DNA of 64,000 bases from Alistipes sp. (GTDB lineage Bacteria; Bacteroidota; Bacteroidia; Bacteroidales; Rikenellaceae): positions 1 through 64,000 of the forward strand of contig JAFWYM010000012.1 of assembly GCA_017517705.1 (NCBI GenBank), written 5' to 3'. The position numbers and the translations under genes were made by a program. This document shows, in pieces, positions 1 through 64,000 of the stretch; positions within the stretch are counted from its first letter, which is position 1, and every line of letters begins with the position of its first letter. The notes below the pieces were generated by a model, which was given only the letters and a program-made list of their open reading frames with translations, was not told the origin of the DNA and made no database searches.

Positions 1-164
1 ACTCGAAGAATGGTCAGGAGGTGATGACCCTGCTCAAAGAGCTCCATCAGGAGGGCACAACCATCATTATGGTTACCCACTCGCAGCACGATGCCTCGTA
101 TGCAAGCCGTACCATCTGCCTGTTCGATGGTAAGATTGTGACTGATGTAAAGAGTCATTTGTAA
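1..164 (+). CDS. ABC transporter ATP-binding protein (3' fragment, 5' end outside window)
   Basis: Only the last 53 codons are present, read from position 3 to a TAA at 162-164. The peptide contains the H-loop (IIMVTHSQHDASYA) followed by the typical C-terminal strand ending in LFDGKIVTD, as in MacB/LolD-type ABC ATPases that drive FtsX-fold permeases. The Walker A, signature and Walker B motifs lie upstream of the window. The two large FtsX-like permeases that follow at 333 and 2757 on the same strand are the likely partners. Family is clear; substrate cannot be inferred. Confidence 0.85.
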   Translation, partial: SKNGQEVMTLLKELHQEGTTIIMVTHSQHDASYASRTICLFDGKIVTDVKSHL

Positions 165-169
165 TGAAA

Positions 170-245
170 TTAGTGAATTTAAGGAGTTTAAGGATAAGTA
201 AATCACTAAATTCCCTACTCTCCCTAAATTCCCTAAACTCACTAT
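170..245. repeat. 9-bp-unit inverted array, copy R1
   Basis: Left half has units such as aaggagttt/aaggataag; right half has reverse-complement units (ttccctact, ctccctaaa). It sits between the ABC ATPase stop and the first permease. It belongs to the same family as the copies at 24692, 48863, 54693, 60243 and 62657, but lacks the gcgctatc hinge. Confidence 0.7.
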
Positions 246-332
246 AAAAAACCAACCATAAGCACCCCAGGCTTGGGCAGGTTTGACCGCCTCCCAGGCC
301 ACTAAGACAAAAACGAATAAAACTCAAACAAT

Positions 333-2750
333 ATGAAAATCGCGTTTAAGAATTTCTTGATGACATTACGTCGTTACAAGGTCGCATCGCTGCTTAATGT
401 GCTCGGTTTGACCCTCGCCTTTGTGGCGTTCTACATCATCTTTTCGCAGGTGTGGTTTACACTAACCTACAACCACTCTCTGAAAGATGCTGATCGTACC
501 TATCTTATCTCTCCCGACTTTGGTGGCGAAAAAGGTGATATGAAATGGTCTTCCAACTCGCCTGGTAACTTGGCTTATGTCGCTGCCGAGCAGTTTCCTG
601 ATGCTGAGGAGGTGGCCTCGTATGCGCCATATGCCGCCATCAGCCGCATTTGGGTAAAAAAGAGTGAATACAACTTTGAATCTTTCAATGACCAGATATT
701 TTATGCTACTCCCAACCTCCCATCGTTCTTCGGCTTTGAGTGCTTGGCTGGTGATTTTGACGAGCTCAAAAATCCAAATACAGTGATTATGTCACACTCC
801 GAAGCTGAGAAGTTGGGCTTAGGTGTAGGCGATGTAATCTACTTGGAGGGCGGCCGTATGTTTGACGACGGCAAGCCAACCGTGCAGAATACAATTGTGG
901 CGATATATGAGGATATGCCGAAAAACTCCATCTTCGGACATTGGAGTATTGTGCAGGGCGACGAGCAGGTACACACATCGGGCACTAATAATTGGAACTA
1001 CACAAACTTTGTACGTATGCGTGAGGGTGCCGACCTCAATACCTATATAGAAATTTTTAAAAAATGTTATGCCGATTGGTTCCTCGGTATGGCCGAGGAG
1101 TGGGTTGCTGAAGACCCCGAAGAGGAGGAGCTACTAAAGGAGGAGATTGAGAACGGTGCTCATATTCTCGCTACACGCCTTGTTCCTGTTGATGAGATGT
1201 ACTACACCGAATTTGACGAAGCATACAACTTCCAAACAGGCAAGAAATCAACCCCGATCATCCTATCGAGCATCGCATTTATCATCGTGCTGATTGCATT
1301 TATTAACTTTATCAACTTCTTCTTTGCACTCGTACCTGTGCGTATGCGTGCAGTGAATATCTGCAAGGTATTTGGCGCGAGTCAAGGTACACTGCGTTGG
1401 AACTTCTTGTTCGAGGCAATTGGCTTGGTACTTATCTCAATGGCTCTGACGCTCTATTTGATGGTGGCTATTCAGGATAGTTTTATTACGAACTACTCGA
1501 TTTGCTCGCTGGCTCTTGGTGATAACATCGCAGTCATTATTATAATGGTCGCGCTGATGGTGTTGTTAGCCGTTGTAGCAGCATTGTATCCCGCATTCTA
1601 CATCACCCGTTTTAATGCTGCGATGGGTGTTAAGGGTGGCTTTGCACAGTCGGCTGTAGGTCGCAGACTGCGCTCGGTAATGGTTGGAGCTCAGTTTACC
1701 GTAGCAATGATTCTCATCATTGTAACCGCTGTCTTCTTCTTGCAATATCGCTATATGATTAACTACGATTTGGGCTTTGACCGCTCAAATATTGTAACCT
1801 TTGCTTCGTGGGATTTGCGTGACCGCTCGGAAACAGTCATAGAGCGTCTGCAACAACATCCAGATGCCGAGGATGTGACTGCTTCTTGGGCAAACCTATT
1901 TAGAAACAATCAGACTTGGGGGCGAGCCTATCAGGACAAAAACTATCAACTTAAGGCTAACCCAGTGCGCTGGAACTTCCTCGACTTCTTTGGCTTTGAA
2001 GTGGTTGATGGTGTAGGATTCACCCCCTCGTCAAGCGAACGTGGAGAGATGATAATTATGAAATCGTTAAATCGTGAGATAGGTATTCCTGTCGGTTATC
2101 ATTTCCAAGATGGCTTTGATGTCGTGGGTGTGATTAAAGATGTGCGCCTAACATCATTGAGTGTTAATGATGATCACCACGCATTCTACTGCAATAACAA
2201 CAGTGATTTGTGTTATTACTACATACGCCTGCGTGCAGGAGCTGATGTCGAAGCCTTTGCCGACTATGTAGCCAAACTCACAAAGGAACTTGCACCTGCT
2301 GCTGACGAAGCCGAACTCTACTTCTTGGAAGAGTGGGTTGAAGGCCTCTATGAGCAAACTAAAAAGGATATGGTCTTGATTGGCTTGTTCGCTATTTTAG
2401 CTATTGTTATCGCACTGATGGGAGTATTCGGTATTGTGATGTTCGAGACGCAGCACCGCCGCTCGGAGATTGCCGTAAGAAAGGTCTATGGCGCAACAAC
2501 ACGCCAGATTGTCGAGATGCTTAACCTGCGCTATGTGTGGATTGTCGGAGGTTGCTTTGTGGTGGCAGCACCTGTGGCGTGGTATATCACCTCGCGCTGG
2601 TTGGAGCAGTTCGCCAACCGCATTGCACAGCCCTGGTGGCTCTATATCGTTGCCCTCGCCGTTGTCCTCGCCGTAACGGTCGGCCTTGTAACCCTCCGCT
2701 CGTGGAAGGCCGCTACGGAAAACCCCGCTGATGTCGTTAAATCAAACTAA
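333..2750 (+). CDS. FtsX/MacB-like ABC transporter permease, copy 1
   Basis: This 805-residue protein has the eight-TM plan of large Bacteroidota MacB_PCD-FtsX permeases. There is one TM near residues 18-40, a periplasmic region to about 305, a four-helix FtsX block at about 310-475 (starting near IILSSIAFIIVLIAFINF), a second periplasmic region, and a C-terminal FtsX block from about 685. The typical RKVYGATTRQI loop follows the sixth TM. The family couples a cytoplasmic ATPase to export or mechanotransmission across the inner membrane, often for lipids, peptides or antimicrobials. The ATPase fragment at 1-164 is upstream, and a paralogue starts 6 bp downstream. Codon use is more AT-rich than in genes after 6754. 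Substrate unknown. Confidence 0.9.
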   Translation: MKIAFKNFLMTLRRYKVASLLNVLGLTLAFVAFYIIFSQVWFTLTYNHSLKDADRTYLISPDFGGEKGDMKWSSNSPGNLAYVAAEQFPDAEEVASYAPYAAISRIWVKKSEYNFESFNDQIFYATPNLPSFFGFECLAGDFDELKNPNTVIMSHSEAEKLGLGVGDVIYLEGGRMFDDGKPTVQNTIVAIYEDMPKNSIFGHWSIVQGDEQVHTSGTNNWNYTNFVRMREGADLNTYIEIFKKCYADWFLGMAEEWVAEDPEEEELLKEEIENGAHILATRLVPVDEMYYTEFDEAYNFQTGKKSTPIILSSIAFIIVLIAFINFINFFFALVPVRMRAVNICKVFGASQGTLRWNFLFEAIGLVLISMALTLYLMVAIQDSFITNYSICSLALGDNIAVIIIMVALMVLLAVVAALYPAFYITRFNAAMGVKGGFAQSAVGRRLRSVMVGAQFTVAMILIIVTAVFFLQYRYMINYDLGFDRSNIVTFASWDLRDRSETVIERLQQHPDAEDVTASWANLFRNNQTWGRAYQDKNYQLKANPVRWNFLDFFGFEVVDGVGFTPSSSERGEMIIMKSLNREIGIPVGYHFQDGFDVVGVIKDVRLTSLSVNDDHHAFYCNNNSDLCYYYIRLRAGADVEAFADYVAKLTKELAPAADEAELYFLEEWVEGLYEQTKKDMVLIGLFAILAIVIALMGVFGIVMFETQHRRSEIAVRKVYGATTRQIVEMLNLRYVWIVGGCFVVAAPVAWYITSRWLEQFANRIAQPWWLYIVALAVVLAVTVGLVTLRSWKAATENPADVVKSN

Positions 2751-2756
2751 TAGCCT

Positions 2757-5204
2757 ATGTTTTGGAGAAATTTTTTAACATTACTACGCCGATACACCAC
2801 ATCGTCGCTACTCAACATAGTGGGTATGGCAGTAGCCTTTGCAGCGGTATATCTTATCGCTGTGCAGGTAAATTTTGACCTATCGTACAACCGCGTTATC
2901 AAAAACTCGGAGCGCATCTATCGCTTGGAGTACCCCAGCCAAACGGGCAATGGACGTTGGGAGTACTATTGGAATCGTCAATTCCCCGACATACTTACGA
3001 GTGTATGTCCAGAGGTAGAGGCAGCCGGTTCGTTGCATATTGATGTTTATATGTCGCAACGTGATTGGTCACTTAAACGAAATGCTGCAATTGAGAACAT
3101 AACATTGGAGATTGCTGCTGCCGAGCCCGAGGGATTGAAGGTCTTTCCATTTGAGTTTATAGATGGTGGCATAGAGGGATTTCAGGTTGGTGATGCAATT
3201 GTCCTAAGTGAGTCGGTAGCCAAGCGTCATAATCTCGCTGTGGGCGATAAGATATATTATGGTCGTGGGGCAAAAAGAGAGGATGCCTTCCGTACATTAG
3301 TGGGTATATATGAGGATTTTCCAAAGCCTTCGTCAATCGCCTATATTGATGGTTGGTATTGTTTAGATGCGCAAGAGTTTTGTAGCGAGAATCAGTGGAA
3401 CGATCCATACTATATTCGCCTACAAGAGGGGGCTTCTGTCGAAAAAGTTGAGGGCGTGATGCTTGAATGTGTTAAGGAGTATCTTCGTACAGCCGGATTT
3501 ACCGAGGAGGAGGTTGCCACGGAGATAAAGAGTTCTACTCCGCGTCTTAATCCAATCGGCAACCTATATTATGCAGAGGATGTTGACCCTGAAAAGTATC
3601 ACGGTAGCCGCATAACGACCTACACGCTGATTGCTATTGCCGTGCTGATTCTCGTTATCTCGTTTATCAACTTTGTAAACTTCTTCTTTGCGTTGATACC
3701 GAGCCGAATACGTGTGGTTAACAACTACAAAATATTTGGTGCTCCAACTGTAAAGTTGCGTCTGAACTTCTTGTTCGAGACCGTAGGTTTGATTCTCATA
3801 TCGTTGTTTGGCGCAGCAGTTATTGTCGTGCTCTTTACCGATACGCCACTTAAAGAGTATATCTCGACCTCGGTTGCTATCAATGATAATTGGTCGTTGG
3901 CAGGTGCTATTGCTTTGGGTGTGATTATCTTTGGTGTGGTGGTATCGCTCTATCCTGCGTGGTATATCACAAAGTTCTCGCCTGCGTTTGTTATCAAGGG
4001 TGACTTCTCGGCATCAAAGTCCGGTCGCATCTTACGCTATACGCTTGTAGGCATACAATTTACCATATCTATTGCGATGATTATATGCTCTATCTTTGTA
4101 TATCGTCAGCATCAATATATGCTCTTGCGTGATATGGGCTTCGACAAGGAGAATCTATTGGTTGTGGATGTCCCGTCTGACGCTGTTTATCCAACATCAT
4201 ACTCTTGGGAGAATCCGGGTATCGACTATACGCGTCGCAATGCTTTTATGGATGCTATAAAACATAACCCTCAAATCAAAGATATAGCCTTTGGTGGTAG
4301 TGCATTAGTCGCCGATGACTATTTTGGCAGCGTAACAGATGATTTGGGCGATGGTAGAGAGATTACATATAGCACATACTATGTGTCGTATAACTTTCTC
4401 GATGTTATGGGTATAGATATGGTTGATGGTCGTTCATTCTTGCCATCTGACGAGGAGAACCACACAGGAGCTTATATATTTAACGAGACAACAGCAAAGG
4501 AGTTTGAGCTAACTGCTGACTCTTCAATAAAAGGTCATATTAGAGGTACGAAAGCCCCTGTTGTAGGTATATGTAAGGATTTTAACTTTCAATCGGCACA
4601 CTTCGAAATTACGCCTTATGCCTTTTTAGTTCGCGGTAAGTTAATCTATAACCTCCCTCTTCACGCCTACATACGCACCGTGGCAGGGGCAGATATTGCT
4701 GCGGTGCGGGAGTATATCTTCGACACTATTATGGAGTTCGCTCCGGATGCCGACCCTGCAAAGGTTGATGTAAAATTCTTCGACAACGAGTTGGAGTTGG
4801 TATATCAGCGCGAGGATAAGCTCTCGACACTTGTTACCCTGTTCTCGTTCCTCTCGATTGTAATTTCGATTATCGGAGTCTTTGGCTTGGTACTCTTCGA
4901 GACACATTATCGCCGTAGAGAGATTGCAATTCGAAGAGTTTATGGAGCATCGTTCAGTGGCATATTGACCATGTTTAACCTAAAATATGTCTACATTGTA
5001 GCTATTTGCTCGGCGATAGCCATACCGCTAAGCTATTATGTGATTGATAGATGGATGCAACAATATGTTTATCGCGTGCCAATGTCGTGGTGGGTATATG
5101 CCGTGGCGGTCGCCATAATCCTCGCTATCACGGTCATCACGGTAACCCTCCGCTCGTGGCGTGCTGCCACCGAGAATCCTGCCGATGTGGTGAAAAACAA
5201 TTAA
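2757..5204 (+). CDS. FtsX/MacB-like ABC transporter permease, copy 2
   Basis: At 815 residues this is a paralogue of the preceding permease. It shares the N-terminal pattern (LLRRYTTSSLLNIVGM), the central four-helix FtsX block near residues 290-455 and an almost identical C-terminus (TLRSWRAATENPADVVKNN versus TLRSWKAATENPADVVKSN). The periplasmic regions diverge strongly, suggesting a heterodimer with distinct periplasmic faces (inference). It starts 6 bp after copy 1 and is presumably co-transcribed and translationally coupled with it. A promoter for the following genes lies about 70 bp downstream. Confidence 0.9.
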   Translation: MFWRNFLTLLRRYTTSSLLNIVGMAVAFAAVYLIAVQVNFDLSYNRVIKNSERIYRLEYPSQTGNGRWEYYWNRQFPDILTSVCPEVEAAGSLHIDVYMSQRDWSLKRNAAIENITLEIAAAEPEGLKVFPFEFIDGGIEGFQVGDAIVLSESVAKRHNLAVGDKIYYGRGAKREDAFRTLVGIYEDFPKPSSIAYIDGWYCLDAQEFCSENQWNDPYYIRLQEGASVEKVEGVMLECVKEYLRTAGFTEEEVATEIKSSTPRLNPIGNLYYAEDVDPEKYHGSRITTYTLIAIAVLILVISFINFVNFFFALIPSRIRVVNNYKIFGAPTVKLRLNFLFETVGLILISLFGAAVIVVLFTDTPLKEYISTSVAINDNWSLAGAIALGVIIFGVVVSLYPAWYITKFSPAFVIKGDFSASKSGRILRYTLVGIQFTISIAMIICSIFVYRQHQYMLLRDMGFDKENLLVVDVPSDAVYPTSYSWENPGIDYTRRNAFMDAIKHNPQIKDIAFGGSALVADDYFGSVTDDLGDGREITYSTYYVSYNFLDVMGIDMVDGRSFLPSDEENHTGAYIFNETTAKEFELTADSSIKGHIRGTKAPVVGICKDFNFQSAHFEITPYAFLVRGKLIYNLPLHAYIRTVAGADIAAVREYIFDTIMEFAPDADPAKVDVKFFDNELELVYQREDKLSTLVTLFSFLSIVISIIGVFGLVLFETHYRRREIAIRRVYGASFSGILTMFNLKYVYIVAICSAIAIPLSYYVIDRWMQQYVYRVPMSWWVYAVAVAIILAITVITVTLRSWRAATENPADVVKNN

Positions 5205-5270
5205 ACATTCTCGCATAAATATGTAATATGCTAAAATTCAAACCTTTTTAACAAAATTTAACCTGGAAAA

Positions 5271-5301
5271 TTTGGAAAATTCGTGGGGGGGGGTAAATTT
5301 G
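5271..5301 (+). promoter_or_regulatory. Bacteroidota promoter with G9 tract in the spacer
   Basis: A -33 TTTG at 5271-5274 and a -7 TAAATTTG at 5294-5301 are separated by 19 bp, matching the Bacteroidota sigma-ABfr consensus. The spacer ends with nine consecutive G (5285-5293) directly before the -7 box. Slippage in this tract would change the spacing and so promoter strength. The start codon of the secreted protein at 5346 lies 45 bp downstream. Confidence 0.7.
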
Positions 5302-5345
5302 TAGGCAGAAAAATTTAACAATAAATAAACTAACAAAAACAGATT

Positions 5346-5885
5346 ATGAAAAAGAGTTTGCTAATCCTTATTATTGCACTATTCGCAGGTGCTTATAGTG
5401 CAGAGGCGCAGAAGACAAAGTACAGCTATTTCAAGCCTGGATATTGGGGCAATATAGAGCTCAATGGCGGAGCAATGCTTAGTGAAGGTAGCAATATTGG
5501 CTTCAGCACCGTACACGGTGGTCGTCTCGGTCACGGTTTAGCAATGGGTATTGGTGCGGGTCTATATCTCGATGTATATGAGTTATACTATGTTTATAAT
5601 GTTCCTATTTTCCTCGAAACCAAATACTCGCCAATGAAGAGTGGTTTATCGCCATTCGTATCACTCCGTACCGGTTTTAGTATTACGGACTCGCTCACTA
5701 CGGGATTCTACCTTTCACCAGCCGTTGGTGTGGATTTACGACGCTTCTCACTATTCATTCGCTACGGCTACAACCTATTTCCAATGTCGGCAGATATCTC
5801 CTTCCCCGACCTCGATATGAACATCAACACTAAGGCGTATCTTCACGCACACTCATTATCGTTGGGCGTGGCAGTTAATTTCTAA
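5346..5885 (+). CDS. small secreted/outer-membrane beta-barrel-like protein, unknown function
   Basis: This 179-residue protein has a clear Sec signal peptide (MKKSLLILIIALFAGAYSAEAQ, cleavage after AEAQ). The mature part alternates aromatic and polar residues (YLDVYELYYVYNVPIFLET, FSLFIRYGYNLF) and ends VAVNF. This resembles a small outer-membrane beta barrel with a terminal aromatic residue. No specific family is recognised. It is the first gene behind the G9 promoter and is followed after 33 bp by a gene with a near-identical signal-peptide region. Expression could be phase variable if the G tract slips (inference). Confidence 0.7.
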   Translation: MKKSLLILIIALFAGAYSAEAQKTKYSYFKPGYWGNIELNGGAMLSEGSNIGFSTVHGGRLGHGLAMGIGAGLYLDVYELYYVYNVPIFLETKYSPMKSGLSPFVSLRTGFSITDSLTTGFYLSPAVGVDLRRFSLFIRYGYNLFPMSADISFPDLDMNINTKAYLHAHSLSLGVAVNF

Positions 5886-5918
5886 TAATTGCAACTAAAC
5901 AGAGAAAACCGATATAAC

Positions 5919-6431
5919 ATGAAAAAGAGTTTAGTAATCCTTATTATTGCACTATTCGCAAGTGCTTATAGTGCGGAGGCGCAGGAAAGCAAATCAACCG
6001 TGAAACCACGCTACGAGCAAGTTGGCTCGCACCACACATTCTCCGTGTCGACACCCTACCGACTCGAGTATAGCTATGAGTATGTATGGAATAGCGGCAT
6101 GTCATTGATTGGTCGCATCGGTGCCGGCAGCGAAGCATATTCGCCATACAAATACAACTACGAATGGAGTAACGGATTCCGTCTAACGATTGAGCCAAGA
6201 TACTATCTTAACAACGAGGACTTCTTCGCAGCGAAAATCAGTGGAGCGCTTTTAATCCCCAACACACCTTTTAGAACTTCATTAGTACCGGTCTACGGTA
6301 TCAAAAGAGAGTTCACGAAGCACTGGTTCTGCGAGTTTACCATAGGTGGAGGTGTCGGTTACTACTCGGGCAATTATGGCCGCTTCTTCTTCGAGCCACA
6401 CTTACAGTTTAGAATAGGCTTCAAGATTTAA
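5919..6431 (+). CDS. small secreted/outer-membrane beta-barrel-like protein, unknown function (tandem partner)
   Basis: The chosen ATG at 5919 gives 170 residues. An in-frame TTG at 5889 would only add ten residues ahead of an intact signal peptide, so it is rejected. The signal peptide MKKSLVILIIALFASAYSAEAQ differs from the upstream gene's at only two residues, and the DNA over the first 66 nt is nearly identical. The mature domains are unrelated at a glance. Aromatic-rich alternating segments (YRLEYSYEYVWNSGMSLIG) and the C-terminal FEPHLQFRIGFKI suggest a small beta barrel. Function unknown. Confidence 0.7.
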   Translation: MKKSLVILIIALFASAYSAEAQESKSTVKPRYEQVGSHHTFSVSTPYRLEYSYEYVWNSGMSLIGRIGAGSEAYSPYKYNYEWSNGFRLTIEPRYYLNNEDFFAAKISGALLIPNTPFRTSLVPVYGIKREFTKHWFCEFTIGGGVGYYSGNYGRFFFEPHLQFRIGFKI

Positions 6432-6753
6432 CACCTCGGATGCTCATCCACACACAAGTAAACTCAGCTCCGGGGAGACACACAAGTCGAAGATGTGCTC
6501 TACTCTTCAGTTTCTTACCCGATATCTTGAGTGTTACCGACTGAAAACTCATAAAATACGAAGTAAAATATCTTAGTCAAGCTCCACTCTCGGGCGTATT
6601 AAGGAATATAAAGAGACAAGACCTAATTAAATTCCAAAAAAAAGTGTTATCTTTGTATGATAGAGTGCGCGGTATGCGTTACAAGTGATGGAGAGATAGC
6701 GAAGTTAACTGCTATAATCTCTAAGAAAGGGAACATTTAGAGCGTAAGGATAT
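6432..6753 (+). promoter_or_regulatory. intergenic region with rfb promoter and structured leader
   Basis: No gene is supported in these 322 bp. A -7 box TATCTTTG lies at 6648-6655; no exact -33 TTTG is seen. About 90 nt of leader follow, containing an imperfect hairpin (AGAGATAGC at 6692-6700 with GCTATAATCTCT at 6711-6722) before rfbA. The leader could be regulatory, but no known riboswitch is recognised. Confidence 0.5.
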
Positions 6754-7620
6754 ATGAAAGGTATTGTTTTAGCAGGCGGCAGCGGCACGCGCCTATACCC
6801 CATAACCAAGGGTGTCAGCAAGCAGCTATTACCCATCTTCGATAAGCCGATGGTGTACTACCCCATTGCTGTGCTTATGATGGCGGGCATCCGCGAGGTG
6901 CTCATCATCTCCACGCCCGCAGACCTACCCTCCTTTCGTCGACTCTTAGGCACAGGCCAGGAGCTCGGCATGTCCTTTACCTATGCTGAGCAGCCGCAGC
7001 CCAACGGTCTTGCCGAGGCGTTCATCATCGGCCGTGAGTTCGTGGGCCACGAGAGCGTATGTCTCGTCCTTGGCGACAACATATTCCATGGTGCGGGCCT
7101 CAGTGACATCGTGCGTGAGGCTGCCGAGCGCACCGAGCAAGAGCATCGTGCCACAATATTTGGCTACCGCGTAGACCGCCCCGAGAGGTATGGTGTCGTG
7201 GAGTTCGACGCCGAGGGTCGTGCCCTGAGCATCGAAGAGAAACCCTCAAATCCGCGCTCCGAGTATGCCGTCACGGGTCTCTACTTCTACCCCAACAGCG
7301 TGCTCGACATAGCTCGCGAAGTGAAGCCCTCAGCTCGTGGTGAGCTCGAGATAACAGCCGTAAACCAAGAGTACCTCGAACGTGGGGAGCTCAACGTCGA
7401 GATTCTCGACCGTGGCTTTGCGTGGCTCGATACGGGCACTCACGACTCGCTGGCCGAGGCATCCATATTTGTCGAGGTGATAGAGAAGCGCCAGGGTCAG
7501 AAGATCGCATGCCTCGAGGAGATAGCGTGGCGCAATGGCTGGATTACGCGCCAGGAGCTACATCGTCTTGCCGAGCCTATGCGCTCAAACCAATATGGCC
7601 AATATCTACTTAAGTTATGA
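6754..7620 (+). CDS. rfbA: glucose-1-phosphate thymidylyltransferase
   Basis: This 288-residue protein converts glucose-1-phosphate and dTTP to dTDP-glucose, the first step of dTDP-L-rhamnose synthesis. The N-terminal nucleotide-binding signature is [20 protein letters not shown], followed by [17 protein letters not shown] and [13 protein letters not shown] (metal-binding Asp in GDN). [15 protein letters not shown] near residue 225 is characteristic of the short RmlA form. Length is normal. Its stop overlaps the rfbC start (ATGA). It heads the rfbACDB operon in the cytoplasm; the product likely feeds O-antigen or cell-surface glycan synthesis. Confidence 0.97.
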
Positions 7621-8189
7621 AGCTGATAACCACCGACATTGAGGGGGTATACATCCTCGAGCCAGAGGTCTACGACGACGCCCGCGGCTACTTCTTCGAG
7701 GCCTTCAACGAGCGTACATTTGCCGACATCACGGGCATAGCTACGCATTTTGTGCAGGACAACGAGTCGCGCTCGAGAGAGGGTGTCGTGCGTGGCCTAC
7801 ACTTCCAGCGTGCGCCCCACGCTCAGTCGAAGCTTGTGCGCGTTGTCGAGGGTGAGGTTATGGATGTCGCCGTGGATATACGTCGTGGCTCGCCCACCTT
7901 TGGGCGCCATGTTGCCGTAACGCTTAGTGGCGAGAACCACCGTCAGCTATTCATCCCCCGAGGCTGTGCCCACGGCTTTGTAGCACGTCGAGACTCCATA
8001 GTAGCGTATAAGTGTGACGCCTACTACGCCCCCGAGTGCGAGGATGCCATACGTTGGGATGATGCTACGTTAGCGATAGATTGGGGCATTGAGCACAACA
8101 GGGCGATAGTGTCAACGAAGGATGCCTCAAGTAGCACGCTCGCCGAGTGCGACGACCTCTTCGACTATAATACTGACTACTATGCGTAG
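7617..8189 (+). CDS. rfbC: dTDP-4-dehydrorhamnose 3,5-epimerase
   Basis: This 190-residue RmlC cupin carries out the double epimerisation of dTDP-4-keto-6-deoxyglucose. Motifs include [12 protein letters not shown], the catalytic-His region VVRGLHFQR (about residue 60) and [12 protein letters not shown] (about residue 118). It overlaps rfbA by 4 bp and rfbD by 8 bp, so the operon is tightly coupled. The last 30 residues ([17 protein letters not shown]) extend slightly past the usual core, which is common in this family. Confidence 0.96.
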
Positions 8190-9054
8190 AATACTCATCA
8201 CGGGGGGCGCCGGGCAGTTGGGGCAGGCGATATACGCTAAGTGCAATGGCAGCGACAACCACTACATCATCGCCACGCATGCCGACATGGATATATGCGA
8301 TGGCGAGGATGTGGAGAGAGAGATCGTAGACAACGCTATAGACATTGTGGTCAACTGCGCCGCCTACACCAATGTTGAGGGAGCGGAGGAACATCCCGAG
8401 GGTGCGATGGCCATAAATAGCGACGCCGTGGCACTATTGGCGGAGGTGTGCCACAAGCACGCAGTACGCCTTATACACATATCTACGGATTATGTCTTTG
8501 GGGGCGACCGCGAGCGACGACGACCCTATCGCGAAGATGACATCCCGCAGCCCATAAATACCTATGGACGCAGTAAGGCTCAAGGTGAGCGTGCTGTGCT
8601 TGCCACCTGTCGCGGTATAGTGCTACGCACCTCATGGCTCTACGCTCCGTGGGGCAAGAACTTTCTGCGCACGATACTAAGATTGGCATGTGAGCGCAAG
8701 GAGCTCAGCGTCGTCGACGACCAACGAGGTACACCCACATCGGCACTCGGTCTTGCCGAGGCCATCGTGGGGATAATCGATAGCGGCGCCATTGACAATA
8801 TGTCGGGCATATACCACTATTGCGATGGCGGCGAGTGTACGTGGTACGACTTTGCACGCGCCATCGTCGAGGAGGCAGGGATTAAGGGGTGCATCATCTC
8901 CCCCACCACAAGCCATGAGCGCGGAATGAAGGCCGAGCGTCCCACATACTCGGCACTGGAGTGTAGCCGCATAGGAGACATTAACGCTGTCGTCATCCTT
9001 CCGTGGAGAGAGCGACTCAGCGAGGTTATGGATATAATACGAAAGGCATTATGA
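8182..9054 (+). CDS. rfbD: dTDP-4-dehydrorhamnose reductase
   Basis: The ATG at 8182 gives 290 residues beginning [15 protein letters not shown], a GGxGQLG dinucleotide-binding motif at the N-terminus. The upstream in-frame start would add 20 unrelated residues inside rfbC. The short-chain dehydrogenase features VNCAAYTNVEGAEE, STDYVFGG and YGRSKAQGE (catalytic YxxxK) are present. The enzyme reduces dTDP-4-keto-L-rhamnose to dTDP-L-rhamnose with NAD(P)H, the last step of the pathway. It overlaps the rfbB start by ATGA. Confidence 0.96.
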   Translation: MRRILITGGAGQLGQAIYAKCNGSDNHYIIATHADMDICDGEDVEREIVDNAIDIVVNCAAYTNVEGAEEHPEGAMAINSDAVALLAEVCHKHAVRLIHISTDYVFGGDRERRRPYREDDIPQPINTYGRSKAQGERAVLATCRGIVLRTSWLYAPWGKNFLRTILRLACERKELSVVDDQRGTPTSALGLAEAIVGIIDSGAIDNMSGIYHYCDGGECTWYDFARAIVEEAGIKGCIISPTTSHERGMKAERPTYSALECSRIGDINAVVILPWRERLSEVMDIIRKAL

Positions 9055-10049
9055 CCAAGCGAAACATACTTATAACAGGCGGTGCCGGCTTTATCGGCAG
9101 CCACGTAGTGAGGCTCTTTGTCACGAAGTACCCCGACTACCACATCGTCACACTCGACAAGCTAACATACGCGGGCAGCCGCGAGAATATTGCCGATGTT
9201 ATAGATGCACCGAACCACACATTCATCGAGGGCGACATCACCGATGTCGTGCTCGTTGAGCGTATCTTTGCGGAGTATGCCATCGACGGAGTTCTCCACC
9301 TCGCCGCCGAGAGCCATGTCGACCGCTCGATAAGTGCGCCTATGGTCTTTGCCCACAACAACATCCTCGGCACGCTCACACTTCTAGAGGCAGCACGCAA
9401 GGCGTGGGATGGCAACCTCCAAGGCAAGCGCTTTCACCACATCTCCACCGACGAGGTGTATGGCGCCTTGGAGCTCGATGGTGGCAAGTTTACGGAGGCT
9501 ACGCGCTACGATCCGCACTCGCCCTACTCGGCATCGAAGGCCTCATCCGACCACTTTGTGCGTGCCTACCACGACACTTATGGCCTGCCTACGGTCATAA
9601 CCAACTGCTCGAACAACTATGGCGAAAGTCAGTATCCCGAGAAGCTGATACCTTTATTTATATATAATATAGTACACCGCCTTCCGCTACCGGTCTATGG
9701 CACGGGGCAAAACATTCGCGACTGGCTCTATGTCGGCGACCACGCATGCGCCCTCGACACAGTATTTCACCGCGCCGAGAGTGGCCAGACGTATAATATC
9801 GGTGGAAACAACGAGTGGACAAACATAGACCTTATACATAAGCTCATCGCCATCGTCGACGAGGAGCTTGGCCGTGCCAAGGGTGAGAGCGAGGCACTCA
9901 TCACACACATCACCGACCGCTTAGGTCACGACCTACGCTACGCCATAGACTCCTCGAAGCTCGAGCGCGACCTCGGCTGGCACGCAACGATGCCCTTCGA
10001 TGAGGGACTACGACGCACGGTACGCTGGTATCTTAAGAGGTGGCAATAG
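9051..10049 (+). CDS. rfbB: dTDP-glucose 4,6-dehydratase
   Basis: The ATG at 9051, overlapping the rfbD stop, gives 332 residues. Evidence: ILITGGAGFIGSHVV at the N-terminus (NAD-binding), HLAAESHVDRSI, STDEVYGAL (catalytic Thr-Asp-Glu), and YSASKASSDHFVRAYHDTYG (YxxxK). It converts dTDP-glucose to dTDP-4-keto-6-deoxyglucose, the second pathway step, although it is last in gene order. An upstream in-frame start at 9003 would run 48 bp into rfbD and is less likely. The operon ends convergently with the ribF-like gene, only 26 bp away. Confidence 0.97.
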   Translation: MTKRNILITGGAGFIGSHVVRLFVTKYPDYHIVTLDKLTYAGSRENIADVIDAPNHTFIEGDITDVVLVERIFAEYAIDGVLHLAAESHVDRSISAPMVFAHNNILGTLTLLEAARKAWDGNLQGKRFHHISTDEVYGALELDGGKFTEATRYDPHSPYSASKASSDHFVRAYHDTYGLPTVITNCSNNYGESQYPEKLIPLFIYNIVHRLPLPVYGTGQNIRDWLYVGDHACALDTVFHRAESGQTYNIGGNNEWTNIDLIHKLIAIVDEELGRAKGESEALITHITDRLGHDLRYAIDSSKLERDLGWHATMPFDEGLRRTVRWYLKRWQ

Positions 10050-10075
10050 GCTAAGAGTGGCACAAGGAGCTTCTC

Positions 10076-10822
10076 TCAAAAGAGAACCTCAACCTCACCA
10101 TCGGGGATATTATCAAGGGATACACTGCGACCCGAGATCGTCGCCATGGTCTCGTACGACTCTGCGCCACACTCCACACGACAACGATACCTACCCGAGG
10201 GAGGTAGTAACTTATAGGGATCAATGTCATTGATGATGCCACGCACGACATTACCCAAGAGCATATAGCGACCACCCAGAAGTCTCTCCGCACTCGGCAT
10301 ATCGCCCGAAAGTATTGCCTCGCGCACAACCGTAGAGCTCACACCCTCGCCCAAGGTGGTATACTGTTCCACGCGCTCTATGTCGAAGCCACACTCCTCG
10401 GCAAGGGGCCTAAGACGCTCGAATGTACCCTCACTACCGCGACCTAAGCGATGGTCGAAGCCTACAATCATACCTACCATACCGAGCTTCGCAACAAGCG
10501 TATCGCGCACAAAGGCCTCATAGGGCTGTGCTCGAAACGCATCGTCGAAGTGCGCCACCACAACATGGTCGACGCCCGCAACAAGCAGGTGGGTGACACG
10601 CTCATGTACGGTTGTAAGCAGCTGCATACCAGGGGCCTTGCCCAGTGCTATGCGCGGATGAGGGTCGAAGGTAACGACAACACTCTCGGCATCGAGGCGC
10701 GCGGCCATAGCCTTGAGGTGTGCTATAATCGTGCGATGGCCACGGTGTACACCATCAAACGAGCCGATGGCAACGACCGTGCGACGCGGTGGAGTGATAT
10801 CGAAGTTGTTGTATAGTATCAT
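10076..10822 (-). CDS. ribF: RibF-like FMN adenylyltransferase with truncated riboflavin kinase domain
   Basis: At 248 residues this is clearly shorter than usual bifunctional RibF (about 300-315). The N-terminal FAD synthetase domain is intact: AIGSFDGVHRGHRTII, VVTFDPHPR and VGFDHRLGRGSEG, then the SSTVVREAI hinge. The flavokinase domain begins normally (LLGGRYMLLGNVVRG) but jumps to DIDPYKLLPPSGRYRC. The ATP-binding GRxLGFPTAN segment is missing and the C-terminal half is cut short. FMN adenylylation is likely retained; flavokinase activity is doubtful. It follows rex by 2 bp, so the two are probably co-transcribed. Confidence 0.85.
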   Translation of the reverse strand: MILYNNFDITPPRRTVVAIGSFDGVHRGHRTIIAHLKAMAARLDAESVVVTFDPHPRIALGKAPGMQLLTTVHERVTHLLVAGVDHVVVAHFDDAFRAQPYEAFVRDTLVAKLGMVGMIVGFDHRLGRGSEGTFERLRPLAEECGFDIERVEQYTTLGEGVSSTVVREAILSGDMPSAERLLGGRYMLLGNVVRGIINDIDPYKLLPPSGRYRCRVECGAESYETMATISGRSVSLDNIPDGEVEVLF

Positions 10823-10824
10823 AG

Positions 10825-11472
10825 TTAGCTATTGCTCTCCTCGGCAACCTTGACGAAGTATGCCACCTTCTCCAGGAGGGTGGTGATGTCGTAGTTCTCG
10901 ACGATGATACCCTGCGGGAAGTTGAGCGGTGCCGAGGTGAAGTTAAGGACACCCTTGATACCCGCATTAATGATGGGTATAACCAAGGATGACGCCACGG
11001 ACGTGGGCGACGAGACGATGGCAATGCTTATGTCGAGCTCCTCAACACGATCCTCGAACTCGTCGATATGGTAGCACGGGATGTTGTCGATCGTGGAGCC
11101 CACCTTGCGCTCGTCGATATCGAAGGCTGCGGTGATGCGCAGCTTCAGTCCCTTGCCATTGAAGTACTTGGTGACAGCCTGACCGAGGTGACCCATACCT
11201 ATTATAGCCATATTCATCGGCTGCTCGCTGTAGAGGATGCCATCGATGAAGTCGATGAGCACCTTTACATCGTAGCCCTTCTTCGTATCGCTCGAGAAGC
11301 CTATGAGCATAAGGTCGCGACGCACCTGCACAGCCGTGATGCCATGCATGCCGGCCAGGACGTGCGAGAATATGTGCGTAATGCCTTGTGCGTGGCACTT
11401 GAGCAACGTGCGTCGATACTCGCTCAGGCGCTCGATGGTCTTCTCGGGTATAGGGGATGATATGTTTGCCAT
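10825..11472 (-). CDS. rex: redox-sensing transcriptional repressor Rex
   Basis: The ATG at 11472 (MANISSPIPEKTIERLSEYR) gives 215 residues, the family length; an upstream start would add 29 atypical residues. The N-terminal winged helix contains ITAVQVRRDLMLIGF, and the Rossmann domain has the NAD(H) motif IIGMGHLGQAV near residue 90. Rex senses the NADH/NAD+ ratio and represses fermentative and respiratory genes in the cytoplasm. It lies between a LysM protein and the ribF-like gene on the same strand, so flavin metabolism may be co-expressed with this redox regulator (inference). Confidence 0.95.
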   Translation of the reverse strand: MANISSPIPEKTIERLSEYRRTLLKCHAQGITHIFSHVLAGMHGITAVQVRRDLMLIGFSSDTKKGYDVKVLIDFIDGILYSEQPMNMAIIGMGHLGQAVTKYFNGKGLKLRITAAFDIDERKVGSTIDNIPCYHIDEFEDRVEELDISIAIVSSPTSVASSLVIPIINAGIKGVLNFTSAPLNFPQGIIVENYDITTLLEKVAYFVKVAEESNS

Positions 11473-11497
11473 AGCTCTGTGTGTAATGGTGTTACAG

Positions 11498-13444
11498 CTA
11501 CTGCACCTCAATGGTGTAGTTGCTCTTGTAGTGTTCACGCACCCAGTGTGTGTTCGCATAGTGTCCGCCCACGATGTCGAAGGTGTAGGTCGTAGCCAGA
11601 GGTGCGAAGGTCTCGTCGGTAATCGTCGAGTCTATACCTGTGAACATCTTACGGCAGAATATCATCGCCGTATCGTAACCGCGATATGAGTACATCGAGG
11701 GCAGCACGCCATAGGCGCTAATGTAACGTCCATCGAAGAGGCGTATGCTCTCATTGCTACGCTTTGCGTGGTACGGAACCACGAAGATGGCGTTATTGCG
11801 GAAGAACGACTGATGGTCTATATTTCGGCTCTGCGCCCACTTACGGTTGCCAACAACGACATAGCGACCATAGGTCATACCACGACCCTCGATTGATGAC
11901 TTTGTCGAGGATAGCGTGGTAAGTATGCGATCCACGTTGGTCTCATCCGCGGCAACAATGACAAATGCCTTCTCCGACTTTGTGCGCATAAGCTCGATGA
12001 TGTCCACCTCCTCGCCATTCGTACCATCGGCATTACGGCGGTAGAAGAACGACTCGCGATCAAATACGAAGTTGAGGTCGCGTGTGGGCGATTGCGCTGC
12101 GAGGGCCCGCATCTCCGCGGCATAGGCATTGTTCGTAGCACCCGCATAGATGGTCACCACCTCACGGCTACCATCGAAGATGTCGGCAAGCTTATCGTTC
12201 TTGTAGTCGTTCTCCGCCTGCATCTGGAAGAGCACGGGGCTCTGTAGTGTCTCGATGTCGGCAAGTGGCGACACCACAATGATGTCGTTCTCCTCGGCAT
12301 AGCCTAAGACGTAGCGTAACTCTGCCTCGTATACCGGGCCTATAACAAGCTGAGCCTCATGGAAGTCCTCCTCGTAGGCAACGATGTCACTGAGGCGACC
12401 ACCATCACCCTTAGTATCAAAGACCGCGAGCTCAATGTTGTAACCCTCACTCTTTAAATCCTCCATAGCGATAAGCACACCGCGGTAGAAGTCGACATAG
12501 TAGGGATTCACCTTACCCATCTGGTGGAAGGGGAGCATCAATGCCACCTTTAGCGTATGGTGGCGTCCAAGTGGCGGGAAGGTAACATCTGCCGGTGTGA
12601 TATAGACATCATCGCCATGCTCACCGCTCATAAAGTAGTCGTAGGCACGCTCCACAGCGAGGCTATCTACCACGCTCGGCTCCTCGGACTCAACCGCGGG
12701 GTTAACGATGTCGATGCTATGATTAGCCTCGGGCTCGCCACCCTTATACTCCGTGCGCTCATTAGCCTCCGCGATGCCCGTCTTTACAATCATACCTACC
12801 TTGAGGTCACTGCTGTGGCGTAGCCCGTTGAGTTTGAGAAACTCATCCTCGCTCATGCCGAATGTGCGCGACAGCGAATATACCGTCTCGCCCGCCAACA
12901 CACGGTGCTCACCAACACCCACGGGGACATCAGCCTTGCGCTTGTCGCGCTCGCGCTCAATATCCTCAGTCGTGGCGTAGCCACTCTCCGAGCGACGTAT
13001 GTTAAGTTTCATGCCCGGCGTTATGTGCTCGACATCTATCGTGGGGTTATCCTGCTCGAGGATAGATACCGATATTTTGTATTTGCGGGCAATGGAGTAT
13101 ATCGTATCGCCACTCTTGACCTCATAGGTTATATACTTACCACTATGCTTTGCCTCACCCTTAGCCTTGTCGGCGGTAGGCGTATCCTCCGCCACGATGC
13201 GCGGGATGTAGATGTAACTTCCCGCTTTCAGGCCCGATGCCGTGAGACCGTTGTTGCTATCTGCTATCTGTCTCTCCGTGACACCATACGCCTTAGAGAG
13301 GGCATAGAGCGTCTGGCCACTCTCCACCTTGTGCTTGTAGTAGGCCTTGCCACCCTTGGTGACGACGATATTCGATGGCTCTATGGCTAAGGCTTCAACG
13401 CATAGGAAACACGCTGCCATGAGCATAAGGAGTACTCTTCTCAT
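11498..13444 (-). CDS. LysM-repeat lipoprotein-like protein with periplasmic-binding (PBP type 1) domain
   Basis: This 648-residue protein has an N-terminal signal peptide ending near ALA. Three LysM repeats follow at about 34-79 (YKHKVESGQTLYALSKAYG), 103-150 and 177-222, then a periplasmic-binding-protein type 1 domain at about 295-640 (HHTLKVALMLPFHQMGKVNPYYVDFYRGV). The combination is common in Bacteroidota and resembles LpoA-like envelope factors. It probably binds peptidoglycan in the periplasm; the ligand of the second domain is unknown. It lies 25 bp upstream of rex on the same strand. Confidence 0.88.
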   Translation of the reverse strand: MRRVLLMLMAACFLCVEALAIEPSNIVVTKGGKAYYKHKVESGQTLYALSKAYGVTERQIADSNNGLTASGLKAGSYIYIPRIVAEDTPTADKAKGEAKHSGKYITYEVKSGDTIYSIARKYKISVSILEQDNPTIDVEHITPGMKLNIRRSESGYATTEDIERERDKRKADVPVGVGEHRVLAGETVYSLSRTFGMSEDEFLKLNGLRHSSDLKVGMIVKTGIAEANERTEYKGGEPEANHSIDIVNPAVESEEPSVVDSLAVERAYDYFMSGEHGDDVYITPADVTFPPLGRHHTLKVALMLPFHQMGKVNPYYVDFYRGVLIAMEDLKSEGYNIELAVFDTKGDGGRLSDIVAYEEDFHEAQLVIGPVYEAELRYVLGYAEENDIIVVSPLADIETLQSPVLFQMQAENDYKNDKLADIFDGSREVVTIYAGATNNAYAAEMRALAAQSPTRDLNFVFDRESFFYRRNADGTNGEEVDIIELMRTKSEKAFVIVAADETNVDRILTTLSSTKSSIEGRGMTYGRYVVVGNRKWAQSRNIDHQSFFRNNAIFVVPYHAKRSNESIRLFDGRYISAYGVLPSMYSYRGYDTAMIFCRKMFTGIDSTITDETFAPLATTYTFDIVGGHYANTHWVREHYKSNYTIEVQ

Positions 13445-13471
13445 CCTCTGAAAGCTACGTTAATATCTCGA

Positions 13472-14233
13472 CTACTTCATACGTAGTCGTATCTCGGTTA
13501 TCATCTTCTTGGTGTGCTGCGGGAAGTCGCCATTCATCATCCAGCTGTAGTAGCTCGGATCGTCACGAAAGACATCCACAACACGACGCCCCTTGTACTT
13601 ACCAAAGGTAAATATCTCCTGACCCTTATCGTCGAGCGTCATGCGTCCCGCAAAGTCCACAATGGGCTTGCCTGCCGAGAACTCGGCGAGAGCCTCCACC
13701 GTATCGCCAATGTCGGGATAGCGCGCAATCTGTGCCTCGAGCACCTCGAATGTCGCCAGCGTATCGGCCTCGGCAGAGTGGGCATTCTCGAGATCCTTGT
13801 CGCAGTAGAACTTATATGCTGCTACGAGCGTGCGCTGCTCCTTGCGGTGGAAGATGGTCTGCACATCGACAAACTTACGTCGCTGGAAGTCGCACTCCAC
13901 ACCTGCACGCAAGAACTCCTCGACCAACAATGGCAGGTCGAAACGGTTGGAGTTGAAGCCTCCAAAGTCACAACCCTCGATAAACTGCGCCAACGACTTG
14001 GCTATCTGCTTGAATGTAGGCTCATCCTTAACATCCTCGTCCGTGATGCCGTGTACGGCCGTAGCCTCGGCAGGTATCGGCATCTCGGGGTTTATACGTC
14101 GCGTCTTTACTACCTTCGAGCCATCCACACCAATCTTTACCATCGAGATCTCGACGATACGATCCTTCGCCGCATCGACACCTGTTGTTTCGAGATCGAA
14201 GAATACTATCGGACGCTTAAGTTTTAAGTTCAT
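13472..14233 (-). CDS. DnaQ-like 3'-5' exonuclease (DEDDh) with ExoX-type C-terminus
   Basis: 253 residues. The exonuclease motifs are FFDLETTGVD (Asp13, Glu15), VHGITDEDV, FNSNRFDLPLLVEE and AHSAEADTLAT, giving a DEDDh active site. After residue 190 the segment IFTFGKYKGRRVVDVFRDDP..YSWMM resembles the C-terminal module of exodeoxyribonuclease X-like proteins. It likely hydrolyses single-stranded DNA or RNA 3' ends in repair or proofreading; no polymerase domain is present. It is 27 bp upstream of the LysM gene on the same strand. Confidence 0.9.
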   Translation of the reverse strand: MNLKLKRPIVFFDLETTGVDAAKDRIVEISMVKIGVDGSKVVKTRRINPEMPIPAEATAVHGITDEDVKDEPTFKQIAKSLAQFIEGCDFGGFNSNRFDLPLLVEEFLRAGVECDFQRRKFVDVQTIFHRKEQRTLVAAYKFYCDKDLENAHSAEADTLATFEVLEAQIARYPDIGDTVEALAEFSAGKPIVDFAGRMTLDDKGQEIFTFGKYKGRRVVDVFRDDPSYYSWMMNGDFPQHTKKMITEIRLRMK

Positions 14234-14320
14234 AACTAATTAGTAATTAGCATTTATCAATAGGCCACCATGGGGTGATATAGGTTCCTATGCTCGCATA
14301 AGACACTGCATCTTACCAGC

Positions 14321-14380
14321 GGGCTCCACCGAGCTCCACCGGGCTCCACCGGGCTCCACCGGGCTCATCGTGCTCCACCG
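14321..14380. repeat. 10-bp tandem repeat (about 6 units)
   Basis: Six consecutive 10-mers of the form GGGCTCCACC (variants gagctccacc, gggctcatcg, tgctccaccg) lie exactly in register in the gap between dnaN and the exonuclease. They are GC-rich and not coding in any supported gene. Confidence 0.8.
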
Positions 14381-14434
14381 AAACCCATTGGGCCCGCGGT
14401 GCTCTATGACGGCCTTCCGAAGCTCAAGAGTACA

Positions 14435-14478
14435 TTTGTTGTTAGAATGGTGCAGATCTGCACCATTCTAACAACAAA
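14435..14478. repeat. 44-bp perfect palindrome abutting the dnaN stop codon (collapsed MITE, copy I)
   Basis: Two 22-bp arms meet without a loop at 14456/14457 (arm TTTGTTGTTAGAATGGTGCA plus GA). The arm matches the left end of the repeat at 41557 (TTTGTTGTCAGAATGGTGCA), so it looks like two terminal inverted repeats with the middle removed. It starts directly after the dnaN stop (14479-14481) and may also act as a terminator, although no U-run follows. Confidence 0.85.
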
Positions 14479-15606
14479 CTATGCGTTGATCATCATCGGC
14501 ATCAATAACATCAACACCTCGCCCGACTGCTTATCATCGTATACGGGTTTGAAAACACCTGCACGTGTAGAGTCGGCAAGCTCGATCTGCACGGTGGGGG
14601 TATTTATGTTGGTGAGTATCTCCACAAGGAATGTCGACTTGAAGCCAATAGTCACGGGCTGACCGTCGTAGCTGCACGAGATTGTCTCGTTTGCAGATAC
14701 CGAGAAGTCGATATCCTGAGCTGCGAGGCTGATCTTATTATCTGCGATATCCATGCGTATAAGGTTTGTCGTAGGATTCGAGCATACCGCCACACGCTTG
14801 ATGCCATTCACGAGCTCCACGCGGTCTACAAGCACCTTATTGGGGTTGGCTGTGGGTATCACGGCATTGTAGTTGGGATAGTTACCCTCGATCAGGCGAC
14901 ATACGAGCTTGTGGTTCTTGAGGTCGAAGGTCACATTCTTAGCATCGAAGGTCACACGTATGGGCTCCTCTTCCTTAAGAAGCACACCCTTCAACAGGTT
15001 TGCGGGCTTCTTAGGCAGGATGAACGAGGCATTGAAGTCGGCATCGGGACATACGGCCATCGAGCGCACGAGCTTATGGGCATCGGTAGCCACGAAGGTA
15101 ACCTTACCCTCCTCGTAGTTGAAGTATACGCCATTCATCACGGGGCGAAGCTCATCGTCAGCCGTAGCGAAGATGGTCTTATTGATACCCTCCAAGAGCA
15201 TATCTACATCCATAAGTATCTCCTTATGCTCGGGGCTTATGCTCTGTATTGCGGGGTAGCTCACAGCGCTTGCGCCAGGGATTGAGAGCGAGCCACTGGC
15301 CCAGCGTACACGTATCTCCCACGTCGTGTCGTTGACATCGAACTCCAGAGGCATCTCGGGAAACTCCTTGAGCGAGTCGAGCATAAGCTTTGCGGGGGCA
15401 GCGATAACACCCTCACGCTCAACGTTATCGACATGAAGGTGGCCGATGAGCGTTGTCTCGAGGTCTGACGTCGTAACCTTAAGCTCGTTATCCTTGAGCT
15501 CGAGGAGGAAGTAGTCGAGGATAGGGAGTGTGTTCTTGTTGCTGATAACCTTACCCGTCGTCGAGAGCAACGACAGGAGCGCTGAGCTTGATACTGTAAA
15601 TTTCAT
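14479..15606 (-). CDS. dnaN: DNA polymerase III sliding clamp, beta subunit
   Basis: 375 residues, the usual length for three beta-clamp domains. The start MKFTVSSSALLSLLSTTGKVISNKNTLPIL.. and the stretch EEGKVTFVATDAHKLV are typical, with the C-terminal subdomain ending in LLMPMMIN. It forms the ring that tethers DNA polymerase III to DNA. Unlike many genomes it is not next to dnaA here. It is transcribed with, or downstream of, the nucleoside phosphorylase gene (137 bp upstream) and is followed by a perfect palindrome. Confidence 0.97.
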   Translation of the reverse strand: MKFTVSSSALLSLLSTTGKVISNKNTLPILDYFLLELKDNELKVTTSDLETTLIGHLHVDNVEREGVIAAPAKLMLDSLKEFPEMPLEFDVNDTTWEIRVRWASGSLSIPGASAVSYPAIQSISPEHKEILMDVDMLLEGINKTIFATADDELRPVMNGVYFNYEEGKVTFVATDAHKLVRSMAVCPDADFNASFILPKKPANLLKGVLLKEEEPIRVTFDAKNVTFDLKNHKLVCRLIEGNYPNYNAVIPTANPNKVLVDRVELVNGIKRVAVCSNPTTNLIRMDIADNKISLAAQDIDFSVSANETISCSYDGQPVTIGFKSTFLVEILTNINTPTVQIELADSTRAGVFKPVYDDKQSGEVLMLLMPMMINA

Positions 15607-15743
15607 AGTTTTAATTAGTTTTTGTTATTATTTTCTATTATCATTCTTTATCTCAATCCACCGACACTCACTACTTTCTGAAAGCGGTCTGACACAACGC
15701 TTTCTGACCGAGCATTTCGCGAGCGACAGCAGATACACCACTA

Positions 15744-16619
15744 TCACAACGACGAGAGCTTATCCAAAGCCATCTCTATCATGCGACGCACGAAGGGCTT
15801 ATAGTCGGTGCAGGCATCCTTCGCTACGCGCTGCGCTATGATGGTACATATAGTCGTTGCGCGGTGACCAAGGAGCGCAGCAAGACCCGCGAGTGCCGAG
15901 CCCTCCATCTCGAAGTTGGTGATGCGACGCTCACCAAAGCGGAACGACTCAATCTTGGCGTTGAGCTCCATGTCGTGGGGACGTAGGCGCACCCAGCGTC
16001 CCTGGGGGGCATAGAAGCCCGGGGCGGCGACGGTGATACCCTCAAGCGTAGAATCCTTAAAGAGGTCGAAGAGCTCCTTGTCGGCATTCACAAAGTAGGG
16101 GTATGGCAACTTCTCGTACCACGACGTATGCTCCATAAAGGCACGCTCGAGGTCGAGGTCGCAGACCGCATCTCTATCCTCGTAGTACGACAAGAGACCG
16201 TCGAAGCCGAGCGACGTACGCGAAAAGACGATATCACCAACGCTGATATCCTCCTGAATGGCACCCGAAGTACCGAGGCGCACAAGCGTGAGACGTCTGA
16301 ACCTCTCCTTCACCTGGCGCGTATTGAAGTCTATATTTGCCAAGGCATCGAGCTCCGCGACACAGATGTCTATATTACCGATACCGATACCCGTAGAGAG
16401 CACCGTCATACGCTTGCCCTTATAGGTACCCGTCACGGTGTGGAACTCGCGGTTCGACACCTCGCACTCACGCTCATCGAAATAGTCGGCAATCATAGCC
16501 ACACGACCGGGATCGCCCACAAGAATGACGATGTCGGCCAGTTGCTCGGGCTTCAAGTGCAGATGGAAAATCGAGCCATCAGCATTGATAATCAGCTCAG
16601 AAGAGGGTATCGTTCTCAT
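15744..16619 (-). CDS. nucleoside phosphorylase (uridine phosphorylase-like)
   Basis: 291 residues. PNP_UDP family evidence: ILVGDPGRVAMIADYFDE near residue 32 (phosphate-binding Gly-Asp-Pro), VLSTGIGIGNIDIC, RLGTSGAIQEDISVGDIV (phosphate/ribose site) and TNFEMEGSALAGLAALLGHR (ribose-binding Met-Glu). It cleaves a pyrimidine nucleoside with phosphate in salvage. The exact substrate (uridine versus others) is inferred from the resemblance of the C-terminal half and is less certain. Confidence 0.88.
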   Translation of the reverse strand: MRTIPSSELIINADGSIFHLHLKPEQLADIVILVGDPGRVAMIADYFDERECEVSNREFHTVTGTYKGKRMTVLSTGIGIGNIDICVAELDALANIDFNTRQVKERFRRLTLVRLGTSGAIQEDISVGDIVFSRTSLGFDGLLSYYEDRDAVCDLDLERAFMEHTSWYEKLPYPYFVNADKELFDLFKDSTLEGITVAAPGFYAPQGRWVRLRPHDMELNAKIESFRFGERRITNFEMEGSALAGLAALLGHRATTICTIIAQRVAKDACTDYKPFVRRMIEMALDKLSSL

Positions 16620-16670
16620 ATCTCGAAATAATTTATTATCAATTTATTTTTAATATTCGCGTAAAATTAG

Positions 16671-16678
16671 TAATTTTG
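16671..16678 (+). promoter_or_regulatory. -7 box TAATTTTG upstream of the phosphohexomutase
   Basis: Matches TAnnTTTG 37 bp before the start codon at 16716. Only TTTT, not TTTG, is found at the -33 position. Confidence 0.5.
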
Positions 16679-16715
16679 TAGGAAATAGCAAAATGTTTTA
16701 GACACTTTTTATAAC

Positions 16716-18107
16716 ATGACACTCATAAAATCTATCTCAGGCATACGTGGCACCATCGGTGGCGCCCAGGGCAAGAACCTCACACCGATAGATGTCGTTA
16801 AGTTCACTACGGCCTATGCGCGTCTTATCAAAGATAAGAACCCCGGCAAGCGTATCACCATCGTCGTTGGTCGCGATGCCCGCATCTCGGGCTCGATGGT
16901 CGACTCGCTGGTCGAGGGCACGCTGCTCGGCACAGGTGTTGATGTCATCAACGTGGGTATGTGTACAACACCTGGCACGGAGATGGCCGTGATAACACAC
17001 AAGGCCGATGGAGGCATCATCATCACCGCCTCGCATAATCCGCGCCAATGGAACGCCCTGAAGCTACTGAATGAGCGTGGCGAGTTCCTCGACGACGCCG
17101 AGGGTAAGCAGGTGCTGTCTATGGCCGAGGAGTCGGAGTGGGACTACCCCACGATCGACAACATCGGCAAGGTAATACTTCGCGAGGATTTCAACGCCAC
17201 ACATATCGCTCAGGTGCTGGCTCTCGAGTTGGTGGATGTTGAGGCCGTGCGCAAGCGTAAGTTCAAGGTTGTGGTCGATGCCGTAAACTCCATCGGTGGC
17301 GTGGTTATCCCCGCACTACTTAGGGAGCTCGGCTGCGAGGTTATCGCCATCAACTGCGACCCCACGGGCGAGTTTGCCCACAACCCCGAGCCACTCCCCG
17401 AGAACCTAACCGATATTTCGGAGGTGGTACGCACGGAGGGTGCCGACCTCGGTATCGTCGTAGACCCCGATGTCGACCGTCTGGCCTTCGTCATGGAGAA
17501 TGGCGAGATGTTTGTTGAGGAGTACACGCTGGTGGCTGTGGCGGACTACGTCCTTCGCCACACCAAGGGCAATACGGTATCCAACCTATCATCGTCACGA
17601 GCACTCAGCGACGTTACGGCCCGCTACGAGGGTTGCAGCTATGCAGCCGCAGCCGTGGGCGAGGTGAACGTCGTAAAGAAGATGAAGGAGACGGGGGCTG
17701 TCATCGGCGGCGAGGGTAATGGCGGCGTCATCTATCCCGAGCTACACTACGGCCGTGATGCGTTAGTAGGCGTTGCTCTCTTTTTGACCTATTTTGCAGG
17801 CCTCGACATGACGATGTCGGAGCTACGCAAAACATTCCCCGCGTACTACGCCTCGAAGAACAAGATAGAGCTCACGCCAGAGATTGACGTAGACAAGATT
17901 CTTGCAACGATAAAGAGCAGATACTCAGGCGAGAGAGTTAACGACATTGATGGCGTAAAGATAGACTTCGAAGAGAACTGGGTACACCTTCGCAAGTCGA
18001 ACACAGAGCCCATTATTCGCATCTATACGGAGGCTAAAACGATGGCCGAAGCCGAGGCTCTTGCCAAGCGCTTCATTTCCGAAATAGAACAAATTTGCAA
18101 AGAATAA
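16716..18107 (+). CDS. glmM: phosphoglucosamine mutase-type alpha-D-phosphohexomutase
   Basis: 463 residues with four phosphohexomutase domains. The phosphoserine loop TASHNPRQWNA has its catalytic Ser at about residue 106. The metal loop DPDVDRLAF has Asp at about 250, 252 and 254. The sugar-binding GGEGNGG lies near 332 and the phosphate-binding RKSNTEPIIRIYTEA at the C-terminus. It most likely interconverts glucosamine-6-phosphate and glucosamine-1-phosphate for UDP-GlcNAc synthesis; a phosphomannomutase/phosphoglucomutase role cannot be excluded. Likely co-transcribed with the dipeptidase 33 bp downstream. Confidence 0.9.
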   Translation: MTLIKSISGIRGTIGGAQGKNLTPIDVVKFTTAYARLIKDKNPGKRITIVVGRDARISGSMVDSLVEGTLLGTGVDVINVGMCTTPGTEMAVITHKADGGIIITASHNPRQWNALKLLNERGEFLDDAEGKQVLSMAEESEWDYPTIDNIGKVILREDFNATHIAQVLALELVDVEAVRKRKFKVVVDAVNSIGGVVIPALLRELGCEVIAINCDPTGEFAHNPEPLPENLTDISEVVRTEGADLGIVVDPDVDRLAFVMENGEMFVEEYTLVAVADYVLRHTKGNTVSNLSSSRALSDVTARYEGCSYAAAAVGEVNVVKKMKETGAVIGGEGNGGVIYPELHYGRDALVGVALFLTYFAGLDMTMSELRKTFPAYYASKNKIELTPEIDVDKILATIKSRYSGERVNDIDGVKIDFEENWVHLRKSNTEPIIRIYTEAKTMAEAEALAKRFISEIEQICKE

Positions 18108-18140
18108 CAAGTGATAATTTTACCTTAAAACTATACTTAT

Positions 18141-19511
18141 ATGAAACTTGCAACCGAATACATCGACAAGAACAAAGATCGCTTCTTGGAGGAACTTTTT
18201 GACCTCCTTCGCATCCCCTCAATCAGCGCCCAGCCCTCGCTCCACAAGGGCGACATGGTACGCTGTGCCGAGTGGCTTGCCGCAGCACTTGTTAAGGCTG
18301 GTGCCGACCGCGCTGAGGTTATGCCCACGGAGGGTAACCCCGTAGTATATGCCGAGAAGATTATCGACCCCAAGGCTAAGACCGTGCTCGTATACGGCCA
18401 CTACGACGTTATGCCCGAGGATCCCATCGACGAGTGGAAAACCAACCCCTTCGAGCCCGTAATTAAGGATGGCCGTATATGGTGCCGTGGTGCTGACGAC
18501 GACAAGGGACAGCTCTACATGCACGCCAAGGCCTTCGAGGCTATGGTTGCCACCGACACCCTCCCCTGCAATGTTAAGTTCATGCTCGAGGGCGAGGAGG
18601 AGATTGGCTCACCAAGCCTATATAAGTTCTGCGCCGACAATAAGAAGCTCCTTAAGGCCGACATCATCCTCGTTTCGGATACGTCGATGATTGGCCTCGA
18701 CACACCGACCATCACTGCAGGATTGCGCGGTCTTACGTATATGCAGGTGGAGGTTACGGGCCCCGATAAGGATCTGCACTCAGGTCTCTTTGGTGGTGCT
18801 GTTGCCAACCCCGCCAATGTCCTTGCCAAGCTCGTAGCATCGCTCACGGACGAGTTTGGCCGTGTGACCATCCCCGGCTTCTACGACGATGTGCGCATCC
18901 TCTCGGATGCCGAGCGTAAGGCTCTCAACAAGGCGCCCTTCTCGCTTGAGGAGTACAAGAGGGCTCTCGACCTTGGCGACGTAGCCGGCGAGGTAGACTA
19001 CACCACCATGGAGCGCACAGGCATACGTCCCTCACTCGACGTTAACGGCATCTGGAGCGGCTACACGGGCGAGGGCACCAAGACCGTCATCCCCTCGAAG
19101 GCCTACGCCAAGATATCTATGCGTCTTGTTCCCAACCAGGACTTCAAGAAGATTGCAAAGCTCTTCGAGAAGCACTTCCGTCGCATAGCACCCAAGAGCG
19201 TGAAGGTTAAGGTTGAGTTCCTGCACGGCGGTGCCCCCTACGTGTCACCCACCGACCTTCCGGCATATAAGGCTGCGGAGAAGGCCGTGGAGACGACATT
19301 CGGCATCACACCGCTACCCTTCTACTCTGGTGGCTCTATTCCTATCATCTCAGGCTTCGAGAACATCCTCGGCATCAAGTCGATACTTTTGGGCTTCGGC
19401 CTCTCTAAGGATGCCATACACTCGCCCAACGAGAGCTATGGTCTCGACCAGTTCTACAAGGGCTTGGAGACACTGCCATACTTCTATAAGTATTTCGCAG
19501 AGATGAAGTAA
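18141..19511 (+). CDS. M20 family dipeptidase
   Basis: 456 residues. Metal-site motifs of M20/ArgE-DapE peptidases are visible: VLVYGHYDVMP (His and Asp ligands), GADDDKGQLYMHAKA, the catalytic and ligand Glu in MLEGEEEIGSPSLY, and a dimerisation-domain insertion from about 190 to 300. The C-terminal GLSKDAIHSPNESYGLDQFYKG provides the last His ligand. It is cytoplasmic, with no signal peptide, and probably cleaves dipeptides. A strong bidirectional terminator follows 2 bp after the stop. Confidence 0.93.
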   Translation: MKLATEYIDKNKDRFLEELFDLLRIPSISAQPSLHKGDMVRCAEWLAAALVKAGADRAEVMPTEGNPVVYAEKIIDPKAKTVLVYGHYDVMPEDPIDEWKTNPFEPVIKDGRIWCRGADDDKGQLYMHAKAFEAMVATDTLPCNVKFMLEGEEEIGSPSLYKFCADNKKLLKADIILVSDTSMIGLDTPTITAGLRGLTYMQVEVTGPDKDLHSGLFGGAVANPANVLAKLVASLTDEFGRVTIPGFYDDVRILSDAERKALNKAPFSLEEYKRALDLGDVAGEVDYTTMERTGIRPSLDVNGIWSGYTGEGTKTVIPSKAYAKISMRLVPNQDFKKIAKLFEKHFRRIAPKSVKVKVEFLHGGAPYVSPTDLPAYKAAEKAVETTFGITPLPFYSGGSIPIISGFENILGIKSILLGFGLSKDAIHSPNESYGLDQFYKGLETLPYFYKYFAEMK

Positions 19512-19512
19512 T

Positions 19513-19548
19513 GAATAAAATAGGGCTCCGAAGAGCCCTATTTTATTC
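19513..19548. terminator. intrinsic terminator after the dipeptidase
   Basis: Perfect 16-bp stem GAATAAAATAGGGCTC/GAGCCCTATTTTATTC with loop CGAA. The A- and T-rich flanks make it usable in both directions. Confidence 0.9.
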
Positions 19549-19580
19549 AATGAGTAATGAGGAGTGAGGAGTGAGTAATT
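19549..19580. repeat. TGAGTAATGAGGAGTGAG-type dispersed repeat
   Basis: The motif tgagtaatgaggagtgagg recurs at 31301-31323 and 60203-60234, with a simpler form at 42131-42150, always intergenic. Function unknown. Confidence 0.6.
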
Positions 19581-19623
19581 AAGGTAATGATGCAAAAAGC
19601 GGCGCTTTTTGCATCATTACCTT
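19581..19623. terminator. long perfect hairpin, terminator for the PiT gene
   Basis: A 20-bp perfect stem (starting AAGGTAATGATGCAAAAAGC) with a 3-nt GGC loop lies 34 bp beyond the stop of the minus-strand phosphate transporter. It has no mismatches, which is unusually long for a plain terminator. Confidence 0.75.
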
Positions 19624-19657
19624 TTATTCAGTCTCATCTTGCTTTTTGGGCCTCCTA

Positions 19658-21874
19658 TTACGAAGAGTGAACGAAGTGTTCGAGCGACTTCATAATATTT
19701 CGCGAGTGTAGAATCATCGTCTTAGTCTCCGTGAGAATGTTGAAGAAGAGCATATTGGCTGACGATGAGCCACCGGTATCGCGTAGGCGGCGCAACTGGT
19801 TCTGCATAACCTCGTCGATGAGGTCGAACATCTCGTCACGCTTATTTAGGATAGACTCCATATTGTCGAACGAGCGCGAGCGGAGCATATCGTTAATCTC
19901 GCCGAAGATCTCCTCCACGCGGTCGTTGATGCGCTTAAGGTCGTATACCTGCTCCTTCGAAAGGCCTGTATGGTTGTTATCCACGTGCTTATAGCATGGG
20001 CGCGTGATGTGGAGCAGAGCCTTGCTGGTCTCCGAGATATAGTCGACAACCTGCACATAGAAGTGGCCTGTGCTTACGTCGCTCTCCTCGAGCGTGCGCA
20101 ACAGGGGTATTATCTCATACTTCTGCTCGCGCGTAGAGTGGTAGAACTCCTCAGCCTCGCGCACCATGTCGCGGAGCACCTTGCGGTTCTCCTTAAAGAC
20201 GGCAACGATGGTGCGGTCGTATATCATCGTCACCTTCTCCATCGACGAGCATACATCCTCGGTATATGCTATGAGCGCCTCCTCGGGGCTCTGCTTGAGC
20301 GTATCTCCAATCTTTGCCACGGCCGAAGCCTCGCGCTCATCCTCCTTCTTATCCTTCGAGAAGTTACTCTTAACAAGGAGGACAAGACATAGTAGCGTAA
20401 CACCGATAATTGCCACCTTGCCGCCATACGCCAGGATGAGCGTTACGCCGAGGGCGATGACAAAGCCACCTACAGCCGTGACAAACCATCCCATAATCAC
20501 GGTAGTGACACCCGTGATACGATATACGGCACTCTCACGTCCCCATGCTCGGTCGGCAAGCGACGAGCCCATAGAGACCATAAATACCACGTACGTAGTA
20601 GATAGGGGCAACTTAAGCTGCGTACCTATAGATATGAGTATGGCAGCAGCCGTGAGGTTTACCGTGGCACGTATGAGGTCGTAGTTCACATCGCCACGCT
20701 CCTCCTCGGGCAGCTGCACAAAGCGGCTGTTGATAAACTCTATCACGCGCTTAGGCGTGATGGCCGCAAGAGCGTCGTTCATGGCACGCGCACCGCGCAC
20801 GATGCCGCGCGAAGCTACCGTTGCCTCGCTATTTGTAGGAGCCTCCTCGCTCTGCGACGAGAGCTTACGCTCGGTCTCGATAACGCGCATAGCCTTCTTC
20901 GACATAAAGAGCGTAACGACCATCACCAAGCCCGCAGCGCACATAATCCAGAAGTTGGCCACCGTAGGCTCCGAGAGCGCAGCCATGGACGTAGGCGCCT
21001 CACCGGCATCCTTGGCAATCATATATGAGTCGTAGCCGGCATAGGGCACACCGATGAAGTTTACGAGGTCGTTACCCGCAAATGCCAACGCCAGGGAGAA
21101 GGTGCCGGCAAGGATAGAGACACGCAGGATGTTAACCTTGCAGCGCTGCAATACCCATAGCAACAACGAGCTGCCGAGCCATAGTATCAAGAGCGCCATA
21201 CCGGTATTTTCGTTGACAAAATCCTTCAACCCCTCGGGGATGAGCGTCGTGCTCTTCAAGCCCTTGAATACCGTGAAGTAGATGATACCCGCAAGTGTGA
21301 TGCCACACCACAAGGCTCCGAAACGGTTGAATATCTTACTATAGCGGAATGTGAAGATTATACGCGATATGTACATCAGCAGATGGCCCGTAAAGAAGGC
21401 TAACACCACCGAGAGCAGGATACCCGAGACTATAGCCAAGGCGTTACCCGAGTTGATAAACTCGCCAAGCGACGCTGTGGTCGTACCACCCCAGATATTG
21501 TACAACGCCAGCGCCATGGCCGAGCCGAGCAAGCCGAAGACGAGCGACACGGTCGTAGATGTTGGCAGGCCGAGCGAGTTGTATATATCCAGGAGGATGA
21601 TATTCGAGAGCATCATACCGAGGAAGAGAATCATAATCTCCTCGTACGAGAACATCGCCGGATAGAAGACACCGCTACGCGCCACATCCATCATACCACT
21701 CGAGGTCATCACACCGACCATAACACCCACACCGGCAACCGTAAGGATTATATTCTTCTTAGCCACCTTCGAGCCAAAGGCTGAGTTGAGGAAGTTAACG
21801 GCGTCGTTCGATACACCTACGACAATGCCCACTACGGCGAGAACCGCCAAAGTAATTACTATAAATAGATCCAT
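19658..21874 (-). CDS. PiT-family inorganic phosphate transporter with C-terminal PhoU-like domain
   Basis: 738 residues. The PiT halves contain GVSNDAVNFLNSAFGSKVA near residue 21 and AGNDLVNFIGVPYAG near 265, with about ten TM segments and the duplicated PiT signature. From about residue 520 a soluble helical DUF47/PhoU-like domain follows (PEEALIAYTEDVCSSMEKV). It probably imports phosphate by ion symport and may regulate uptake through the PhoU-like tail. The gene is divergent from a PhoB/PhoR-like pair, with a Pho-box-like array between them. Confidence 0.92.
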   Translation of the reverse strand: MDLFIVITLAVLAVVGIVVGVSNDAVNFLNSAFGSKVAKKNIILTVAGVGVMVGVMTSSGMMDVARSGVFYPAMFSYEEIMILFLGMMLSNIILLDIYNSLGLPTSTTVSLVFGLLGSAMALALYNIWGGTTTASLGEFINSGNALAIVSGILLSVVLAFFTGHLLMYISRIIFTFRYSKIFNRFGALWCGITLAGIIYFTVFKGLKSTTLIPEGLKDFVNENTGMALLILWLGSSLLLWVLQRCKVNILRVSILAGTFSLALAFAGNDLVNFIGVPYAGYDSYMIAKDAGEAPTSMAALSEPTVANFWIMCAAGLVMVVTLFMSKKAMRVIETERKLSSQSEEAPTNSEATVASRGIVRGARAMNDALAAITPKRVIEFINSRFVQLPEEERGDVNYDLIRATVNLTAAAILISIGTQLKLPLSTTYVVFMVSMGSSLADRAWGRESAVYRITGVTTVIMGWFVTAVGGFVIALGVTLILAYGGKVAIIGVTLLCLVLLVKSNFSKDKKEDEREASAVAKIGDTLKQSPEEALIAYTEDVCSSMEKVTMIYDRTIVAVFKENRKVLRDMVREAEEFYHSTREQKYEIIPLLRTLEESDVSTGHFYVQVVDYISETSKALLHITRPCYKHVDNNHTGLSKEQVYDLKRINDRVEEIFGEINDMLRSRSFDNMESILNKRDEMFDLIDEVMQNQLRRLRDTGGSSSANMLFFNILTETKTMILHSRNIMKSLEHFVHSS

Positions 21875-21891
21875 ACTCCAATAGTTTGTCG

Positions 21892-21899
21892 CAAATATA
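21892..21899 (-). promoter_or_regulatory. -7 box TATATTTG of the PiT gene
   Basis: The plus-strand CAAATATA is the reverse complement of TATATTTG, 18 bp upstream of the start codon. The 11-bp direct repeats at 21908-21937 lie immediately upstream, in the activator position. Confidence 0.65.
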
Positions 21900-21907
21900 C
21901 GACATAA

Positions 21908-21937
21908 TTGTTACATTTTTGTTACATTTTTGTTAAG
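21908..21937. promoter_or_regulatory. Pho-box-like array of 11-bp direct repeats
   Basis: TTGTTACATTT at 21908-21918 and 21919-21929, then TTGTTAAG at 21930-21937, are in exact 11-bp register; a similar TTGTAACATTT lies at 21950-21960. The 11-bp repeat geometry and the TGTTAC/TGTCAT-like core match PhoB binding sites. The site lies between PiT and the PhoB-like regulator. Assignment to PhoB is an inference. Confidence 0.65.
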
Positions 21938-22019
21938 CCGACATAATAGTTGTAACATTTTATCGATACCTATTTATTAAAAAGGGTGTTTCATTCTTGC
22001 TTTATTGCTAAATTTACAT

Positions 22020-22027
22020 TAAATTTG
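22020..22027 (+). promoter_or_regulatory. -7 box TAAATTTG of the response regulator gene
   Basis: Matches TAnnTTTG 70 bp upstream of the start at 22098. No clear -33 TTTG. Confidence 0.5.
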
Positions 22028-22097
22028 TATGTCAAAGGCAAGTGGTGCTGCTGATTATATAATTTTAACGAGTGATTGAAATATTCATCTAAGGGAA

Positions 22098-22796
22098 ATG
22101 GACAATTATCGCATCTTAGTTGTCGACGATGAGGAGTCGTTGTGTGAGATATTGAAGTTCAACCTCGAGCGCGAGGGTTACGAGGTGACTACGGCGCTCA
22201 GCGCTGAGGAGGTGTTATCGATGGATATTGGAGGCTACGACCTTATGATCCTCGACATTATGATGGGAGAGCTCAGTGGCTTCGGTCTTGCCCGCATCCT
22301 GCGCAAGCGCCCCGAGACGGCCACAACGCCGATAATATTCTGCTCGGCCCTCGACTCCGAGGCCGACAAGATCAAGGGCTTGGACATCGGTGCCGACGAT
22401 TATATATCAAAGCCCTTCTCCGTAGCTGAGGTTATGGCGCGCGTGCGCAGCGTGCTACGTCGCTCGAAGCGCAACACCCCGACCGCAACAGCCGACAAGG
22501 ATGATGCGATCCTCACATTCGAGACCCTCGTGGTCAACAACCGCGATAAGAGCTGCATGCTCGATGACCAGGAGATAGCCCTCACACGCAAGGAGTTCGA
22601 CATCCTCGTTCTACTGCTCTCGAATCGTGGCACGATACTCTCGCGCGAGCAAATAATGAAGCGCGTATGGAGCGAGGAGGTCGTTGTTCTCGACCGCACG
22701 ATAGATGTAAACATCACACGCCTACGCAAGAAGTTAGGCGTATATGGCAATAATATAGTAACACGTACAGGCTATGGCTATGGATTCAAAGTCTAA
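22098..22796 (+). CDS. OmpR/PhoB-family response regulator
   Basis: 232 residues. The receiver domain starts RILVVDDEESLCEIL (acidic pocket) with phosphoacceptor Asp in LMILDIMMGELSG and the switch Lys in DDYISKPF. The C-terminal winged helix (about 135-232) contains LTRKEFDILVLLLSNRG and VVVLDRTIDVNITRLRKKLG. The kinase gene overlaps its 3' end by 23 bp. The PhoB assignment rests on the divergent phosphate transporter and the Pho-box-like repeats. It is expected to activate phosphate-starvation genes. Confidence 0.9.
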   Translation: MDNYRILVVDDEESLCEILKFNLEREGYEVTTALSAEEVLSMDIGGYDLMILDIMMGELSGFGLARILRKRPETATTPIIFCSALDSEADKIKGLDIGADDYISKPFSVAEVMARVRSVLRRSKRNTPTATADKDDAILTFETLVVNNRDKSCMLDDQEIALTRKEFDILVLLLSNRGTILSREQIMKRVWSEEVVVLDRTIDVNITRLRKKLGVYGNNIVTRTGYGYGFKV

Positions 22797-23877
22797 GATT
22801 ATCAGTTACCGCGGCGGTATGTACCTGCTATTGGCGATACTCATCGTCACGCTCATTGGAGGATTTATAACCTACCACTTCTCGCTCTTAAGCCACAACA
22901 GCAAGATTAATGGCATCGACGAGGGCATCTTCTACGCCATCCTCGGCGTGGCAGTAGCCTCTATCGTTATCGCCCTGATGCTTGCCGTGCGTCTCAACCG
23001 CAACCTCAAGAGTCTCGACCGCGTGGCTACAGCCATGGAGAATGGTGCCGACATCGACTCGATGCCCAACTTCGCCAATGACGAGCTTGGCGACATCTCG
23101 CGCCACATTATAGACCTATACCGTCGTCTACGCGAGGCCTCGAGCGACGCACAGCGCGAGCACGACAATGCCATGCACGAACACCAGGAGAAACTACGCA
23201 TCAAGCGCCAGCTGACAAACAATATCAACCACGAGCTCAAGACCCCCGTGGCAGCCATCCAGGGCTACCTCGAGACGATGACCACATCCAAGGATATCAC
23301 TTCTGAGGAGCGCGACATGTTTATCGCGAAGTGCTATGCCCACTGCCAGCGCCTCACGCAGCTCCTCACCGACGTCTCTACCATCACACGCCTTGAGGAT
23401 GGCAGCAGCCGCATAGAGCGCGACAGGGTCGACCTGCATGCCATCATCGACGACATCGCCTCAGATGTGGCACTGCTACCCGACGAGCGACGTATGCGCA
23501 TGAACATCACGCTGCCCTCGCCCATGCCCGTCATGGGTAACACATCACTGCTGATGTCTATATTTAAGAACCTAACGGACAACGCTATAGCCTACTCCGG
23601 TGGTCGCGATATATATGTTAAGCTCGTGAGTGAGGATGACACGATGTATACGCTGTCGTTTGCCGACAACGGCATTGGTGTCGACGACGACCATATAGGC
23701 CATATCTTCGAGCGTTTCTACCGCATAGACGCAGGTCGCTCGCGCAAGCTTGGCGGCACGGGCCTCGGCCTCTCTATCGTCAAGAACGCCGTGCTCTTCC
23801 ACGGCGGTGACATCACCGTGAAGAATCGCAAGGTAGGCGGCTTGGAGTTCGTTATGACACTTCCCAAGGCTAAATAG
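22774..23877 (+). CDS. sensor histidine kinase (PhoR-like)
   Basis: 367 residues. Two TM helices (about 14-36 and 49-70) are separated by only a short loop, so no extracellular sensor domain is present. A linker then leads to the H-box NNINHELKTPVAAIQGYLE (phospho-His), the N-box NLTDNAIAY, the G1 box DNGIGVD and the G2 box GGTGLGLSIVKNA. It starts inside the regulator gene (alternative ATG at 22780). A PhoR role, sensing through PiT/PhoU contact rather than an external ligand, is an inference from context. Confidence 0.92.
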   Translation: MAMDSKSKIISYRGGMYLLLAILIVTLIGGFITYHFSLLSHNSKINGIDEGIFYAILGVAVASIVIALMLAVRLNRNLKSLDRVATAMENGADIDSMPNFANDELGDISRHIIDLYRRLREASSDAQREHDNAMHEHQEKLRIKRQLTNNINHELKTPVAAIQGYLETMTTSKDITSEERDMFIAKCYAHCQRLTQLLTDVSTITRLEDGSSRIERDRVDLHAIIDDIASDVALLPDERRMRMNITLPSPMPVMGNTSLLMSIFKNLTDNAIAYSGGRDIYVKLVSEDDTMYTLSFADNGIGVDDDHIGHIFERFYRIDAGRSRKLGGTGLGLSIVKNAVLFHGGDITVKNRKVGGLEFVMTLPKAK

Positions 23878-23910
23878 CACACAAATGATTAATAATTAAA
23901 ACCTAAGCAG

Positions 23911-24660
23911 ATGAAAAAGTTAACCGTTATGTTATCAGCACTCGTTGCCATGGCATCGTGTGCATCGACACCCGAGGAGCTACTTGTGGAGAGCTTCGAG
24001 ATTGCAAACATCGAGATGCCCGAGAAGTACATCGAGTACCAAAAGAAGTATATCAAGCTCGCCGAGCAGACTCTAAATCTCAACGATAAGGAGTTCGCCG
24101 AGTTTGCCAAGAAGAGCAATTGCGAGTTGGACTATTGGATGTGCATAAATCGTCCTGATGAGATAGAGATCGACCACAACCCCGAGGCCTTTCCTGAATT
24201 TATCCGTCTGTGTAGGAAGAAGGACCGCTCACTTGCTGAGGATATCGACGAGGCATACCTCAACTTCCTTGAGGTCTTGGGCACAAAGCAGGAGCGCGTA
24301 AGATCCGACTATAGCGACTGGGATGAGGATGGCTTGATAGCTTCGGTCACAAAGGGCGACTATGCCAAGAACAAGGCCGGATATATCGCCACTAAATTGG
24401 GCAAGTGCGCTTATGAGTGCGAGCTTGCCATGGCAGAGTTATACATCGACTATATTGAGACATATACCGATTTCATAGAGACCGCCACGGAGTTTACAAA
24501 CCATAATGTATACTGCCGTGACATAGATAAAAAGATAGGAAAAGAGCAGTGGAAGGAGTTGACGGATGCAAGTCAGAAACTCCAAGAGAAGATTGACGAA
24601 AACTTCGATAAGATTTACGACTTAGAGTGGCAAATCAAGAGTAGAATGGCAAGTTTGTAG
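23911..24660 (+). CDS. putative lipoprotein of unknown function
   Basis: 249 residues. The N-terminus MKKLTVMLSALVAMASCAS has a lipobox (MASC), so it is predicted to be membrane-anchored after signal peptidase II cleavage. The rest is highly charged and helical (IDENFDKIYDLEWQIKSRM) with no recognised domain. It follows the kinase by 33 bp and may belong to the same operon. Confidence 0.75.
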   Translation: MKKLTVMLSALVAMASCASTPEELLVESFEIANIEMPEKYIEYQKKYIKLAEQTLNLNDKEFAEFAKKSNCELDYWMCINRPDEIEIDHNPEAFPEFIRLCRKKDRSLAEDIDEAYLNFLEVLGTKQERVRSDYSDWDEDGLIASVTKGDYAKNKAGYIATKLGKCAYECELAMAELYIDYIETYTDFIETATEFTNHNVYCRDIDKKIGKEQWKELTDASQKLQEKIDENFDKIYDLEWQIKSRMASL

Positions 24661-24691
24661 ATAGATTAGGGAACGCGGTTAAGCGCTATTA

Positions 24692-24795
24692 TAGGGAGTT
24701 TAAGGAGTTTAGGGAATTTAGGGAGTTTAGGGAGAGCGCTATCATCATTTATCACTAAGCTCCTTAATTTCACTAAATTCTCTAATCTCCCTAAT
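24692..24795. repeat. 9-bp-unit inverted array, copy R2
   Basis: Left arm: about 4.5 units of agggagttt/aaggagttt. Hinge: gagagcgctatcatc. Right arm: ctccttaat, ttcactaaa, ttctctaat, ctccctaat. The arms are approximate reverse complements in a 9-bp period. The hinge and the flank after the right arm are nearly identical to R3 at 48863. Confidence 0.8.
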
Positions 24796-24820
24796 ACACA
24801 ACCTCCTTCGTTGCAAACCC

Positions 24821-24947
24821 AATTTGTTGTCAGAAGGGGTTAGGCTTGGTCTCGACATGAAATCAGCCCGGATGGGACATACTAAGCGTATTTCCCATTC
24901 GGGCTGATGATTGAGAGGCCGAGAATGACCCCTTATCACAAGAAATT
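24821..24947. mobile_element. MITE/REP-like element, copy A
   Basis: 127 bp. The ends AATTTGTTGTCAGAAGGGGT and (reverse complement) AATTTCTTGTGATAAGGGGT form terminal inverted repeats. The core hairpin is GGATGGGACATAC / GTATTTCCCATTC. No ORF, so non-autonomous. Confidence 0.8.
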
Positions 24948-24948
24948 A

Positions 24949-25077
24949 AATTTGTTGTCAAAAGGTAGTAGATGCAACGCTCGGCGAATTTCGAGGCGAT
25001 GGGCTGTACTATGGCGTACTGCCCATTGCTGAGATAATTCGTTAGCGGCAGCAGATGCTGCCTTTTCACAACAAATT
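24949..25077. mobile_element. MITE/REP-like element, copy B, ending at the nucleotidyltransferase stop codon
   Basis: 129 bp with terminal repeats AATTTGTTGT at both ends and AAAGG next to them. The core hairpin is GATGGGCTGTAC / GTACTGCCCATTG. The right end overlaps the minus-strand TAA at 25076-25078. Confidence 0.85.
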
Positions 25078-25981
25078 ACCAGAGGTTACGCGGATATAAA
25101 CCACGCTCAATAAGCTCTTCGAGCTTTGCCATAAGCAACGGCTTATCCTCCTTATAAGTTACGCCAAACCAGTCACTTGTAGTCTTAAGCACGCGCATGG
25201 TAGCAGTGCCCTCGCTGATAAGTTTGTTAACCATTCTGGGGATGTAGAACTCGGACTTGAGGTTGTCGATATTCTCGGCAAGGAACTCCTTGAAATAGGC
25301 CTCAGAGTGGCGGAAGTAGTCGGGGGTGAAGCCAAAGAGGTTCATAGATACGGGGGTATCCTCCGCAAGAGGCTCATCGGCGCCACCATCATGGAAGAGG
25401 ATGGTGCCATTGACGCGCTCTATCTGTGTGCGCTCGACCATGCCACGAAGGTTGCCCTCGTCGTCTACGGTACATACACCTCGCGACACCGTACCATTCT
25501 CCGAGAGCGTCTTATTCACCTGGTAGCCAACCATACAATAGCGACCCTCAGTGCCCTCGAGAGTCTGGAGGTACTCACTGATAGTAGCATAAGCCTCGCG
25601 GCCATAGAAGTCGTCGGCATTGATAACAGCGAAGGGCTCGTTGATGACATTTGCAGCCATCATAACAGCATGGTTCGTACCCCACGGCTTCTGGCGTCCA
25701 TCGGGGAGTGTGAAGCCCTCGGGGAGGTAGTCGAGCTCCTGGAATACGTACTCCACAGCAATCTTACCACCGAAGCGCTCGGCGTTGAACACCTCCTTGA
25801 AGTCGGCCTCGAAAGAGTGACGGATAACAAAGACAACCTTACCGAAGCCGGCACGTATAGCATCGTATACCGAGTAGTCGATGATAGCCTCGCCATTGGG
25901 GCCTACGCCATCCATCTGCTTGAGCGATCCGTAGCGCGAGCCCATACCCGCAGCCAAGACCAAAAGTGTAGGTTTTACCAT
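25076..25981 (-). CDS. sugar-phosphate nucleotidyltransferase family protein
   Basis: 301 residues. NTP_transferase fold: LAAGMGSRYGSLKQMDGVG at the N-terminus (nucleotide-binding signature) and FAVINADDFYGREAY (metal-binding Asp). The C-terminal part lacks a left-handed beta helix, unlike GlmU. Close in plan to Bacteroidota nucleotidyltransferases of unknown sugar specificity. No sugar-pathway gene is adjacent. It is convergent with the lipoprotein gene and divergent from the LytM gene. Confidence 0.85.
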   Translation of the reverse strand: MVKPTLLVLAAGMGSRYGSLKQMDGVGPNGEAIIDYSVYDAIRAGFGKVVFVIRHSFEADFKEVFNAERFGGKIAVEYVFQELDYLPEGFTLPDGRQKPWGTNHAVMMAANVINEPFAVINADDFYGREAYATISEYLQTLEGTEGRYCMVGYQVNKTLSENGTVSRGVCTVDDEGNLRGMVERTQIERVNGTILFHDGGADEPLAEDTPVSMNLFGFTPDYFRHSEAYFKEFLAENIDNLKSEFYIPRMVNKLISEGTATMRVLKTTSDWFGVTYKEDKPLLMAKLEELIERGLYPRNLW

Positions 25982-26017
25982 AGTCGTATTATCTTAAATA
26001 TTATCAATTTCGTAGCA

Positions 26018-26025
26018 CAAAGGTA
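26018..26025 (-). promoter_or_regulatory. -7 box TACCTTTG of the nucleotidyltransferase
   Basis: Reverse complement of CAAAGGTA, 37 bp upstream of the start at 25981. The -33 box is imperfect. Confidence 0.5.
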
Positions 26026-26066
26026 AAAAAGTTATCGTAAAATACCAAGTATCCCACCATTTTCGT

Positions 26067-26074
26067 TATCTTTG
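26067..26074 (+). promoter_or_regulatory. -7 box TATCTTTG of the LytM/dxr operon
   Basis: Matches TAnnTTTG 58 bp before the ATG at 26133. No exact -33 TTTG. Confidence 0.5.
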
Positions 26075-26132
26075 TCGGGTTATACTCATATTAATGAGTA
26101 AGGACAAATTGTAATTAGTAATATTGAAGTAT

Positions 26133-26987
26133 ATGTTACGAGGATTCTGGGATTATCTCACCGACAAGCGTCAGCTCTCGATGCGCGACCGCGCCACCGA
26201 CGAGCTGCACTGGAGGGTAAACCTTACACCTATGGGACTTAGCGCCATGGTTGTAGGTTTGGTTGTGCTACTCTTTGTCACACTGCTGGCTCTTATGGCC
26301 TACACCTCGATTCTCGACATCCTCCCCGGCTACCGCACAAAGGCCGAGCGCACGAATGAGGCTCTCGTGGAGAGCATCATGCGCATAGACCTTATGGAGC
26401 GTAATATGGCGGAGCTCTTGGCATACAACGAGGCTGTCGCCACGGTTATGGGTGGCAGCACACCGGCGCTACACTCCACGGTGATGACCGACACCATACG
26501 ATACGACAAGTCGCGCATACTACCAACACGTGCCGACTCGTTGCTACGTGCAGCATTAGAGAGCACCACGGGCGAGTACTCGCTGACAAATACCAAGCCA
26601 CTGCAGTCGGAGGCTGCGATGTTTAGCGCACCGCTACGAGGCACCATAACACGTAATTTCGACGCTCCAGAGTCGAGCTACGACGTAGCAATCATGTCGC
26701 TCAAGGAGCAGGATAGCGTCACATCCATAGAGAATGGCACGGTCGTAGCCACCGAGAGCATGGCCGATGGCAGCAAGAGTGTGACGATACAGCACGCCGG
26801 GGGCTACATCTCGGTATACAAGCATCTTAGCGAGGTTCTCGTGCGCAAGGGACAGATGGTACAGAGTGGTGCTGTGATAGGTCGCCTTGGCACGCACGAG
26901 GGCGAGGAGTCGAGGAGCACGGAGCTCGGCTTCGAGCTATGGCGCGATGGCACGGCCGTAGACCCCGAGCGCTACATATTATTCTAA
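26133..26987 (+). CDS. LytM/M23-fold protein lacking zinc ligands (degenerate peptidase)
   Basis: The ATG at 26133 gives 284 residues (an upstream TTG adds only three). One TM at about 38-60 (MVVGLVVLLFVTLLALMAY), a coiled linker, then a LytM domain at about 170-284 recognised by IENGTVVATESM, VTIQHAGGYISVYKHL and LVRKGQMVQSGAVIGRLG. The usual HxxxD is replaced by SSYDVAIMS and the HxH before FE by TELGFELW, so the zinc site appears lost. By analogy with EnvC/NlpD it may regulate a peptidoglycan hydrolase. It heads the dxr-rseP-radA run. Confidence 0.85.
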   Translation: MLRGFWDYLTDKRQLSMRDRATDELHWRVNLTPMGLSAMVVGLVVLLFVTLLALMAYTSILDILPGYRTKAERTNEALVESIMRIDLMERNMAELLAYNEAVATVMGGSTPALHSTVMTDTIRYDKSRILPTRADSLLRAALESTTGEYSLTNTKPLQSEAAMFSAPLRGTITRNFDAPESSYDVAIMSLKEQDSVTSIENGTVVATESMADGSKSVTIQHAGGYISVYKHLSEVLVRKGQMVQSGAVIGRLGTHEGEESRSTELGFELWRDGTAVDPERYILF

Positions 26988-26999
26988 AACGATGTGACG

Positions 27000-28163
27000 A
27001 TGGCTATCGAGAGACTTACAATACTTGGTTCGACGGGGTCCATAGGCGTGCAGACGCTCGACATCGTACGTCGCCATCCTGAGCGTTTCAAGGTAACATC
27101 GCTCGTAGCACACAGCCGCTGGAGGGAGCTCGCAGCACAAGCACGCGAGTTCGACGTCGAGAGCGTGGTGATAGGCGACGAGAGCCACTATGCAGAGCTC
27201 AAAGAGGCACTCAAGGATACGACGATAGAGGTAATGGCCGGCAGCGAGGCTATCAACCACGTTGCACGCAGCTATCGTAGCGATACGGTGGTAAATGCTC
27301 TTGTGGGCTATGCCGGGTTACACCCCACAGCATTGGCCATAGAGAGCGGCAAACGTATAGCCTTGGCCAACAAGGAGACCTTAGTCGTGGGTGGCGACAT
27401 AATCATGGCGGCAGCGCGACGCAAGGGTGTGGATATTCTCCCCATAGACTCTGAGCACTCGGCAATAATGCAGTGCTTGGAGGGTGAGCAGCGCCGTAGC
27501 ATACGTAACCTTATCATCACCTGTAGCGGTGGAGCCCTGCGCGACATCGAACAAAGGGATCTTGCAGGTGTAACACCCGAGATGGCGCTCAAGCACCCCC
27601 AGTGGTCGATGGGCGCAAAGATAACCATCGACTCGGCAACGCTCGTAAACAAGGGCTTTGAGGTTATCGAGGCACGCTGGCTCTTCGACATCGAGCCAGA
27701 GCGTATAAAGGTTGTCATCCACCCGCAGTCTATCGTTCACTCGATGGTTGAGTTCACCGACGGCTCGGTGAAGGCACAACTCGGCAATGCCGATATGCAC
27801 ACGCCGATAAGCTACGCCCTGCTATACCCCGAGCGTGCCGCTCAGGCCGTGGAGCAGTTCTCGATACTGGACTACCCCACACTCACCTTCCGCGCACCCG
27901 ACAGGGATAAATACCCCGCGTTGGACATCGCCTACGAGTGTCTACACCGCGGAGGCACGGCACCATGCACGATGAATGGAGCCAACGAGGTAGCTGTGGC
28001 ATCGTTCCTCGGACATAAGTGTGGCTACCTCGACATTGTAGGCGCCATACGCTATGCCTTAGACAACGCCTCGTTTACGCCACATCCCACACTCGAGGAG
28101 TACGACCTTGCCAATAGCGAGGCACGTATGTTGGCAGCGAGATACCTCACACAGAGAAGCTAA
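27000..28163 (+). CDS. dxr: 1-deoxy-D-xylulose 5-phosphate reductoisomerase
   Basis: 387 residues from the ATG at 27000; a GTG at 26994 is possible but less likely. The NADPH motif is ILGSTGSIGVQTLDIVRRHP. The metal and substrate signatures are LPIDSEHSAIMQCL, CSGGALRD and KWSMGAKITIDSAT-like (QWSMGAKITIDSATLVNKG), followed by HPQSIVHSMVEF. It catalyses the first committed step of the MEP isoprenoid pathway, making 2-C-methyl-D-erythritol 4-phosphate. It is 12 bp downstream of the LytM gene and 38 bp upstream of rseP, a common bacterial neighbourhood. Confidence 0.97.
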   Translation: MAIERLTILGSTGSIGVQTLDIVRRHPERFKVTSLVAHSRWRELAAQAREFDVESVVIGDESHYAELKEALKDTTIEVMAGSEAINHVARSYRSDTVVNALVGYAGLHPTALAIESGKRIALANKETLVVGGDIIMAAARRKGVDILPIDSEHSAIMQCLEGEQRRSIRNLIITCSGGALRDIEQRDLAGVTPEMALKHPQWSMGAKITIDSATLVNKGFEVIEARWLFDIEPERIKVVIHPQSIVHSMVEFTDGSVKAQLGNADMHTPISYALLYPERAAQAVEQFSILDYPTLTFRAPDRDKYPALDIAYECLHRGGTAPCTMNGANEVAVASFLGHKCGYLDIVGAIRYALDNASFTPHPTLEEYDLANSEARMLAARYLTQRS

Positions 28164-28201
28164 AACAAGAGATAAACACTTATAAAACAGAAAATAAGAC
28201 T

Positions 28202-29521
28202 ATGAGCGGAATACTTCTTCAAGTTGTACAATTCTTTGCATCGCTATCGTTATTGGTCCTCATCCACGAGTTTGGCCACTACATCACGGCACGCATCTTC
28301 GGTGTGCGTGTCGAGAAGTTCTACCTCTTCTTCAACCCCTGGTTTACGCTCTACAAGCGCAAGATAGGCGACACGGAGTATGGTATCGGCTGGCTGCCTA
28401 TGGGTGGCTATGTGTCGTTGGCAGGCATGATTGACGAGTCGATGAACACGGAGCAGATGAAGCAGGCACCACAGCCCTGGGAGTTTCGCACGAAGCCCGC
28501 ATGGCAGAGACTCATCATTATGCTTGCGGGTATTGTGATGAACATACTCCTTGCCATTGTCATCTACGCCGGCATCCTCTACACGTGGGGCGAGAGCTAC
28601 TACCACAGCGAGGATATCAAGCACGGCTACATCTTCAACGAGCGTGCCGAGGCTCTCGGCTTCGAGGATGGCGACAACATCGTAGCCATCGACGGCTACA
28701 GAATAGGCAACATCAACGAGATACGCGAGCGTCTGATCATCACCGACCGAGACCGCGAGGTTACCGTTGTGCGCAACGGCGAGGAGGTGGCGATAGCCAT
28801 CGGACTCAAGGAGCTTGTATCTATGCGCGAGGATGGCACCATCGCCGACTTCTGCAAGATAAACGTGCCCTTCATCGTCGACGAGGTTAAGGCCGAGAGC
28901 GCGCGCGAGGCGGGCATAGAGCCTGGCGATAGGGTCATCGCCATCAACGATACACCCGTAACCGGCTTTTTCGATGGCCGCGAGAGGCTTCAGGGTCTGG
29001 CGAACACCGAGGCTCGCATAGCCGTCGTGCGTGGTGGCGTAGACACGCTGCAGCTAAACATACCAATAAACAGCGAGGCGCAGATAGGCGTAGTAACAGA
29101 CCTCATACAGCCCCGCACACGCGAGTATGGCTTCTGGGAGTCGATACCCGCAGGTGCCGAGTATACATGGGCGAAGGTAGTATCGTACTGGGAGCAGCTT
29201 AAGATGATCGTTAACCCCGAGACTAAGGGATATAAGGAGCTCGGAGGCTTCATCGCCATAGGCAGCATCTTCCCCGAGGAGTGGAGCTGGCTCAGCTTCT
29301 GGTCGCTTACGGCCTTCATATCGGTGGTGCTCGCCATCATGAACCTACTACCCATCCCCGGTCTCGATGGCGGACATGCCATCATCACACTCTGGGAGAT
29401 GATAACACGTCGCAAGCCGAGCGACAAGTTCCTCGAAGTATTGCAATACATAGGCCTCGGTCTGTTGTTGCTGCTTATGATATATGCCAACGGTAGCGAC
29501 ATCGTACGCCTCTTTAGTTAA
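28202..29521 (+). CDS. rseP: RIP site-2 metalloprotease RseP
   Basis: 439 residues. The zinc motif HEFGH is at residues 22-26 in the first TM, and the second catalytic motif is NLLPIPGLDGGHA near residue 385. A PDZ region lies between about 200 and 290. Four TM segments are predicted. It cleaves transmembrane substrates such as anti-sigma factors or signal-peptide remnants. Its stop overlaps the radA start by one base (TAATG). Confidence 0.95.
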   Translation: MSGILLQVVQFFASLSLLVLIHEFGHYITARIFGVRVEKFYLFFNPWFTLYKRKIGDTEYGIGWLPMGGYVSLAGMIDESMNTEQMKQAPQPWEFRTKPAWQRLIIMLAGIVMNILLAIVIYAGILYTWGESYYHSEDIKHGYIFNERAEALGFEDGDNIVAIDGYRIGNINEIRERLIITDRDREVTVVRNGEEVAIAIGLKELVSMREDGTIADFCKINVPFIVDEVKAESAREAGIEPGDRVIAINDTPVTGFFDGRERLQGLANTEARIAVVRGGVDTLQLNIPINSEAQIGVVTDLIQPRTREYGFWESIPAGAEYTWAKVVSYWEQLKMIVNPETKGYKELGGFIAIGSIFPEEWSWLSFWSLTAFISVVLAIMNLLPIPGLDGGHAIITLWEMITRRKPSDKFLEVLQYIGLGLLLLLMIYANGSDIVRLFS

Positions 29522-30885
29522 TGGCTATGGCAAAGGTTAAACGCGCATATTTCTGCACCTCGTGCGGTAACGAGACAGCAAAATGGATGGGGCGCTGCCC
29601 CGCCTGTGGCGAGTGGAACACCATCACGGAGCATATCGTACAGAAGGAGTCGTCGTCGATAGCCTCGCGTGTAGCCTCAGTGCCCAAGGCCGAGCCACGC
29701 AAGGTTCAAGATATAACATCGGAGGTCACGCGACGTATCGCCACGGGGAATAGCGAGCTCGACCGCGTACTCGGTGGTGGCATCGTCCCCGGCTCACTCA
29801 TACTCCTCGGTGGCGAGCCCGGCATCGGCAAGTCGACGCTGTCGCTGCAGCTTGCCCTCACGGACAACGGCCTACATACGCTCTATGTCTCGGGTGAGGA
29901 GTCTGCCGAGCAGATCAAGATGCGCGCATCACGCATAGGCATACGCAACGAGGAGTGTACCGTATTTACCGAGACGCTGCTGGAGAATATCGTCGCGCAA
30001 ATCGAGGAGCAGCGCCCCGATATTGTCATCATCGACTCGATACAGACCATATCTACCGACCTTGTTGAGTCGTCGCCCGGTAGCGTCACACAGGTGAGGG
30101 AGTGCGCAGCTACGCTTCTGAAGGTGGCAAAGAGCAGTGGCATCGCCATCTTCATCATCGGCCACATCACGAAGGATGGCTCAATCGCAGGCCCCAAGAT
30201 ATTGGAACATATCGTCGATGTGGTACTGCAGTTCGAGGGCGACGGCAACCATACGTACCGCATACTCCGCGGCATAAAGAATCGCTTTGGCGCCACCTTC
30301 GAGATTGGCGTCTTTGAGATGCGCGACTCGGGCCTCAGGGAGGTAGCCAACCCCTCGGAGATACTCCTCACGCACTACGACGAGCCCCTTGCCGGCTGCT
30401 CTGTGGGTGCTGCGGTGGATGGACTACGCCCCTATCTTATCGAGGTGCAGGCGTTGGTTAGCGGTGCTGCCTATGGCACACCACAGCGCTCGGCGACGGG
30501 CTTCGACCAGCGACGCTTGAATATGCTCCTTGCGGTATTGGAGAAGAGGGTTGGCATGAAGATGTTCCAGAAGGATGTATTCCTCAACTTCGCCGGAGGC
30601 TTCAAGATTGCCGATACGGGCATGGACATGGCTATCATCGCTGCCATAATCTCGTCATACTACGACCGCCCACTTATGGAGGGCGTATGCTGTGCGGGCG
30701 AGATAGGTCTCTCGGGCGAGGTGCGCCCCGCGCCACGCACCGAGCAACGCATCATGGAGGCTGCAAGACTTGGCTTTAGGCGCATTGTCGTGTCGAGCTT
30801 CGCACAAAAGGGCATAAAGACCCCTAAGGGTATCGAGGTGGTATATATCGCGAGCATCGAGCAACTACCCAAGGCACTCTTTTAG
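29521..30885 (+). CDS. radA: DNA repair protein RadA
   Basis: 454 residues. An N-terminal C4 zinc finger (Cys12, Cys15, Cys26, Cys29) is followed by a RecA-like ATPase with Walker A GGEPGIGKST near residue 96 and Walker B VIIDSIQT. The RadA-specific KNRFG motif is near residue 252, with a C-terminal Lon-protease-like domain (GGFKIADTGMDMAI). It promotes branch migration in recombination. The second ATG at codon 3 is an alternative start. An imperfect hairpin follows. Confidence 0.96.
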   Translation: MAMAKVKRAYFCTSCGNETAKWMGRCPACGEWNTITEHIVQKESSSIASRVASVPKAEPRKVQDITSEVTRRIATGNSELDRVLGGGIVPGSLILLGGEPGIGKSTLSLQLALTDNGLHTLYVSGEESAEQIKMRASRIGIRNEECTVFTETLLENIVAQIEEQRPDIVIIDSIQTISTDLVESSPGSVTQVRECAATLLKVAKSSGIAIFIIGHITKDGSIAGPKILEHIVDVVLQFEGDGNHTYRILRGIKNRFGATFEIGVFEMRDSGLREVANPSEILLTHYDEPLAGCSVGAAVDGLRPYLIEVQALVSGAAYGTPQRSATGFDQRRLNMLLAVLEKRVGMKMFQKDVFLNFAGGFKIADTGMDMAIIAAIISSYYDRPLMEGVCCAGEIGLSGEVRPAPRTEQRIMEAARLGFRRIVVSSFAQKGIKTPKGIEVVYIASIEQLPKALF

Positions 30886-30913
30886 TACGACACACGTTAA
30901 GGTATAGATTTTG

Positions 30914-30946
30914 ATACTCTCATCATGCAGCTTGTGGTGAGAGTAT
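30914..30946 (+). terminator. hairpin downstream of radA
   Basis: 9-bp stem ATACTCTCA / TGAGAGTAT with a 15-nt loop. No clean U-run, but AT-rich TATATA repeats follow, so terminator function is only moderately supported. Confidence 0.45.
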
Positions 30947-30974
30947 TACTTATATATATACCTATATATACCTT

Positions 30975-31295
30975 ATGAAAACGACCGACTTCGACAATAT
31001 CGTAGCCTCCGAGCGCCTCACGCTCATCGACTTTTACGCTACGTGGTGTGGTGCGTGCCGCGCCATGGATCCCACACTCGACCGCATAGCCTTAGCCATG
31101 AGCGACATCGTCACACTCGTGCGTGTTGACACCTCGGCAATATCGAGCATACCGCTCGTCAGACGATATAACATTGTTGCCGTACCCACGCTCATACTCT
31201 TCCATCGTGGCGCGCCTCTCTGGCGCGAGAGCGGCATCATCAGCTTCAGCCATATTGTCGAGGCCATACACCGCGAGCGACTTAAGATGTACTGA
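30975..31295 (+). CDS. thioredoxin-family protein with CGAC active site
   Basis: 106 residues. The active-site region is LIDFYATWCGACRAMDPTLD (Cys25 and Cys28), with the cis-Pro in IVAVPTLILFHRG. Length and fold fit a cytoplasmic thioredoxin (no signal peptide). The canonical CGPC is CGAC here, which usually shifts redox potential. It is probably a thioredoxin paralogue rather than the main trxA. It stands after radA without an obvious promoter. Confidence 0.88.
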   Translation: MKTTDFDNIVASERLTLIDFYATWCGACRAMDPTLDRIALAMSDIVTLVRVDTSAISSIPLVRRYNIVAVPTLILFHRGAPLWRESGIISFSHIVEAIHRERLKMY

Positions 31296-31337
31296 GAATC
31301 AATGAGTAATGAGGAGTGAGTAATATGTAAAGACTCC

Positions 31338-31469
31338 GGATTATTTGTCAGAAGGATGCCGAGTGCTACACTTGGCAAGAATGCCACCGATGGGATGTAC
31401 GCCAAGGTACTACCCATCGGTGGCATTCTTTGTCAGGAGACGCAATCGACCCCTTATCACAAATAATCC
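31338..31469. mobile_element. MITE/REP-like element, copy C, overlapping the AlkD-like stop codon
   Basis: 132 bp with ends GGATTATTTGT and (reverse complement) GGATTATTTGT. The core hairpin is AGAATGCCACCGATGGG / CCCATCGGTGGCATTCT around GTAC motifs. The right end covers the last four codons and stop of the gene at 31457. Confidence 0.85.
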
Positions 31470-32101
31470 ATACGCCAGTCGAGTTCCTCGGCTATAATCC
31501 TCTTCGCTCGACCTTCGGGCATGCTTTCAAGAAGCGTGGGCACTCCCACCCTGACAGATTTATCGCGCGAGGCGACATAGCACATTAGTGCCACGACACC
31601 ATTGGCTATATATCGCGAATCGGGGTTAGCACGCACAGCCTTCTCTGAGGCTACAAATGCCACCTCCATCGTGGTGCGCTCATTACGTGAGGCTGCCATA
31701 AGGGCTGCATAGGCTATCATCTCATTGCTCTCGGTAGACCACACACCCATAAGCGAGTTGATGTCGTATATCTTCGATAGGAGTGCAAAGGCGAGCTCCT
31801 CAGCCAACTCAGCATTTGCTATGCCGCGCGACCAGAAGGGAAACTCATTAACATCGACACGCTTAGCCTCGGCAATATGGCAGGCTGCGAGCTTCAACTC
31901 GCGCACCTGCTGGCGATATAGATACTTTGCAAAGTCGTAATCCTTAGGCTCCTCGGCGACAATCTCGCGTATCGTGGCGATGCTCACGCCATAGTTCAAG
32001 CCGTATGCCTGCCCATCCGTAGCCATAGTCTCGGCCACGGCGCCATTCATCTGCTTGCGCAGACGACCGAGCAACGCTATCATCCTCTGTGTATTATCCA
32101 T
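31457..32101 (-). CDS. DNA alkylation repair (AlkD-like) protein
   Basis: 214 residues from the ATG at 32101; a start at 32128 would overlap the upstream gene. All-helical HEAT-repeat pattern with YGLNYGVSIATIREIVAEE, YRQQVRELKLAACHIAE and EFPFWSRGIANAELAEELAF, as in Bacteroidota members of the AlkD family. These bind and excise alkylated bases. Identification is by overall pattern; the catalytic Asp was not assigned. Its last codons are built from the end of repeat copy C. Confidence 0.75.
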   Translation of the reverse strand: MDNTQRMIALLGRLRKQMNGAVAETMATDGQAYGLNYGVSIATIREIVAEEPKDYDFAKYLYRQQVRELKLAACHIAEAKRVDVNEFPFWSRGIANAELAEELAFALLSKIYDINSLMGVWSTESNEMIAYAALMAASRNERTTMEVAFVASEKAVRANPDSRYIANGVVALMCYVASRDKSVRVGVPTLLESMPEGRAKRIIAEELDWRMDYL

Positions 32102-32111
32102 CGTTGAAGTA

Positions 32112-32975
32112 TTATCGCGGGTTAGCATACATCACCGTCGTGCCATACTCATAAATTGGGAGTATACGGCGTAGGAGCACCTCCTGACCCAGCATTACAG
32201 CCACATCGGCATTGTTGGCATAGCGGTATGCCACGGTGCCCTTGAGGTCACTTGCGGGGTAGTCGCACGCCGTGGGCGTAATGGCAACCATTACGATCTC
32301 GCCATCGAGGTCGCCCTTCTCCACAAGGCCTCGCTCCGAGCTAAAGCGCGCAATAACATACGACGTAGTAGCGGCATCTATCGGAAGAAGCAACCTATGG
32401 TTCTTACGCACAACCTCACTCTTGCCGTAGAAGAGCTCAAGATATTGGCGCTCGAGGCGCTCAATCTCCTCGAGAGCGCTACCCAGGCCGCCACCAAAGA
32501 CACCCTCGCCAAGCTCTCCCGTAACGAGGTCGAGACGAGCACGACGCAGTGCAAATATCTGCTCCGCAGCATCACGTGCAGCATCCTCAAGGGGGTACTC
32601 CACCGACGAGAGGCGGTCGACCTGTAGCGGCAACTCGCATGTTGCGACATCACCCCTATCTGCCAAATCCGAGGCATAGAAGGCATCGCCCTCAAGGAGA
32701 GCGACATCCGCTGCAACGATGCTATGCTCCACGCGATTAACAAACGAGGCGCGCTTACCCAAGAGTTTCTGCGCATAACGGGCATAGGGGCCGGCAATGA
32801 AGGTCTCGGTCTCAACCTCGAGGTCAACGACGAGTGTCGTGGCTGCCTCAGCTACAACGACATTGCCACCCTCCTTATATACTCCGATACGCTTCTTCAC
32901 TACCTGCTGCGCCGAGGCATCCACGGCAACAAGTAGTACGACAAGCGTAGCGATGATGTACGATAATCTTCTCAT
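32112..32975 (-). CDS. DUF4831 family secreted protein
   Basis: 287 residues with a signal peptide (MRRLSYIIATLVVLLVAVDASAQ). The N-terminal half matches the Bacteroidota DUF4831 pattern (LVVDLEVETETFIAGPYARYAQKLLG). Function unknown; probably periplasmic. It has a full promoter at 33002-33032 and lies 10 bp upstream of the AlkD-like gene. Confidence 0.85.
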   Translation of the reverse strand: MRRLSYIIATLVVLLVAVDASAQQVVKKRIGVYKEGGNVVVAEAATTLVVDLEVETETFIAGPYARYAQKLLGKRASFVNRVEHSIVAADVALLEGDAFYASDLADRGDVATCELPLQVDRLSSVEYPLEDAARDAAEQIFALRRARLDLVTGELGEGVFGGGLGSALEEIERLERQYLELFYGKSEVVRKNHRLLLPIDAATTSYVIARFSSERGLVEKGDLDGEIVMVAITPTACDYPASDLKGTVAYRYANNADVAVMLGQEVLLRRILPIYEYGTTVMYANPR

Positions 32976-33001
32976 AATGTGTAGTTATTATACTAATGCC
33001 A

Positions 33002-33032
33002 CAAATATACTTATTATTTCCTTAATCTCAAA
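33002..33032 (-). promoter_or_regulatory. promoter of the DUF4831 gene
   Basis: -7 TATATTTG (plus-strand 33002-33009) and -33 TTTG (33029-33032) with a 19-bp spacer. The -33 box overlaps the stop codon of the upstream trmN6-like gene. Confidence 0.75.
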
Positions 33033-33726
33033 ATGCAAGGTAGAAATCCTCGGTAAGATGGCGATATTCCTCGGTATATGAGCCATCGTAGTGATGTATC
33101 GTGAGCCTATCACAACGTGGCATTATGGGCTCCGACGTAAGCACGAACTCCATAAGCGAGCGCTTAGGCTCCTCTCCCTCGCGCGTAACGACATCGGTCT
33201 CGCGACTGAGCCACAGGCGACCAAAGGCCTCGCGACGAAAGCGCGGGGCACAATCCGCAGGGAGGACAACGCTAAGCCTGCCGCCCTCCATAAGCATACG
33301 CTCGGCAAGAGCGACCAACTCCGCATAGCCAAGCGTATCGGTATGGCGTGCCGTGCTACGCGCCACATCGGGCGAGTGCAGCGAGTCGTTGAAGTATGGC
33401 GGGTTAGAGACTATATGGTCGAACTTGCGCTCCGGGGCAAAGCTACGCACATCGGCATGAAGCACCGTGATGCGGTGTGACCACGGCGAGCGCTGGGCGT
33501 TCAAGCAAGCCTCCTTCGCAGCCATGCTGTCGATGTCAATAGCCGTAATATGTGCCTCGGCATTGCGTTGCGCAGCCATAAGGGCTATAAGTCCCGTGCC
33601 GGTACCCACATCCAATATCGAGTGGCAACCCTCGACGCGAGCCCACGCACCGATAAGCACGCCATCGGTGCCTATCTTCATAGCCGAAAGGCTATCGTCA
33701 ATATCAAACTGCTTGAATCGAAACAC
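33028..33726 (-). CDS. trmN6: tRNA1(Val) (adenine(37)-N6)-methyltransferase-like protein
   Basis: 232 residues. Class I SAM-dependent fold: FDIDDSLSAMKIGTDGVLIGAWA at the N-terminus (typical YfiC opening), the SAM loop DVGTGTGLIALMAAQR, and the adenine-N6 catalytic motif SNPPYFNDSLHSPD. It likely methylates A37 of tRNA-Val. It is 11 bp downstream of the TIGR02757 gene in the same transcriptional direction. Confidence 0.92.
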   Translation of the reverse strand: MFRFKQFDIDDSLSAMKIGTDGVLIGAWARVEGCHSILDVGTGTGLIALMAAQRNAEAHITAIDIDSMAAKEACLNAQRSPWSHRITVLHADVRSFAPERKFDHIVSNPPYFNDSLHSPDVARSTARHTDTLGYAELVALAERMLMEGGRLSVVLPADCAPRFRREAFGRLWLSRETDVVTREGEEPKRSLMEFVLTSEPIMPRCDRLTIHHYDGSYTEEYRHLTEDFYLAF

Positions 33727-33737
33727 GACAATCGTTA

Positions 33738-34508
33738 TTAGTCGAACATGCCCGAGATACCCACGCCAAAGAGTGCATAATCGTAGCGCACAGGGTCATC
33801 CTCAGAGAACTCGCGCAACGAGGCAGTAAGCTCCTCGACAGCCTTCCAGTCGCTCTGCTTACGACTCAACAGCCCGAGGCTACGCCCCATACGGCCCGTA
33901 TGTACATCCAGAGGCATATACAATGCCGACATAGGTATCTTATCCCAAAGGCCGAAGTCCACACCGTGGTCGTCGCGACGCACCATCCACCTAAGATACA
34001 TGCACAGACGCTTGCATGCAGCCCCCTTCTCTATCGACGAGAGATGCTTCTCGGAGTGTACATCGTGTGCGACGGAGTGAAAGTCGCGACGGAAATCAGC
34101 AAGCACGGGGCGCAGATCGTGATGCTTGGCATAGCCCTGCTCGAAGTAGTTGCCGAGAGAGCCCCACGTGGTAAATATATGGCGCAGTGCGCGTACAAAA
34201 TCCTGAAAATCACGACCATTGAACGTGCGATGCACGTACGTGGCGAGACTCTCGAGCTCCGAGTCCGAGGCGTTGAGAACGAAATCCTCGGGCGCATTAT
34301 CCATATAGCGCATCATGCGGTGGGCACTCTTGACGATGGCACGACGGTTACCCCACGCTATCGCCGCCGCCATAAATCCCGCAATCTCAATGTCGCCACG
34401 CGACGTGAACGAGTGGGGCACACTTATAGGGTCGGCCTCGATGAAGGCCTCGTTGTTAAATTCGTCATGGAGACGCTCAAGGAGCTCCTTAAGCTCCTCC
34501 CTACGCAT
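33738..34508 (-). CDS. TIGR02757 family protein
   Basis: 256 residues from MRREELKELLERLHDEFN; longer start options lie within the upstream ABC gene. The sequence AAAIAWGNRRAIVKSAHRMM, LRWMVRRDDHGVDFGLW and MPLDVHTGRMGRSLGLL is diagnostic of this Bacteroidota/Proteobacteria family. The C-terminal region resembles DNA-glycosylase helices, but activity is not established. It directly follows the LolD-like ATPase gene. Confidence 0.88.
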   Translation of the reverse strand: MRREELKELLERLHDEFNNEAFIEADPISVPHSFTSRGDIEIAGFMAAAIAWGNRRAIVKSAHRMMRYMDNAPEDFVLNASDSELESLATYVHRTFNGRDFQDFVRALRHIFTTWGSLGNYFEQGYAKHHDLRPVLADFRRDFHSVAHDVHSEKHLSSIEKGAACKRLCMYLRWMVRRDDHGVDFGLWDKIPMSALYMPLDVHTGRMGRSLGLLSRKQSDWKAVEELTASLREFSEDDPVRYDYALFGVGISGMFD

Positions 34509-34509
34509 A

Positions 34510-35169
34510 TCACAATATAATGTTGCCATCCGACATCTGTATCTTACGATCCGACTTCTCCGCCAGCGCCTCATCGTGCGTGACGATAATAAAGGTCTGG
34601 CCTGTACGCTCGCGCAGCGTAAAGAATAGCTGCTGAATCTCCTCGCGTGTGACACTATCGAGGTTACCCGTAGGCTCATCTGCCAAGACAACCGTAGGGT
34701 TGTTAGCCAAGGCACGTGCTATGGCTACACGCTGCTGCTCGCCGCCAGAGAGTGCCGAGGGCTTATGCTCCACACGGTGCGACATCTCGACCATAGCCAG
34801 AAGCTCCCTGCCACGTCGTTCAGCATCCTTACGTCCGACACCCGCAATAAGCATAGGCATCATAACATTCTCCAGTGCCGTAAACTCACCCAGGAGGTGG
34901 TACGACTGGAAGATGAAACCGATATGAAGGTTACGGAATGTAGAGAGGGCATCATCACCAAAGGTACTGAGCGACACGCCATCGACAAGCACCTCGCCCT
35001 CATCGGGCCTCAATAACGAGCCTACAATCTGCAACAACGTACTCTTGCCGGCGCCACTGGCACCGACGATAGATACTATCTCACCACGCTCTACACTCAT
35101 CGACACGCCGTGCAACACCTCCAACTCGCCAAAACGCTTTACTATGTTACGGAGCTCAATCATTGTCAT
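34510..35169 (-). CDS. LolD/MacB-type ABC transporter ATP-binding protein
   Basis: 219 residues. Walker [10 protein letters not shown] near residue 36, Q-loop FIFQSYHLL, signature LSGGEQQR, Walker [13 protein letters not shown] and H-loop IIVTHDEA are all present. Size and the NLD motif fit LolD-like ATPases that power FtsX-fold permeases, for example in lipoprotein release. No permease is adjacent. It overlaps folP by 4 bp (alternative start two codons downstream). Confidence 0.92.
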
Positions 35170-35996
35170 CTATAATAATGTTTGCTTAGTTCCACAATCT
35201 GGCGCGTAGCGGCCACATCATGAACACGTAGTATGGCATCACCGCCTCTGAGCGCCTCCCATGCCAAGGCCAACGAGCCGGGGAGCGCCTCCTCAGGCGT
35301 AATTGCCAGGGGTTTATATATCATCGACTTACGCGACACGCCAATAAGCAGCGGGTAGCCCAACGCGCGGAGCGCATCGATACCGCGCATAAGTTCGAAG
35401 TTCTGTTCCACGCTCTTGGCAAAGCCAAAGCCCGGGTCGAGGATGATATTCTTGGGTGCAATGCCGGCACTCTGCAACTCCTTAGCGCGATGCTCGAGGT
35501 AGTGGCACACACCCACAACAACACCCTCGTCATAGTCCGTCATCGACTGCATAGTCTCGGGTGTGCCACGCATGTGCATAGCAACATACGGCAACTGCAA
35601 GCGCGCCACCGTAGCCACCATCCTATCGTCTGCCTCACCTGCCGAAATATCGTTGACGATAAACTCGCCAAACTCGTCATACGCCCGTTGCACAACCTCC
35701 GCACGGAAGGTATCTATAGAGACAACAACCCCACACTCCACCTTGCGCACAGCCTCAAGACCCACATGCACACGGCGCCACTCCTCCTCAAGGGGTACAT
35801 CTGCGGCACCCGGGCGCGAGGAGTAGCCTCCGAGATCCACAATCGTGGCACCCTCGCGTACCACTCTCTCCACCGCATCGCAAGCATCATCGGCTGATAG
35901 ATGGCGGCTTGCCCCATAGAACGAGTCGGGTGTAAGGTTGATGATAGCCATAACGTGGCTATCGCCAAGATTAATATCCGAGGGTCTTAGCATCAT
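35166..35996 (-). CDS. folP: dihydropteroate synthase
   Basis: 276 residues taking the start at 35996 (MMLRPSDINLGDSHVM); an in-frame start at 36032 lies deeper inside coaE. The pterin-binding signature VMAIINLTPDSFYGASRH and IVDLGGYSSRPGA (DxGxxSTRPG-like) are present, with INDISAGEAD, DPGFGFAKSVEQN and IGVSRKSM. It condenses pABA with dihydropterin pyrophosphate in folate synthesis and is the sulfonamide target. The STRP Thr is Ser here. Confidence 0.95.
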   Translation of the reverse strand: MMLRPSDINLGDSHVMAIINLTPDSFYGASRHLSADDACDAVERVVREGATIVDLGGYSSRPGAADVPLEEEWRRVHVGLEAVRKVECGVVVSIDTFRAEVVQRAYDEFGEFIVNDISAGEADDRMVATVARLQLPYVAMHMRGTPETMQSMTDYDEGVVVGVCHYLEHRAKELQSAGIAPKNIILDPGFGFAKSVEQNFELMRGIDALRALGYPLLIGVSRKSMIYKPLAITPEEALPGSLALAWEALRGGDAILRVHDVAATRQIVELSKHYYR

Positions 35997-36570
35997 ACGA
36001 CAATCGACGATGTAGCTGCTCGACATCGTCAACGAGTTCTTCGATATCTATATTCACAATGGAGTACTTAGCACGCTCAACACGCTCCTCGTCCGTAAGC
36101 TGATTACGCATACGGCTCTCTATCTGCTCACGCGAGGCACCATCGCGTAGCATGGCACGCTCCAGGCGTAACTCCGCAGGTGCCATAACAGCAACAACGA
36201 CATCTACCCTATCCTCGAGGTGCGCCTCAAAGAGTATTGCCGACTCCAAGACCACGTAGTCGCCCTCCTGCTCCATAGCCCAGTGGTCGAAGTCATCCAT
36301 GACCGCAGGGTGGACAATGGCATTGAGGGCCTTGAGCTCCTCGGCATCCGAGAATACGCGCTCAGCAAGGTAGGCGCGGTTAATACCCTCATTGGTATAT
36401 ACATCTTGTCCAAAGCGTGCAACCAGCGCATCGCGCAACACAAGGCTATCCCTCATCAGCCCCTTAGCGCGACTATCGGCATCGTACACCGCAACACCAT
36501 AACCCTCGAGTATCGAGCACACACGACTCTTACCCGAGCCTATACCACCTGTAATACCTACCTTATACAT
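35971..36570 (-). CDS. coaE: dephospho-CoA kinase
   Basis: 199 residues. P-loop GITGGIGSGKSRVCSIL at residues 5-21, the CoA-domain motif VYDADSRAKGLM, and VVLESAILFEAH. It phosphorylates dephospho-CoA, the last step of CoA synthesis. It overlaps the folP 5' end and lies 27 bp after the YbbR-like gene, the order seen in other Bacteroidales. Confidence 0.95.
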   Translation of the reverse strand: MYKVGITGGIGSGKSRVCSILEGYGVAVYDADSRAKGLMRDSLVLRDALVARFGQDVYTNEGINRAYLAERVFSDAEELKALNAIVHPAVMDDFDHWAMEQEGDYVVLESAILFEAHLEDRVDVVVAVMAPAELRLERAMLRDGASREQIESRMRNQLTDEERVERAKYSIVNIDIEELVDDVEQLHRRLSYDAKTLGY

Positions 36571-36597
36571 ATATTAATATATAAACAGATGCCTCAG

Positions 36598-37005
36598 TTA
36601 CTCCTCCCTGCTCACAAGCGTAGGCACAGAGCCTACCGATACAACCTCAATATTGCCCATACGTGCCGCCAAGGCCTGCTGTAGAGAGAGTGTGGTTATA
36701 TGCCTATAGGTAAGTCCCTCGTCGTCGGTAATCTCCTTGTCGAACGTGAGCTCCGAGGCGGGGATAGCAAACCTGCTACGACGTGACGAGACGGTATAAT
36801 TGATAAGATCCGTACCCTTACCACGTATGGTGCAGTCCACCTCAAACTCTTCGCCATCGACAACAACCATAACCTCGTGATCGGTAGTATACGTATCACC
36901 GAGTTTGGTGATATACCACAACACAAAGGCTGCGACAAGCATCATAACATACGCAGGAGATATAGCCCCGCGCAACCAGCTGAAGAAACTCTTAATCTTA
37001 TCCAT
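36598..37005 (-). CDS. short YbbR/CdaR-like membrane-anchored protein
   Basis: 135 residues: one TM (about 17-34, ISPAYVMMLVAAFVLWYI) and a short extracytoplasmic domain. Position just upstream of coaE and the N-terminal pattern (short cytoplasmic tail, TM ending in LWYITKL) match the Bacteroidales YbbR-like gene, which is usually over 300 residues. If so, only one repeat unit remains. The family assignment rests largely on context. Confidence 0.6.
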   Translation of the reverse strand: MDKIKSFFSWLRGAISPAYVMMLVAAFVLWYITKLGDTYTTDHEVMVVVDGEEFEVDCTIRGKGTDLINYTVSSRRSRFAIPASELTFDKEITDDEGLTYRHITTLSLQQALAARMGNIEVVSVGSVPTLVSREE

Positions 37006-37038
37006 AGGTTACAGTTGACAAATACGCATTAACATCCG

Positions 37039-37069
37039 CAAAGTTAAAAAAATAAGCCGCAACCTCAAA
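37039..37069 (-). promoter_or_regulatory. promoter of the ybbR-coaE-folP run, nested in the secDF terminator
   Basis: -7 TAACTTTG (plus 37039-37046) and -33 TTTG (37066-37069) with 19-bp spacing. The -33 box lies in the loop of the secDF terminator hairpin (stem 37058-37062/37074-37078). Confidence 0.7.
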
Positions 37070-37090
37070 GAGATTGCGACCTATTTTTTA
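37046..37090 (-). terminator. secDF intrinsic terminator
   Basis: On the minus strand a hairpin with TTGCG-loop-CGCAA core and A/T-rich extension is followed by a T-run (plus-strand A's at 37046-37052). It lies 20 bp after the secDF stop. Confidence 0.8.
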
Positions 37091-37109
37091 GAATATCCTA
37101 TTTTCTACG

Positions 37110-40013
37110 CTACTCGACCTTAGCCTCAGCCTCCGAAGCCTTGGCAACCTTCTTACGCTGAAGGTCGTAAGCAATAGGCGTAGCAATGAATACCGACGAG
37201 TAGGTACCGATGATAACACCGAGGATCAACGCGAAGACGAAACCACGGATGGTCTCACCACCGAAGATGAAGATAGCCAAGAGTGTCACCAACGTAGTAC
37301 CCGACGTATTGATCGTACGCGACAAGGTAGCACAAATAGCGCCATCGATGTTTGTCTTGATATCGCGCTTAGGATAGAGACCTATATACTCACGGATACG
37401 GTCGAAGATAACCACGGTATCGTTGATAGAGTAACCGATGATGGTAAGGATCGCTGCGATGAACGCCTGGTTAACCTCCAAGTTGAAGGGCATGATGGCG
37501 TAGAGCATCGAGAAGATACCGATAACGAGGATGGCGTTATGAGCCAACGCAACAGTTGCACCCATAGCCCACTGCCAACGACGGAAACGGATAGCGATAT
37601 AGATACCGATAGCCACAAGCGAGATAAGAACCGCGATGATAGAGTTTACGGTCATCTCCGACGAGATAGACTCGTTAACCTGCTCCGAAGAGGCAATACC
37701 CCACTGGGCAATGCCGTCACCGGCGGTACGGAACTCCTCAAAGCCGAAGCCCTCGATAGTGAAGAACTCATCAAGAGCAGCAAACAACAGACGGTCAACA
37801 GCATCATTTGCCTCCTCACCCTCAAGGTCTGCAGGCTGATACTGTGTAACGATACGCACCTGATTGTCGTCACCAAACTGCTTAACCTCGATTGACGAGT
37901 TCGCAGCGTCTGCTACAGCGGCAAACTCAGCCTCAATGCTCTGGCGCACCTTCTCAACATCTATCGTCTCGTTGAACTTAACAACATACGAGCGACCACC
38001 CGTAAACTCAACACCTTGGTTAAGACCGAGAGTGCAAAGCGAGATAATCGAGGCGATGACAAGCGTACCAGAGAGGATGTACGACACCTTACGCTTAGAG
38101 ATAAAGCTAAACTTAACATTCTGCATGAAGTTCTCGGTGATGCGACGCGAGAACGCGATAGTGCCACGACGTGCTACACGCGACTCGATAAGCACGCGAG
38201 TGATGAATATCGAGCAGAAGAGCGATGTGATGATACCAATTACGAGAGTCGTAGCGAAGCCCTTGACAGGACCTGTACCGAAGAAGAAGAGAACAACACC
38301 GGTGATGATAGTCGTAAGGTTACCATCGATAATCGCCGAGTAAGCATTCGAGAAACCATCCTTGATAGCAAGCATGATGCCCTTACCACCACGCAACTCC
38401 TCCTTAATACGCTCGAAGATGATGACGTTGGCATCCACAGCCATACCCATCGTAAGAACGATACCCGCAATACCGGGGAGTGTCAATACTGCACCAAACG
38501 ATACGAGGACACCCATCAACAAGAATACGTTGAAGATAAGCGCTACGTTAGCCAACCAACCTGCCGTCTTGTAGAAGAAGGCCATATAGAGGAGCACGAG
38601 CACGAAAGCCAAAGCAAACGAAATGAGACCCGCAGCGATTGACTTCTCACCAAGCGACGGACCTACAACCTCCGAGTAGATGATTGTTGCAGGCGCGGGC
38701 GACTTACCCGAGCTGAGCACGCTTGCGAGATCCTCAGCCTCCTGAGCCGAGAAGTTACCCGAGATTGACGACTGACCGCCATCGATACGATCGTTCACAC
38801 GGGGAGCCGAGTAAACATAGTTGTCAAGGACGATAGCGATAGACTTACCAATGTTAGCACCAGTGATATTACCCCACTCGATAGCCGTCTTCGAGTCCAT
38901 GGTCATCGACACCTCGAAGCCACCATACTGACCACCCTGAGCACGTGCCGAGGTGATACCCGAGCCATCCAAAACGGGCATCAAGGCGCCATTCTTACCC
39001 TTCAAAGCGTAGAGAAGGAATGTACCCTGCGAGCTATCCAACGAGCTCTTGTTAGACCACGCGAGCTTAACATCGGCGGGAAGAAGCGCATCAACACCGT
39101 CGATCTTGAGATACTCGTCGATAAGCATGATATTGCTCTTGTCGGCAGCAGCCACAAGAGGTGCCGAAACACCGAAAGAGGTGGTCTTACCCTCATTATC
39201 AACAGCAGGATAGTTAACCATAAGCAACTCGCTCAGCGGCGTGTAGCTCACCTTTGTCTCGTCAGCACCCTCAGCCAAGAGATGCTCGCGAACGATAGCA
39301 TCAGCATCTACGAACAAAGCCTGCTGAATAGCATTTACATCGCTACCCTCGCATACCTCCCAGAACTCGAGGTTGGCAGTCGATGCAAGAAGCTTGCTCA
39401 CGCGCTCGGGCTCCTTAACACCGGGGAGCTCGACCATGATACGGTTAGTACCTGTGATAGGCTGAATGTTGGGCTGCACAACACCGAGAAGGTCGATACG
39501 TGTGATCAACACCTCGTTCATCTTCGATGTAGAAGCCTCAATGTCAGCCTTAAGGTCGCGGGCAATGGCCGAAGCATCGTCAGTGCCATATACAGCCTTG
39601 AGATCCTCGGCAGACATGGCAGCCACGTAAGCATCAACAACATCGTTAGGGTTATCATTCTTCGATGCCTTCTTCAGGGCTGCATCGATGCTCTCGGTGA
39701 GCAATACGTTCGAGCGTACCTCGATGTTGTTGAAGGCATTTGTGCGGATAACATCCTCAGCCTTAATCTCGAGCATCACGTTCATACCGCCCTTAAGATC
39801 GAGGCCCAAGTTCAACTCCTTCTCCTTGCACTCACCGTAGGTGTAGCCAAGATAGACCTTCTCATCCCACTTCTCATTTAGATAAGCCTGGGGATTCTCC
39901 TGCTTCTCAGCCTCGGCCTCGATACTGCGTGTAACGAAGGTAAACGAGAGCTGGAAGATGCTGGCGAGGGCTAAAAGCAACGCCAGACCCTTAATGATTC
40001 CTTTACTCTGCAT
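37110..40013 (-). CDS. secDF: protein translocase SecDF fusion
   Basis: 967 residues. The SecD half (about 1-610) has DLKGGMNVMLEIK after the first TM, the P1 periplasmic domain and the RND helix motif MAVDANVIIFERIKEELRGGK. The SecF half (about 640-967) has VEFTGGRSYVVKF and GYSINDTVVIFDRIREYI. Twelve TM segments are expected. It uses the proton gradient to complete Sec-dependent export. The single-chain fusion is typical of Bacteroidota. It has its own promoter at 40119-40149. Confidence 0.97.
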   Translation of the reverse strand: MQSKGIIKGLALLLALASIFQLSFTFVTRSIEAEAEKQENPQAYLNEKWDEKVYLGYTYGECKEKELNLGLDLKGGMNVMLEIKAEDVIRTNAFNNIEVRSNVLLTESIDAALKKASKNDNPNDVVDAYVAAMSAEDLKAVYGTDDASAIARDLKADIEASTSKMNEVLITRIDLLGVVQPNIQPITGTNRIMVELPGVKEPERVSKLLASTANLEFWEVCEGSDVNAIQQALFVDADAIVREHLLAEGADETKVSYTPLSELLMVNYPAVDNEGKTTSFGVSAPLVAAADKSNIMLIDEYLKIDGVDALLPADVKLAWSNKSSLDSSQGTFLLYALKGKNGALMPVLDGSGITSARAQGGQYGGFEVSMTMDSKTAIEWGNITGANIGKSIAIVLDNYVYSAPRVNDRIDGGQSSISGNFSAQEAEDLASVLSSGKSPAPATIIYSEVVGPSLGEKSIAAGLISFALAFVLVLLYMAFFYKTAGWLANVALIFNVFLLMGVLVSFGAVLTLPGIAGIVLTMGMAVDANVIIFERIKEELRGGKGIMLAIKDGFSNAYSAIIDGNLTTIITGVVLFFFGTGPVKGFATTLVIGIITSLFCSIFITRVLIESRVARRGTIAFSRRITENFMQNVKFSFISKRKVSYILSGTLVIASIISLCTLGLNQGVEFTGGRSYVVKFNETIDVEKVRQSIEAEFAAVADAANSSIEVKQFGDDNQVRIVTQYQPADLEGEEANDAVDRLLFAALDEFFTIEGFGFEEFRTAGDGIAQWGIASSEQVNESISSEMTVNSIIAVLISLVAIGIYIAIRFRRWQWAMGATVALAHNAILVIGIFSMLYAIMPFNLEVNQAFIAAILTIIGYSINDTVVIFDRIREYIGLYPKRDIKTNIDGAICATLSRTINTSGTTLVTLLAIFIFGGETIRGFVFALILGVIIGTYSSVFIATPIAYDLQRKKVAKASEAEAKVE

Positions 40014-40118
40014 TTGTTAAAAGTTTTTGTTATTATTGTTTATGTATCTTTCTGCCATATTTGACATCCGCAACAAGCGAAGATCGTTAACCCAATCCAC
40101 ATTCGCGCGTTAATCGCG

Positions 40119-40149
40119 CAAAGATAGCAAAAAAATCGCAATCCACAAA
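40119..40149 (-). promoter_or_regulatory. secDF promoter nested in the fucosidase terminator
   Basis: -7 TATCTTTG (plus 40119-40126) and -33 TTTG (40146-40149) are separated by 19 bp. The -33 sits in the loop of the hairpin 40135-40162. Confidence 0.8.
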
Positions 40150-40162
40150 TGCAGATTGCGAT
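40128..40162 (-). terminator. alpha-L-fucosidase intrinsic terminator
   Basis: Minus-strand stem ATCGCAATC / GATTGCGAT (plus 40154-40162 and 40135-40143) followed by a run of seven or more T. A canonical rho-independent terminator 35 bp after the stop. Confidence 0.9.
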
Positions 40163-40197
40163 AATTTTCACAAATTCACCACCTCGAAAACCGTAGA

Positions 40198-41502
40198 TTA
40201 CTTTGTGCGTAACTCGACAATATAGTTGATGCTATCCTTCACGGCACCCACATTGAGCACCACGCCACCCTCGACAGCAGCAAACTCCACGCTCCCACCA
40301 TCAGCAAAGCTCTTAGCCTCAACAACTTCGCACTCCAGAGGAAGCATGAGCTTATCATCATCGAGCTCGAAGATATGAACGAAGAGCCTATCGCCCTTAC
40401 GTGTCGTGCAGCCCCACTCCTGCTGAGCGATATCGCCCGCCTCGGTGCCATAGATGGTCTCGCCATTAGCCTCGAGCCACTCACCCATGGCCTTCATCCT
40501 CTCCACTGCCGCAGCCGGAAGCTCGCCATTGGGCTGAGGGCCTACGTTCAGAAGGAGGTTGGCGCCCTTACCCGCAGCGCTAACGAGGTAACGCACAAGC
40601 GTTTCCACGCTCTTATAGTTTTGGTCGATGACCTTATATCCCCACATGCCGTTCATCGTCTGGCATGTTTCGAGAGGTAGACGGCTGATAGCCTGACCCG
40701 ACAATCCGTGTGTATTCTCACCCGGGAGGTCGCGCTCGAAAATCTGTATATCCTCACCCTCGAAAGGCACCTGGTGGTGGTTGTTGGCAACAAGGCATGA
40801 GGGCTGCAGTTTATGCACGAGGGCATACTGCTCGTCGAGCTGCCAGTCGAAGGGCGTAGGATCCTCATCATGATCCCACCAACCGTCGAACCATATAGCT
40901 CGCACGGGGCCATAGTCGGTGAGAAGCTCGGTAATCTGGCGATTCATAAAGTCGTAGTACTCAGGCCAATTTATGCGCGTAGAGTCACGACCGGTAACAC
41001 CCTTGGCGGTACGGCCACGAGGATACTCGTCACGCGACCAGTCGGCATGCGAGTAGTATAGATGCAGCTTGATATCCTGCTTGCGACACTCCTTGGCAAT
41101 CTCCCTAAGGACATCGCGACCATAGGGCGTGGCATCCACGATGTTATACTCCGACTCGTCGGTATCCCACATCGAGAAGCTGTCGTGATGACGTGTAGTG
41201 AAGCATAGATAACGAGCACCCGAGGCCTTTATCGCTGCCACCCACTCCTTGGCATCGAAACGATGGGGGTAGAAGGCATCGGCAGCCTTGGCATACTCGT
41301 CGCGGTTGAGTCCTGCATTCTGCAAGTACCACTCGCCCTGCGCAAACATACTGTAGATGCCCCAGTGGATGAAGATGCCAAAGCGATCGTCGGCAAACTC
41401 CTCGCGCGAACGTATATTCTCCTCGGTAGGCACATAACCCTGAGCCGAGAGAGGCATTATCGCCGCCACAACAAGAGCAATAGAGAGAATAAGTTTTTTC
41501 AT
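40198..41502 (-). CDS. alpha-L-fucosidase (GH29)
   Basis: 434 residues with a signal peptide (MKKLILSIALVVAAIMPLSAQ). The catalytic (beta/alpha)8 barrel shows FGIFIHWGIYSMFAQGEWY, FTTRHHDSFSMWD and the nucleophile Asp in VRAIWFDGWWD. The C-terminal part is a short beta domain. It releases alpha-L-fucose from host glycans in the periplasm or at the surface; gut Bacteroidales use such enzymes on mucin. No SusCD pair is nearby, so it is a stand-alone enzyme. Confidence 0.94.
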   Translation of the reverse strand: MKKLILSIALVVAAIMPLSAQGYVPTEENIRSREEFADDRFGIFIHWGIYSMFAQGEWYLQNAGLNRDEYAKAADAFYPHRFDAKEWVAAIKASGARYLCFTTRHHDSFSMWDTDESEYNIVDATPYGRDVLREIAKECRKQDIKLHLYYSHADWSRDEYPRGRTAKGVTGRDSTRINWPEYYDFMNRQITELLTDYGPVRAIWFDGWWDHDEDPTPFDWQLDEQYALVHKLQPSCLVANNHHQVPFEGEDIQIFERDLPGENTHGLSGQAISRLPLETCQTMNGMWGYKVIDQNYKSVETLVRYLVSAAGKGANLLLNVGPQPNGELPAAAVERMKAMGEWLEANGETIYGTEAGDIAQQEWGCTTRKGDRLFVHIFELDDDKLMLPLECEVVEAKSFADGGSVEFAAVEGGVVLNVGAVKDSINYIVELRTK

Positions 41503-42048
41503 AGTTATAGGTTTATTTCGGTGTTGAGTTGTAAGGTCATGTAAATAGTCGACAGTAATTTGTTGTCAGAATGGTGCATATCTGGCCTCGACTAAGATGC
41601 TACGACGGATGGGACATACTAATGGTATTTCCCATTCGGAGCAGCGCGAGGGTCGCTGCTGAGAGCCTCGCTACCCCTCAGCAAGCTGAGCGGTAGACGG
41701 GGCTCGAACCCGCGCTTACGCGCCCTTTTATTTTTGTTTACACCCCCGACCCCTGAAAGGGGCGATCGAGGGTCGCTGCTGAGAGCCTCGCTACCTCTCA
41801 GCAAGCTGAGCGGTAGACGGGGCTCGAACCCGCGCTTACGCGCTCGTTTATTTTTGCTTACACCCCCGACCCCTGAAAGGGGCGATCGAGGGTCGCTGCT
41901 GAGAGCCTCGCTACCTCTCAGCAAGCTGAGCGGTAGACGGGGCTCGAACCCGCGCTTACGCGCTCGTTTATTTGTGTTTACACCCCCGACCCCTGAAAGG
42001 GGCGATCGAGGGTCGCTGCTGAGAGCCTCGCTACCTCTCAGCAAGCTG
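41503..42048. other. 546-bp gene-free gap: truncated MITE and tRNA-derived tandem repeat
   Basis: No credible protein gene. The fucosidase-proximal part holds MITE copy D (41557-about 41640), whose right half is replaced by the first, partial unit of the 120-bp array (41648-42048) that leads into tRNA-Gly. Confidence 0.8.
41557..41640. mobile_element. MITE/REP-like element, copy D (right end lost)
   Basis: Left end AATTTGTTGTCAGAATGG and core hairpin CGGATGGGACATAC (41606-41619) / GTATTTCCCATTCG (41625-41638) are intact. The right arm breaks off at the tRNA-repeat array. Confidence 0.75.
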
Positions 42049-42074
42049 AGCGGTAGACGGGGCTCGAACCCGCG
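41648..42074 (-). repeat. 120-bp tandem repeats containing the 3' end of tRNA-Gly
   Basis: Units recur at exactly 120 bp; corresponding lines begin at 41641 (partial), 41761, 41881 and 42001. Each has a copy of the last 25 nt of the tRNA plus discriminator (41689-41714, 41809-41834, 41929-41954; the real one at 42049-42074). Each also has a hairpin GCTGAGAG / CTCTCAGC and a CCCCTTTCAGGGG stem on the tRNA strand. Copies differ at only a few bases. Because 120 is divisible by 3, both strands stay open with a 40-residue repeat, but no start context or domain supports a protein. The layout resembles the E. coli tyrT (rtT) repeats. Confidence 0.9.
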
Positions 42075-42121
42075 ACCCTCGGCTTGGGAAGCCGATGCTC
42101 TACCGACTGAGCTACTACCGC
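42049..42121 (-). tRNA. tRNA-Gly (anticodon CCC)
   Basis: On the minus strand the acceptor stem GCGGTAG/CTACCGC pairs perfectly. The D arm is GCTCAGTCGGTAGAGC, the anticodon arm TCGGCTTCCCAAGCCGA with anticodon CCC, and the T arm GCGGGTTCGAGCCCCGT. Discriminator U, as expected for Gly; CCA is not encoded. It decodes GGG. It lies between lepA (140 bp upstream) and the tandem array that repeats its 3' end. Confidence 0.97.
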
Positions 42122-42220
42122 AATGTTAATTAATGAGTAATGAGTAATTAGTTGATTATCAGTGTCATTCAGCACACCAATGTGACTAACTCATTACTTT
42201 TCACTTTATCAAAGAACTCT

Positions 42221-42264
42221 ATTTGTTGCGAGAATGTTTCAGATACAACGCTCGGCAAATTTTA
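42221..42264. mobile_element. MITE/REP-like end fragment, copy E, at the lepA stop codon
   Basis: ATTTGTTGCGAGAATG and AACGCTCGGCAAATTTTA match the left half of copy B (aacgctcggcgaattt). The fragment ends exactly at the minus-strand lepA TAA (42262-42264). Core and right end are absent. Confidence 0.65.
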
Positions 42265-44052
42265 GTCCATCTTGAGGACTGCCAAAAATGCCGACTGGGG
42301 CACCTGAACAGAGCCTATCTGTCGCATACGCTTCTTACCCGCCTTCTGCTTCTCCAGAAGCTTACGCTTACGCGATATATCACCGCCATAACACTTGGCT
42401 GTAACATCCTTACGCACAGCCTTGACGGTCTCGCGAGCGATAATCTTGGCACCTATGGCCGCCTGTATCGCGATGTCGAACTGCTGGCGAGGGATAAGCT
42501 CCTTGAGCTTCTCGCACATCTTACGACCGAAGTCGTAGGCATGGTCGGCATATATGAGCGACGAGAGAGCATCGACAGCCTCGCCATTAAGGAGGATGTC
42601 GAGCTTCGCGAGCTTACTCGGCTGATAACCCGTGCGGTGGTAGTCGAACGAGGCATAGCCCTTAGATATGCTCTTAAGCTTATCATAGAAGTCGAAGACA
42701 ATCTCCGACAGGGGCATCTCGAAGTTTACCTCCACGCGATCCTGCGTGATGAAGGTCTGATTCTTCATAACGCCACGCTTGTCGATACACAACTTCAACA
42801 CATTGCCGAGGAAGTCGGCCTTGGTGATTATCTGCGCGAGGATATAGGGCTCCTCAATCTTTGCCACCTTGGTAATCTCGGGCAATCCCGAGGGGTTGTG
42901 TACCTCAAGCTCCTCGCCCTGAGTCGTCGTTATATGGTACGACACGTTGGGCACGGTGGTGATGACATCCATGTCGAACTCGCGGTACAGTCGCTCCTGA
43001 ATAATCTCCATGTGAAGGAGTCCGAGGAAGCCACAGCGGAAGCCAAAGCCGAGGGCAAGAGAGCTCTCGGGCTCGAAGGTGAGCGAGGCATCGTTGAGCT
43101 TAAGTTTCTCGAGCGAGGCACGCAAATCTTCGTATTGGTCAGCCTCAACGGGGTATACTCCCGCAAAGACCATAGGCTTGACATCCTCAAAGCCGGCGAT
43201 AGCCTCCGTACAGGGGTTAGCAACGGAGGTGATGGTATCGCCCACCTTCACATCCGTAGAGTTTTTGATACCCGAGCATATATATCCCACATCACCCGCC
43301 TTAATCTCGCCACGCTCGACCATCTTGAGCTTCAACACACCAATCTCATCGGCATCGTACTCGCTACCGGTATTGAAAAACTTGACATGGTCGCCCTTGC
43401 GTATCGTGCCGTTGAAGACACGGAAGTAGGCGATAACACCACGGAAGGGGTTGAATACAGAGTCGAAGATAAGCGCCTGCAGGGGAGCATCATCATCGCC
43501 CTCGGGTGCGGGTATGCGCTCGACGATGGCCTCCAAGACATCCTCAACGCCCTGACCTGTCTTTCCCGAGGCGAGCAATATCTCCTCCTCCTTGCAGCCT
43601 ATAAGGTCAATAATCTGATCCTTAACCTCATCAATCATCGCCGACTCGCAGTCTATCTTATTGAGCACGGGGATAATCTCGAGATCCTGACCAAGGGCGA
43701 GGTATAGGTTCGATATTGTCTGCGCCTGAATACCCTGCGTGGCATCCACCACGAGCAATGCACCCTCGCACGAAGCGATAGCACGCGACACCTCATACGA
43801 GAAGTCGACATGTCCCGGGGTGTCGATAAGGTTGAGCGTGTAGTTCTCACCATTACGCGCCTTATACTCCATCTGTATGGCGTGGCTCTTGATGGTGATA
43901 CCCTTCTCGCGCTCAAGATCCATATCGTCGAGCACCTGTGCCTGCATCTCGCGCTGATTCAGCGTGTTGGTCTTCTCGAGCAGACGGTCGGCAAGCGTAC
44001 TCTTACCGTGGTCGATGTGTGCTATGATGCAAAAGTTACGTATATTCTTCAT
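42262..44052 (-). CDS. lepA: elongation factor 4 (LepA)
   Basis: 596 residues, the usual length. The G1 motif is [15 protein letters not shown] at residues 10-24, then G2/G3 [12 protein letters not shown] and [15 protein letters not shown], and G4 NKIDCESA. The LepA-specific C-terminal domain ([27 protein letters not shown]) is present. It binds ribosomes to remodel stalled or misassembled complexes. It has a full promoter at 44096-44126. Confidence 0.98.
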
Positions 44053-44095
44053 CTCGTGATGACTGCTTTATATTCCTTATCATTAAAATAGCTTG

Positions 44096-44126
44096 CAAAT
44101 ATAGGTATTTTTTCGGTAATAACAAA
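44096..44126 (-). promoter_or_regulatory. lepA promoter
   Basis: -7 TATATTTG (plus 44096-44103) and -33 TTTG (44123-44126), 19-bp spacer. Confidence 0.75.
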
Positions 44127-44174
44127 ATATATGCACATTGACAACCTCGGACTGCCACACGCAGCCATGGCGAC

Positions 44175-44214
44175 TGACAAAATGTCATACACAGGGGTGT
44201 GGCACGCGGTTTGT
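44175..44214 (+). promoter_or_regulatory. palindrome plus sigma-54-like element upstream of htpG
   Basis: TGACAAAATGTCA (44175-44187) is a 13-bp palindrome. 13 bp later TGGCACGCGGTTTGT (44200-44214) resembles the sigma-54 consensus TGGCACGnnnnTTGC with GG-N10-GT instead of GG-N10-GC. No TAnnTTTG box is seen before htpG. The assignment is an inference. Confidence 0.45.
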
Positions 44215-44292
44215 CGTAGCCGAGAGAGGCAATCGAAATGTGCCACACTACAAGTAGCAAATGTTAAAGTAAACTAAAATAAGACGTAGAGT

Positions 44293-46350
44293 ATGAAAAA
44301 CGGAAAAATTGGGGTGACGACAGAAAACATCTTCCCCGTAATCAAGAAGTTCCTTTATTCGGATCACGAGATATTCCTTCGCGAGCTCGTATCTAATGCC
44401 GTGGATGCCACACAAAAATTGAAGACCCTCACTTCGAAGGGTGAGGCCGAGGGCGAATTGGGCGACACGACGATACGCATAAGCGTAGACCAGGAGAAGA
44501 AGATTCTCACCATCACCGACCGTGGCATAGGCATGTCAATGGAGGAGGTAGACCGCTACATCAACCAGATAGCCTTCTCGGGTGCCGAGGAGTTCATGGC
44601 AAAGTATAAGGATCAGGCCATCATAGGTCACTTCGGCCTCGGCTTCTACTCGTCGTTCATGGTGGCCGACAAGGTGGAGATATTCTCGCAGTCGTACCGC
44701 AGCGACATGAAGAGCGTACACTGGAGTTGCAACGGCTCGCCCGAGTTCGAGATGGAGGAGCTCGACGAGAAGCTCGACCGCGGAACACGCATCGTGCTGC
44801 ACCTCTCGGACGACTGCGCCGAGTATGCCCAGCGTGCCGAGATATCTAAGTTATTGCGCAAGTATTGCCACTTCCTACCCATAGCTATAGCCTTTGGCAA
44901 GAAGCAGGAGTGGAAGGATGGCAAGTATGTCGACACGGACGAGGATAACATCATCAACGACACCACGCCCCTATGGACACGCAAGCCTACCGACATCACC
45001 GCCGAGGAGTACAAGGCCTTCTATGCCGACCTCTTCCCCGCAAGCGAGGAGCCGTTGTTCTACATACATCTGAATATCGACTACCCCTTCAACCTCACGG
45101 GCATACTCTACTTCCCGAAGATACGCAACAACTTCGAGATACAGAAGAACCGCATACAGCTATACTCAAACCAGGTATTTGTCACCGACGAGGTTACGGG
45201 CATAGTACCCGAGTATCTGACACTGCTGCACGGCGTCATCGACTCGCCCGACATTCCGCTAAACGTGTCACGCAGCTATCTGCAGAGTGACTCCAACGTG
45301 AAGAAGATTTCGGGATACATAACACGCAAGGTTGCCGACCGTCTGCAGGAGCTCTTCAACACCATGCGCCCCGACTACGAGGGTAAGTGGGATGACCTCA
45401 AGATATTCATCCAATACGGCATGCTTACGGATGAGAAGTTCGCCGAGAAGGCCGCAGGCTTTATGCTATGGAAGAGCATCGAGGGTAAGTATTACACCTC
45501 GGAGGAGTATATCTCGAAAATCAAGGATCTGCAGACCGACAAGGATGGCTTCACCATAGCACTCTATGTCGATGACGTGGAGGGTAAGAATGCCTTTGTT
45601 GAGGCGGCAAAGGCCAAGGGTTACGACATCCTCGAGATGAACGGCCAGCTCGACAGCCACTATATACAATACTTCGAGTCGAAGAACGAGAAGATACGCT
45701 TCGTGCGCGTAGATAGCGACGTTGTAGAAAACCTCATACGCAAGGAGGAGCGCGAGGCTATGTCGCTAAGCTCTGAGCAGCAGCAGATTATGCGCCCGGT
45801 GTTCGAGAGCCAGATGCCCAACGACGAGAAGATACACTACCACGTATCGTTCGAGGCGATGTCGAAGGATGCCGCACCTGTGGTCATCACACAGAATGAG
45901 TTTATGCGCCGCATGAAGGATATGGCCGCAACGAGTGGTGGCGAGATGAGTCGCTTCTACAGCGAGATGCCCGACTCGTTCACCATCACCGTCAACGGCA
46001 ACCACCCCATCGTCCTCGACATCCTTGGCGAGGTGGAGGGTGAGTATGGCGACAAGCTGCGCACCATCGGCAAGAAGATTACCGCCGCGGAGCAGGAGGA
46101 GAGTCGCTTCGAGGAGACCGTGAAGGATAAGAAGGCGGAGGAGCTCACGCCCGAGGAGCGCGACATGCGCGAGACACTATCGAAGCGCGTGGTGGAGCTT
46201 CGCCAGGAGCGCGACACACGCCTCGAGGAGATAGGCCGCCAGAACCGCAAGGTGCGCCAGATTATCGACCTCGCACTGCTCTCGAACGGCATGCTCAAGG
46301 GTAAGAACCTCACCGACTTTATACAGCGAAGCATATCGCTCATAGAGTAA
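44293..46350 (+). CDS. htpG: molecular chaperone HtpG (Hsp90)
   Basis: 685 residues. GHKL ATPase motifs: LRELVSNAVDATQKL near residue 30, TDRGIGMSMEEVDRYI, and IGHFGLGFYSSFMVAD. The middle domain has FYIHLNIDYPFNLTGILYFP and DIPLNVSRSYLQSD, with a C-terminal dimerisation region rich in charged helices. ATP-dependent folding chaperone in the cytoplasm. The upstream region has a palindrome and a possible alternative-sigma promoter, fitting stress control. A strong terminator follows. Confidence 0.98.
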   Translation: MKNGKIGVTTENIFPVIKKFLYSDHEIFLRELVSNAVDATQKLKTLTSKGEAEGELGDTTIRISVDQEKKILTITDRGIGMSMEEVDRYINQIAFSGAEEFMAKYKDQAIIGHFGLGFYSSFMVADKVEIFSQSYRSDMKSVHWSCNGSPEFEMEELDEKLDRGTRIVLHLSDDCAEYAQRAEISKLLRKYCHFLPIAIAFGKKQEWKDGKYVDTDEDNIINDTTPLWTRKPTDITAEEYKAFYADLFPASEEPLFYIHLNIDYPFNLTGILYFPKIRNNFEIQKNRIQLYSNQVFVTDEVTGIVPEYLTLLHGVIDSPDIPLNVSRSYLQSDSNVKKISGYITRKVADRLQELFNTMRPDYEGKWDDLKIFIQYGMLTDEKFAEKAAGFMLWKSIEGKYYTSEEYISKIKDLQTDKDGFTIALYVDDVEGKNAFVEAAKAKGYDILEMNGQLDSHYIQYFESKNEKIRFVRVDSDVVENLIRKEEREAMSLSSEQQQIMRPVFESQMPNDEKIHYHVSFEAMSKDAAPVVITQNEFMRRMKDMAATSGGEMSRFYSEMPDSFTITVNGNHPIVLDILGEVEGEYGDKLRTIGKKITAAEQEESRFEETVKDKKAEELTPEERDMRETLSKRVVELRQERDTRLEEIGRQNRKVRQIIDLALLSNGMLKGKNLTDFIQRSISLIE

Positions 46351-46362
46351 CAAGTAACAAAA

Positions 46363-46403
46363 AAAATGGGGATGACTAAAAGTAAATTTGTCATCCCCAT
46401 TTT
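46363..46403 (+). terminator. htpG intrinsic terminator
   Basis: 14-bp perfect stem AAAATGGGGATGAC / GTCATCCCCATTTT with a 13-nt loop, 13 bp after the stop. Confidence 0.9.
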
Positions 46404-46410
46404 GTTAAGA

Positions 46411-46530
46411 GGTTGAATAAAAAGATGTAGTTTTAGGCCTGCGAAGCCCGAAAAAGCGGAGTTTACTTGACGTAAATGAGCATTTTGAGGGCGAGCATAA
46501 CGCAGAAATACACTTTTTATTCAGCCTCAT
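46411..46530. mobile_element. MITE-like element of a second family, copy K
   Basis: Ends GGTTGAATAAAAAG and (reverse complement of the right end) GGCTGAATAAAAAG form inverted repeats. The core AAAAGCGGAGTTTACTTGA.GTAAATGAGCATTTT is shared with copy J (54804-54897). The element ends at the stop of the membrane protein gene (46531). Confidence 0.7.
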
Positions 46531-47031
46531 TTATATCATACGTTGCCTCTTCCTCCTCATACGCATAAGAGCTATCTCCGCACGTGAGCGACGACGTATC
46601 TGTCTGTAGCGTAGCAAGCACCCCACAAAGGCAAGCCAAATAACAAGCGACGATGCCGCAGTCTTGTACGCCATCATGATGTCGGAAAACTCCTCAAGCC
46701 AGTAGAGCAGGAAGGGTAACAGCGTCATCGCCGTAGCCCACATACCCGTGACCCATGTTGCCCGCCACCAGCACGTGCGCGGAGCAAGGCGACGAAAGCT
46801 CAAGTACAGACCCACCGCGAGTAAGAGTATAGCCACGATAGGCTGTAGCCACTCGGCATAGGGCACATAATCGGCGAGAAGGTCTATCTTCAACATTAAG
46901 ATAAACGCCACGGCTGCAAGGATGTCGCCAAGGTGTATCTTATTGCCCCCACCTCTACTTCTTAGACGACGCATCGCCTTCGACTCGAATGGGTCGTAGC
47001 GAAAACGCCAAATGCTGTACCTATTTTTCAT
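46531..47031 (-). CDS. membrane protein of the SPFH/RHH operon, unknown function
   Basis: 166 residues from MKNRYSIWRFRYDPFESK; a longer start would lie inside the upstream gene. Four hydrophobic segments at about 39-55, 65-83, 95-117 and 128-147 are followed by a very basic tail (RRRSRAEIALMRMRRKRQ). No domain recognised. It overlaps the ribbon-helix-helix gene by 11 bp, so they are translationally coupled. Confidence 0.75.
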   Translation of the reverse strand: MKNRYSIWRFRYDPFESKAMRRLRSRGGGNKIHLGDILAAVAFILMLKIDLLADYVPYAEWLQPIVAILLLAVGLYLSFRRLAPRTCWWRATWVTGMWATAMTLLPFLLYWLEEFSDIMMAYKTAASSLVIWLAFVGCLLRYRQIRRRSRAEIALMRMRRKRQRMI

Positions 47032-47224
47032 TGCTACCCTCCTCCTTAGTTTTATTACGTTTTGCACGAGGCTTGCGCCCACTACGACGCAAGGCCTCGG
47101 CAATAATCCATTGCAACTGTCCATTCACCGAGCGAAACTCGTCGGCAGCCCACTTCTCGAGGGCATCCATCGTCTCGCCATCAACGCGAAGCACAAAGTT
47201 GCGTGTCGTTGTATCCTTTGCCAT
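47021..47224 (-). CDS. Arc-like ribbon-helix-helix DNA-binding protein
   Basis: 67 residues: the beta strand TTTRNFVLRVDGETMDALEKW and helices through NGQLQWIIAEALRRSG match the Arc/MetJ RHH fold, with a basic C-terminus (RKPRAKRNKTKEE). Such proteins bind DNA as dimers on tandem sites. Two TGATATCA sites 11 bp apart at the operon promoter (48404-48422) are a plausible autoregulatory target. It lies 17 bp after the SPFH gene. Confidence 0.85.
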   Translation of the reverse strand: MAKDTTTRNFVLRVDGETMDALEKWAADEFRSVNGQLQWIIAEALRRSGRKPRAKRNKTKEEGSNEK

Positions 47225-47241
47225 AGGGGGTAGGCGTAGGT

Positions 47242-48180
47242 TTAGTTGTGTAACGTACCGGTATTAACCACGGGCTGTGCCGCCTCATCGGCACAGAGCA
47301 CAACAAGCAGGTTGCTCACCATCGCCGCCTTGCGCTCCTCATCGAGTTCTACGACATCCTCCGTAGATAGACGCTCGAGGGCTATCTTAACCATCGACAC
47401 AGCACCCTCGACAATCTTCTCGCGTGCCGAGATGATGGCATCCGCCTGCTGACGACGAAGCATCGCCGCAGCAATCTCGGGAGCATACGCCAGATAGTTC
47501 AACCTCGCCTCGACAACCTCTATGCCGGCCATCGAGAGGCGCTCGTTGAGCTCGTCGGTAAGGCGCTCGTTAATCTCATCGCCACCCGAGCGGAGCGTGA
47601 CCTCCTCGGATGAACTGTTCGAGTTCTCGTCGTAGGCATACATGCCCGCAACCTGACGTAGTGCCGAGTCGCTCTGCACAGCAACGAAGTTTTCGAGGGT
47701 ATTCATACGTGTCGTCGAGCCCATGGCACCAACCTCCAAGGGGGCATCAATCTCGAATACAGCCTTATAGGCGCCATCGCGGTTAATCTTCCACACCACA
47801 ACCAAGCCTATGAGTATGGGGTTACCTGCCTTGTCGTTAACCTTGATGGGGTCTACGTTGAGGTTGCGGGCACGCAACGAGAGCTTCTTTGCCGTCATGA
47901 AGGGGTTTATCCACCAGAAGCCCGTGTCGTAGAACGTACCACGATAGTTGCCAAAGAAGAGCAATACGCGCGACTCGTTAGGCTCAAGCATGATGTAACC
48001 GCCAAGCATTATCAACATCGTAAGCGCAGATACCACAATACCTACGATTGCAAGTGCATTAGCCTCGACAGAGTTCGCCTGCCACACGATGCAGAGCACC
48101 AATGCAGCAACGAACAGGAGATTTAATACGAGGGCGATGAAACCGTTTAGTTTCCAGCCCGAATAGGTGTAATTTTTCAT
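47242..48180 (-). CDS. SPFH/Band 7 domain membrane protein
   Basis: 312 residues. Two N-terminal TM helices (about 11-32 and 38-62) precede an SPFH domain (MLEPNESRVLLFFGNYRGT, NLNVDPIKVNDKAGNPILIG), and a coiled region ends near the C-terminus (RRQQADAIISAREKIVEGAV). Resembles flotillin/stomatin scaffold proteins that organise membrane microdomains. Co-transcribed with the RHH and four-TM membrane genes; the same trio is typical in Bacteroidales. Confidence 0.92.
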   Translation of the reverse strand: MKNYTYSGWKLNGFIALVLNLLFVAALVLCIVWQANSVEANALAIVGIVVSALTMLIMLGGYIMLEPNESRVLLFFGNYRGTFYDTGFWWINPFMTAKKLSLRARNLNVDPIKVNDKAGNPILIGLVVVWKINRDGAYKAVFEIDAPLEVGAMGSTTRMNTLENFVAVQSDSALRQVAGMYAYDENSNSSSEEVTLRSGGDEINERLTDELNERLSMAGIEVVEARLNYLAYAPEIAAAMLRRQQADAIISAREKIVEGAVSMVKIALERLSTEDVVELDEERKAAMVSNLLVVLCADEAAQPVVNTGTLHN

Positions 48181-48215
48181 GATAATGGTGTTTTATGCGT
48201 TATACTTTCTCTCGA

Positions 48216-48347
48216 CTATAACTCCATGTCTGCCCTCTTTTGAGGTGTGCGCAAGCGCCAAAACTCCGCCTTCCACGGCCATACGCGCAATTTGCCAAAC
48301 GAATAGCCCCCAGTGAGCCATCTCCAAAATCTACTTGTCGTCTTCAT
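48216..48347 (-). CDS. possible 43-residue basic, Trp-rich leader protein
   Basis: A minus-strand reading frame from ATG at 48347 to TAG at 48216 encodes 43 residues starting MKTTSRFWRWLTGGYS, with five Trp and many Lys/Arg. It lies between the operon promoter (48404-48430) and SPFH, in the same direction, and is too short for most gene finders. The position is suggestive, but coding is not proven; it might instead be an untranslated leader. Confidence 0.4.
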   Translation of the reverse strand: MKTTSRFWRWLTGGYSFGKLRVWPWKAEFWRLRTPQKRADMEL

Positions 48348-48403
48348 AGCTACATGGTCTTAAGTTAAACATCTTATTTAATCCAAAAAACATCATCGCT
48401 AAA

Positions 48404-48430
48404 TGATATCATTTTGATATCACAAAGATA
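48404..48430 (-). promoter_or_regulatory. SPFH operon promoter with tandem TGATATCA operator
   Basis: -7 TATCTTTG (plus 48423-48430) is directly followed on the minus strand by two 8-bp palindromes TGATATCA (48415-48422 and 48404-48411), 11 bp centre to centre, over the expected transcription start. The geometry suits an RHH repressor such as the one encoded at 47021. Confidence 0.65.
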
Positions 48431-48518
48431 CGACATTATTTTTTAATTGTGCAAGGATTTTAGAAGATTTTTTTGAGGGTTGCCATGTGTTTTGATTTGT
48501 TACTACTCCCTGTGTGAT

Positions 48519-48635
48519 AATTCTTGATTTTCTGGTGCTACGCACCTTCATCCCAATAAAGTGCATCTCTTTTCAAGCGAGCTTGAATGCTACACTTTAT
48601 TGGGATGCTACCACGGTAGCAGAAAATCAAGAATT
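48519..48635. repeat. cloverleaf-like nested inverted repeat
   Basis: Outer perfect 16-bp stem (48519-48534/48620-48635, AATTCTTGATTTTCTG). Side hairpins GGTGC-tac-GCACC (48534-48546) and GCTAC-cacg-GTAGC (48607-48620). Inner perfect 15-bp stem (48549-48563/48593-48607, CATCCCAATAAAGTG). Apical hairpin TTCAAGC-ga-GCTTGAA (48572-48587). No ORF. Confidence 0.85.
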
Positions 48636-48680
48636 TTAACGTATTAATCAATCTTTATTTTTATATTTTATATTTACAAT

Positions 48681-48746
48681 CCCTCTAAATCCCCCTTTGA
48701 AAAGGGGGACTTGTGGCAAGGCTACGCCTTGCACACCTAAAGGTGT
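48681..48746. repeat. cluster of three short hairpins
   Basis: TCCCCCTT-gaaa-AAGGGGGA (48690-48709), GCAAGGC-tac-GCCTTGC (48716-48732) and ACACCT-aa-AGGTGT (48733-48746) follow each other with almost no spacers. The first is like a widely dispersed bacterial intergenic hairpin. Confidence 0.7.
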
Positions 48747-48862
48747 CGAGTGAAATCGCAGAATTACAAAATGCTTATAACTAATTTATATTTAGCGCCT
48801 TAACTAATATAATGTGAAATTTCTCGAAATAGCAGTAATCGTTTTTTAAGAAGATAAGGACA

Positions 48863-48977
48863 ATTAAGGAGTTTAAGGAATTTAAGGAGTTTAGGGAGTT
48901 TAGGGAGAGCGCTATCATCATTTATCACTACACTCCTTAAATTCACTAAATTCTCTAAATTCTCTAACCTCCCTAAT
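48863..48977. repeat. 9-bp-unit inverted array, copy R3
   Basis: Left: five units of aaggagttt type. Hinge gagagcgctatcatc. Right: five units of ttctctaaa/ctccctaat type. Closely matches R2 including the flank cacaacctcc and the beginning of a MITE. Confidence 0.8.
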
Positions 48978-49068
48978 TCACAACCTCCCTCGCTGCACAC
49001 CCTAATTTCTTGTCAGAAGGGATTAAGCTTGGCGTATCACAAAAGAATACTCCTCGGGACAGTAATCT

Positions 49069-49194
49069 CTTTAGCGTCAGAGTGGCGCTAATGTGGCGCT
49101 GACATGAAAAAGCCATGGATGGATAGTACTTGAACGTACATTCCATTCATGGCTTTGATTGAAGCGCCGCAGTAGCGCCACTATCACGCTAAAG
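49069..49194. mobile_element. MITE/REP-like element, copy F, at the AspT-type stop codon
   Basis: 126 bp with 21-bp ends CTTTAGCGTCAGAGTGGCGCT and (reverse complement) the same with two mismatches. The core hairpin is GGATGGATAGTAC / GTACATTCCATTC. The right end contains the minus-strand TAG at 49189-49191. Its ends differ in sequence from copies A-C while the core layout is kept. Confidence 0.8.
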
Positions 49195-50895
49195 GGCGGC
49201 GAGCATTAATAGTTGCGCAGTTAATACTCGTAGGAACATAACAACGGGATAGACCGTAGCATAGCTTACGGCAGGCATATCGTTGCCTGATGAGGCGCTT
49301 GCGAAGCCGAGGGCCGGAGGGTCGGTCATAGAGCCCGCCATAAGACCCATGAGGGTGTAGTAGTTAAGCTTGAACTTAAGACGTGCAAGGAGTGCCACAA
49401 CGACAAGGGGAAGTACGGTGATGATGACACCATAGCCAATCCACTTATAGCCACCATCGACGATAGCATCGATGAAGCCGTCACCGGCGCCTATACCCAC
49501 AGCTGCGAGGAACATTGCAAGGCCTATCTCGCGAAGCATAAGGTTGGCACTCATCGTCGTATATGTCACGAGGTGGAAGTGCGGGCCATAGCGACCGAGA
49601 AGGATGGCGATGATAAGGGGGCCACCGGCAAGGCCGAGCTTCACGGGCTGAGGGATATTCATTAGAGGCATAGAGCCGAGCACCACACCGAGAGCGATGC
49701 CTATGAATACGGGCAGCAGGTTGGGATGGTCGAGCTTCTTGAGCGAGTTACCCAGCACCTTCTCGGCCTGAGCAACAGCAGCCTCGGGGCCCACGACCAT
49801 AACCTTATCGCCCACCTGAAGCTCCATACCCTGATAGGGGATGAGGTCGACACCGGCACGATGCACGCGGGTGATGTTTATGCCGTAGCGTGTGCGGAGG
49901 CGCAAATCCGAGAATTTCTTGCCGTTGATTTCCTCGCGCGTGATGAGGATACGGCGCGACACAAGTGGCGTAGACTGCATCGCCGTAGCGCCCCAGTCGT
50001 CAGCCGTCATCTCCACAGGCTTACCGAAGAAGGCGAGGATGGCCTCACTATCCTCCTCCGTGCAGATGATACGCAGGCGGTCGCCAATGGCGAGCTTGGA
50101 GTTACCATCGGCCATGACAATCTCGCCCGAGGGGTGCATGATGCGCGACACCACAAACTGACGGTTGATGAGCATGTGGGCTATGGCTATGGTCTTACCC
50201 TCGAGCATCTCGTTGGTAAACTCCACAGAGAAACGCTGCGGGAGGTTGGTGACATCGCTCATGGCCGCAAGACCCTCATCCTCCTTCTTGAAGTCTACAT
50301 GGAGGATATATCGCATGATGATGACCGTAAGGATGATACCCACGACACCGAGGGGGTATGCCACGGCATAGCCCAACGATATAGAGTCCGCAATGTCGGG
50401 GTCGGCAAGGCCCGAGTCGGTATATGCCTGCTGCGCAGCACCCAGACCCGGCGTGTTGGTCACAGCACCCGAGAGGACACCCACCATCGTAGGCAGGGGC
50501 TCACCGGTTATGAGGTGTATGACGTATGTAGTAACCACACCCAGGAGTATAACAAGAGTAGCGAGACCTATGAGCTTCAGGCCGCCGCTCTTTAGCGACG
50601 AGAAGAAGCCGGGGCCCACCTGCAAGCCGATGAAAAAGACGAAGAGGATAAGTCCGAACTCCTTGATGAAATGGAGCGTGTCGTGGTGTATAGTGCCCGG
50701 CTCAAGGAAGTGACCAAAGGCGATACCCGTGAAGAGTATCCACGTCATGCCGAAGGATATGCCTTTGATCTTGATACGACTGAGAGCTATACCCGAGGCT
50801 ATCACCGCCGCAAGGACAAAAACAGTGTGTGCTATCGAGGGGTGCGCGGGGTCACCACTACCCATCACGACAGTCTTAAGCCACTCAAAATTCAT
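49189..50895 (-). CDS. AspT/YidE-type putative transporter with two RCK_C domains
   Basis: 568 residues. Two five-TM halves (about 20-205 and 400-568) with the duplicated signature GVLSGAVTNTPGLGAAQQAY and GLMAGSMTDPPALGFASAS flank two TrkA_C/RCK_C domains (about 215-380, e.g. GKTIAIAHMLINRQF and GMELQVGDKVMVVGPEA). Family members exchange aspartate/alanine or related dicarboxylates; substrate unknown here. Confidence 0.92.
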   Translation of the reverse strand: MNFEWLKTVVMGSGDPAHPSIAHTVFVLAAVIASGIALSRIKIKGISFGMTWILFTGIAFGHFLEPGTIHHDTLHFIKEFGLILFVFFIGLQVGPGFFSSLKSGGLKLIGLATLVILLGVVTTYVIHLITGEPLPTMVGVLSGAVTNTPGLGAAQQAYTDSGLADPDIADSISLGYAVAYPLGVVGIILTVIIMRYILHVDFKKEDEGLAAMSDVTNLPQRFSVEFTNEMLEGKTIAIAHMLINRQFVVSRIMHPSGEIVMADGNSKLAIGDRLRIICTEEDSEAILAFFGKPVEMTADDWGATAMQSTPLVSRRILITREEINGKKFSDLRLRTRYGINITRVHRAGVDLIPYQGMELQVGDKVMVVGPEAAVAQAEKVLGNSLKKLDHPNLLPVFIGIALGVVLGSMPLMNIPQPVKLGLAGGPLIIAILLGRYGPHFHLVTYTTMSANLMLREIGLAMFLAAVGIGAGDGFIDAIVDGGYKWIGYGVIITVLPLVVVALLARLKFKLNYYTLMGLMAGSMTDPPALGFASASSGNDMPAVSYATVYPVVMFLRVLTAQLLMLAAL

Positions 50896-50970
50896 TATAT
50901 CGTTGTTTATGGGTTAGTCTATTCGTGGCAAAGATTGAGAGGTCGCAGGTGACCCACAATCACAGCCAGC

Positions 50971-51101
50971 TAATTCTTTATTTGAAGGTAGTAGATGTAG
51001 CCTCGATTAAGAAATTGCCTCGGATGGGACATACACTGACGTATTTCCCATTCGGGGCAATGATTTAGAGGTCGCAGATGCTACCTTATAAGCGAAAATT
51101 A
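50971..51101. mobile_element. MITE/REP-like element, copy G, at the efp stop codon
   Basis: 131 bp. Ends TAATTCTTTATTTGAAGGTAG and (reverse complement) TAATTTTCGCTTATAAGGTAG. The core hairpin is GGATGGGACATAC / GTATTTCCCATTC, with an ATTGCC/GGCAAT extension. The right end overlaps the efp TAA (51099-51101). Confidence 0.8.
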
Positions 51102-51671
51102 CTTGATGCGCTCGTAGTACTCACGTGTACGAGTATCAACACGAATCTTATCACCGGTGTTGATAAAGAGAGGCACCTTGATAGTTGCACCGGTATTCAC
51201 GGTAGCAGCCTTCAAAGAGTTGGTAGAGGCGGTATCGCCACGCACGCCGGGCTCAGTGTAGGTGATCTCCATGTCGACGATGGGAGGAAGCTCAGCCGAG
51301 AGAACAGTCTCCTTCTCGGTGTGGAACATTACCTCTACGATCTGGCCATCAGCCATAAGGTCGGCATTGTTGATAAGGTTCTTGTCGATGTTGATCTCCT
51401 CGAAGGTCTCAGTGTGCATAAAGTGAGCACCGAGGTCATCCTCGTAGGTAAACTGGTAGGGACGACGCTCAACACGTACCTGCTCGATCTTCTGCGATAC
51501 TGATGAGAAGGTCTTATCGAGAACGTTGCCATTCTCGAGGTTCTTGAGCTTTGAGCGCACAAATGCGGGGCCCTTACCGGGCTTGCAGTGCTGGAAGTCT
51601 ACAACGATGAAGGTCTTACCATCCATCTCCACGCACATACCGATCTTGATGTCTGATGCTGTAATAGTCAT
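51099..51671 (-). CDS. efp: elongation factor P
   Basis: 190 residues, three beta-barrel domains. The domain I loop is QHCKPGKGPAFVRSKLKNL with Lys33 at the tip, the position modified in many bacteria. Later motifs DKNLINNADLMADGQIV and GDTASTNSLKAATVNTGATI are typical. It relieves ribosome stalling at polyproline. A perfect -33/-7 promoter lies 66 bp upstream. Confidence 0.97.
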   Translation of the reverse strand: MTITASDIKIGMCVEMDGKTFIVVDFQHCKPGKGPAFVRSKLKNLENGNVLDKTFSSVSQKIEQVRVERRPYQFTYEDDLGAHFMHTETFEEINIDKNLINNADLMADGQIVEVMFHTEKETVLSAELPPIVDMEITYTEPGVRGDTASTNSLKAATVNTGATIKVPLFINTGDKIRVDTRTREYYERIK

Positions 51672-51736
51672 ACGAATGTTATTATTTAGTTAATTTATAT
51701 GTTCTAATTCAAGCCATTGCATCGGCTATAACCGCG

Positions 51737-51767
51737 CAAAGATAAGAATTTATTCCTAACCGACAAA
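51737..51767 (-). promoter_or_regulatory. efp promoter
   Basis: -7 TATCTTTG (plus 51737-51744) and -33 TTTG (51764-51767), 19-bp spacer. Confidence 0.8.
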
Positions 51768-51860
51768 ACTTTTATCGTTGTTTAAGTGTTGTTTCGACAC
51801 CGTATAGGTGTTTGTTGTGGCAGAGGATAGTCCTATCTCGGCATATACGCGAGCGACACC

Positions 51861-52418
51861 CTATCTGCGGCCACCGCCAAAGGCGTAACCGAGGCTTAGC
51901 AGGAGGTGGTTGTTTGCCTTATCGAAGACCTTATAGCCCAGAGTGATACGCACATGGCGCGATAGCTCCACACCCACACGGGGCATCACAGCGAAGTGCG
52001 TACCTCGACCACCGTTAGCGTCTTTATCACACCAGGCGACACCCACGCCGAGACCCACAAAGGGCGAGACATTGCCACCCTGGTAGAAGTTATAGTCGGA
52101 GGTGAGGAGCAAGTTGCTACTAACGAACTTATAACTGTGTATGACATTGTTTATGGTCTGGCCACGATACATCGAACACACCGAGAGGTTAAGACCCAAG
52201 TCCACGGGTGCAGCACTAAAGTTGTAGCGCACCTCAACGCCGGCATCGACACCTTGGCGCGACTTGCCATATCCCGGCATATTATTCGCTGCCGTAGCAA
52301 GACCCACATTGAGGTCTACCTCCACGGCACCCACCGTGCGATCGACATAATAACGCTGAGCGTCAGCATCCACCGCCACAAAGAGGATGGCTATGACGAT
52401 GAGTAGTATCTTCTTCAT
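51861..52418 (-). CDS. outer-membrane beta-barrel family protein
   Basis: 185 residues from MKKILLIVIAILFVAVDADAQ (signal peptide); the longer start at 52484 would place 22 atypical residues before it. Mature sequence: alternating strands (VEVDLNVGLATAANNMPGYG, GVDAGVEVRYNFSAAPVDLG) ending HLLLSLGYAFGGGRR. This fits an eight-stranded OmpA/OmpX-like barrel. Function unknown. Confidence 0.8.
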   Translation of the reverse strand: MKKILLIVIAILFVAVDADAQRYYVDRTVGAVEVDLNVGLATAANNMPGYGKSRQGVDAGVEVRYNFSAAPVDLGLNLSVCSMYRGQTINNVIHSYKFVSSNLLLTSDYNFYQGGNVSPFVGLGVGVAWCDKDANGGRGTHFAVMPRVGVELSRHVRITLGYKVFDKANNHLLLSLGYAFGGGRR

Positions 52419-52446
52419 ATATTTACAAACACACGTTGTATCATCG

Positions 52447-52485
52447 TGACAATGAGCTGCACTCGATGTACTGCCCATTGTCACG
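52447..52485. repeat. REP-like core hairpin, copy H
   Basis: CGTGACAATGAGCTGCAC / GTACTGCCCATTGTCACG, similar to the core of copies A-G (copy B has GTACTGCCCATTG), without recognisable terminal repeats. It lies 24 bp before the S9 peptidase stop. Confidence 0.6.
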
Positions 52486-52508
52486 CTAATTCCTCTGTTG
52501 TTATAACA

Positions 52509-54638
52509 CTATAAGTTCTCGAGCGTATAGTCTACCATCTTCTGGCGGATGTTAACCATGTCGTTGGGACGCATCGAGTGATTCTGGTCGGGGTAGACCA
52601 TCATATCGTACTGCTTGCCGGCACGATTCAGCGCACGACACATCTCCATCGTATTCTGGAAGTGGACGTTATCGTCAGCTGTGCCGTGGATAATCAACAG
52701 TCGTGTGTTGTTCGACAGGCGATCCGCAAAGTTGATGGGCGAGTTATCGTCGTAGCCCGCGGGGTTGTCCTGAGGCAGGCCGTTGTATATCTCCGTGTAT
52801 ATAGAGTCGTAGTAGCGCCACGATGTCACGGGGGCCACAGCGATAGCCATCTTGAAGAGGCCATCGCCCTTGAGAGCACAACCCAAAGCCATAAAGCCGC
52901 CATACGACCAGCCATAGATACCTATGCGCGAGGCGTCGACAAACGACTGCTTGCCAAGATGACGCGCAAACGATATCTGATCCTGCACCTCTGCATAGCC
53001 GAGGTTGGCGTATGTCACCTTCTTGAACTCCTCGCCACGATAGCCCGTGCCACGAGCATCGCAGCATGCCACGATATAGCCGTTACGCGCGAGTGTCTCC
53101 TCCCAGTCCGTAGTATAGCGATTCTCTATCTGCTGCGAACCGGGGCCCGAGTACTGCGTGATAAATACGGGGTACTGCTTTGCGGGGTCGTAGTTCTTGG
53201 GATATATAAGGAAATACGAGAGCTCATCGCCACGCTCGGTGGTAAACGTGTAGTAGTTGCGCTGGTATGCGGGCTTCGCGTCCGTCACCTTGCCGAGCAT
53301 CAACGAGCGCACCTCCTTGCCCTTAGCATCGTACACAGCAGCCGTAGGATAGCAGTCCGTGGCCGAGTGCTCGGCAGCGAAGTACTTCATATCGCCCGAG
53401 GGATATACCCTCCAGTAGCCGGGCTTCGAGAGGAGGCATGTCTTCTTCTTACCGTCAAGACTTATAGAGTATAGGTGGCGCTCCATGGGCGACTGCTCGG
53501 TAGACATGTAGTACAGCGTCTTCTTATTCGCCGCGAGGCCCACAAGCTGTGTCACCTCCCACTCACCCTCGGTGATGGCATTGAGGCGGCCATTAGCCAC
53601 AGAGTGCAGGTAGAGGTGGAACCACCCCGCCGTTGTCTCCTCGCGCACGATGAAACGATCCTCGTCGATAAAGGTGATTGTAGCATTGTTGGGACGCTCG
53701 ACATAGCGCTCATCCTTCTCCTCGTATATCACGCGCTCCGAGCCATCGTTCTCGATCATCACAACCTCAAAGTGGTTCTGTAGACGGTTGACACGATAGA
53801 AGTATAGGTTGCCCGCGGGCGTGTAGTCGATGCGGGGGATATACTGGTCGGTCTCGTCACCGAGGGGTATCTGACGTGTCTCCTTGGTGTAGAGGTTGTA
53901 TACGTGCATCGTGACTATAGAGTTCTCCTCGCCAGCCTTGGGATACTTGAAGCGGTATGCCTTGTTGTAGAGGTCGCCGTCGTAGCGCATCATCTCAAAC
54001 TCCTTTACGCGACTCTCGTCGAACTTCAGGTAGGCAATCTCGCGGCCATCGGGCGAGAAGGCATAGGCCTTGGTGAAGCCATACTCCTCCTCGTATACCC
54101 AGTCGGTAGTGCCGTTGATGATATGATTCCACTTGCCGTCGTTGGTGATGTTGTAAATCTCGTTTGTCGCGAGGTCGTATACGAAGATGTCGTTCTCGTA
54201 GCCCATGGCGAGGAACTTAGAGTCGGGCGAGAAGGATATGTCGCGCACGTCGTCAATCTTTATCGTCGTGCCATCGGGACATGCGATGTAGTAGTCCGAG
54301 GTGAACGAGTGGCGATATATCTCCTTGCGCGGAGAGGCACCACCATCCCAAATCTCGTAGAGCGTCATCGAGCCATCGGGCGAGCGGTCGAACGACATGA
54401 TGACACCACGGCCGGTGAATACCACCTCGCCATCACCGGGCTTGGCGTAGTCGTACATCACGACATTCTTGCCGTCAAGTTCCATATACTGGTGCGTGCC
54501 TGCCACCGGCGTGAGCGACGCGGGCGAGATATATGCAGTCGGGGCAGTACGCGCCTCAACCATCTCAAGATAGCTTACCTGTGCCATGGCCATTGTCGCT
54601 ACGGCAAGGAGTGCTACGGTAGTTAATAGTTTTCTCAT
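52509..54638 (-). CDS. S9 family prolyl oligopeptidase (DPP4-like)
   Basis: 709 residues with a signal peptide (MRKLLTTVALLAVATMAMAQ). An eight-bladed DPPIV N-terminal propeller (about 90-450) precedes the alpha/beta hydrolase domain. The nucleophile is in GIYGWSYGGFMALG (Ser about 578), with Asp in IHGTADDNVHFQNT and His in YPDQNHSM. It removes X-Pro dipeptides or cleaves oligopeptides in the periplasm. No linked transporter. Confidence 0.93.
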   Translation of the reverse strand: MRKLLTTVALLAVATMAMAQVSYLEMVEARTAPTAYISPASLTPVAGTHQYMELDGKNVVMYDYAKPGDGEVVFTGRGVIMSFDRSPDGSMTLYEIWDGGASPRKEIYRHSFTSDYYIACPDGTTIKIDDVRDISFSPDSKFLAMGYENDIFVYDLATNEIYNITNDGKWNHIINGTTDWVYEEEYGFTKAYAFSPDGREIAYLKFDESRVKEFEMMRYDGDLYNKAYRFKYPKAGEENSIVTMHVYNLYTKETRQIPLGDETDQYIPRIDYTPAGNLYFYRVNRLQNHFEVVMIENDGSERVIYEEKDERYVERPNNATITFIDEDRFIVREETTAGWFHLYLHSVANGRLNAITEGEWEVTQLVGLAANKKTLYYMSTEQSPMERHLYSISLDGKKKTCLLSKPGYWRVYPSGDMKYFAAEHSATDCYPTAAVYDAKGKEVRSLMLGKVTDAKPAYQRNYYTFTTERGDELSYFLIYPKNYDPAKQYPVFITQYSGPGSQQIENRYTTDWEETLARNGYIVACCDARGTGYRGEEFKKVTYANLGYAEVQDQISFARHLGKQSFVDASRIGIYGWSYGGFMALGCALKGDGLFKMAIAVAPVTSWRYYDSIYTEIYNGLPQDNPAGYDDNSPINFADRLSNNTRLLIIHGTADDNVHFQNTMEMCRALNRAGKQYDMMVYPDQNHSMRPNDMVNIRQKMVDYTLENL

Positions 54639-54692
54639 TATCGTAAAGTTTTAAGTTATACTCGTCAAACCAATTGGCCGTCTATGGCCTGT

Positions 54693-54749
54693 TATTCTCT
54701 AAACTCCCTAATCTCCCTAATCTCCCTAAACTCCCTAATATCTCTAAAT
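54693..54749. repeat. 9-bp-unit array, copy R4 (one arm)
   Basis: Units ctccctaat, ctccctaaa and ttctctaaa in a 9-bp period; only the pyrimidine-rich arm is present. It stands in the 275-bp gap before the next gene. Confidence 0.7.
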
Positions 54750-54803
54750 CACAAGCCAGACGCCAAACTAACCAACAAGACCCTCGGCAAGTCTAAATGC
54801 TGG

Positions 54804-54897
54804 ATTGTTGAGGAAGTTTGAGGCTGGTCGCAGGGAGAAAAAGCGGAGTTTACTTGAGGTAAATGAGCATTTTTCTCACAAGCCAGACGCCAAACTA
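54804..54897. mobile_element. MITE-like element of a second family, copy J
   Basis: Inverted arms ATTGTTGAGGAAGTTTG... and CAAACTAACAAACAAT enclose GAGAAAAAGCGGAGTTTACT / TTTTTCTC. The core is the same as in copy K. The right arm also recurs as a direct copy at 54750-54771 (tcacaagccagacgccaaac). Confidence 0.7.
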
Positions 54898-54913
54898 ACA
54901 AACAATACAGCGT

Positions 54914-55594
54914 TTAGATATCGTCGATAGAGAAGTCATAACTAAGCCTCTTACCCGTTGTAAACTTCGAGTTGTCGAGTTTAGAGTTGAACTGATCTAC
55001 GGTGACGCGGATGTTCTCCTCGTAGGGTGGCATCAGGAGGTCGAAGTTTAGAGCGTAGTTTATGGCTGTCTCTATTATAGACACAAGGGCATCGCGGTCT
55101 ATCTTCTTAGTGCCGAAGGCCATGGGGCGCACGATAGTTTGACGCTTACCCTCAACCCAGAAGCACTTCTCGCGATTGATGAATATGCGGCCTATAAGGT
55201 AGCCCTCGTCGGCATTACGGTTGTACTTCAGCGAGTCAGAGAGGAAGTTGTAGATGTTAATAACACCTGTGTAGGAGTTCTCCCTATTCTGCTGAAGGTA
55301 GCTATTCTGCCAGATGATATGGTTCGAGTCGAACTCGAAGACGTCGGTGTGCATCTGGAAGAGGAGGATGTCGCTGGCCACCTGCAATTGCGCCTCGAAC
55401 TTACCACGATCGCGGTACTCGATACGCACACGGCGGTCGAGCTTACCATCGAGCTCGTCGTCGATCTCCGAGGCCATCTCGAAGAGTGTCTCCTTGAGCT
55501 CGTTGAACGTAGCAAAGGTATTGTCGAAGACCTGCTGCTTAAGCGTGGACTTGCGAACTATAGCCTCCAATATTTTCTCTCTTAACGTACTCAT
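54914..55594 (-). CDS. conserved protein of unknown function
   Basis: 226 residues, cytoplasmic, no signal or TM. It starts MSTLREKILEAIVRKSTLKQ and continues with long amphipathic helices and mixed alpha/beta segments (FEFDSNHIIWQNSYLQ, EGYLIGRIFINREKCFWVEG). The coding character (codon use like its neighbours, no shadowing gene) is good. No function inferred. It lies 15 bp after the glucosaminidase gene and is probably co-transcribed. Confidence 0.75.
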   Translation of the reverse strand: MSTLREKILEAIVRKSTLKQQVFDNTFATFNELKETLFEMASEIDDELDGKLDRRVRIEYRDRGKFEAQLQVASDILLFQMHTDVFEFDSNHIIWQNSYLQQNRENSYTGVINIYNFLSDSLKYNRNADEGYLIGRIFINREKCFWVEGKRQTIVRPMAFGTKKIDRDALVSIIETAINYALNFDLLMPPYEENIRVTVDQFNSKLDNSKFTTGKRLSYDFSIDDI

Positions 55595-55609
55595 ATATAG
55601 CAGTATTGA

Positions 55610-56734
55610 TTATCGTAGACGTATATTCTGACCCTCGACCAGCACAGTCGTAGGGCGCATCTTGTTGAGCTTAGACAGCTGCGGGAGGCGTATGCCGTAT
55701 ATCTGCGATATAAGGTATAGCGTCTCTCCTGCAACAACCTTATGGAACATACCCTCACCATTCCAACGTGCCGCCTTACGCTCAATATAGAGCACTGCGC
55801 CATCCTCGGGCTGCGTGCGGCTCTCCACATCGTTGAACTTACGCAACGTCGCGGGCGACACCTCAAAGAGCTCGCCTATACGCTCGTAGGTATCACCCTT
55901 CTTGGTGATTATGTAGTGGGCGCCATTTGTTCGAAATACGTTGTAGCCGAAGTGCGAGTTTATCGATACGCGGAAGTTGTTGGGGTCGATGCCACGATCC
56001 ACATAGGCCACGGTGACATCGCGTGGCACCTCGGGAATATCGACCTCGCGAGTCGTAGCACCATCGACCTCAGGCTCTGCCTGCTCAGACCTCTTTAGCG
56101 TGGTGGGGTCGAGACTCAGCTCGTTGGCCAGATAATCGTCATATAGCGCCAAGCCACCTTGGCGGTCGAAGAGATATAGGTGATAACGCTCGATGACGCC
56201 TATGAGGCGCTCAGCATAGTCCGGGGCTGTGGCATAGCCCGCCTTCTTCAATCCCTTAGCCCAGTTCTTGTAGTCGTCGGTATCGTAGGCAAAGAGAAAC
56301 TCGTAGCGGCTACCCGTAGAGAGAAAGTCGGCATGGTCGGCAAACGACTCCTCGGGGGTATCGTAGACGCGGAAGCAGTCATCAGGGCGGTCGTCAGCGT
56401 GAGTTATGGTGCGCCCCGTCCACGAACCCTTGCACTTTATGCAGAAGTGGTTGTTCGCAACGCGAGCAAGGTAGCCATTGCCGAAGCCCGACTCGAGGAA
56501 TGCCTGTCCCATAGTTATGCTGGCGGGGATACCATAGCTTTCCATATTCTCGATGGCCGTCTCGCGCCAACGATAGATATACTCCTCGGGGGTGAGCTTC
56601 ACCCACTCGTCGGTAGGCTCCGCCGCCATATCAGCGTCAGGCTCAGCCACCTGAGCATATACCGAAGGTGCCACGACAACCATTGTAACAGCCGTAAATG
56701 CTATTCTCAACACACGATATAAATTCACTCTCAT
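55610..56734 (-). CDS. glucosaminidase (GH73-like) with C-terminal LysM domain
   Basis: 374 residues from MRVNLYRVLRIAFTAVTMVV; a nearby start at 56743 is equally possible, and longer starts run into the promoter. Signal peptide to VYAQ, glucosaminidase domain at about 45-195 (GIPASITMGQAFLESGFGNG with catalytic Glu, VANNHFCIKCKG). Two LysM-like segments follow: GAHYIITKKGDTYERIGELF and MFHKVVAGETLYLISQIYG. It cleaves peptidoglycan glycan strands in the periplasm. Confidence 0.92.
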   Translation of the reverse strand: MRVNLYRVLRIAFTAVTMVVVAPSVYAQVAEPDADMAAEPTDEWVKLTPEEYIYRWRETAIENMESYGIPASITMGQAFLESGFGNGYLARVANNHFCIKCKGSWTGRTITHADDRPDDCFRVYDTPEESFADHADFLSTGSRYEFLFAYDTDDYKNWAKGLKKAGYATAPDYAERLIGVIERYHLYLFDRQGGLALYDDYLANELSLDPTTLKRSEQAEPEVDGATTREVDIPEVPRDVTVAYVDRGIDPNNFRVSINSHFGYNVFRTNGAHYIITKKGDTYERIGELFEVSPATLRKFNDVESRTQPEDGAVLYIERKAARWNGEGMFHKVVAGETLYLISQIYGIRLPQLSKLNKMRPTTVLVEGQNIRLR

Positions 56735-56769
56735 ATCACTCATCTGTTTCACACTTGCATAGTTTTCCG

Positions 56770-56777
56770 CAAATATA
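56770..56777 (-). promoter_or_regulatory. -7 box TATATTTG of the glucosaminidase gene
   Basis: Reverse complement of CAAATATA, 36 bp before the ATG at 56734, which supports this start over ones further upstream. No exact -33. Confidence 0.6.
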
Positions 56778-56819
56778 CAAAAAAAAGTGAAATATGACAA
56801 CTACTCGAATAAAAGAGAT

Positions 56820-56868
56820 AAAAAAATAGGGGCTGACTTAAAAGTAACTTAGTCAACCCCTGATACTC
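56820..56868 (-). terminator. terminator of the LemA/TPM operon
   Basis: Minus-strand hairpin GGGGTTGACTAAGTTA / TAAGTCAGCCCC followed by a T-rich run (plus-strand A's at 56820-56826). One mismatch in the stem. It starts 16 bp after the lemA stop. Confidence 0.8.
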
Positions 56869-56884
56869 AAGATAGTGAATAGGC

Positions 56885-57469
56885 TTAAAACTCCACAACA
56901 GGAGCAGTCTCAGCGCCCTCCGAGGCCTCGAACATAGCCTTACGCTCGAAGCCGAACATCGAGGCTATGAGGTTTGTGGGGAAGCGACGTATCTTAACAT
57001 TGTACTCCTTGACAGCGTTGTTATACCTTCTACGCTCGGTAGATATGCGATTCTCCGTACCCTCGAGTTGCACCTGCAGGTCGCGGAAGTTTTGGTTGGC
57101 CTTAAGGTCGGGATAGCTCTCCGAGATAGCTATGAGGCGACCAAGAGCCCTGCCAACCTCATCCTGCGCAGCCATCCATTGTTCCATCTCCTCGGGCGTT
57201 GCCGTCGAGGGGTCGATATTGATGGATGTTGCAGCACTACGCGCCGCCGTTACCGACTCGAGCGTCTCGGCCTCGTGCGCAGCATAACCCTTAACCGTAC
57301 TTACAAGGTTGGGGATGAGATCGCTACGACGCTGGTATACGGTCTCGACATTAGCCCAAGCCTCCTCGACAGAGGTCTCCTTCGACACAAGTCCATTATA
57401 GGCACTTATAGCCCATACGACGATGACGGCAATAACGCCGACAATAATCCACATCTTCTTGTTTTTCAT
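56885..57469 (-). CDS. lemA: LemA family protein
   Basis: 194 residues: short N-terminal TM (MWIIVGVIAVIVVWAISAYN), then NGLVSKETSVEEAWANVETVYQRRSDLIPNLVSTVKGYA, the LemA family signature, and a helical C-terminal part (RRYNNAVKEYNVKIRRFPTN). A membrane-anchored coiled-coil protein of unclear function. It is downstream of a TPM-domain gene on the same strand, a widespread pair. Confidence 0.95.
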   Translation of the reverse strand: MKNKKMWIIVGVIAVIVVWAISAYNGLVSKETSVEEAWANVETVYQRRSDLIPNLVSTVKGYAAHEAETLESVTAARSAATSINIDPSTATPEEMEQWMAAQDEVGRALGRLIAISESYPDLKANQNFRDLQVQLEGTENRISTERRRYNNAVKEYNVKIRRFPTNLIASMFGFERKAMFEASEGAETAPVVEF

Positions 57470-57510
57470 AGTTTTATTCTTTTAAGATTAATAATTTCGA
57501 CAACATATAC

Positions 57511-58410
57511 TTACCAGCGCGAGCCACCGCCGCCACCGCCAAACGAGCCACCACCGAAGCCGCCACCAAACGAGCCGCCACCGCCGCCGAAGCCACCGCC
57601 ACCCATCGGGAATATCCACATACCACCACCACGACGTGGGCCCTGCGGGGTATTACGATCGGTCGTGCGTGTATGCTCCGAGTGGCAATTGTCACATACG
57701 AGCCTCTCGACGATAGCCGTAGCCGTCATCGTACGCTCTACAACGCGCAACTTATGCTTGCCACACGTCGGGCACTTCGTCTTATGATGCTCGTGAACGA
57801 GAAGCAGCACGATAGGAACCAGGATGAGCAAGAGTACGAGCACCACCATTGCAATAGCCACATCGTCATCACCCTCAGCTACGGGCAACTCGCCATCGGT
57901 AAATAGCTTATACACAGCACGCATACCCTCAACCATACCTTGCGAGTAGTCGCCATCGCGGAAGTAGGGCAACATATAATCCTGCTGAATCCTCACACAT
58001 AGCGCATCGGGGAGTACACCCTCGATGCCATAGCCCGTATGGAAGCGTATCTCGTGCATATTCTCTACCAAGAGTATGCCGAGGCCGTTGTCCAGCTCAT
58101 CATCGCCAACACCCCAACGCTCGAAGAGCGACTGAGCAAATGCAAAGGGATCGCGAGGCTCAATATCGCGCACGGCAACGATAGCCACCTCGGCAATACC
58201 ACGCTCCTTGAGCGAGTAGCATATCGAGTCGAGCGTGGCAACAGCATCACGCGAAAGGATACCATCGGGATTCGACACAAAGCGTGTGCGACTCCTAAGT
58301 TGCACGTTTTCTATGTCGCCAACGCGATAGCCACGAGCCACAACCACCGATGGGACGACGGCAAGGAGCATCGCCACGACAACGACAAATCTTATAATCC
58401 TACGTTTCAT
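57511..58410 (-). CDS. TPM domain (YgcG-like) protein with zinc-ribbon and Gly-rich tail
   Basis: 299 residues: signal peptide to VVVARG, TPM_phosphatase domain at about 38-165 (SNPDGILSRDAVATLDSICY, GLGILLVENMHEIRFHTGYG), a TM near 185-206, then a CPTCGKHK / CDNCHSEH C4 zinc ribbon and a Gly-rich tail (FGGGGGSFGGGFGGGSFGGG). Paired with lemA 41 bp downstream. Function unknown; TPM proteins act in membrane or photosystem protein turnover in other taxa. Confidence 0.9.
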   Translation of the reverse strand: MKRRIIRFVVVVAMLLAVVPSVVVARGYRVGDIENVQLRSRTRFVSNPDGILSRDAVATLDSICYSLKERGIAEVAIVAVRDIEPRDPFAFAQSLFERWGVGDDELDNGLGILLVENMHEIRFHTGYGIEGVLPDALCVRIQQDYMLPYFRDGDYSQGMVEGMRAVYKLFTDGELPVAEGDDDVAIAMVVLVLLLILVPIVLLLVHEHHKTKCPTCGKHKLRVVERTMTATAIVERLVCDNCHSEHTRTTDRNTPQGPRRGGGMWIFPMGGGGFGGGGGSFGGGFGGGSFGGGGGGSRW

Positions 58411-58484
58411 ATCTATACAAACGCGGGCGGGGCCAAAATATTATCTCGGCACCGCCCGTGTATCTACCATTGTATCACATCTTG

Positions 58485-59057
58485 CTACCTCTTGGCATCG
58501 ATGACCTCACACAAGCGGTCGAACACCTCGTCCATAGTGCCAAGGCCGTTGATGTCGGCATACTTCTGCTGCTTGGTATAGTGCTCGGCGACAATAGCCG
58601 TCTGCTGACGATATATCTCTATGCGGTTACGAATGACATCCTCCGAGGCATCATCGGCACGACCCGAATCCTTGCCACGAAGAAGGATGCGACGCACAAG
58701 CTCATCCTCGGGCACATCCATATATACCATCACGTCGACCTTCGAGCCCATCTCCTCGAGCAACGTATCGAATATCTCGGCCTGTGCCGTAGTGCGAGGG
58801 AAGCCGTCAAAAATGCAACCCTTATCCGAGTGTGTGCGCATATAGTCGCGTACCATCTCTACAACGATCGAGTCAGGGGCGAGCTCACCACGTGAAATAT
58901 AACCCTCCATACTCTTGCCAAGCTCCGTACCACGCTTAATCTCCGACCTAATCACCTCTCCCGTAGATATGTGGTACAGGTCGTAATGCTCGGCAAGACG
59001 TGCTGCCTGCGTTCCCTTACCACATCCAGGCGCTCCAAAAAGTATAATGTTTAACAT
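58485..59057 (-). CDS. adk: adenylate kinase
   Basis: 190 residues. P-loop GAPGCGKGTQAARL (residues 7-20), the NMP-binding motif YHISTGEVIRSEI and FDGFPRTTAQAE, with the short LID form (no zinc-type insertion; total length under 200). It converts ATP and AMP to 2 ADP. A GC-rich hairpin lies between its stop and the TPM gene (ACGCGGGCGG ... CCGCCCG, 58421-58460). Confidence 0.96.
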   Translation of the reverse strand: MLNIILFGAPGCGKGTQAARLAEHYDLYHISTGEVIRSEIKRGTELGKSMEGYISRGELAPDSIVVEMVRDYMRTHSDKGCIFDGFPRTTAQAEIFDTLLEEMGSKVDVMVYMDVPEDELVRRILLRGKDSGRADDASEDVIRNRIEIYRQQTAIVAEHYTKQQKYADINGLGTMDEVFDRLCEVIDAKR

Positions 59058-59100
59058 TTAATTTAAGTTTTATGTTACGTGTCGTTGAAAAAATTTGAGG

Positions 59101-59108
59101 CAAAGATA
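59101..59108 (-). promoter_or_regulatory. -7 box TATCTTTG of adk
   Basis: Reverse complement of CAAAGATA in the 116-bp divergent region with thiL. No exact -33 box. Confidence 0.55.
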
Positions 59109-59116
59109 TATTTTTT

Positions 59117-59148
59117 TTTGCAACTTTACAATCAAAAGGGTACTTTTG
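59117..59148 (+). promoter_or_regulatory. thiL promoter
   Basis: -33 TTTG (59117-59120) and -7 TACTTTTG (59141-59148) with a 20-bp spacer; a T9 run precedes the G of the -33 box. Confidence 0.7.
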
Positions 59149-59173
59149 CAAAAAATTTATTTACTACCCTATT

Positions 59174-60202
59174 ATGAAAAGTAAACATACCACAGAGATA
59201 GCATCACTCGGCGAGTTTGGCCTTATCGACCGCCTCACATCACGTCTGGCACTGCGCAGTGGCACGACGCTAAAGGGTGCAGGTGACGATGCTGCCGTCA
59301 TCGACCTCGGCGATGATGTACTCCTGCTCACGACCGACATGCTCACCGAAGGTATCGACTTCGACCTCAGCTACTTCCCGCTCAAGCATCTCGGCTACAA
59401 GGCCATCGTACGCGGTGTTAACGACATCCTCGCGATGAACGCCCGCCCCGAGCATGTTGTCGTAGCCCTCGGTGTCTCGGCAAAGATCTCGGTGGAGGCC
59501 CTCGATGAGCTCTACGAGGGTATGGAGCATGCCTGCAACGAGCTCGGCATAGACCTCGTTGGTGGCGATACCACGGCATCGATGAACGGCCTTATCATCA
59601 CGGTATCGGCCACGGGACGCGCCAAGAAGGAGGATGTGGTATACCGCAATGGTGCCAAGGAGCACGACCTTATATGTATCACATCGAATCTCGGTGCAGC
59701 ATATATGGGTCTGCACCTCTTGGAGCGCGAGAAGCGCGTATTGCAGGATGTGGAGAACCCCGAGCCTAAGTTTGAGGGTCACGAATACCTCTTAGAGCGC
59801 TACCTGAAGCCCCGCGCACGCACAAATGTCCTCGAGGCACTTCGCGAGGAGGGCATACGTCCCACGTCGATGATAGACCTCTCGGATGGCCTCGCCTCAG
59901 ACCTGCGACAGATATGTCGTGCCTCGGAGTGTGGCGCACGCATATATCTCGAGCGCATACCCATAGCACGTCAGACGACGGAGCTTGCCGAGGAGATGCA
60001 CATAGACCCCGTGATTGCTGCGCTCAACGGAGGTGAGGACCATGAGCTACTCTTCACCGTGCCCTTGGATAAGCAGGAGGCCGTAATGCGCTTAGGCCTT
60101 GTTGATGTCATCGGCCACATAACACGCCCCGAGAGCGGTGTGATACTCGTAACGCCCGATGGCGAGGGCATAGCACTCAAGGCTCAGGCCTTTGATAGAT
60201 AG
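59174..60202 (+). CDS. thiL: thiamine-monophosphate kinase
   Basis: 342 residues. AIR-synthase fold: GAGDDAAVIDLGDDVLLLTTDML (metal- and ATP-binding Asp), YKAIVRGVNDILAMNARP, DLVGGDTTASMNGLII, MIDLSDGLASDLRQIC and NGGEDHELLFTVP. It makes thiamine pyrophosphate from thiamine monophosphate. No other thi gene is adjacent. The 3' flank contains the gagtaatgaggagtgag repeat and 9-bp array R5. Confidence 0.95.
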   Translation: MKSKHTTEIASLGEFGLIDRLTSRLALRSGTTLKGAGDDAAVIDLGDDVLLLTTDMLTEGIDFDLSYFPLKHLGYKAIVRGVNDILAMNARPEHVVVALGVSAKISVEALDELYEGMEHACNELGIDLVGGDTTASMNGLIITVSATGRAKKEDVVYRNGAKEHDLICITSNLGAAYMGLHLLEREKRVLQDVENPEPKFEGHEYLLERYLKPRARTNVLEALREEGIRPTSMIDLSDGLASDLRQICRASECGARIYLERIPIARQTTELAEEMHIDPVIAALNGGEDHELLFTVPLDKQEAVMRLGLVDVIGHITRPESGVILVTPDGEGIALKAQAFDR

Positions 60203-60234
60203 TGAGTAATGAGGAGTGAGGAGTGAGTAATTAG
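60203..60234. repeat. TGAGTAATGAGGAGTGAG-type dispersed repeat
   Basis: gtgagtaatgaggagtgagg then agtgagtaatta, close to the copy at 19549-19580. Confidence 0.6.
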
Positions 60235-60242
60235 CGCAGTCA

Positions 60243-60346
60243 TAGGGAGATTAAGGAATTTAAGGAATTTAGGGAGTTTAAGGAGTTTAAGGAGAGCGCT
60301 ATCAGGTATTTCCCTAATCTCCCTAATCTCCCTAATTTCCCTACTT
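60243..60346. repeat. 9-bp-unit inverted array, copy R5
   Basis: Left units gggagatta, aggaattta, gggagttta; hinge gagagcgctatcagg; right units ttccctaat, ctccctaat, ttccctact. The right end overlaps the stop codon of the DUF4837 gene (60341-60343). Confidence 0.8.
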
Positions 60347-61327
60347 AAGCGTATAGAATAGGTGCTCTATCTCGCGGAGCAGGTTGCGCTGCGGATCCTC
60401 GGGGGCGTAGAGCGCAAACATGATGGTGAGTATTCGCTTCTCGGCATCATCGACAGACGAGAAGCTGACGAAGGGGCCACCCATAAAGTCGTTGTTCACC
60501 TCCCACCATCCACGTAGCTCGACCCACTCACGGCCGGCACGCTCCACGGTAGTGGTATAGACGGGGGCATCCTCGTTAACACCGAGGTATGAGCCCACAG
60601 CACCCTTGCTCGTTATCGACGAGAGCTTATTATCCAGCGACATCATCAGCCACTTGGCAGTGAGATCCTCCGCGTCGGTATACTCCGACTCGAAGACGAA
60701 GATATACTGTGCCTTATTCGGGTAGTCGCGCAGATACCACGTGAGGCTCTTATCGGCCGTCGTAGCCTTGAAGAAGCCCTGAGGTATGAGCATATCGAAG
60801 CCCGTCGTAGCCTTGAAGTCCGCCATAAGCATCTCCGCGGGGCGCGCAGCATAGTAGCTATTGCTCTTCTTACGCTCGCCATCCTCCATAACCTCGCGAA
60901 TAGCATCTGCCGACACCGCGAGGAACTCCGTTGCTGAGGCCGCCGTAGGTGCTGTGACGACGACGACACTCTGCGGGCGGGCATATACGTTGCGCTTGAC
61001 CTCGAACGAGGGCCCCGTAACGGCGCCATTGATGTTGATAACGAAGAGGTTACCATACAGCTTATCGATATTCGAGGCTCTATCGGGTGCCACCTGCTTG
61101 ACGATGTTGAACAACCCCTGCGGACGTGTGAGGCCCGGTGTTGGTGCCTCCAAGAGGTCGCATACGGCATACGACAAGTCGCCACGCCACGCCTCATCGG
61201 CACAGATAACAACGACATCGTAGCTCTCGCCGGCGGTATTATCGGCGGGCATATCGCTCTTGACGGTGCAGCCCACAGCGATAAGCGCCACAGCCGCAGC
61301 AATAAATGTGTAGATTATACGTTTCAT
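60341..61327 (-). CDS. DUF4837 family lipoprotein
   Basis: 328 residues. Lipobox: MKRIIYTFIAAAVALIAVGC, mature N-terminus Cys20. The body shows the Bacteroidota DUF4837 pattern (YDVVVICADEAWRGDLSYAV, RNVYARPQSVVVVTAPT, FKATTADKSLTWYLRDYPN). Function unknown. Its last codons come from repeat R5. Confidence 0.85.
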   Translation of the reverse strand: MKRIIYTFIAAAVALIAVGCTVKSDMPADNTAGESYDVVVICADEAWRGDLSYAVCDLLEAPTPGLTRPQGLFNIVKQVAPDRASNIDKLYGNLFVININGAVTGPSFEVKRNVYARPQSVVVVTAPTAASATEFLAVSADAIREVMEDGERKKSNSYYAARPAEMLMADFKATTGFDMLIPQGFFKATTADKSLTWYLRDYPNKAQYIFVFESEYTDAEDLTAKWLMMSLDNKLSSITSKGAVGSYLGVNEDAPVYTTTVERAGREWVELRGWWEVNNDFMGGPFVSFSSVDDAEKRILTIMFALYAPEDPQRNLLREIEHLFYTLK

Positions 61328-61389
61328 AGTCGCAAATGGTTAAGTATCACACTATGCCCCATGCGCACAAACATCGGGCTATATACCTA

Positions 61390-61397
61390 CAAAGGTA
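61390..61397 (-). promoter_or_regulatory. -7 box TACCTTTG of the DUF4837 gene
   Basis: Reverse complement of CAAAGGTA, 62 bp upstream of the start codon, in the divergent region. Confidence 0.5.
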
Positions 61398-61427
61398 GTG
61401 ATATTTTTCTTTTTACGAAAAAAAAGT

Positions 61428-61435
61428 TACTTTTG
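61428..61435 (+). promoter_or_regulatory. -7 box TACTTTTG of the polysaccharide deacetylase operon
   Basis: Matches TAnnTTTG 27 bp before the ATG at 61463. Its position rules out the longer reading-frame start at 61361. Confidence 0.6.
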
Positions 61436-61462
61436 CACCTTGTAACAAAACGTAGCACGCGA

Positions 61463-62071
61463 ATGAGAATAAACCCAGGCACGTTTCTACGCTGGATGTT
61501 TCCCGGCGTGATATGGTCTATCGACGATCCCGAGGGGATATACCTCACCTTCGACGATGGGCCCACCCCCGGCGTGACGGAGTGGATACTGCAGACGCTC
61601 GACCGCTACAATGCCAAGGCTACGTTCTTTGTCCTTGGCAAGAACGTGGAGCTCTACCCCGACCTCTACCAGATGATCATCGACCGCGGACATAAGGTAG
61701 GCAACCACACATACTCGCACCAGAAGGGGTGGCGTATGTCGTTGGAGCGCTATATCGAGGATGTAGACCTCGCGGGCGACATGATACACACGGAACTCTT
61801 CCGCCCACCCTACGCTCAGATAACACGCTCACAGCTACGCCAGGCGGCACAGCGCTACCGCGTGGTGATGTGGAATGTGCTCTCGCGCGACTACAATCGC
61901 AAAATATCACCCAAAAAGTGCCTGCGAGGCACCATCAAGGGTCTGCGCGGTGGCGACATCATCTCACTGCACGACAGCGCCAAGTCGTTCCGCAACACGA
62001 GTTACGTGCTCCCGGCACTGCTACGCACCGCACGCGAGAGGGGTTTAACATGTAAGATATTGGAGTTGTAG
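61463..62071 (+). CDS. polysaccharide deacetylase family protein (CE4)
   Basis: 202 residues from MRINPGTFLRWMFPG. NodB motifs: YLTFDDGPTPGVTEW (catalytic and metal Asp), GNHTYSHQKGW (HxxxH metal ligands), LFRPPYAQITRSQ (RxPY) and ISLHDSA (catalytic His). It likely removes N- or O-acetyl groups from an envelope polysaccharide. No signal peptide is evident, although the N-terminus is hydrophobic. Co-transcribed with the UbiX-like gene 1 bp downstream. Confidence 0.9.
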   Translation: MRINPGTFLRWMFPGVIWSIDDPEGIYLTFDDGPTPGVTEWILQTLDRYNAKATFFVLGKNVELYPDLYQMIIDRGHKVGNHTYSHQKGWRMSLERYIEDVDLAGDMIHTELFRPPYAQITRSQLRQAAQRYRVVMWNVLSRDYNRKISPKKCLRGTIKGLRGGDIISLHDSAKSFRNTSYVLPALLRTARERGLTCKILEL

Positions 62072-62072
62072 T

Positions 62073-62621
62073 ATGCGAGTCCTCGTTGCCATCACGGGTG
62101 CCAGTGGCGCCATCTATGCCCGCCAGACATTGCAGCTGCTCCTTGCCAACGATGGCGTGGAGCGCATAGGCCTTATCCTTAGCGACCATGCCGAGGATGT
62201 CATCACGGCCGAGGGCGAGCACCTCCCCGACGATGTACGCATCACACGCTTCGCCAACGACGATATGTGGTCGTCGGCAGCAAGTGGCTCGGCACGCTGG
62301 GATGCTATGATTGTTGTGCCCGCATCTATGGGCACCGTGGGGCGTATTGCTGCCGGCATATCGCGCACGCTCTTGGAGCGTGCTGCCGATGTTATGCTCA
62401 AGGAGCGCCGTCGCCTGGTTATGGTCGTGCGCGAGACACCCTACTCGCTCATACACCTACGTAATATGACCACGCTCACCGAGGCGGGAGCTGTCATCCT
62501 CCCCGCCTCGCCATCGTTCTACTTCCGTCCCGCAGATATCGAGACGCTATGCCTCAGTATAACGACACGTGCCATAGAGATGCTCGGCCTCAATGTAGAA
62601 CATCCGCACTGGGGCGAGTAG
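62073..62621 (+). CDS. ubiX: UbiX/Pad1 family flavin prenyltransferase
   Basis: 182 residues. Flavoprotein fold: RVLVAITGASGAIYARQTLQ at the N-terminus (FMN-binding), VVPASMGTVGRIAAGIS, ERRRLVMVVRETPYSLIHLRNM and PASPSFYFRP. It makes prenylated FMN for UbiD-type decarboxylases. No ubiD partner is in the window. Confidence 0.93.
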   Translation: MRVLVAITGASGAIYARQTLQLLLANDGVERIGLILSDHAEDVITAEGEHLPDDVRITRFANDDMWSSAASGSARWDAMIVVPASMGTVGRIAAGISRTLLERAADVMLKERRRLVMVVRETPYSLIHLRNMTTLTEAGAVILPASPSFYFRPADIETLCLSITTRAIEMLGLNVEHPHWGE

Positions 62622-62656
62622 TCACTCCGCACACCCCCATCGCAATAGCGCAGTCA

Positions 62657-62789
62657 TGGGGATACTGGGTAGAGTGGGTAGATTGGGTAGAGTGGGTAAA
62701 GCGCTAACAGATAGCTACCCATACTACCCATACTACCCATACTACCCATACTCCCTAAACTCCCTAAACTCCCTATACTACCCACACTC
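62657..62789. repeat. 9-bp-unit inverted array, copy R6 (GGGTAGAGT type)
   Basis: Left units gggtagagt/gggtagatt; hinge aaagcgctaacag; right units acccatact (four or more), ccctaaact, ccctatact. Same 9-bp architecture as R1-R5 but with a different unit sequence. An open minus-strand frame through it encodes low-complexity GSMGSMGS and LYPIYPLYP and is not a gene. Confidence 0.8.
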
Positions 62790-62830
62790 AAATTCTTCAC
62801 TGCGTTCAGAATGACATTTTGGAAGCAAAG
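62790..62830. repeat. dispersed repeat attcttcactgcgttcagaa type
   Basis: The segment aaattcttcactgcgttcag and following bases are a widely occurring intergenic sequence in Bacteroidota and other bacteria, whose minus strand reads NVILNAVKNL. From memory, not searched. Confidence 0.4.
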
Positions 62831-62837
62831 CTCCCAC

Positions 62838-62870
62838 AAAAAAACTCCCCGCAACTTAGGTTGCGGGGAG
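62838..62870 (-). terminator. terminator of the kinase gene
   Basis: Minus-strand hairpin CTCCCCGCAAC / GTTGCGGGGAG (plus 62845-62855 and 62860-62870) followed by seven T. It begins about 40 bp after the stop at 62911. Confidence 0.9.
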
Positions 62871-62910
62871 AAGCATTAAAGCGGTAGCCACTTACCACCA
62901 AAGCCTAATT

Positions 62911-64000
62911 CTAAAAAGCGGACACGGCGCGCACAGAGTTGTCGTAGCTCTTACGGTAGTAGTAGGTGTAGCCATTGCCCATATTGACATACCACGCGCA
63001 GAACTCCGGCTTATAATCAACATACTCTGTTGATGACCAATACCAACTATCGTTTAAAGTAGCACCATACTTCTGCAAAGTGGCATTAAGCACACTCTTA
63101 TTGTTGTATATTTTATTAAGTTCATCGACTGCAGGCAGATACCAGCTGCTACCCTTCGCCCTACACCACTTGAATGCGGGGAAATAGTCGCTATCCGAGC
63201 GAGCCATTATCTTATCCGTATTAGTCTTACCATCGCTCTTAGTATCGGCATAAGTGCGTGTACCATTTCCATAACTATTTGTTGCATCCCACGTCACTCG
63301 CGAATCCCAAACACCGTTAGTCTCATCAAGGCTAACTATCTTACCGTGGCGACCGCCATCCCACACCTCAAAGACAACGCCTTGCTTACCATTCTCGCTG
63401 TAGTAGTCGCCAATATTGTAGGTCTCCGCTTTCGTAGCAACAGGCTCTGGCTCGAGCTCAGAAATTACAGCAACCTCCGCCAACTCGGTAGTTACAACAA
63501 CATCATCCTCTTTATCCTCGCCAACCGAAAGCGCGATGCCACATACAACACCTACAACTGCCAAGAGCAACAGCAGCCATAGCCACCACCCCTTGCGCTT
63601 GGGTTGTGGCTCGGGCTGATCATCCGCAGGCTTTGAAGGCGTGGCTCGAAGTTCAGACTCGGGTTGCAACTCGATGGATGTATCCTCGCTTGCGCCATGG
63701 AGCAGCGACAAAAACTCCTCCACACTGGCGGGACGATCCTTACGGCGCAGCTGCATAGCACGCTCGATAGCTGTGCGCGTGGACTCGGAGAGGTGCGAGG
63801 GAAGCACGCCAAGGCCATCCTCACCCACAATGGCAGCCGTGGGTGGCGTCTTGCCAACGGTAAGGAAGTAGAGCGTGGCACCCATAGAGTATATATCCGT
63901 ACCGGGCGAGAAGGTGCTGACACCACCCGTCTGGTACTGCTCCATAGGGGCGTAGCCGTGGCTGATACCCACGGGCGTAGAGCTCGTCTGCGCACCTCCT
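62911..64000 (-). CDS. Ser/Thr protein kinase (3' part) with TM and DUF1566/C-type-lectin-like C-terminal domain
   Basis: The 5' end lies beyond the window; the frame is open to 64000 (GGAQTSSTPVGISHGYAP at the edge), so the in-frame GTG at 63970-63972 is not the start. Visible parts: kinase activation-segment end and subdomains VIII-XI (GYAPMEQYQTGG, TDIYSMGATLYFL, RKDRPASVEEFLSLL), a basic stretch, one TM (WWLWLLLLLAVVGVVCGIAL), then an extracytoplasmic domain. That domain has GDYYSENGKQGVVFEVWDGG, SSWYLPAVDELNKIYNNK and a C-terminus YWSSTEY...AWYVNMGNGY...SVRAVSAF. The ending resembles DUF1566/FISUMP proteins, including retroelement-diversified ones. Confidence 0.85.
   Translation of the reverse strand, partial: GGAQTSSTPVGISHGYAPMEQYQTGGVSTFSPGTDIYSMGATLYFLTVGKTPPTAAIVGEDGLGVLPSHLSESTRTAIERAMQLRRKDRPASVEEFLSLLHGASEDTSIELQPESELRATPSKPADDQPEPQPKRKGWWLWLLLLLAVVGVVCGIALSVGEDKEDDVVVTTELAEVAVISELEPEPVATKAETYNIGDYYSENGKQGVVFEVWDGGRHGKIVSLDETNGVWDSRVTWDATNSYGNGTRTYADTKSDGKTNTDKIMARSDSDYFPAFKWCRAKGSSWYLPAVDELNKIYNNKSVLNATLQKYGATLNDSWYWSSTEYVDYKPEFCAWYVNMGNGYTYYYRKSYDNSVRAVSAF

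What the first reader, a model, noticed from the sequence alone, without database searches (positions are those of the whole stretch)
24821..51101. MITE/REP-like family whose ends coincide with stop codons of minus-strand genes
Copies A (24821), B (24949), C (31338), D (41557), E (42221), F (49069), G (50971), H (52447) and I (14435) share a layout. Complete ones are 126-132 bp with terminal inverted repeats and a central hairpin ATGGG..RTAC-loop-GTAy..CCCAT. The arms change together: ACATAC/GTATTT in A, D and G; CTGTAC/GTACTG in B; ATAGTAC/GTACAT in F. Unpaired positions near the GTAC are retained. Copies B, C, E, F, G and I end exactly at or inside the stop codon of a minus-strand gene (nucleotidyltransferase, alkD, lepA, AspT-type, efp, dnaN). 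Six such coincidences are hard to explain by chance. Either insertion targets gene ends, or the elements serve as selected 3' UTR/terminator structures. The GGTAGTAG next to the ends of B and G recalls the GTAG mark of REP elements moved by RAYT transposases (established for enterobacterial REPs).
Basis: partly seen in the sequence, partly recalled or inferred. Interest (0 to 1): 0.75.

Follow-up and report, generated by a model that had tools for sequence, protein, structure and literature searches.

The report
Mobile hairpins docked at stop codons
A family of about 130-base hairpin DNA elements in ruminant-gut Alistipes bacteria sits at the stop codons of genes, facing the same way, apparently standing in for the usual transcription terminator while its own sequence keeps being swapped; how it finds stop codons is unknown.

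Summary
The own genome has 73 distinct places matching a covariance model of its copies (70 analysed). In other genomes of the genus, 29 of 37 gene-adjacent copies end within 3 nt of the facing stop codon; 1.9 were expected by chance. Polarity is fixed: with orientation taken from the gene, the antisense strand folds better in 98 of 103 docked copies. Covariation beats all shuffles. Coding ends are unchanged with or without an element. At efp, an intrinsic terminator follows 1 of 22 elements but lies within 100 nt of the stop in 43 of 54 element-free genomes. About half of the elements carry a sense-strand T-tract at the apical hairpin. In the sister species G044, 14 of 15 testable slots are occupied, but by elements no more similar than random pairs. 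One locus shows a clean 127-bp insertion at the stop codon. RAYT is refuted: no Y1 transposase in 61 genomes. Best reading: mobile fold-back terminators docking at stop codons and exchanged in place. The enzyme and the way stops are found are unknown.

The parts
24821..24947 (+). Copy A, complete 127-bp element, distal member of the A-B pair between convergent genes
24949..25077 (+). Copy B, complete, right end overlaps the stop codon of the minus-strand gene 25076-25981
31338..31469 (+). Copy C, complete; the minus-strand gene 31457-32128 ends on the TGA inside the element's GTGATAA motif
41557..41639 (+). Copy D, right part lost at a 120-bp tandem repeat; not at a stop codon
42220..42261 (+). 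Copy E, remnant at the lepA stop (by eye); the slot holds full elements in G044, G035 and G021
49004..49064 (+). Left half of a type-4 element broken at its apical loop, distal to F
   Evidence: (left end matched), rest by eye
49069..49194 (+). Copy F, outer stem CTTTAGCG/CGCTAAAG includes the TAG stop of the AspT-type gene 49189-50895
50971..51101 (+). Copy G, at the efp stop (51099-51101)
52445..52485 (+). Copy H, apical hairpin remnant about 23 nt past the stop of gene 52509-54638; slot holds a full element in G021
14433..14480 (+). Copy I, perfect palindrome (collapsed element) at the dnaN TAG stop; full element at the same stop in G044
24957..24962 (+). Left core motif of copy B (GTCAAA; GTCAGA in most copies), one side of the conserved internal loop

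Best explanation
These are mobile fold-back elements that carry a transcription terminator. A canonical element (AATTTSTTGTCAGA...TATCACAASAAATT, about 127 bp) is inserted at the stop codon of a gene, in one orientation only, and re-forms the stop (T + AATT gives TAA) without changing the protein. Its apical hairpin with a T-tract on the sense strand then serves as the gene's terminator; a native intrinsic terminator is rarely found beyond it. The gene end is therefore held as a slot, while the content of the slot is replaced by later insertions at the same stop and/or by gene conversion among copies. SHOWN (by sequence): exact docking and polarity, unchanged coding ends, one clean 127-bp insertion, slot conservation with content exchange, near absence of intrinsic terminators beyond elements, sense-strand T-tract bias, better folding of the antisense strand. 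INFERRED: terminator activity, mobility through a single-stranded intermediate of the antisense polarity, and the order in which element and terminator replaced each other. UNKNOWN: the enzyme, and how stop codons are found.
For: Docking: 29 of 37 right ends within 3 nt of the facing stop, 1.9 expected; 39 of 39 gene-adjacent copies face a minus-strand gene, two more were called on the other strand by the model but fold in the usual orientation; in G000 67 of 69 neighbours face the element, 27 at exactly -1. No alternative end: 0 of 41 left ends within 3 nt of a facing stop in G000. Orientation from the gene alone: antisense strand folds better in 35 of 40 (G000), 38 of 38 (other species) and 25 of 25 (efp). 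Protein ends: Der and ProS C-termini conserved with and without element; efp CDS 570 nt in 80 of 80 genomes, all 25 element-bearing ones use TAA against 44 of 55 others. Insertion: after the stop of a GAPDH-like gene (name recalled), G044 has exactly 127 nt more than G000, followed by a near-identical older element. Five identical copies stand at five G059 loci with different flanks just outside AATT...AATT. Terminator role: efp 1 of 22 against 43 of 54; gene ends of the window and relatives 3 of 43 against 76 of 196, P=2e-5; T-rich hexamer at the foot of the apical hairpin on the sense strand only 29, antisense only 6. Exchange: 14 of 15 slots shared with G044 (chance P about 1e-15), identity 0.661 against 0.665 for all pairs. 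Patchy spread: 41 of 61 genomes of the genus.
Against: No mobilising enzyme was found; Y1 and reverse transcriptase gave no match in the own genome, and a 98%-complete high-copy genome (G040) has only 2 tyrosine recombinase matches, perhaps just XerC/D. No target-site duplication is clear: the GAPDH-like locus fits none (or 3 bp), one efp locus fits about 8 bp. Only 46 of 90 elements have 5 T in 6 at the hairpin foot, 23 of 90 have it on the antisense strand, and at 6 T in 6 there is no bias (4 against 6). The G-U bias lies on the strand that is NOT the mRNA, which a pure terminator would not need. Distal flanks start with AA/AG/GA, as a split stop codon would leave, in only 20 of 49 (background 0.25, P=0.013). 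Slot sharing falls to 3 of 13 (G040) and 2 of 21 (G059) sampled in more distant species. In tandem pairs the gene-proximal copy is not always the better-scoring one. One G000 site with an orthologue in G044 is empty there. Three of 39 gene-adjacent copies in other species lie 149-584 nt from the called gene. Counts across species are not phylogenetically independent.
Confidence: 0.58

Rival explanations
1. Non-mobile 3'-end structures: the hairpins arose with the genes as terminators or mRNA stabilisers and evolve in place under selection for pairing; similarity among copies comes from gene conversion.
For: Slots conserved between G000 and G044 (14 of 15); covariation; terminator replacement; same basal stem with different interior at AspT and lepA slots.
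Against: Clean 127-bp insertion at one slot; identical or near-identical copies at different genes; most sampled slots unshared with G040 and G059; better folding on the non-mRNA strand.
Confidence: 0.17
2. Ordinary MITE of an unseen DDE or other transposase with an AATT-like target; selection removes all insertions except those at gene ends.
For: Terminal inverted repeats, AATT at both ends of canonical copies, identical dispersed copies.
Against: Selection alone would leave copies scattered through intergenic space in both orientations; 29 of 37 lie within 3 nt of the stop against 1.9 expected, and orientation is fixed. Outer stems vary freely (CGTTTGATG, TTTATCG, TTAGCA). DDE families were not searched.
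Confidence: 0.1
3. Enzyme-free turnover: template switching and ectopic recombination between hairpins at replication forks copy elements into gene-end hairpins.
For: Perfect palindrome in copy I; in G044 the alkD slot holds a 17-nt inverted copy of the gene's own coding end (by eye); distal arms complementary to coding sequence; content exchange within kept basal stems.
Against: Conserved mismatched internal loops (GTCAGA/TATCAC) survive, which arm-to-arm copying should erase; precise full-length insertion.
Confidence: 0.12
4. Retroelement-like (SINE-like) copying of the structured strand's RNA, primed at a nick by the stop codon.
For: Better folding of one strand, precise gene-proximal end, some distally truncated copies.
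Against: RVT_1 gives no match in the own genome, G044 or G059, and is present in only 20 of 61 genomes without following element copy number.
Confidence: 0.03
5. REP sequences moved by a RAYT transposase.
For: Palindromic, gene-end location; REP termini are reported often to provide a TAG stop (PMC3733652, section 15 read).
Against: Y1_Tnp without match in 61 of 61 genomes; no unpaired terminal GTAG; about 127 bp rather than 20-40 bp.
Confidence: 0.01

Closest known systems
REP / GTAG and CGTC repeats and RAYT
   Same: Dispersed palindromes near 3' ends; many within 20 bp of ORF ends, GTAG termini often supplying TAG (PMC3733652, passages and section 15 read)
   Different: No Y1 transposase, about 127 bp, no unpaired tetranucleotide tag, fixed polarity, offset mostly at the stop codon itself
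ERIC/IRU (127-bp RU-1) and RU-2 of enterobacteria
   Same: Imperfect palindromes of about the same length, intergenic, MITE-like (PMC2759123, start of abstract in search listings only)
   Different: Copy A has no match in 20,395 E. coli records at E<=0.01; ERIC target and position rules were not tested here
Intrinsic (Rho-independent) terminators
   Same: Hairpin with T-tract at the gene's 3' end; nearly mutually exclusive with the elements at efp
   Different: The terminator-like hairpin sits in the apex of a long conserved rod that exists in dozens of dispersed copies
Integron attC sites
   Same: A long imperfect hairpin just past a gene, with the folded strand antisense to the gene (attC features recalled)
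   Different: Arms of the recalled R-box consensus are not present (variable outer stems); the neighbouring housekeeping genes stay in place between species

Membership tests
REP/RAYT | RAYT (Y1_Tnp, PF01797) encoded in the genome or its relatives | tested here: not met
   0 of 61 genomes, controls ring in 5 of 14; own genome 0
REP/RAYT | Unpaired terminal GTAG (or CGTC) tag next to a 20-40 bp hairpin | tested here: not met
   Ends are AATTTSTTG/CAASAAATT arms; GGTAGTAG of B and G lies inside the rod, mostly paired
MITE of a DDE transposon | Terminal inverted repeats | tested here: met
MITE of a DDE transposon | Constant-length target-site duplication | tested here: inconclusive
   One filled/empty pair fits no duplication (or 3 bp), another about 8 bp
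MITE of a DDE transposon | Autonomous element with the same ends | not tested
   No search for long elements with these ends, nor for DDE families, was made
Intrinsic terminator | Hairpin followed by a T-tract on the sense strand | tested here: inconclusive
   5 T in 6 on the sense strand in 46 of 90, antisense 23 of 90; discordant 29 to 6, P=1e-4; no bias at 6 T in 6
Intrinsic terminator | Stops transcription | not testable with these tools
   Needs 3'-end mapping or a reporter
Integron attC | Conserved R-type boxes (consensus recalled) | tested here: not met
   By reading the ends: outer arms vary freely between copies
Integron attC | Integron integrase present | not tested
   Only the general Phage_integrase family was counted: 4 in G000, 2 in G040
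Known RNA family (Rfam 15) | Match to a covariance model | tested here: not met
   No hit at gathering in the window except a tRNA; none at E up to 1 in 24790-25100
IS91-like Y2 elements | Y2_Tnp (PF04986) | tested here: inconclusive
   0 of 61, but nothing rang in the controls either

The most novel reading that the evidence does not exclude
A mobile element class whose target is the stop codon itself: a single-stranded hairpin intermediate, antisense to the gene, is joined within the termination codon, so that insertion is harmless by design; the element then supplies the gene's terminator and makes its slot indispensable, while copies compete for slots.
Probability: 0.3. Interest if true: 0.9.

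Novelty: new variant of a known kind. Interest (0 to 1): 0.73.

Why it matters
If right, this is a way for a mobile element to be both harmless and hard to lose: land where the protein already ends, take over the terminator, and be replaced only by another copy. It gives a genome-wide, natural exchange of terminators at orthologous genes, so the effect of 3' ends on expression can be compared between sister species. It also poses a sharp question: how can a DNA or RNA process recognise a stop codon, a signal that normally has meaning only to the ribosome?

Tried and rejected
RAYT/IS200: rejected. Reverse transcriptase: not correlated. Y2 transposase: uninformative, controls silent. Tyrosine recombinases (15 genomes searched): in all, with 2 in high-copy G040 and 17 and 19 in G060 and G023, which have no element match, so no link. 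Phage, plasmid and viral origin: copies A-B have no match in plasmids or phages at E<=0.001; three viral pattern hits look like chance hits inside other sequence. E. coli repeats: no match. Rfam: none. An mRNA-strand structure as the only reason for conservation: disfavoured by the strand bias. Insertion inside coding regions with the element merely supplying a stop: rejected by unchanged C-termini and by the excess of offset -1 over -11 (27 to 4). A first regular-expression detector for elements undercounted and was replaced by the covariance model. Two copies (L207 1649, L210 1395) were called by the model on the strand opposite to the usual one; they stand that way, were turned, were left out of the right-end count, and are the 2 of 37 left-end hits there. 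At efp the model reported L284's proximal copy only on the sense strand, though its antisense strand folds better like the rest. Three of the 73 own-genome places (C16, C32, C39:28096) were not analysed; of the 101 matches only the better strand of each place was kept (59 rows); one of these (L217) had no called gene to its right.
Full report
WHAT IS THERE. The window lies in a 1.99-Mb draft genome (96% complete). The closest named efp matches are Alistipes sp. MAGs, mostly from ruminant hindgut, so the host is very probably an Alistipes species. Copies A, B, C, F and G are complete and all lie on the + strand. They fold into a single rod of -57 to -79 kcal/mol on that strand. A covariance model from 22 own-genome copies finds 107 matches at E<=0.1 in the own genome, which are 73 distinct places, the rest being overlapping or reverse-strand matches. 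Conserved parts are the two sides of an internal loop (GTCAGA...TATCAC) and an apical hairpin with RTAC...GTAY. The stems vary with compensation: 27 of 38 pairs change on both sides and no shuffle reaches the observed values.

WHERE THEY SIT. In the own genome 70 of the 73 places were analysed with a simple codon-based gene caller. With the structured strand as +, the right-hand neighbour is a minus-strand gene in 67 of 69 cases (one had none called). Its stop codon overlaps the element's last base (offset -1) in 27, and it lies within 3 nt in 35 of 69. Copies farther away are mostly distal members of tandem arrays or truncated copies. No left end lies within 3 nt of a facing stop (0 of 41). 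An independent set of 59 copies from G040, G041, G059 and G003 lies in loci picked from the best model scores only. Of 39 gene-adjacent copies there, all 39 face a minus-strand gene, 27 at offset -1, 3 at 0, 4 at -11, one each at -6 and 2; three lie 149-584 nt away. Two further docked copies (L207, L210) were called by the model on the opposite strand; both fold better in the usual orientation. Of the 37 usable for the control, 29 lie within 3 nt of the stop. Uniform placement in the same gaps predicts 1.9, with a maximum of 9 in 100,000 simulations.

THE STOP CODON IS THE NATIVE ONE. Der and ProS (named) were searched in 61 genomes each, found in 56 and 56, and 30 loci of each were read. The protein ends are conserved whether or not an element follows. 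In the close clade the same stop carries different element types or none. efp is 570 nt long in 80 of 80 named genomes. The model finds an element at its stop in 20 of 30 close-clade genomes (97-100% identical protein) and 5 of the other 50, beginning between 2 nt before and 10 nt after the end of the stop codon. The model puts 24 of these 25 on the strand antisense to efp; for L284 it reports the sense strand, but the antisense strand folds better in 25 of 25. All 25 use TAA; 11 of the 55 others use TAG.

ONE INSERTION SEEN. After the stop of a GAPDH-like gene (name recalled from the sequence), G000 has one type-4 element. G044 has exactly 127 additional nucleotides, a canonical AATTTGTTG...CAACAAATT element, between the stop codon and a near-identical copy of that type-4 element. 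Removing the canonical element leaves T+AG, a TAG stop, at the same distance, so no duplication is needed; a 3-bp duplication is also possible. A second, less close pair at efp (L277 or L300 against L284) fits an insertion 7 nt past the stop with about 8 bp repeated. The target rule is therefore open. In G059, five identical copies and five more at 97-99% stand at ten loci whose flanks differ just outside AATT...AATT.

SLOTS STAY, CONTENT CHANGES. Of 22 own-genome sites whose G044 orthologue was fetched, about 20 hold an element in G044 by eye. With the stricter model-based test it is 14 of 15, against 28 elements among 391 called genes (chance P about 1e-15). Yet the partner at the same slot is no more similar (0.661) than any G000-G044 pair (0.665), and its rank among 28 is spread from 1 to 26. 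At the AspT-type gene the basal stem, which contains the TAG stop, is shared while the interior differs. At lepA the basal stem is shared between G044 and G035 with unlike apical modules. In more distant species fewer slots are shared: 3 of 13 sampled in G040 and 2 of 21 in G059.

TERMINATORS. Element-free efp genes have a plain intrinsic terminator close to the stop: 9 of 10 in the close clade and 43 of 54 overall in equal 100-nt windows, against 1 of 22 beyond an element (P=8e-10, species not independent; 4 of the 80 loci were too short). Across gene ends in the window, G044 and other fetched relatives the figures are 76 of 196 against 3 of 43 (P=2e-5). Mononucleotide-shuffled downstream sequence gives 26 of 400 by the same detector. 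Inside the elements, T-rich hexamers occur almost only at the feet of the rod and at the 3' foot of the apical hairpin. There they favour the sense strand: 46 of 90 against 23 of 90, discordant 29 to 6. At the strictest cut (6 of 6 T) there is no bias (4 against 6).

THE FOLDED STRAND. Of 89 copies less than 93% identical, the strand called + by the model folds better in 82 (mean -66.2 against -52.6). A strand-symmetric comparison of the arms gives 432 G-T against 76 A-C oppositions on that strand. Taking orientation from the docked gene instead of the model, the antisense strand folds better in 35 of 40 copies of G000, 38 of 38 of the other species and 25 of 25 at efp. Selection on mRNA structure alone does not explain this. 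A single-stranded intermediate of that polarity does, and so might a mutational bias (C to T) on that strand, which I did not exclude.

SPREAD AND MOBILISER. 41 of 61 genomes of the genus have matches and 20 have none; the counts shown are capped at 57 and include both strands. In the order, only one other genome of 294 has matches (G268, another family, two loci). Both loci keep the GTCAGA/TATAAC-TATCAC and TAC...GTA features. In one (L259) the called gene stops at the TAA inside the motif; in the other (L260) a TGA sits there but the caller found no gene (strict filters were in force, so weak relatives may be missed). Y1_Tnp has no match in 61 of 61. RVT_1 has none in the own genome and is present in 20 of 61 without following copy number. 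Phage_integrase has only 2 matches in high-copy G040. Plasmid and phage collections gave nothing. DDE transposases were not searched. No mobiliser is known.

LITERATURE. REP repeats lie close to 3' ends, and their GTAG termini often supply a TAG stop (PMC3733652, passages and section 15). REPs within 15 nt of a stop codon are said to stall ribosomes (PMC12306157, passages). Of the papers listed by searches on Alistipes with REP or RAYT (10 of 50 shown), MITEs, palindromes and stop codons (15 of 77 shown), palindromic repeats, terminators and Bacteroidales (12 of 241 shown), ERIC and stop codons (10 of 14 shown) and REP with termination codons (8 of 21 shown), none was seen to describe this family; two further searches found no paper. 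Only titles and abstract beginnings were seen for most, and only the open-licence literature is held.

VERDICT. A real, large, genus-centred family of mobile fold-back elements with an exact and polar relation to stop codons. The terminator role is well supported but unproven; the docking mechanism is open.

Noticed in passing
window 24692-24798, 48855-48990, 54684-54751, 60246-60343, 62666-62789, 191-249: Nine-base minisatellites (TAGGGAGTTTAAGGAG type), often as facing inverted arrays, some near the distal side of elements; in several G059 loci a linker plus such arrays recurs next to elements. They may be part of a larger composite 3'-end repeat.
   Followed up: partly
window 46450-46486 and 54837-54873: Repeat GAAAAAGCGGAGTTTACTTGA.GTAAATGAGCATTTT resembles the apical module of another hairpin type; at the lepA stop of G035 and G021 a related module sits on the basal stem of the present family.
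   Followed up: partly
L316 and L329 (efp), G044 orthologue of window 44293-46350: A further fold-back type with a CAAGC.AGCTTG apex occurs just past stop codons; not matched, or only weakly, by the model.
   Followed up: no
window 41647-42074: 120-bp unit repeated 3.6 times at 98% that contains tRNA-like 3' sequence and runs into the neighbouring tRNA-Gly gene (42048-42121, minus strand), truncating copy D.
   Followed up: partly
L180 (G044) at the alkD orthologue; window 31457: Where G000 has copy C, G044 has a 17-nt inverted copy of the gene's own coding end plus a scar of an element's distal arm: a template-switch-like palindrome (by eye).
   Followed up: partly
L259, L260 (G268, another family of the order): Two diverged relatives of the element outside the genus, each with a stop triplet inside the TGATAA/TTATAA core motif.
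   Followed up: partly
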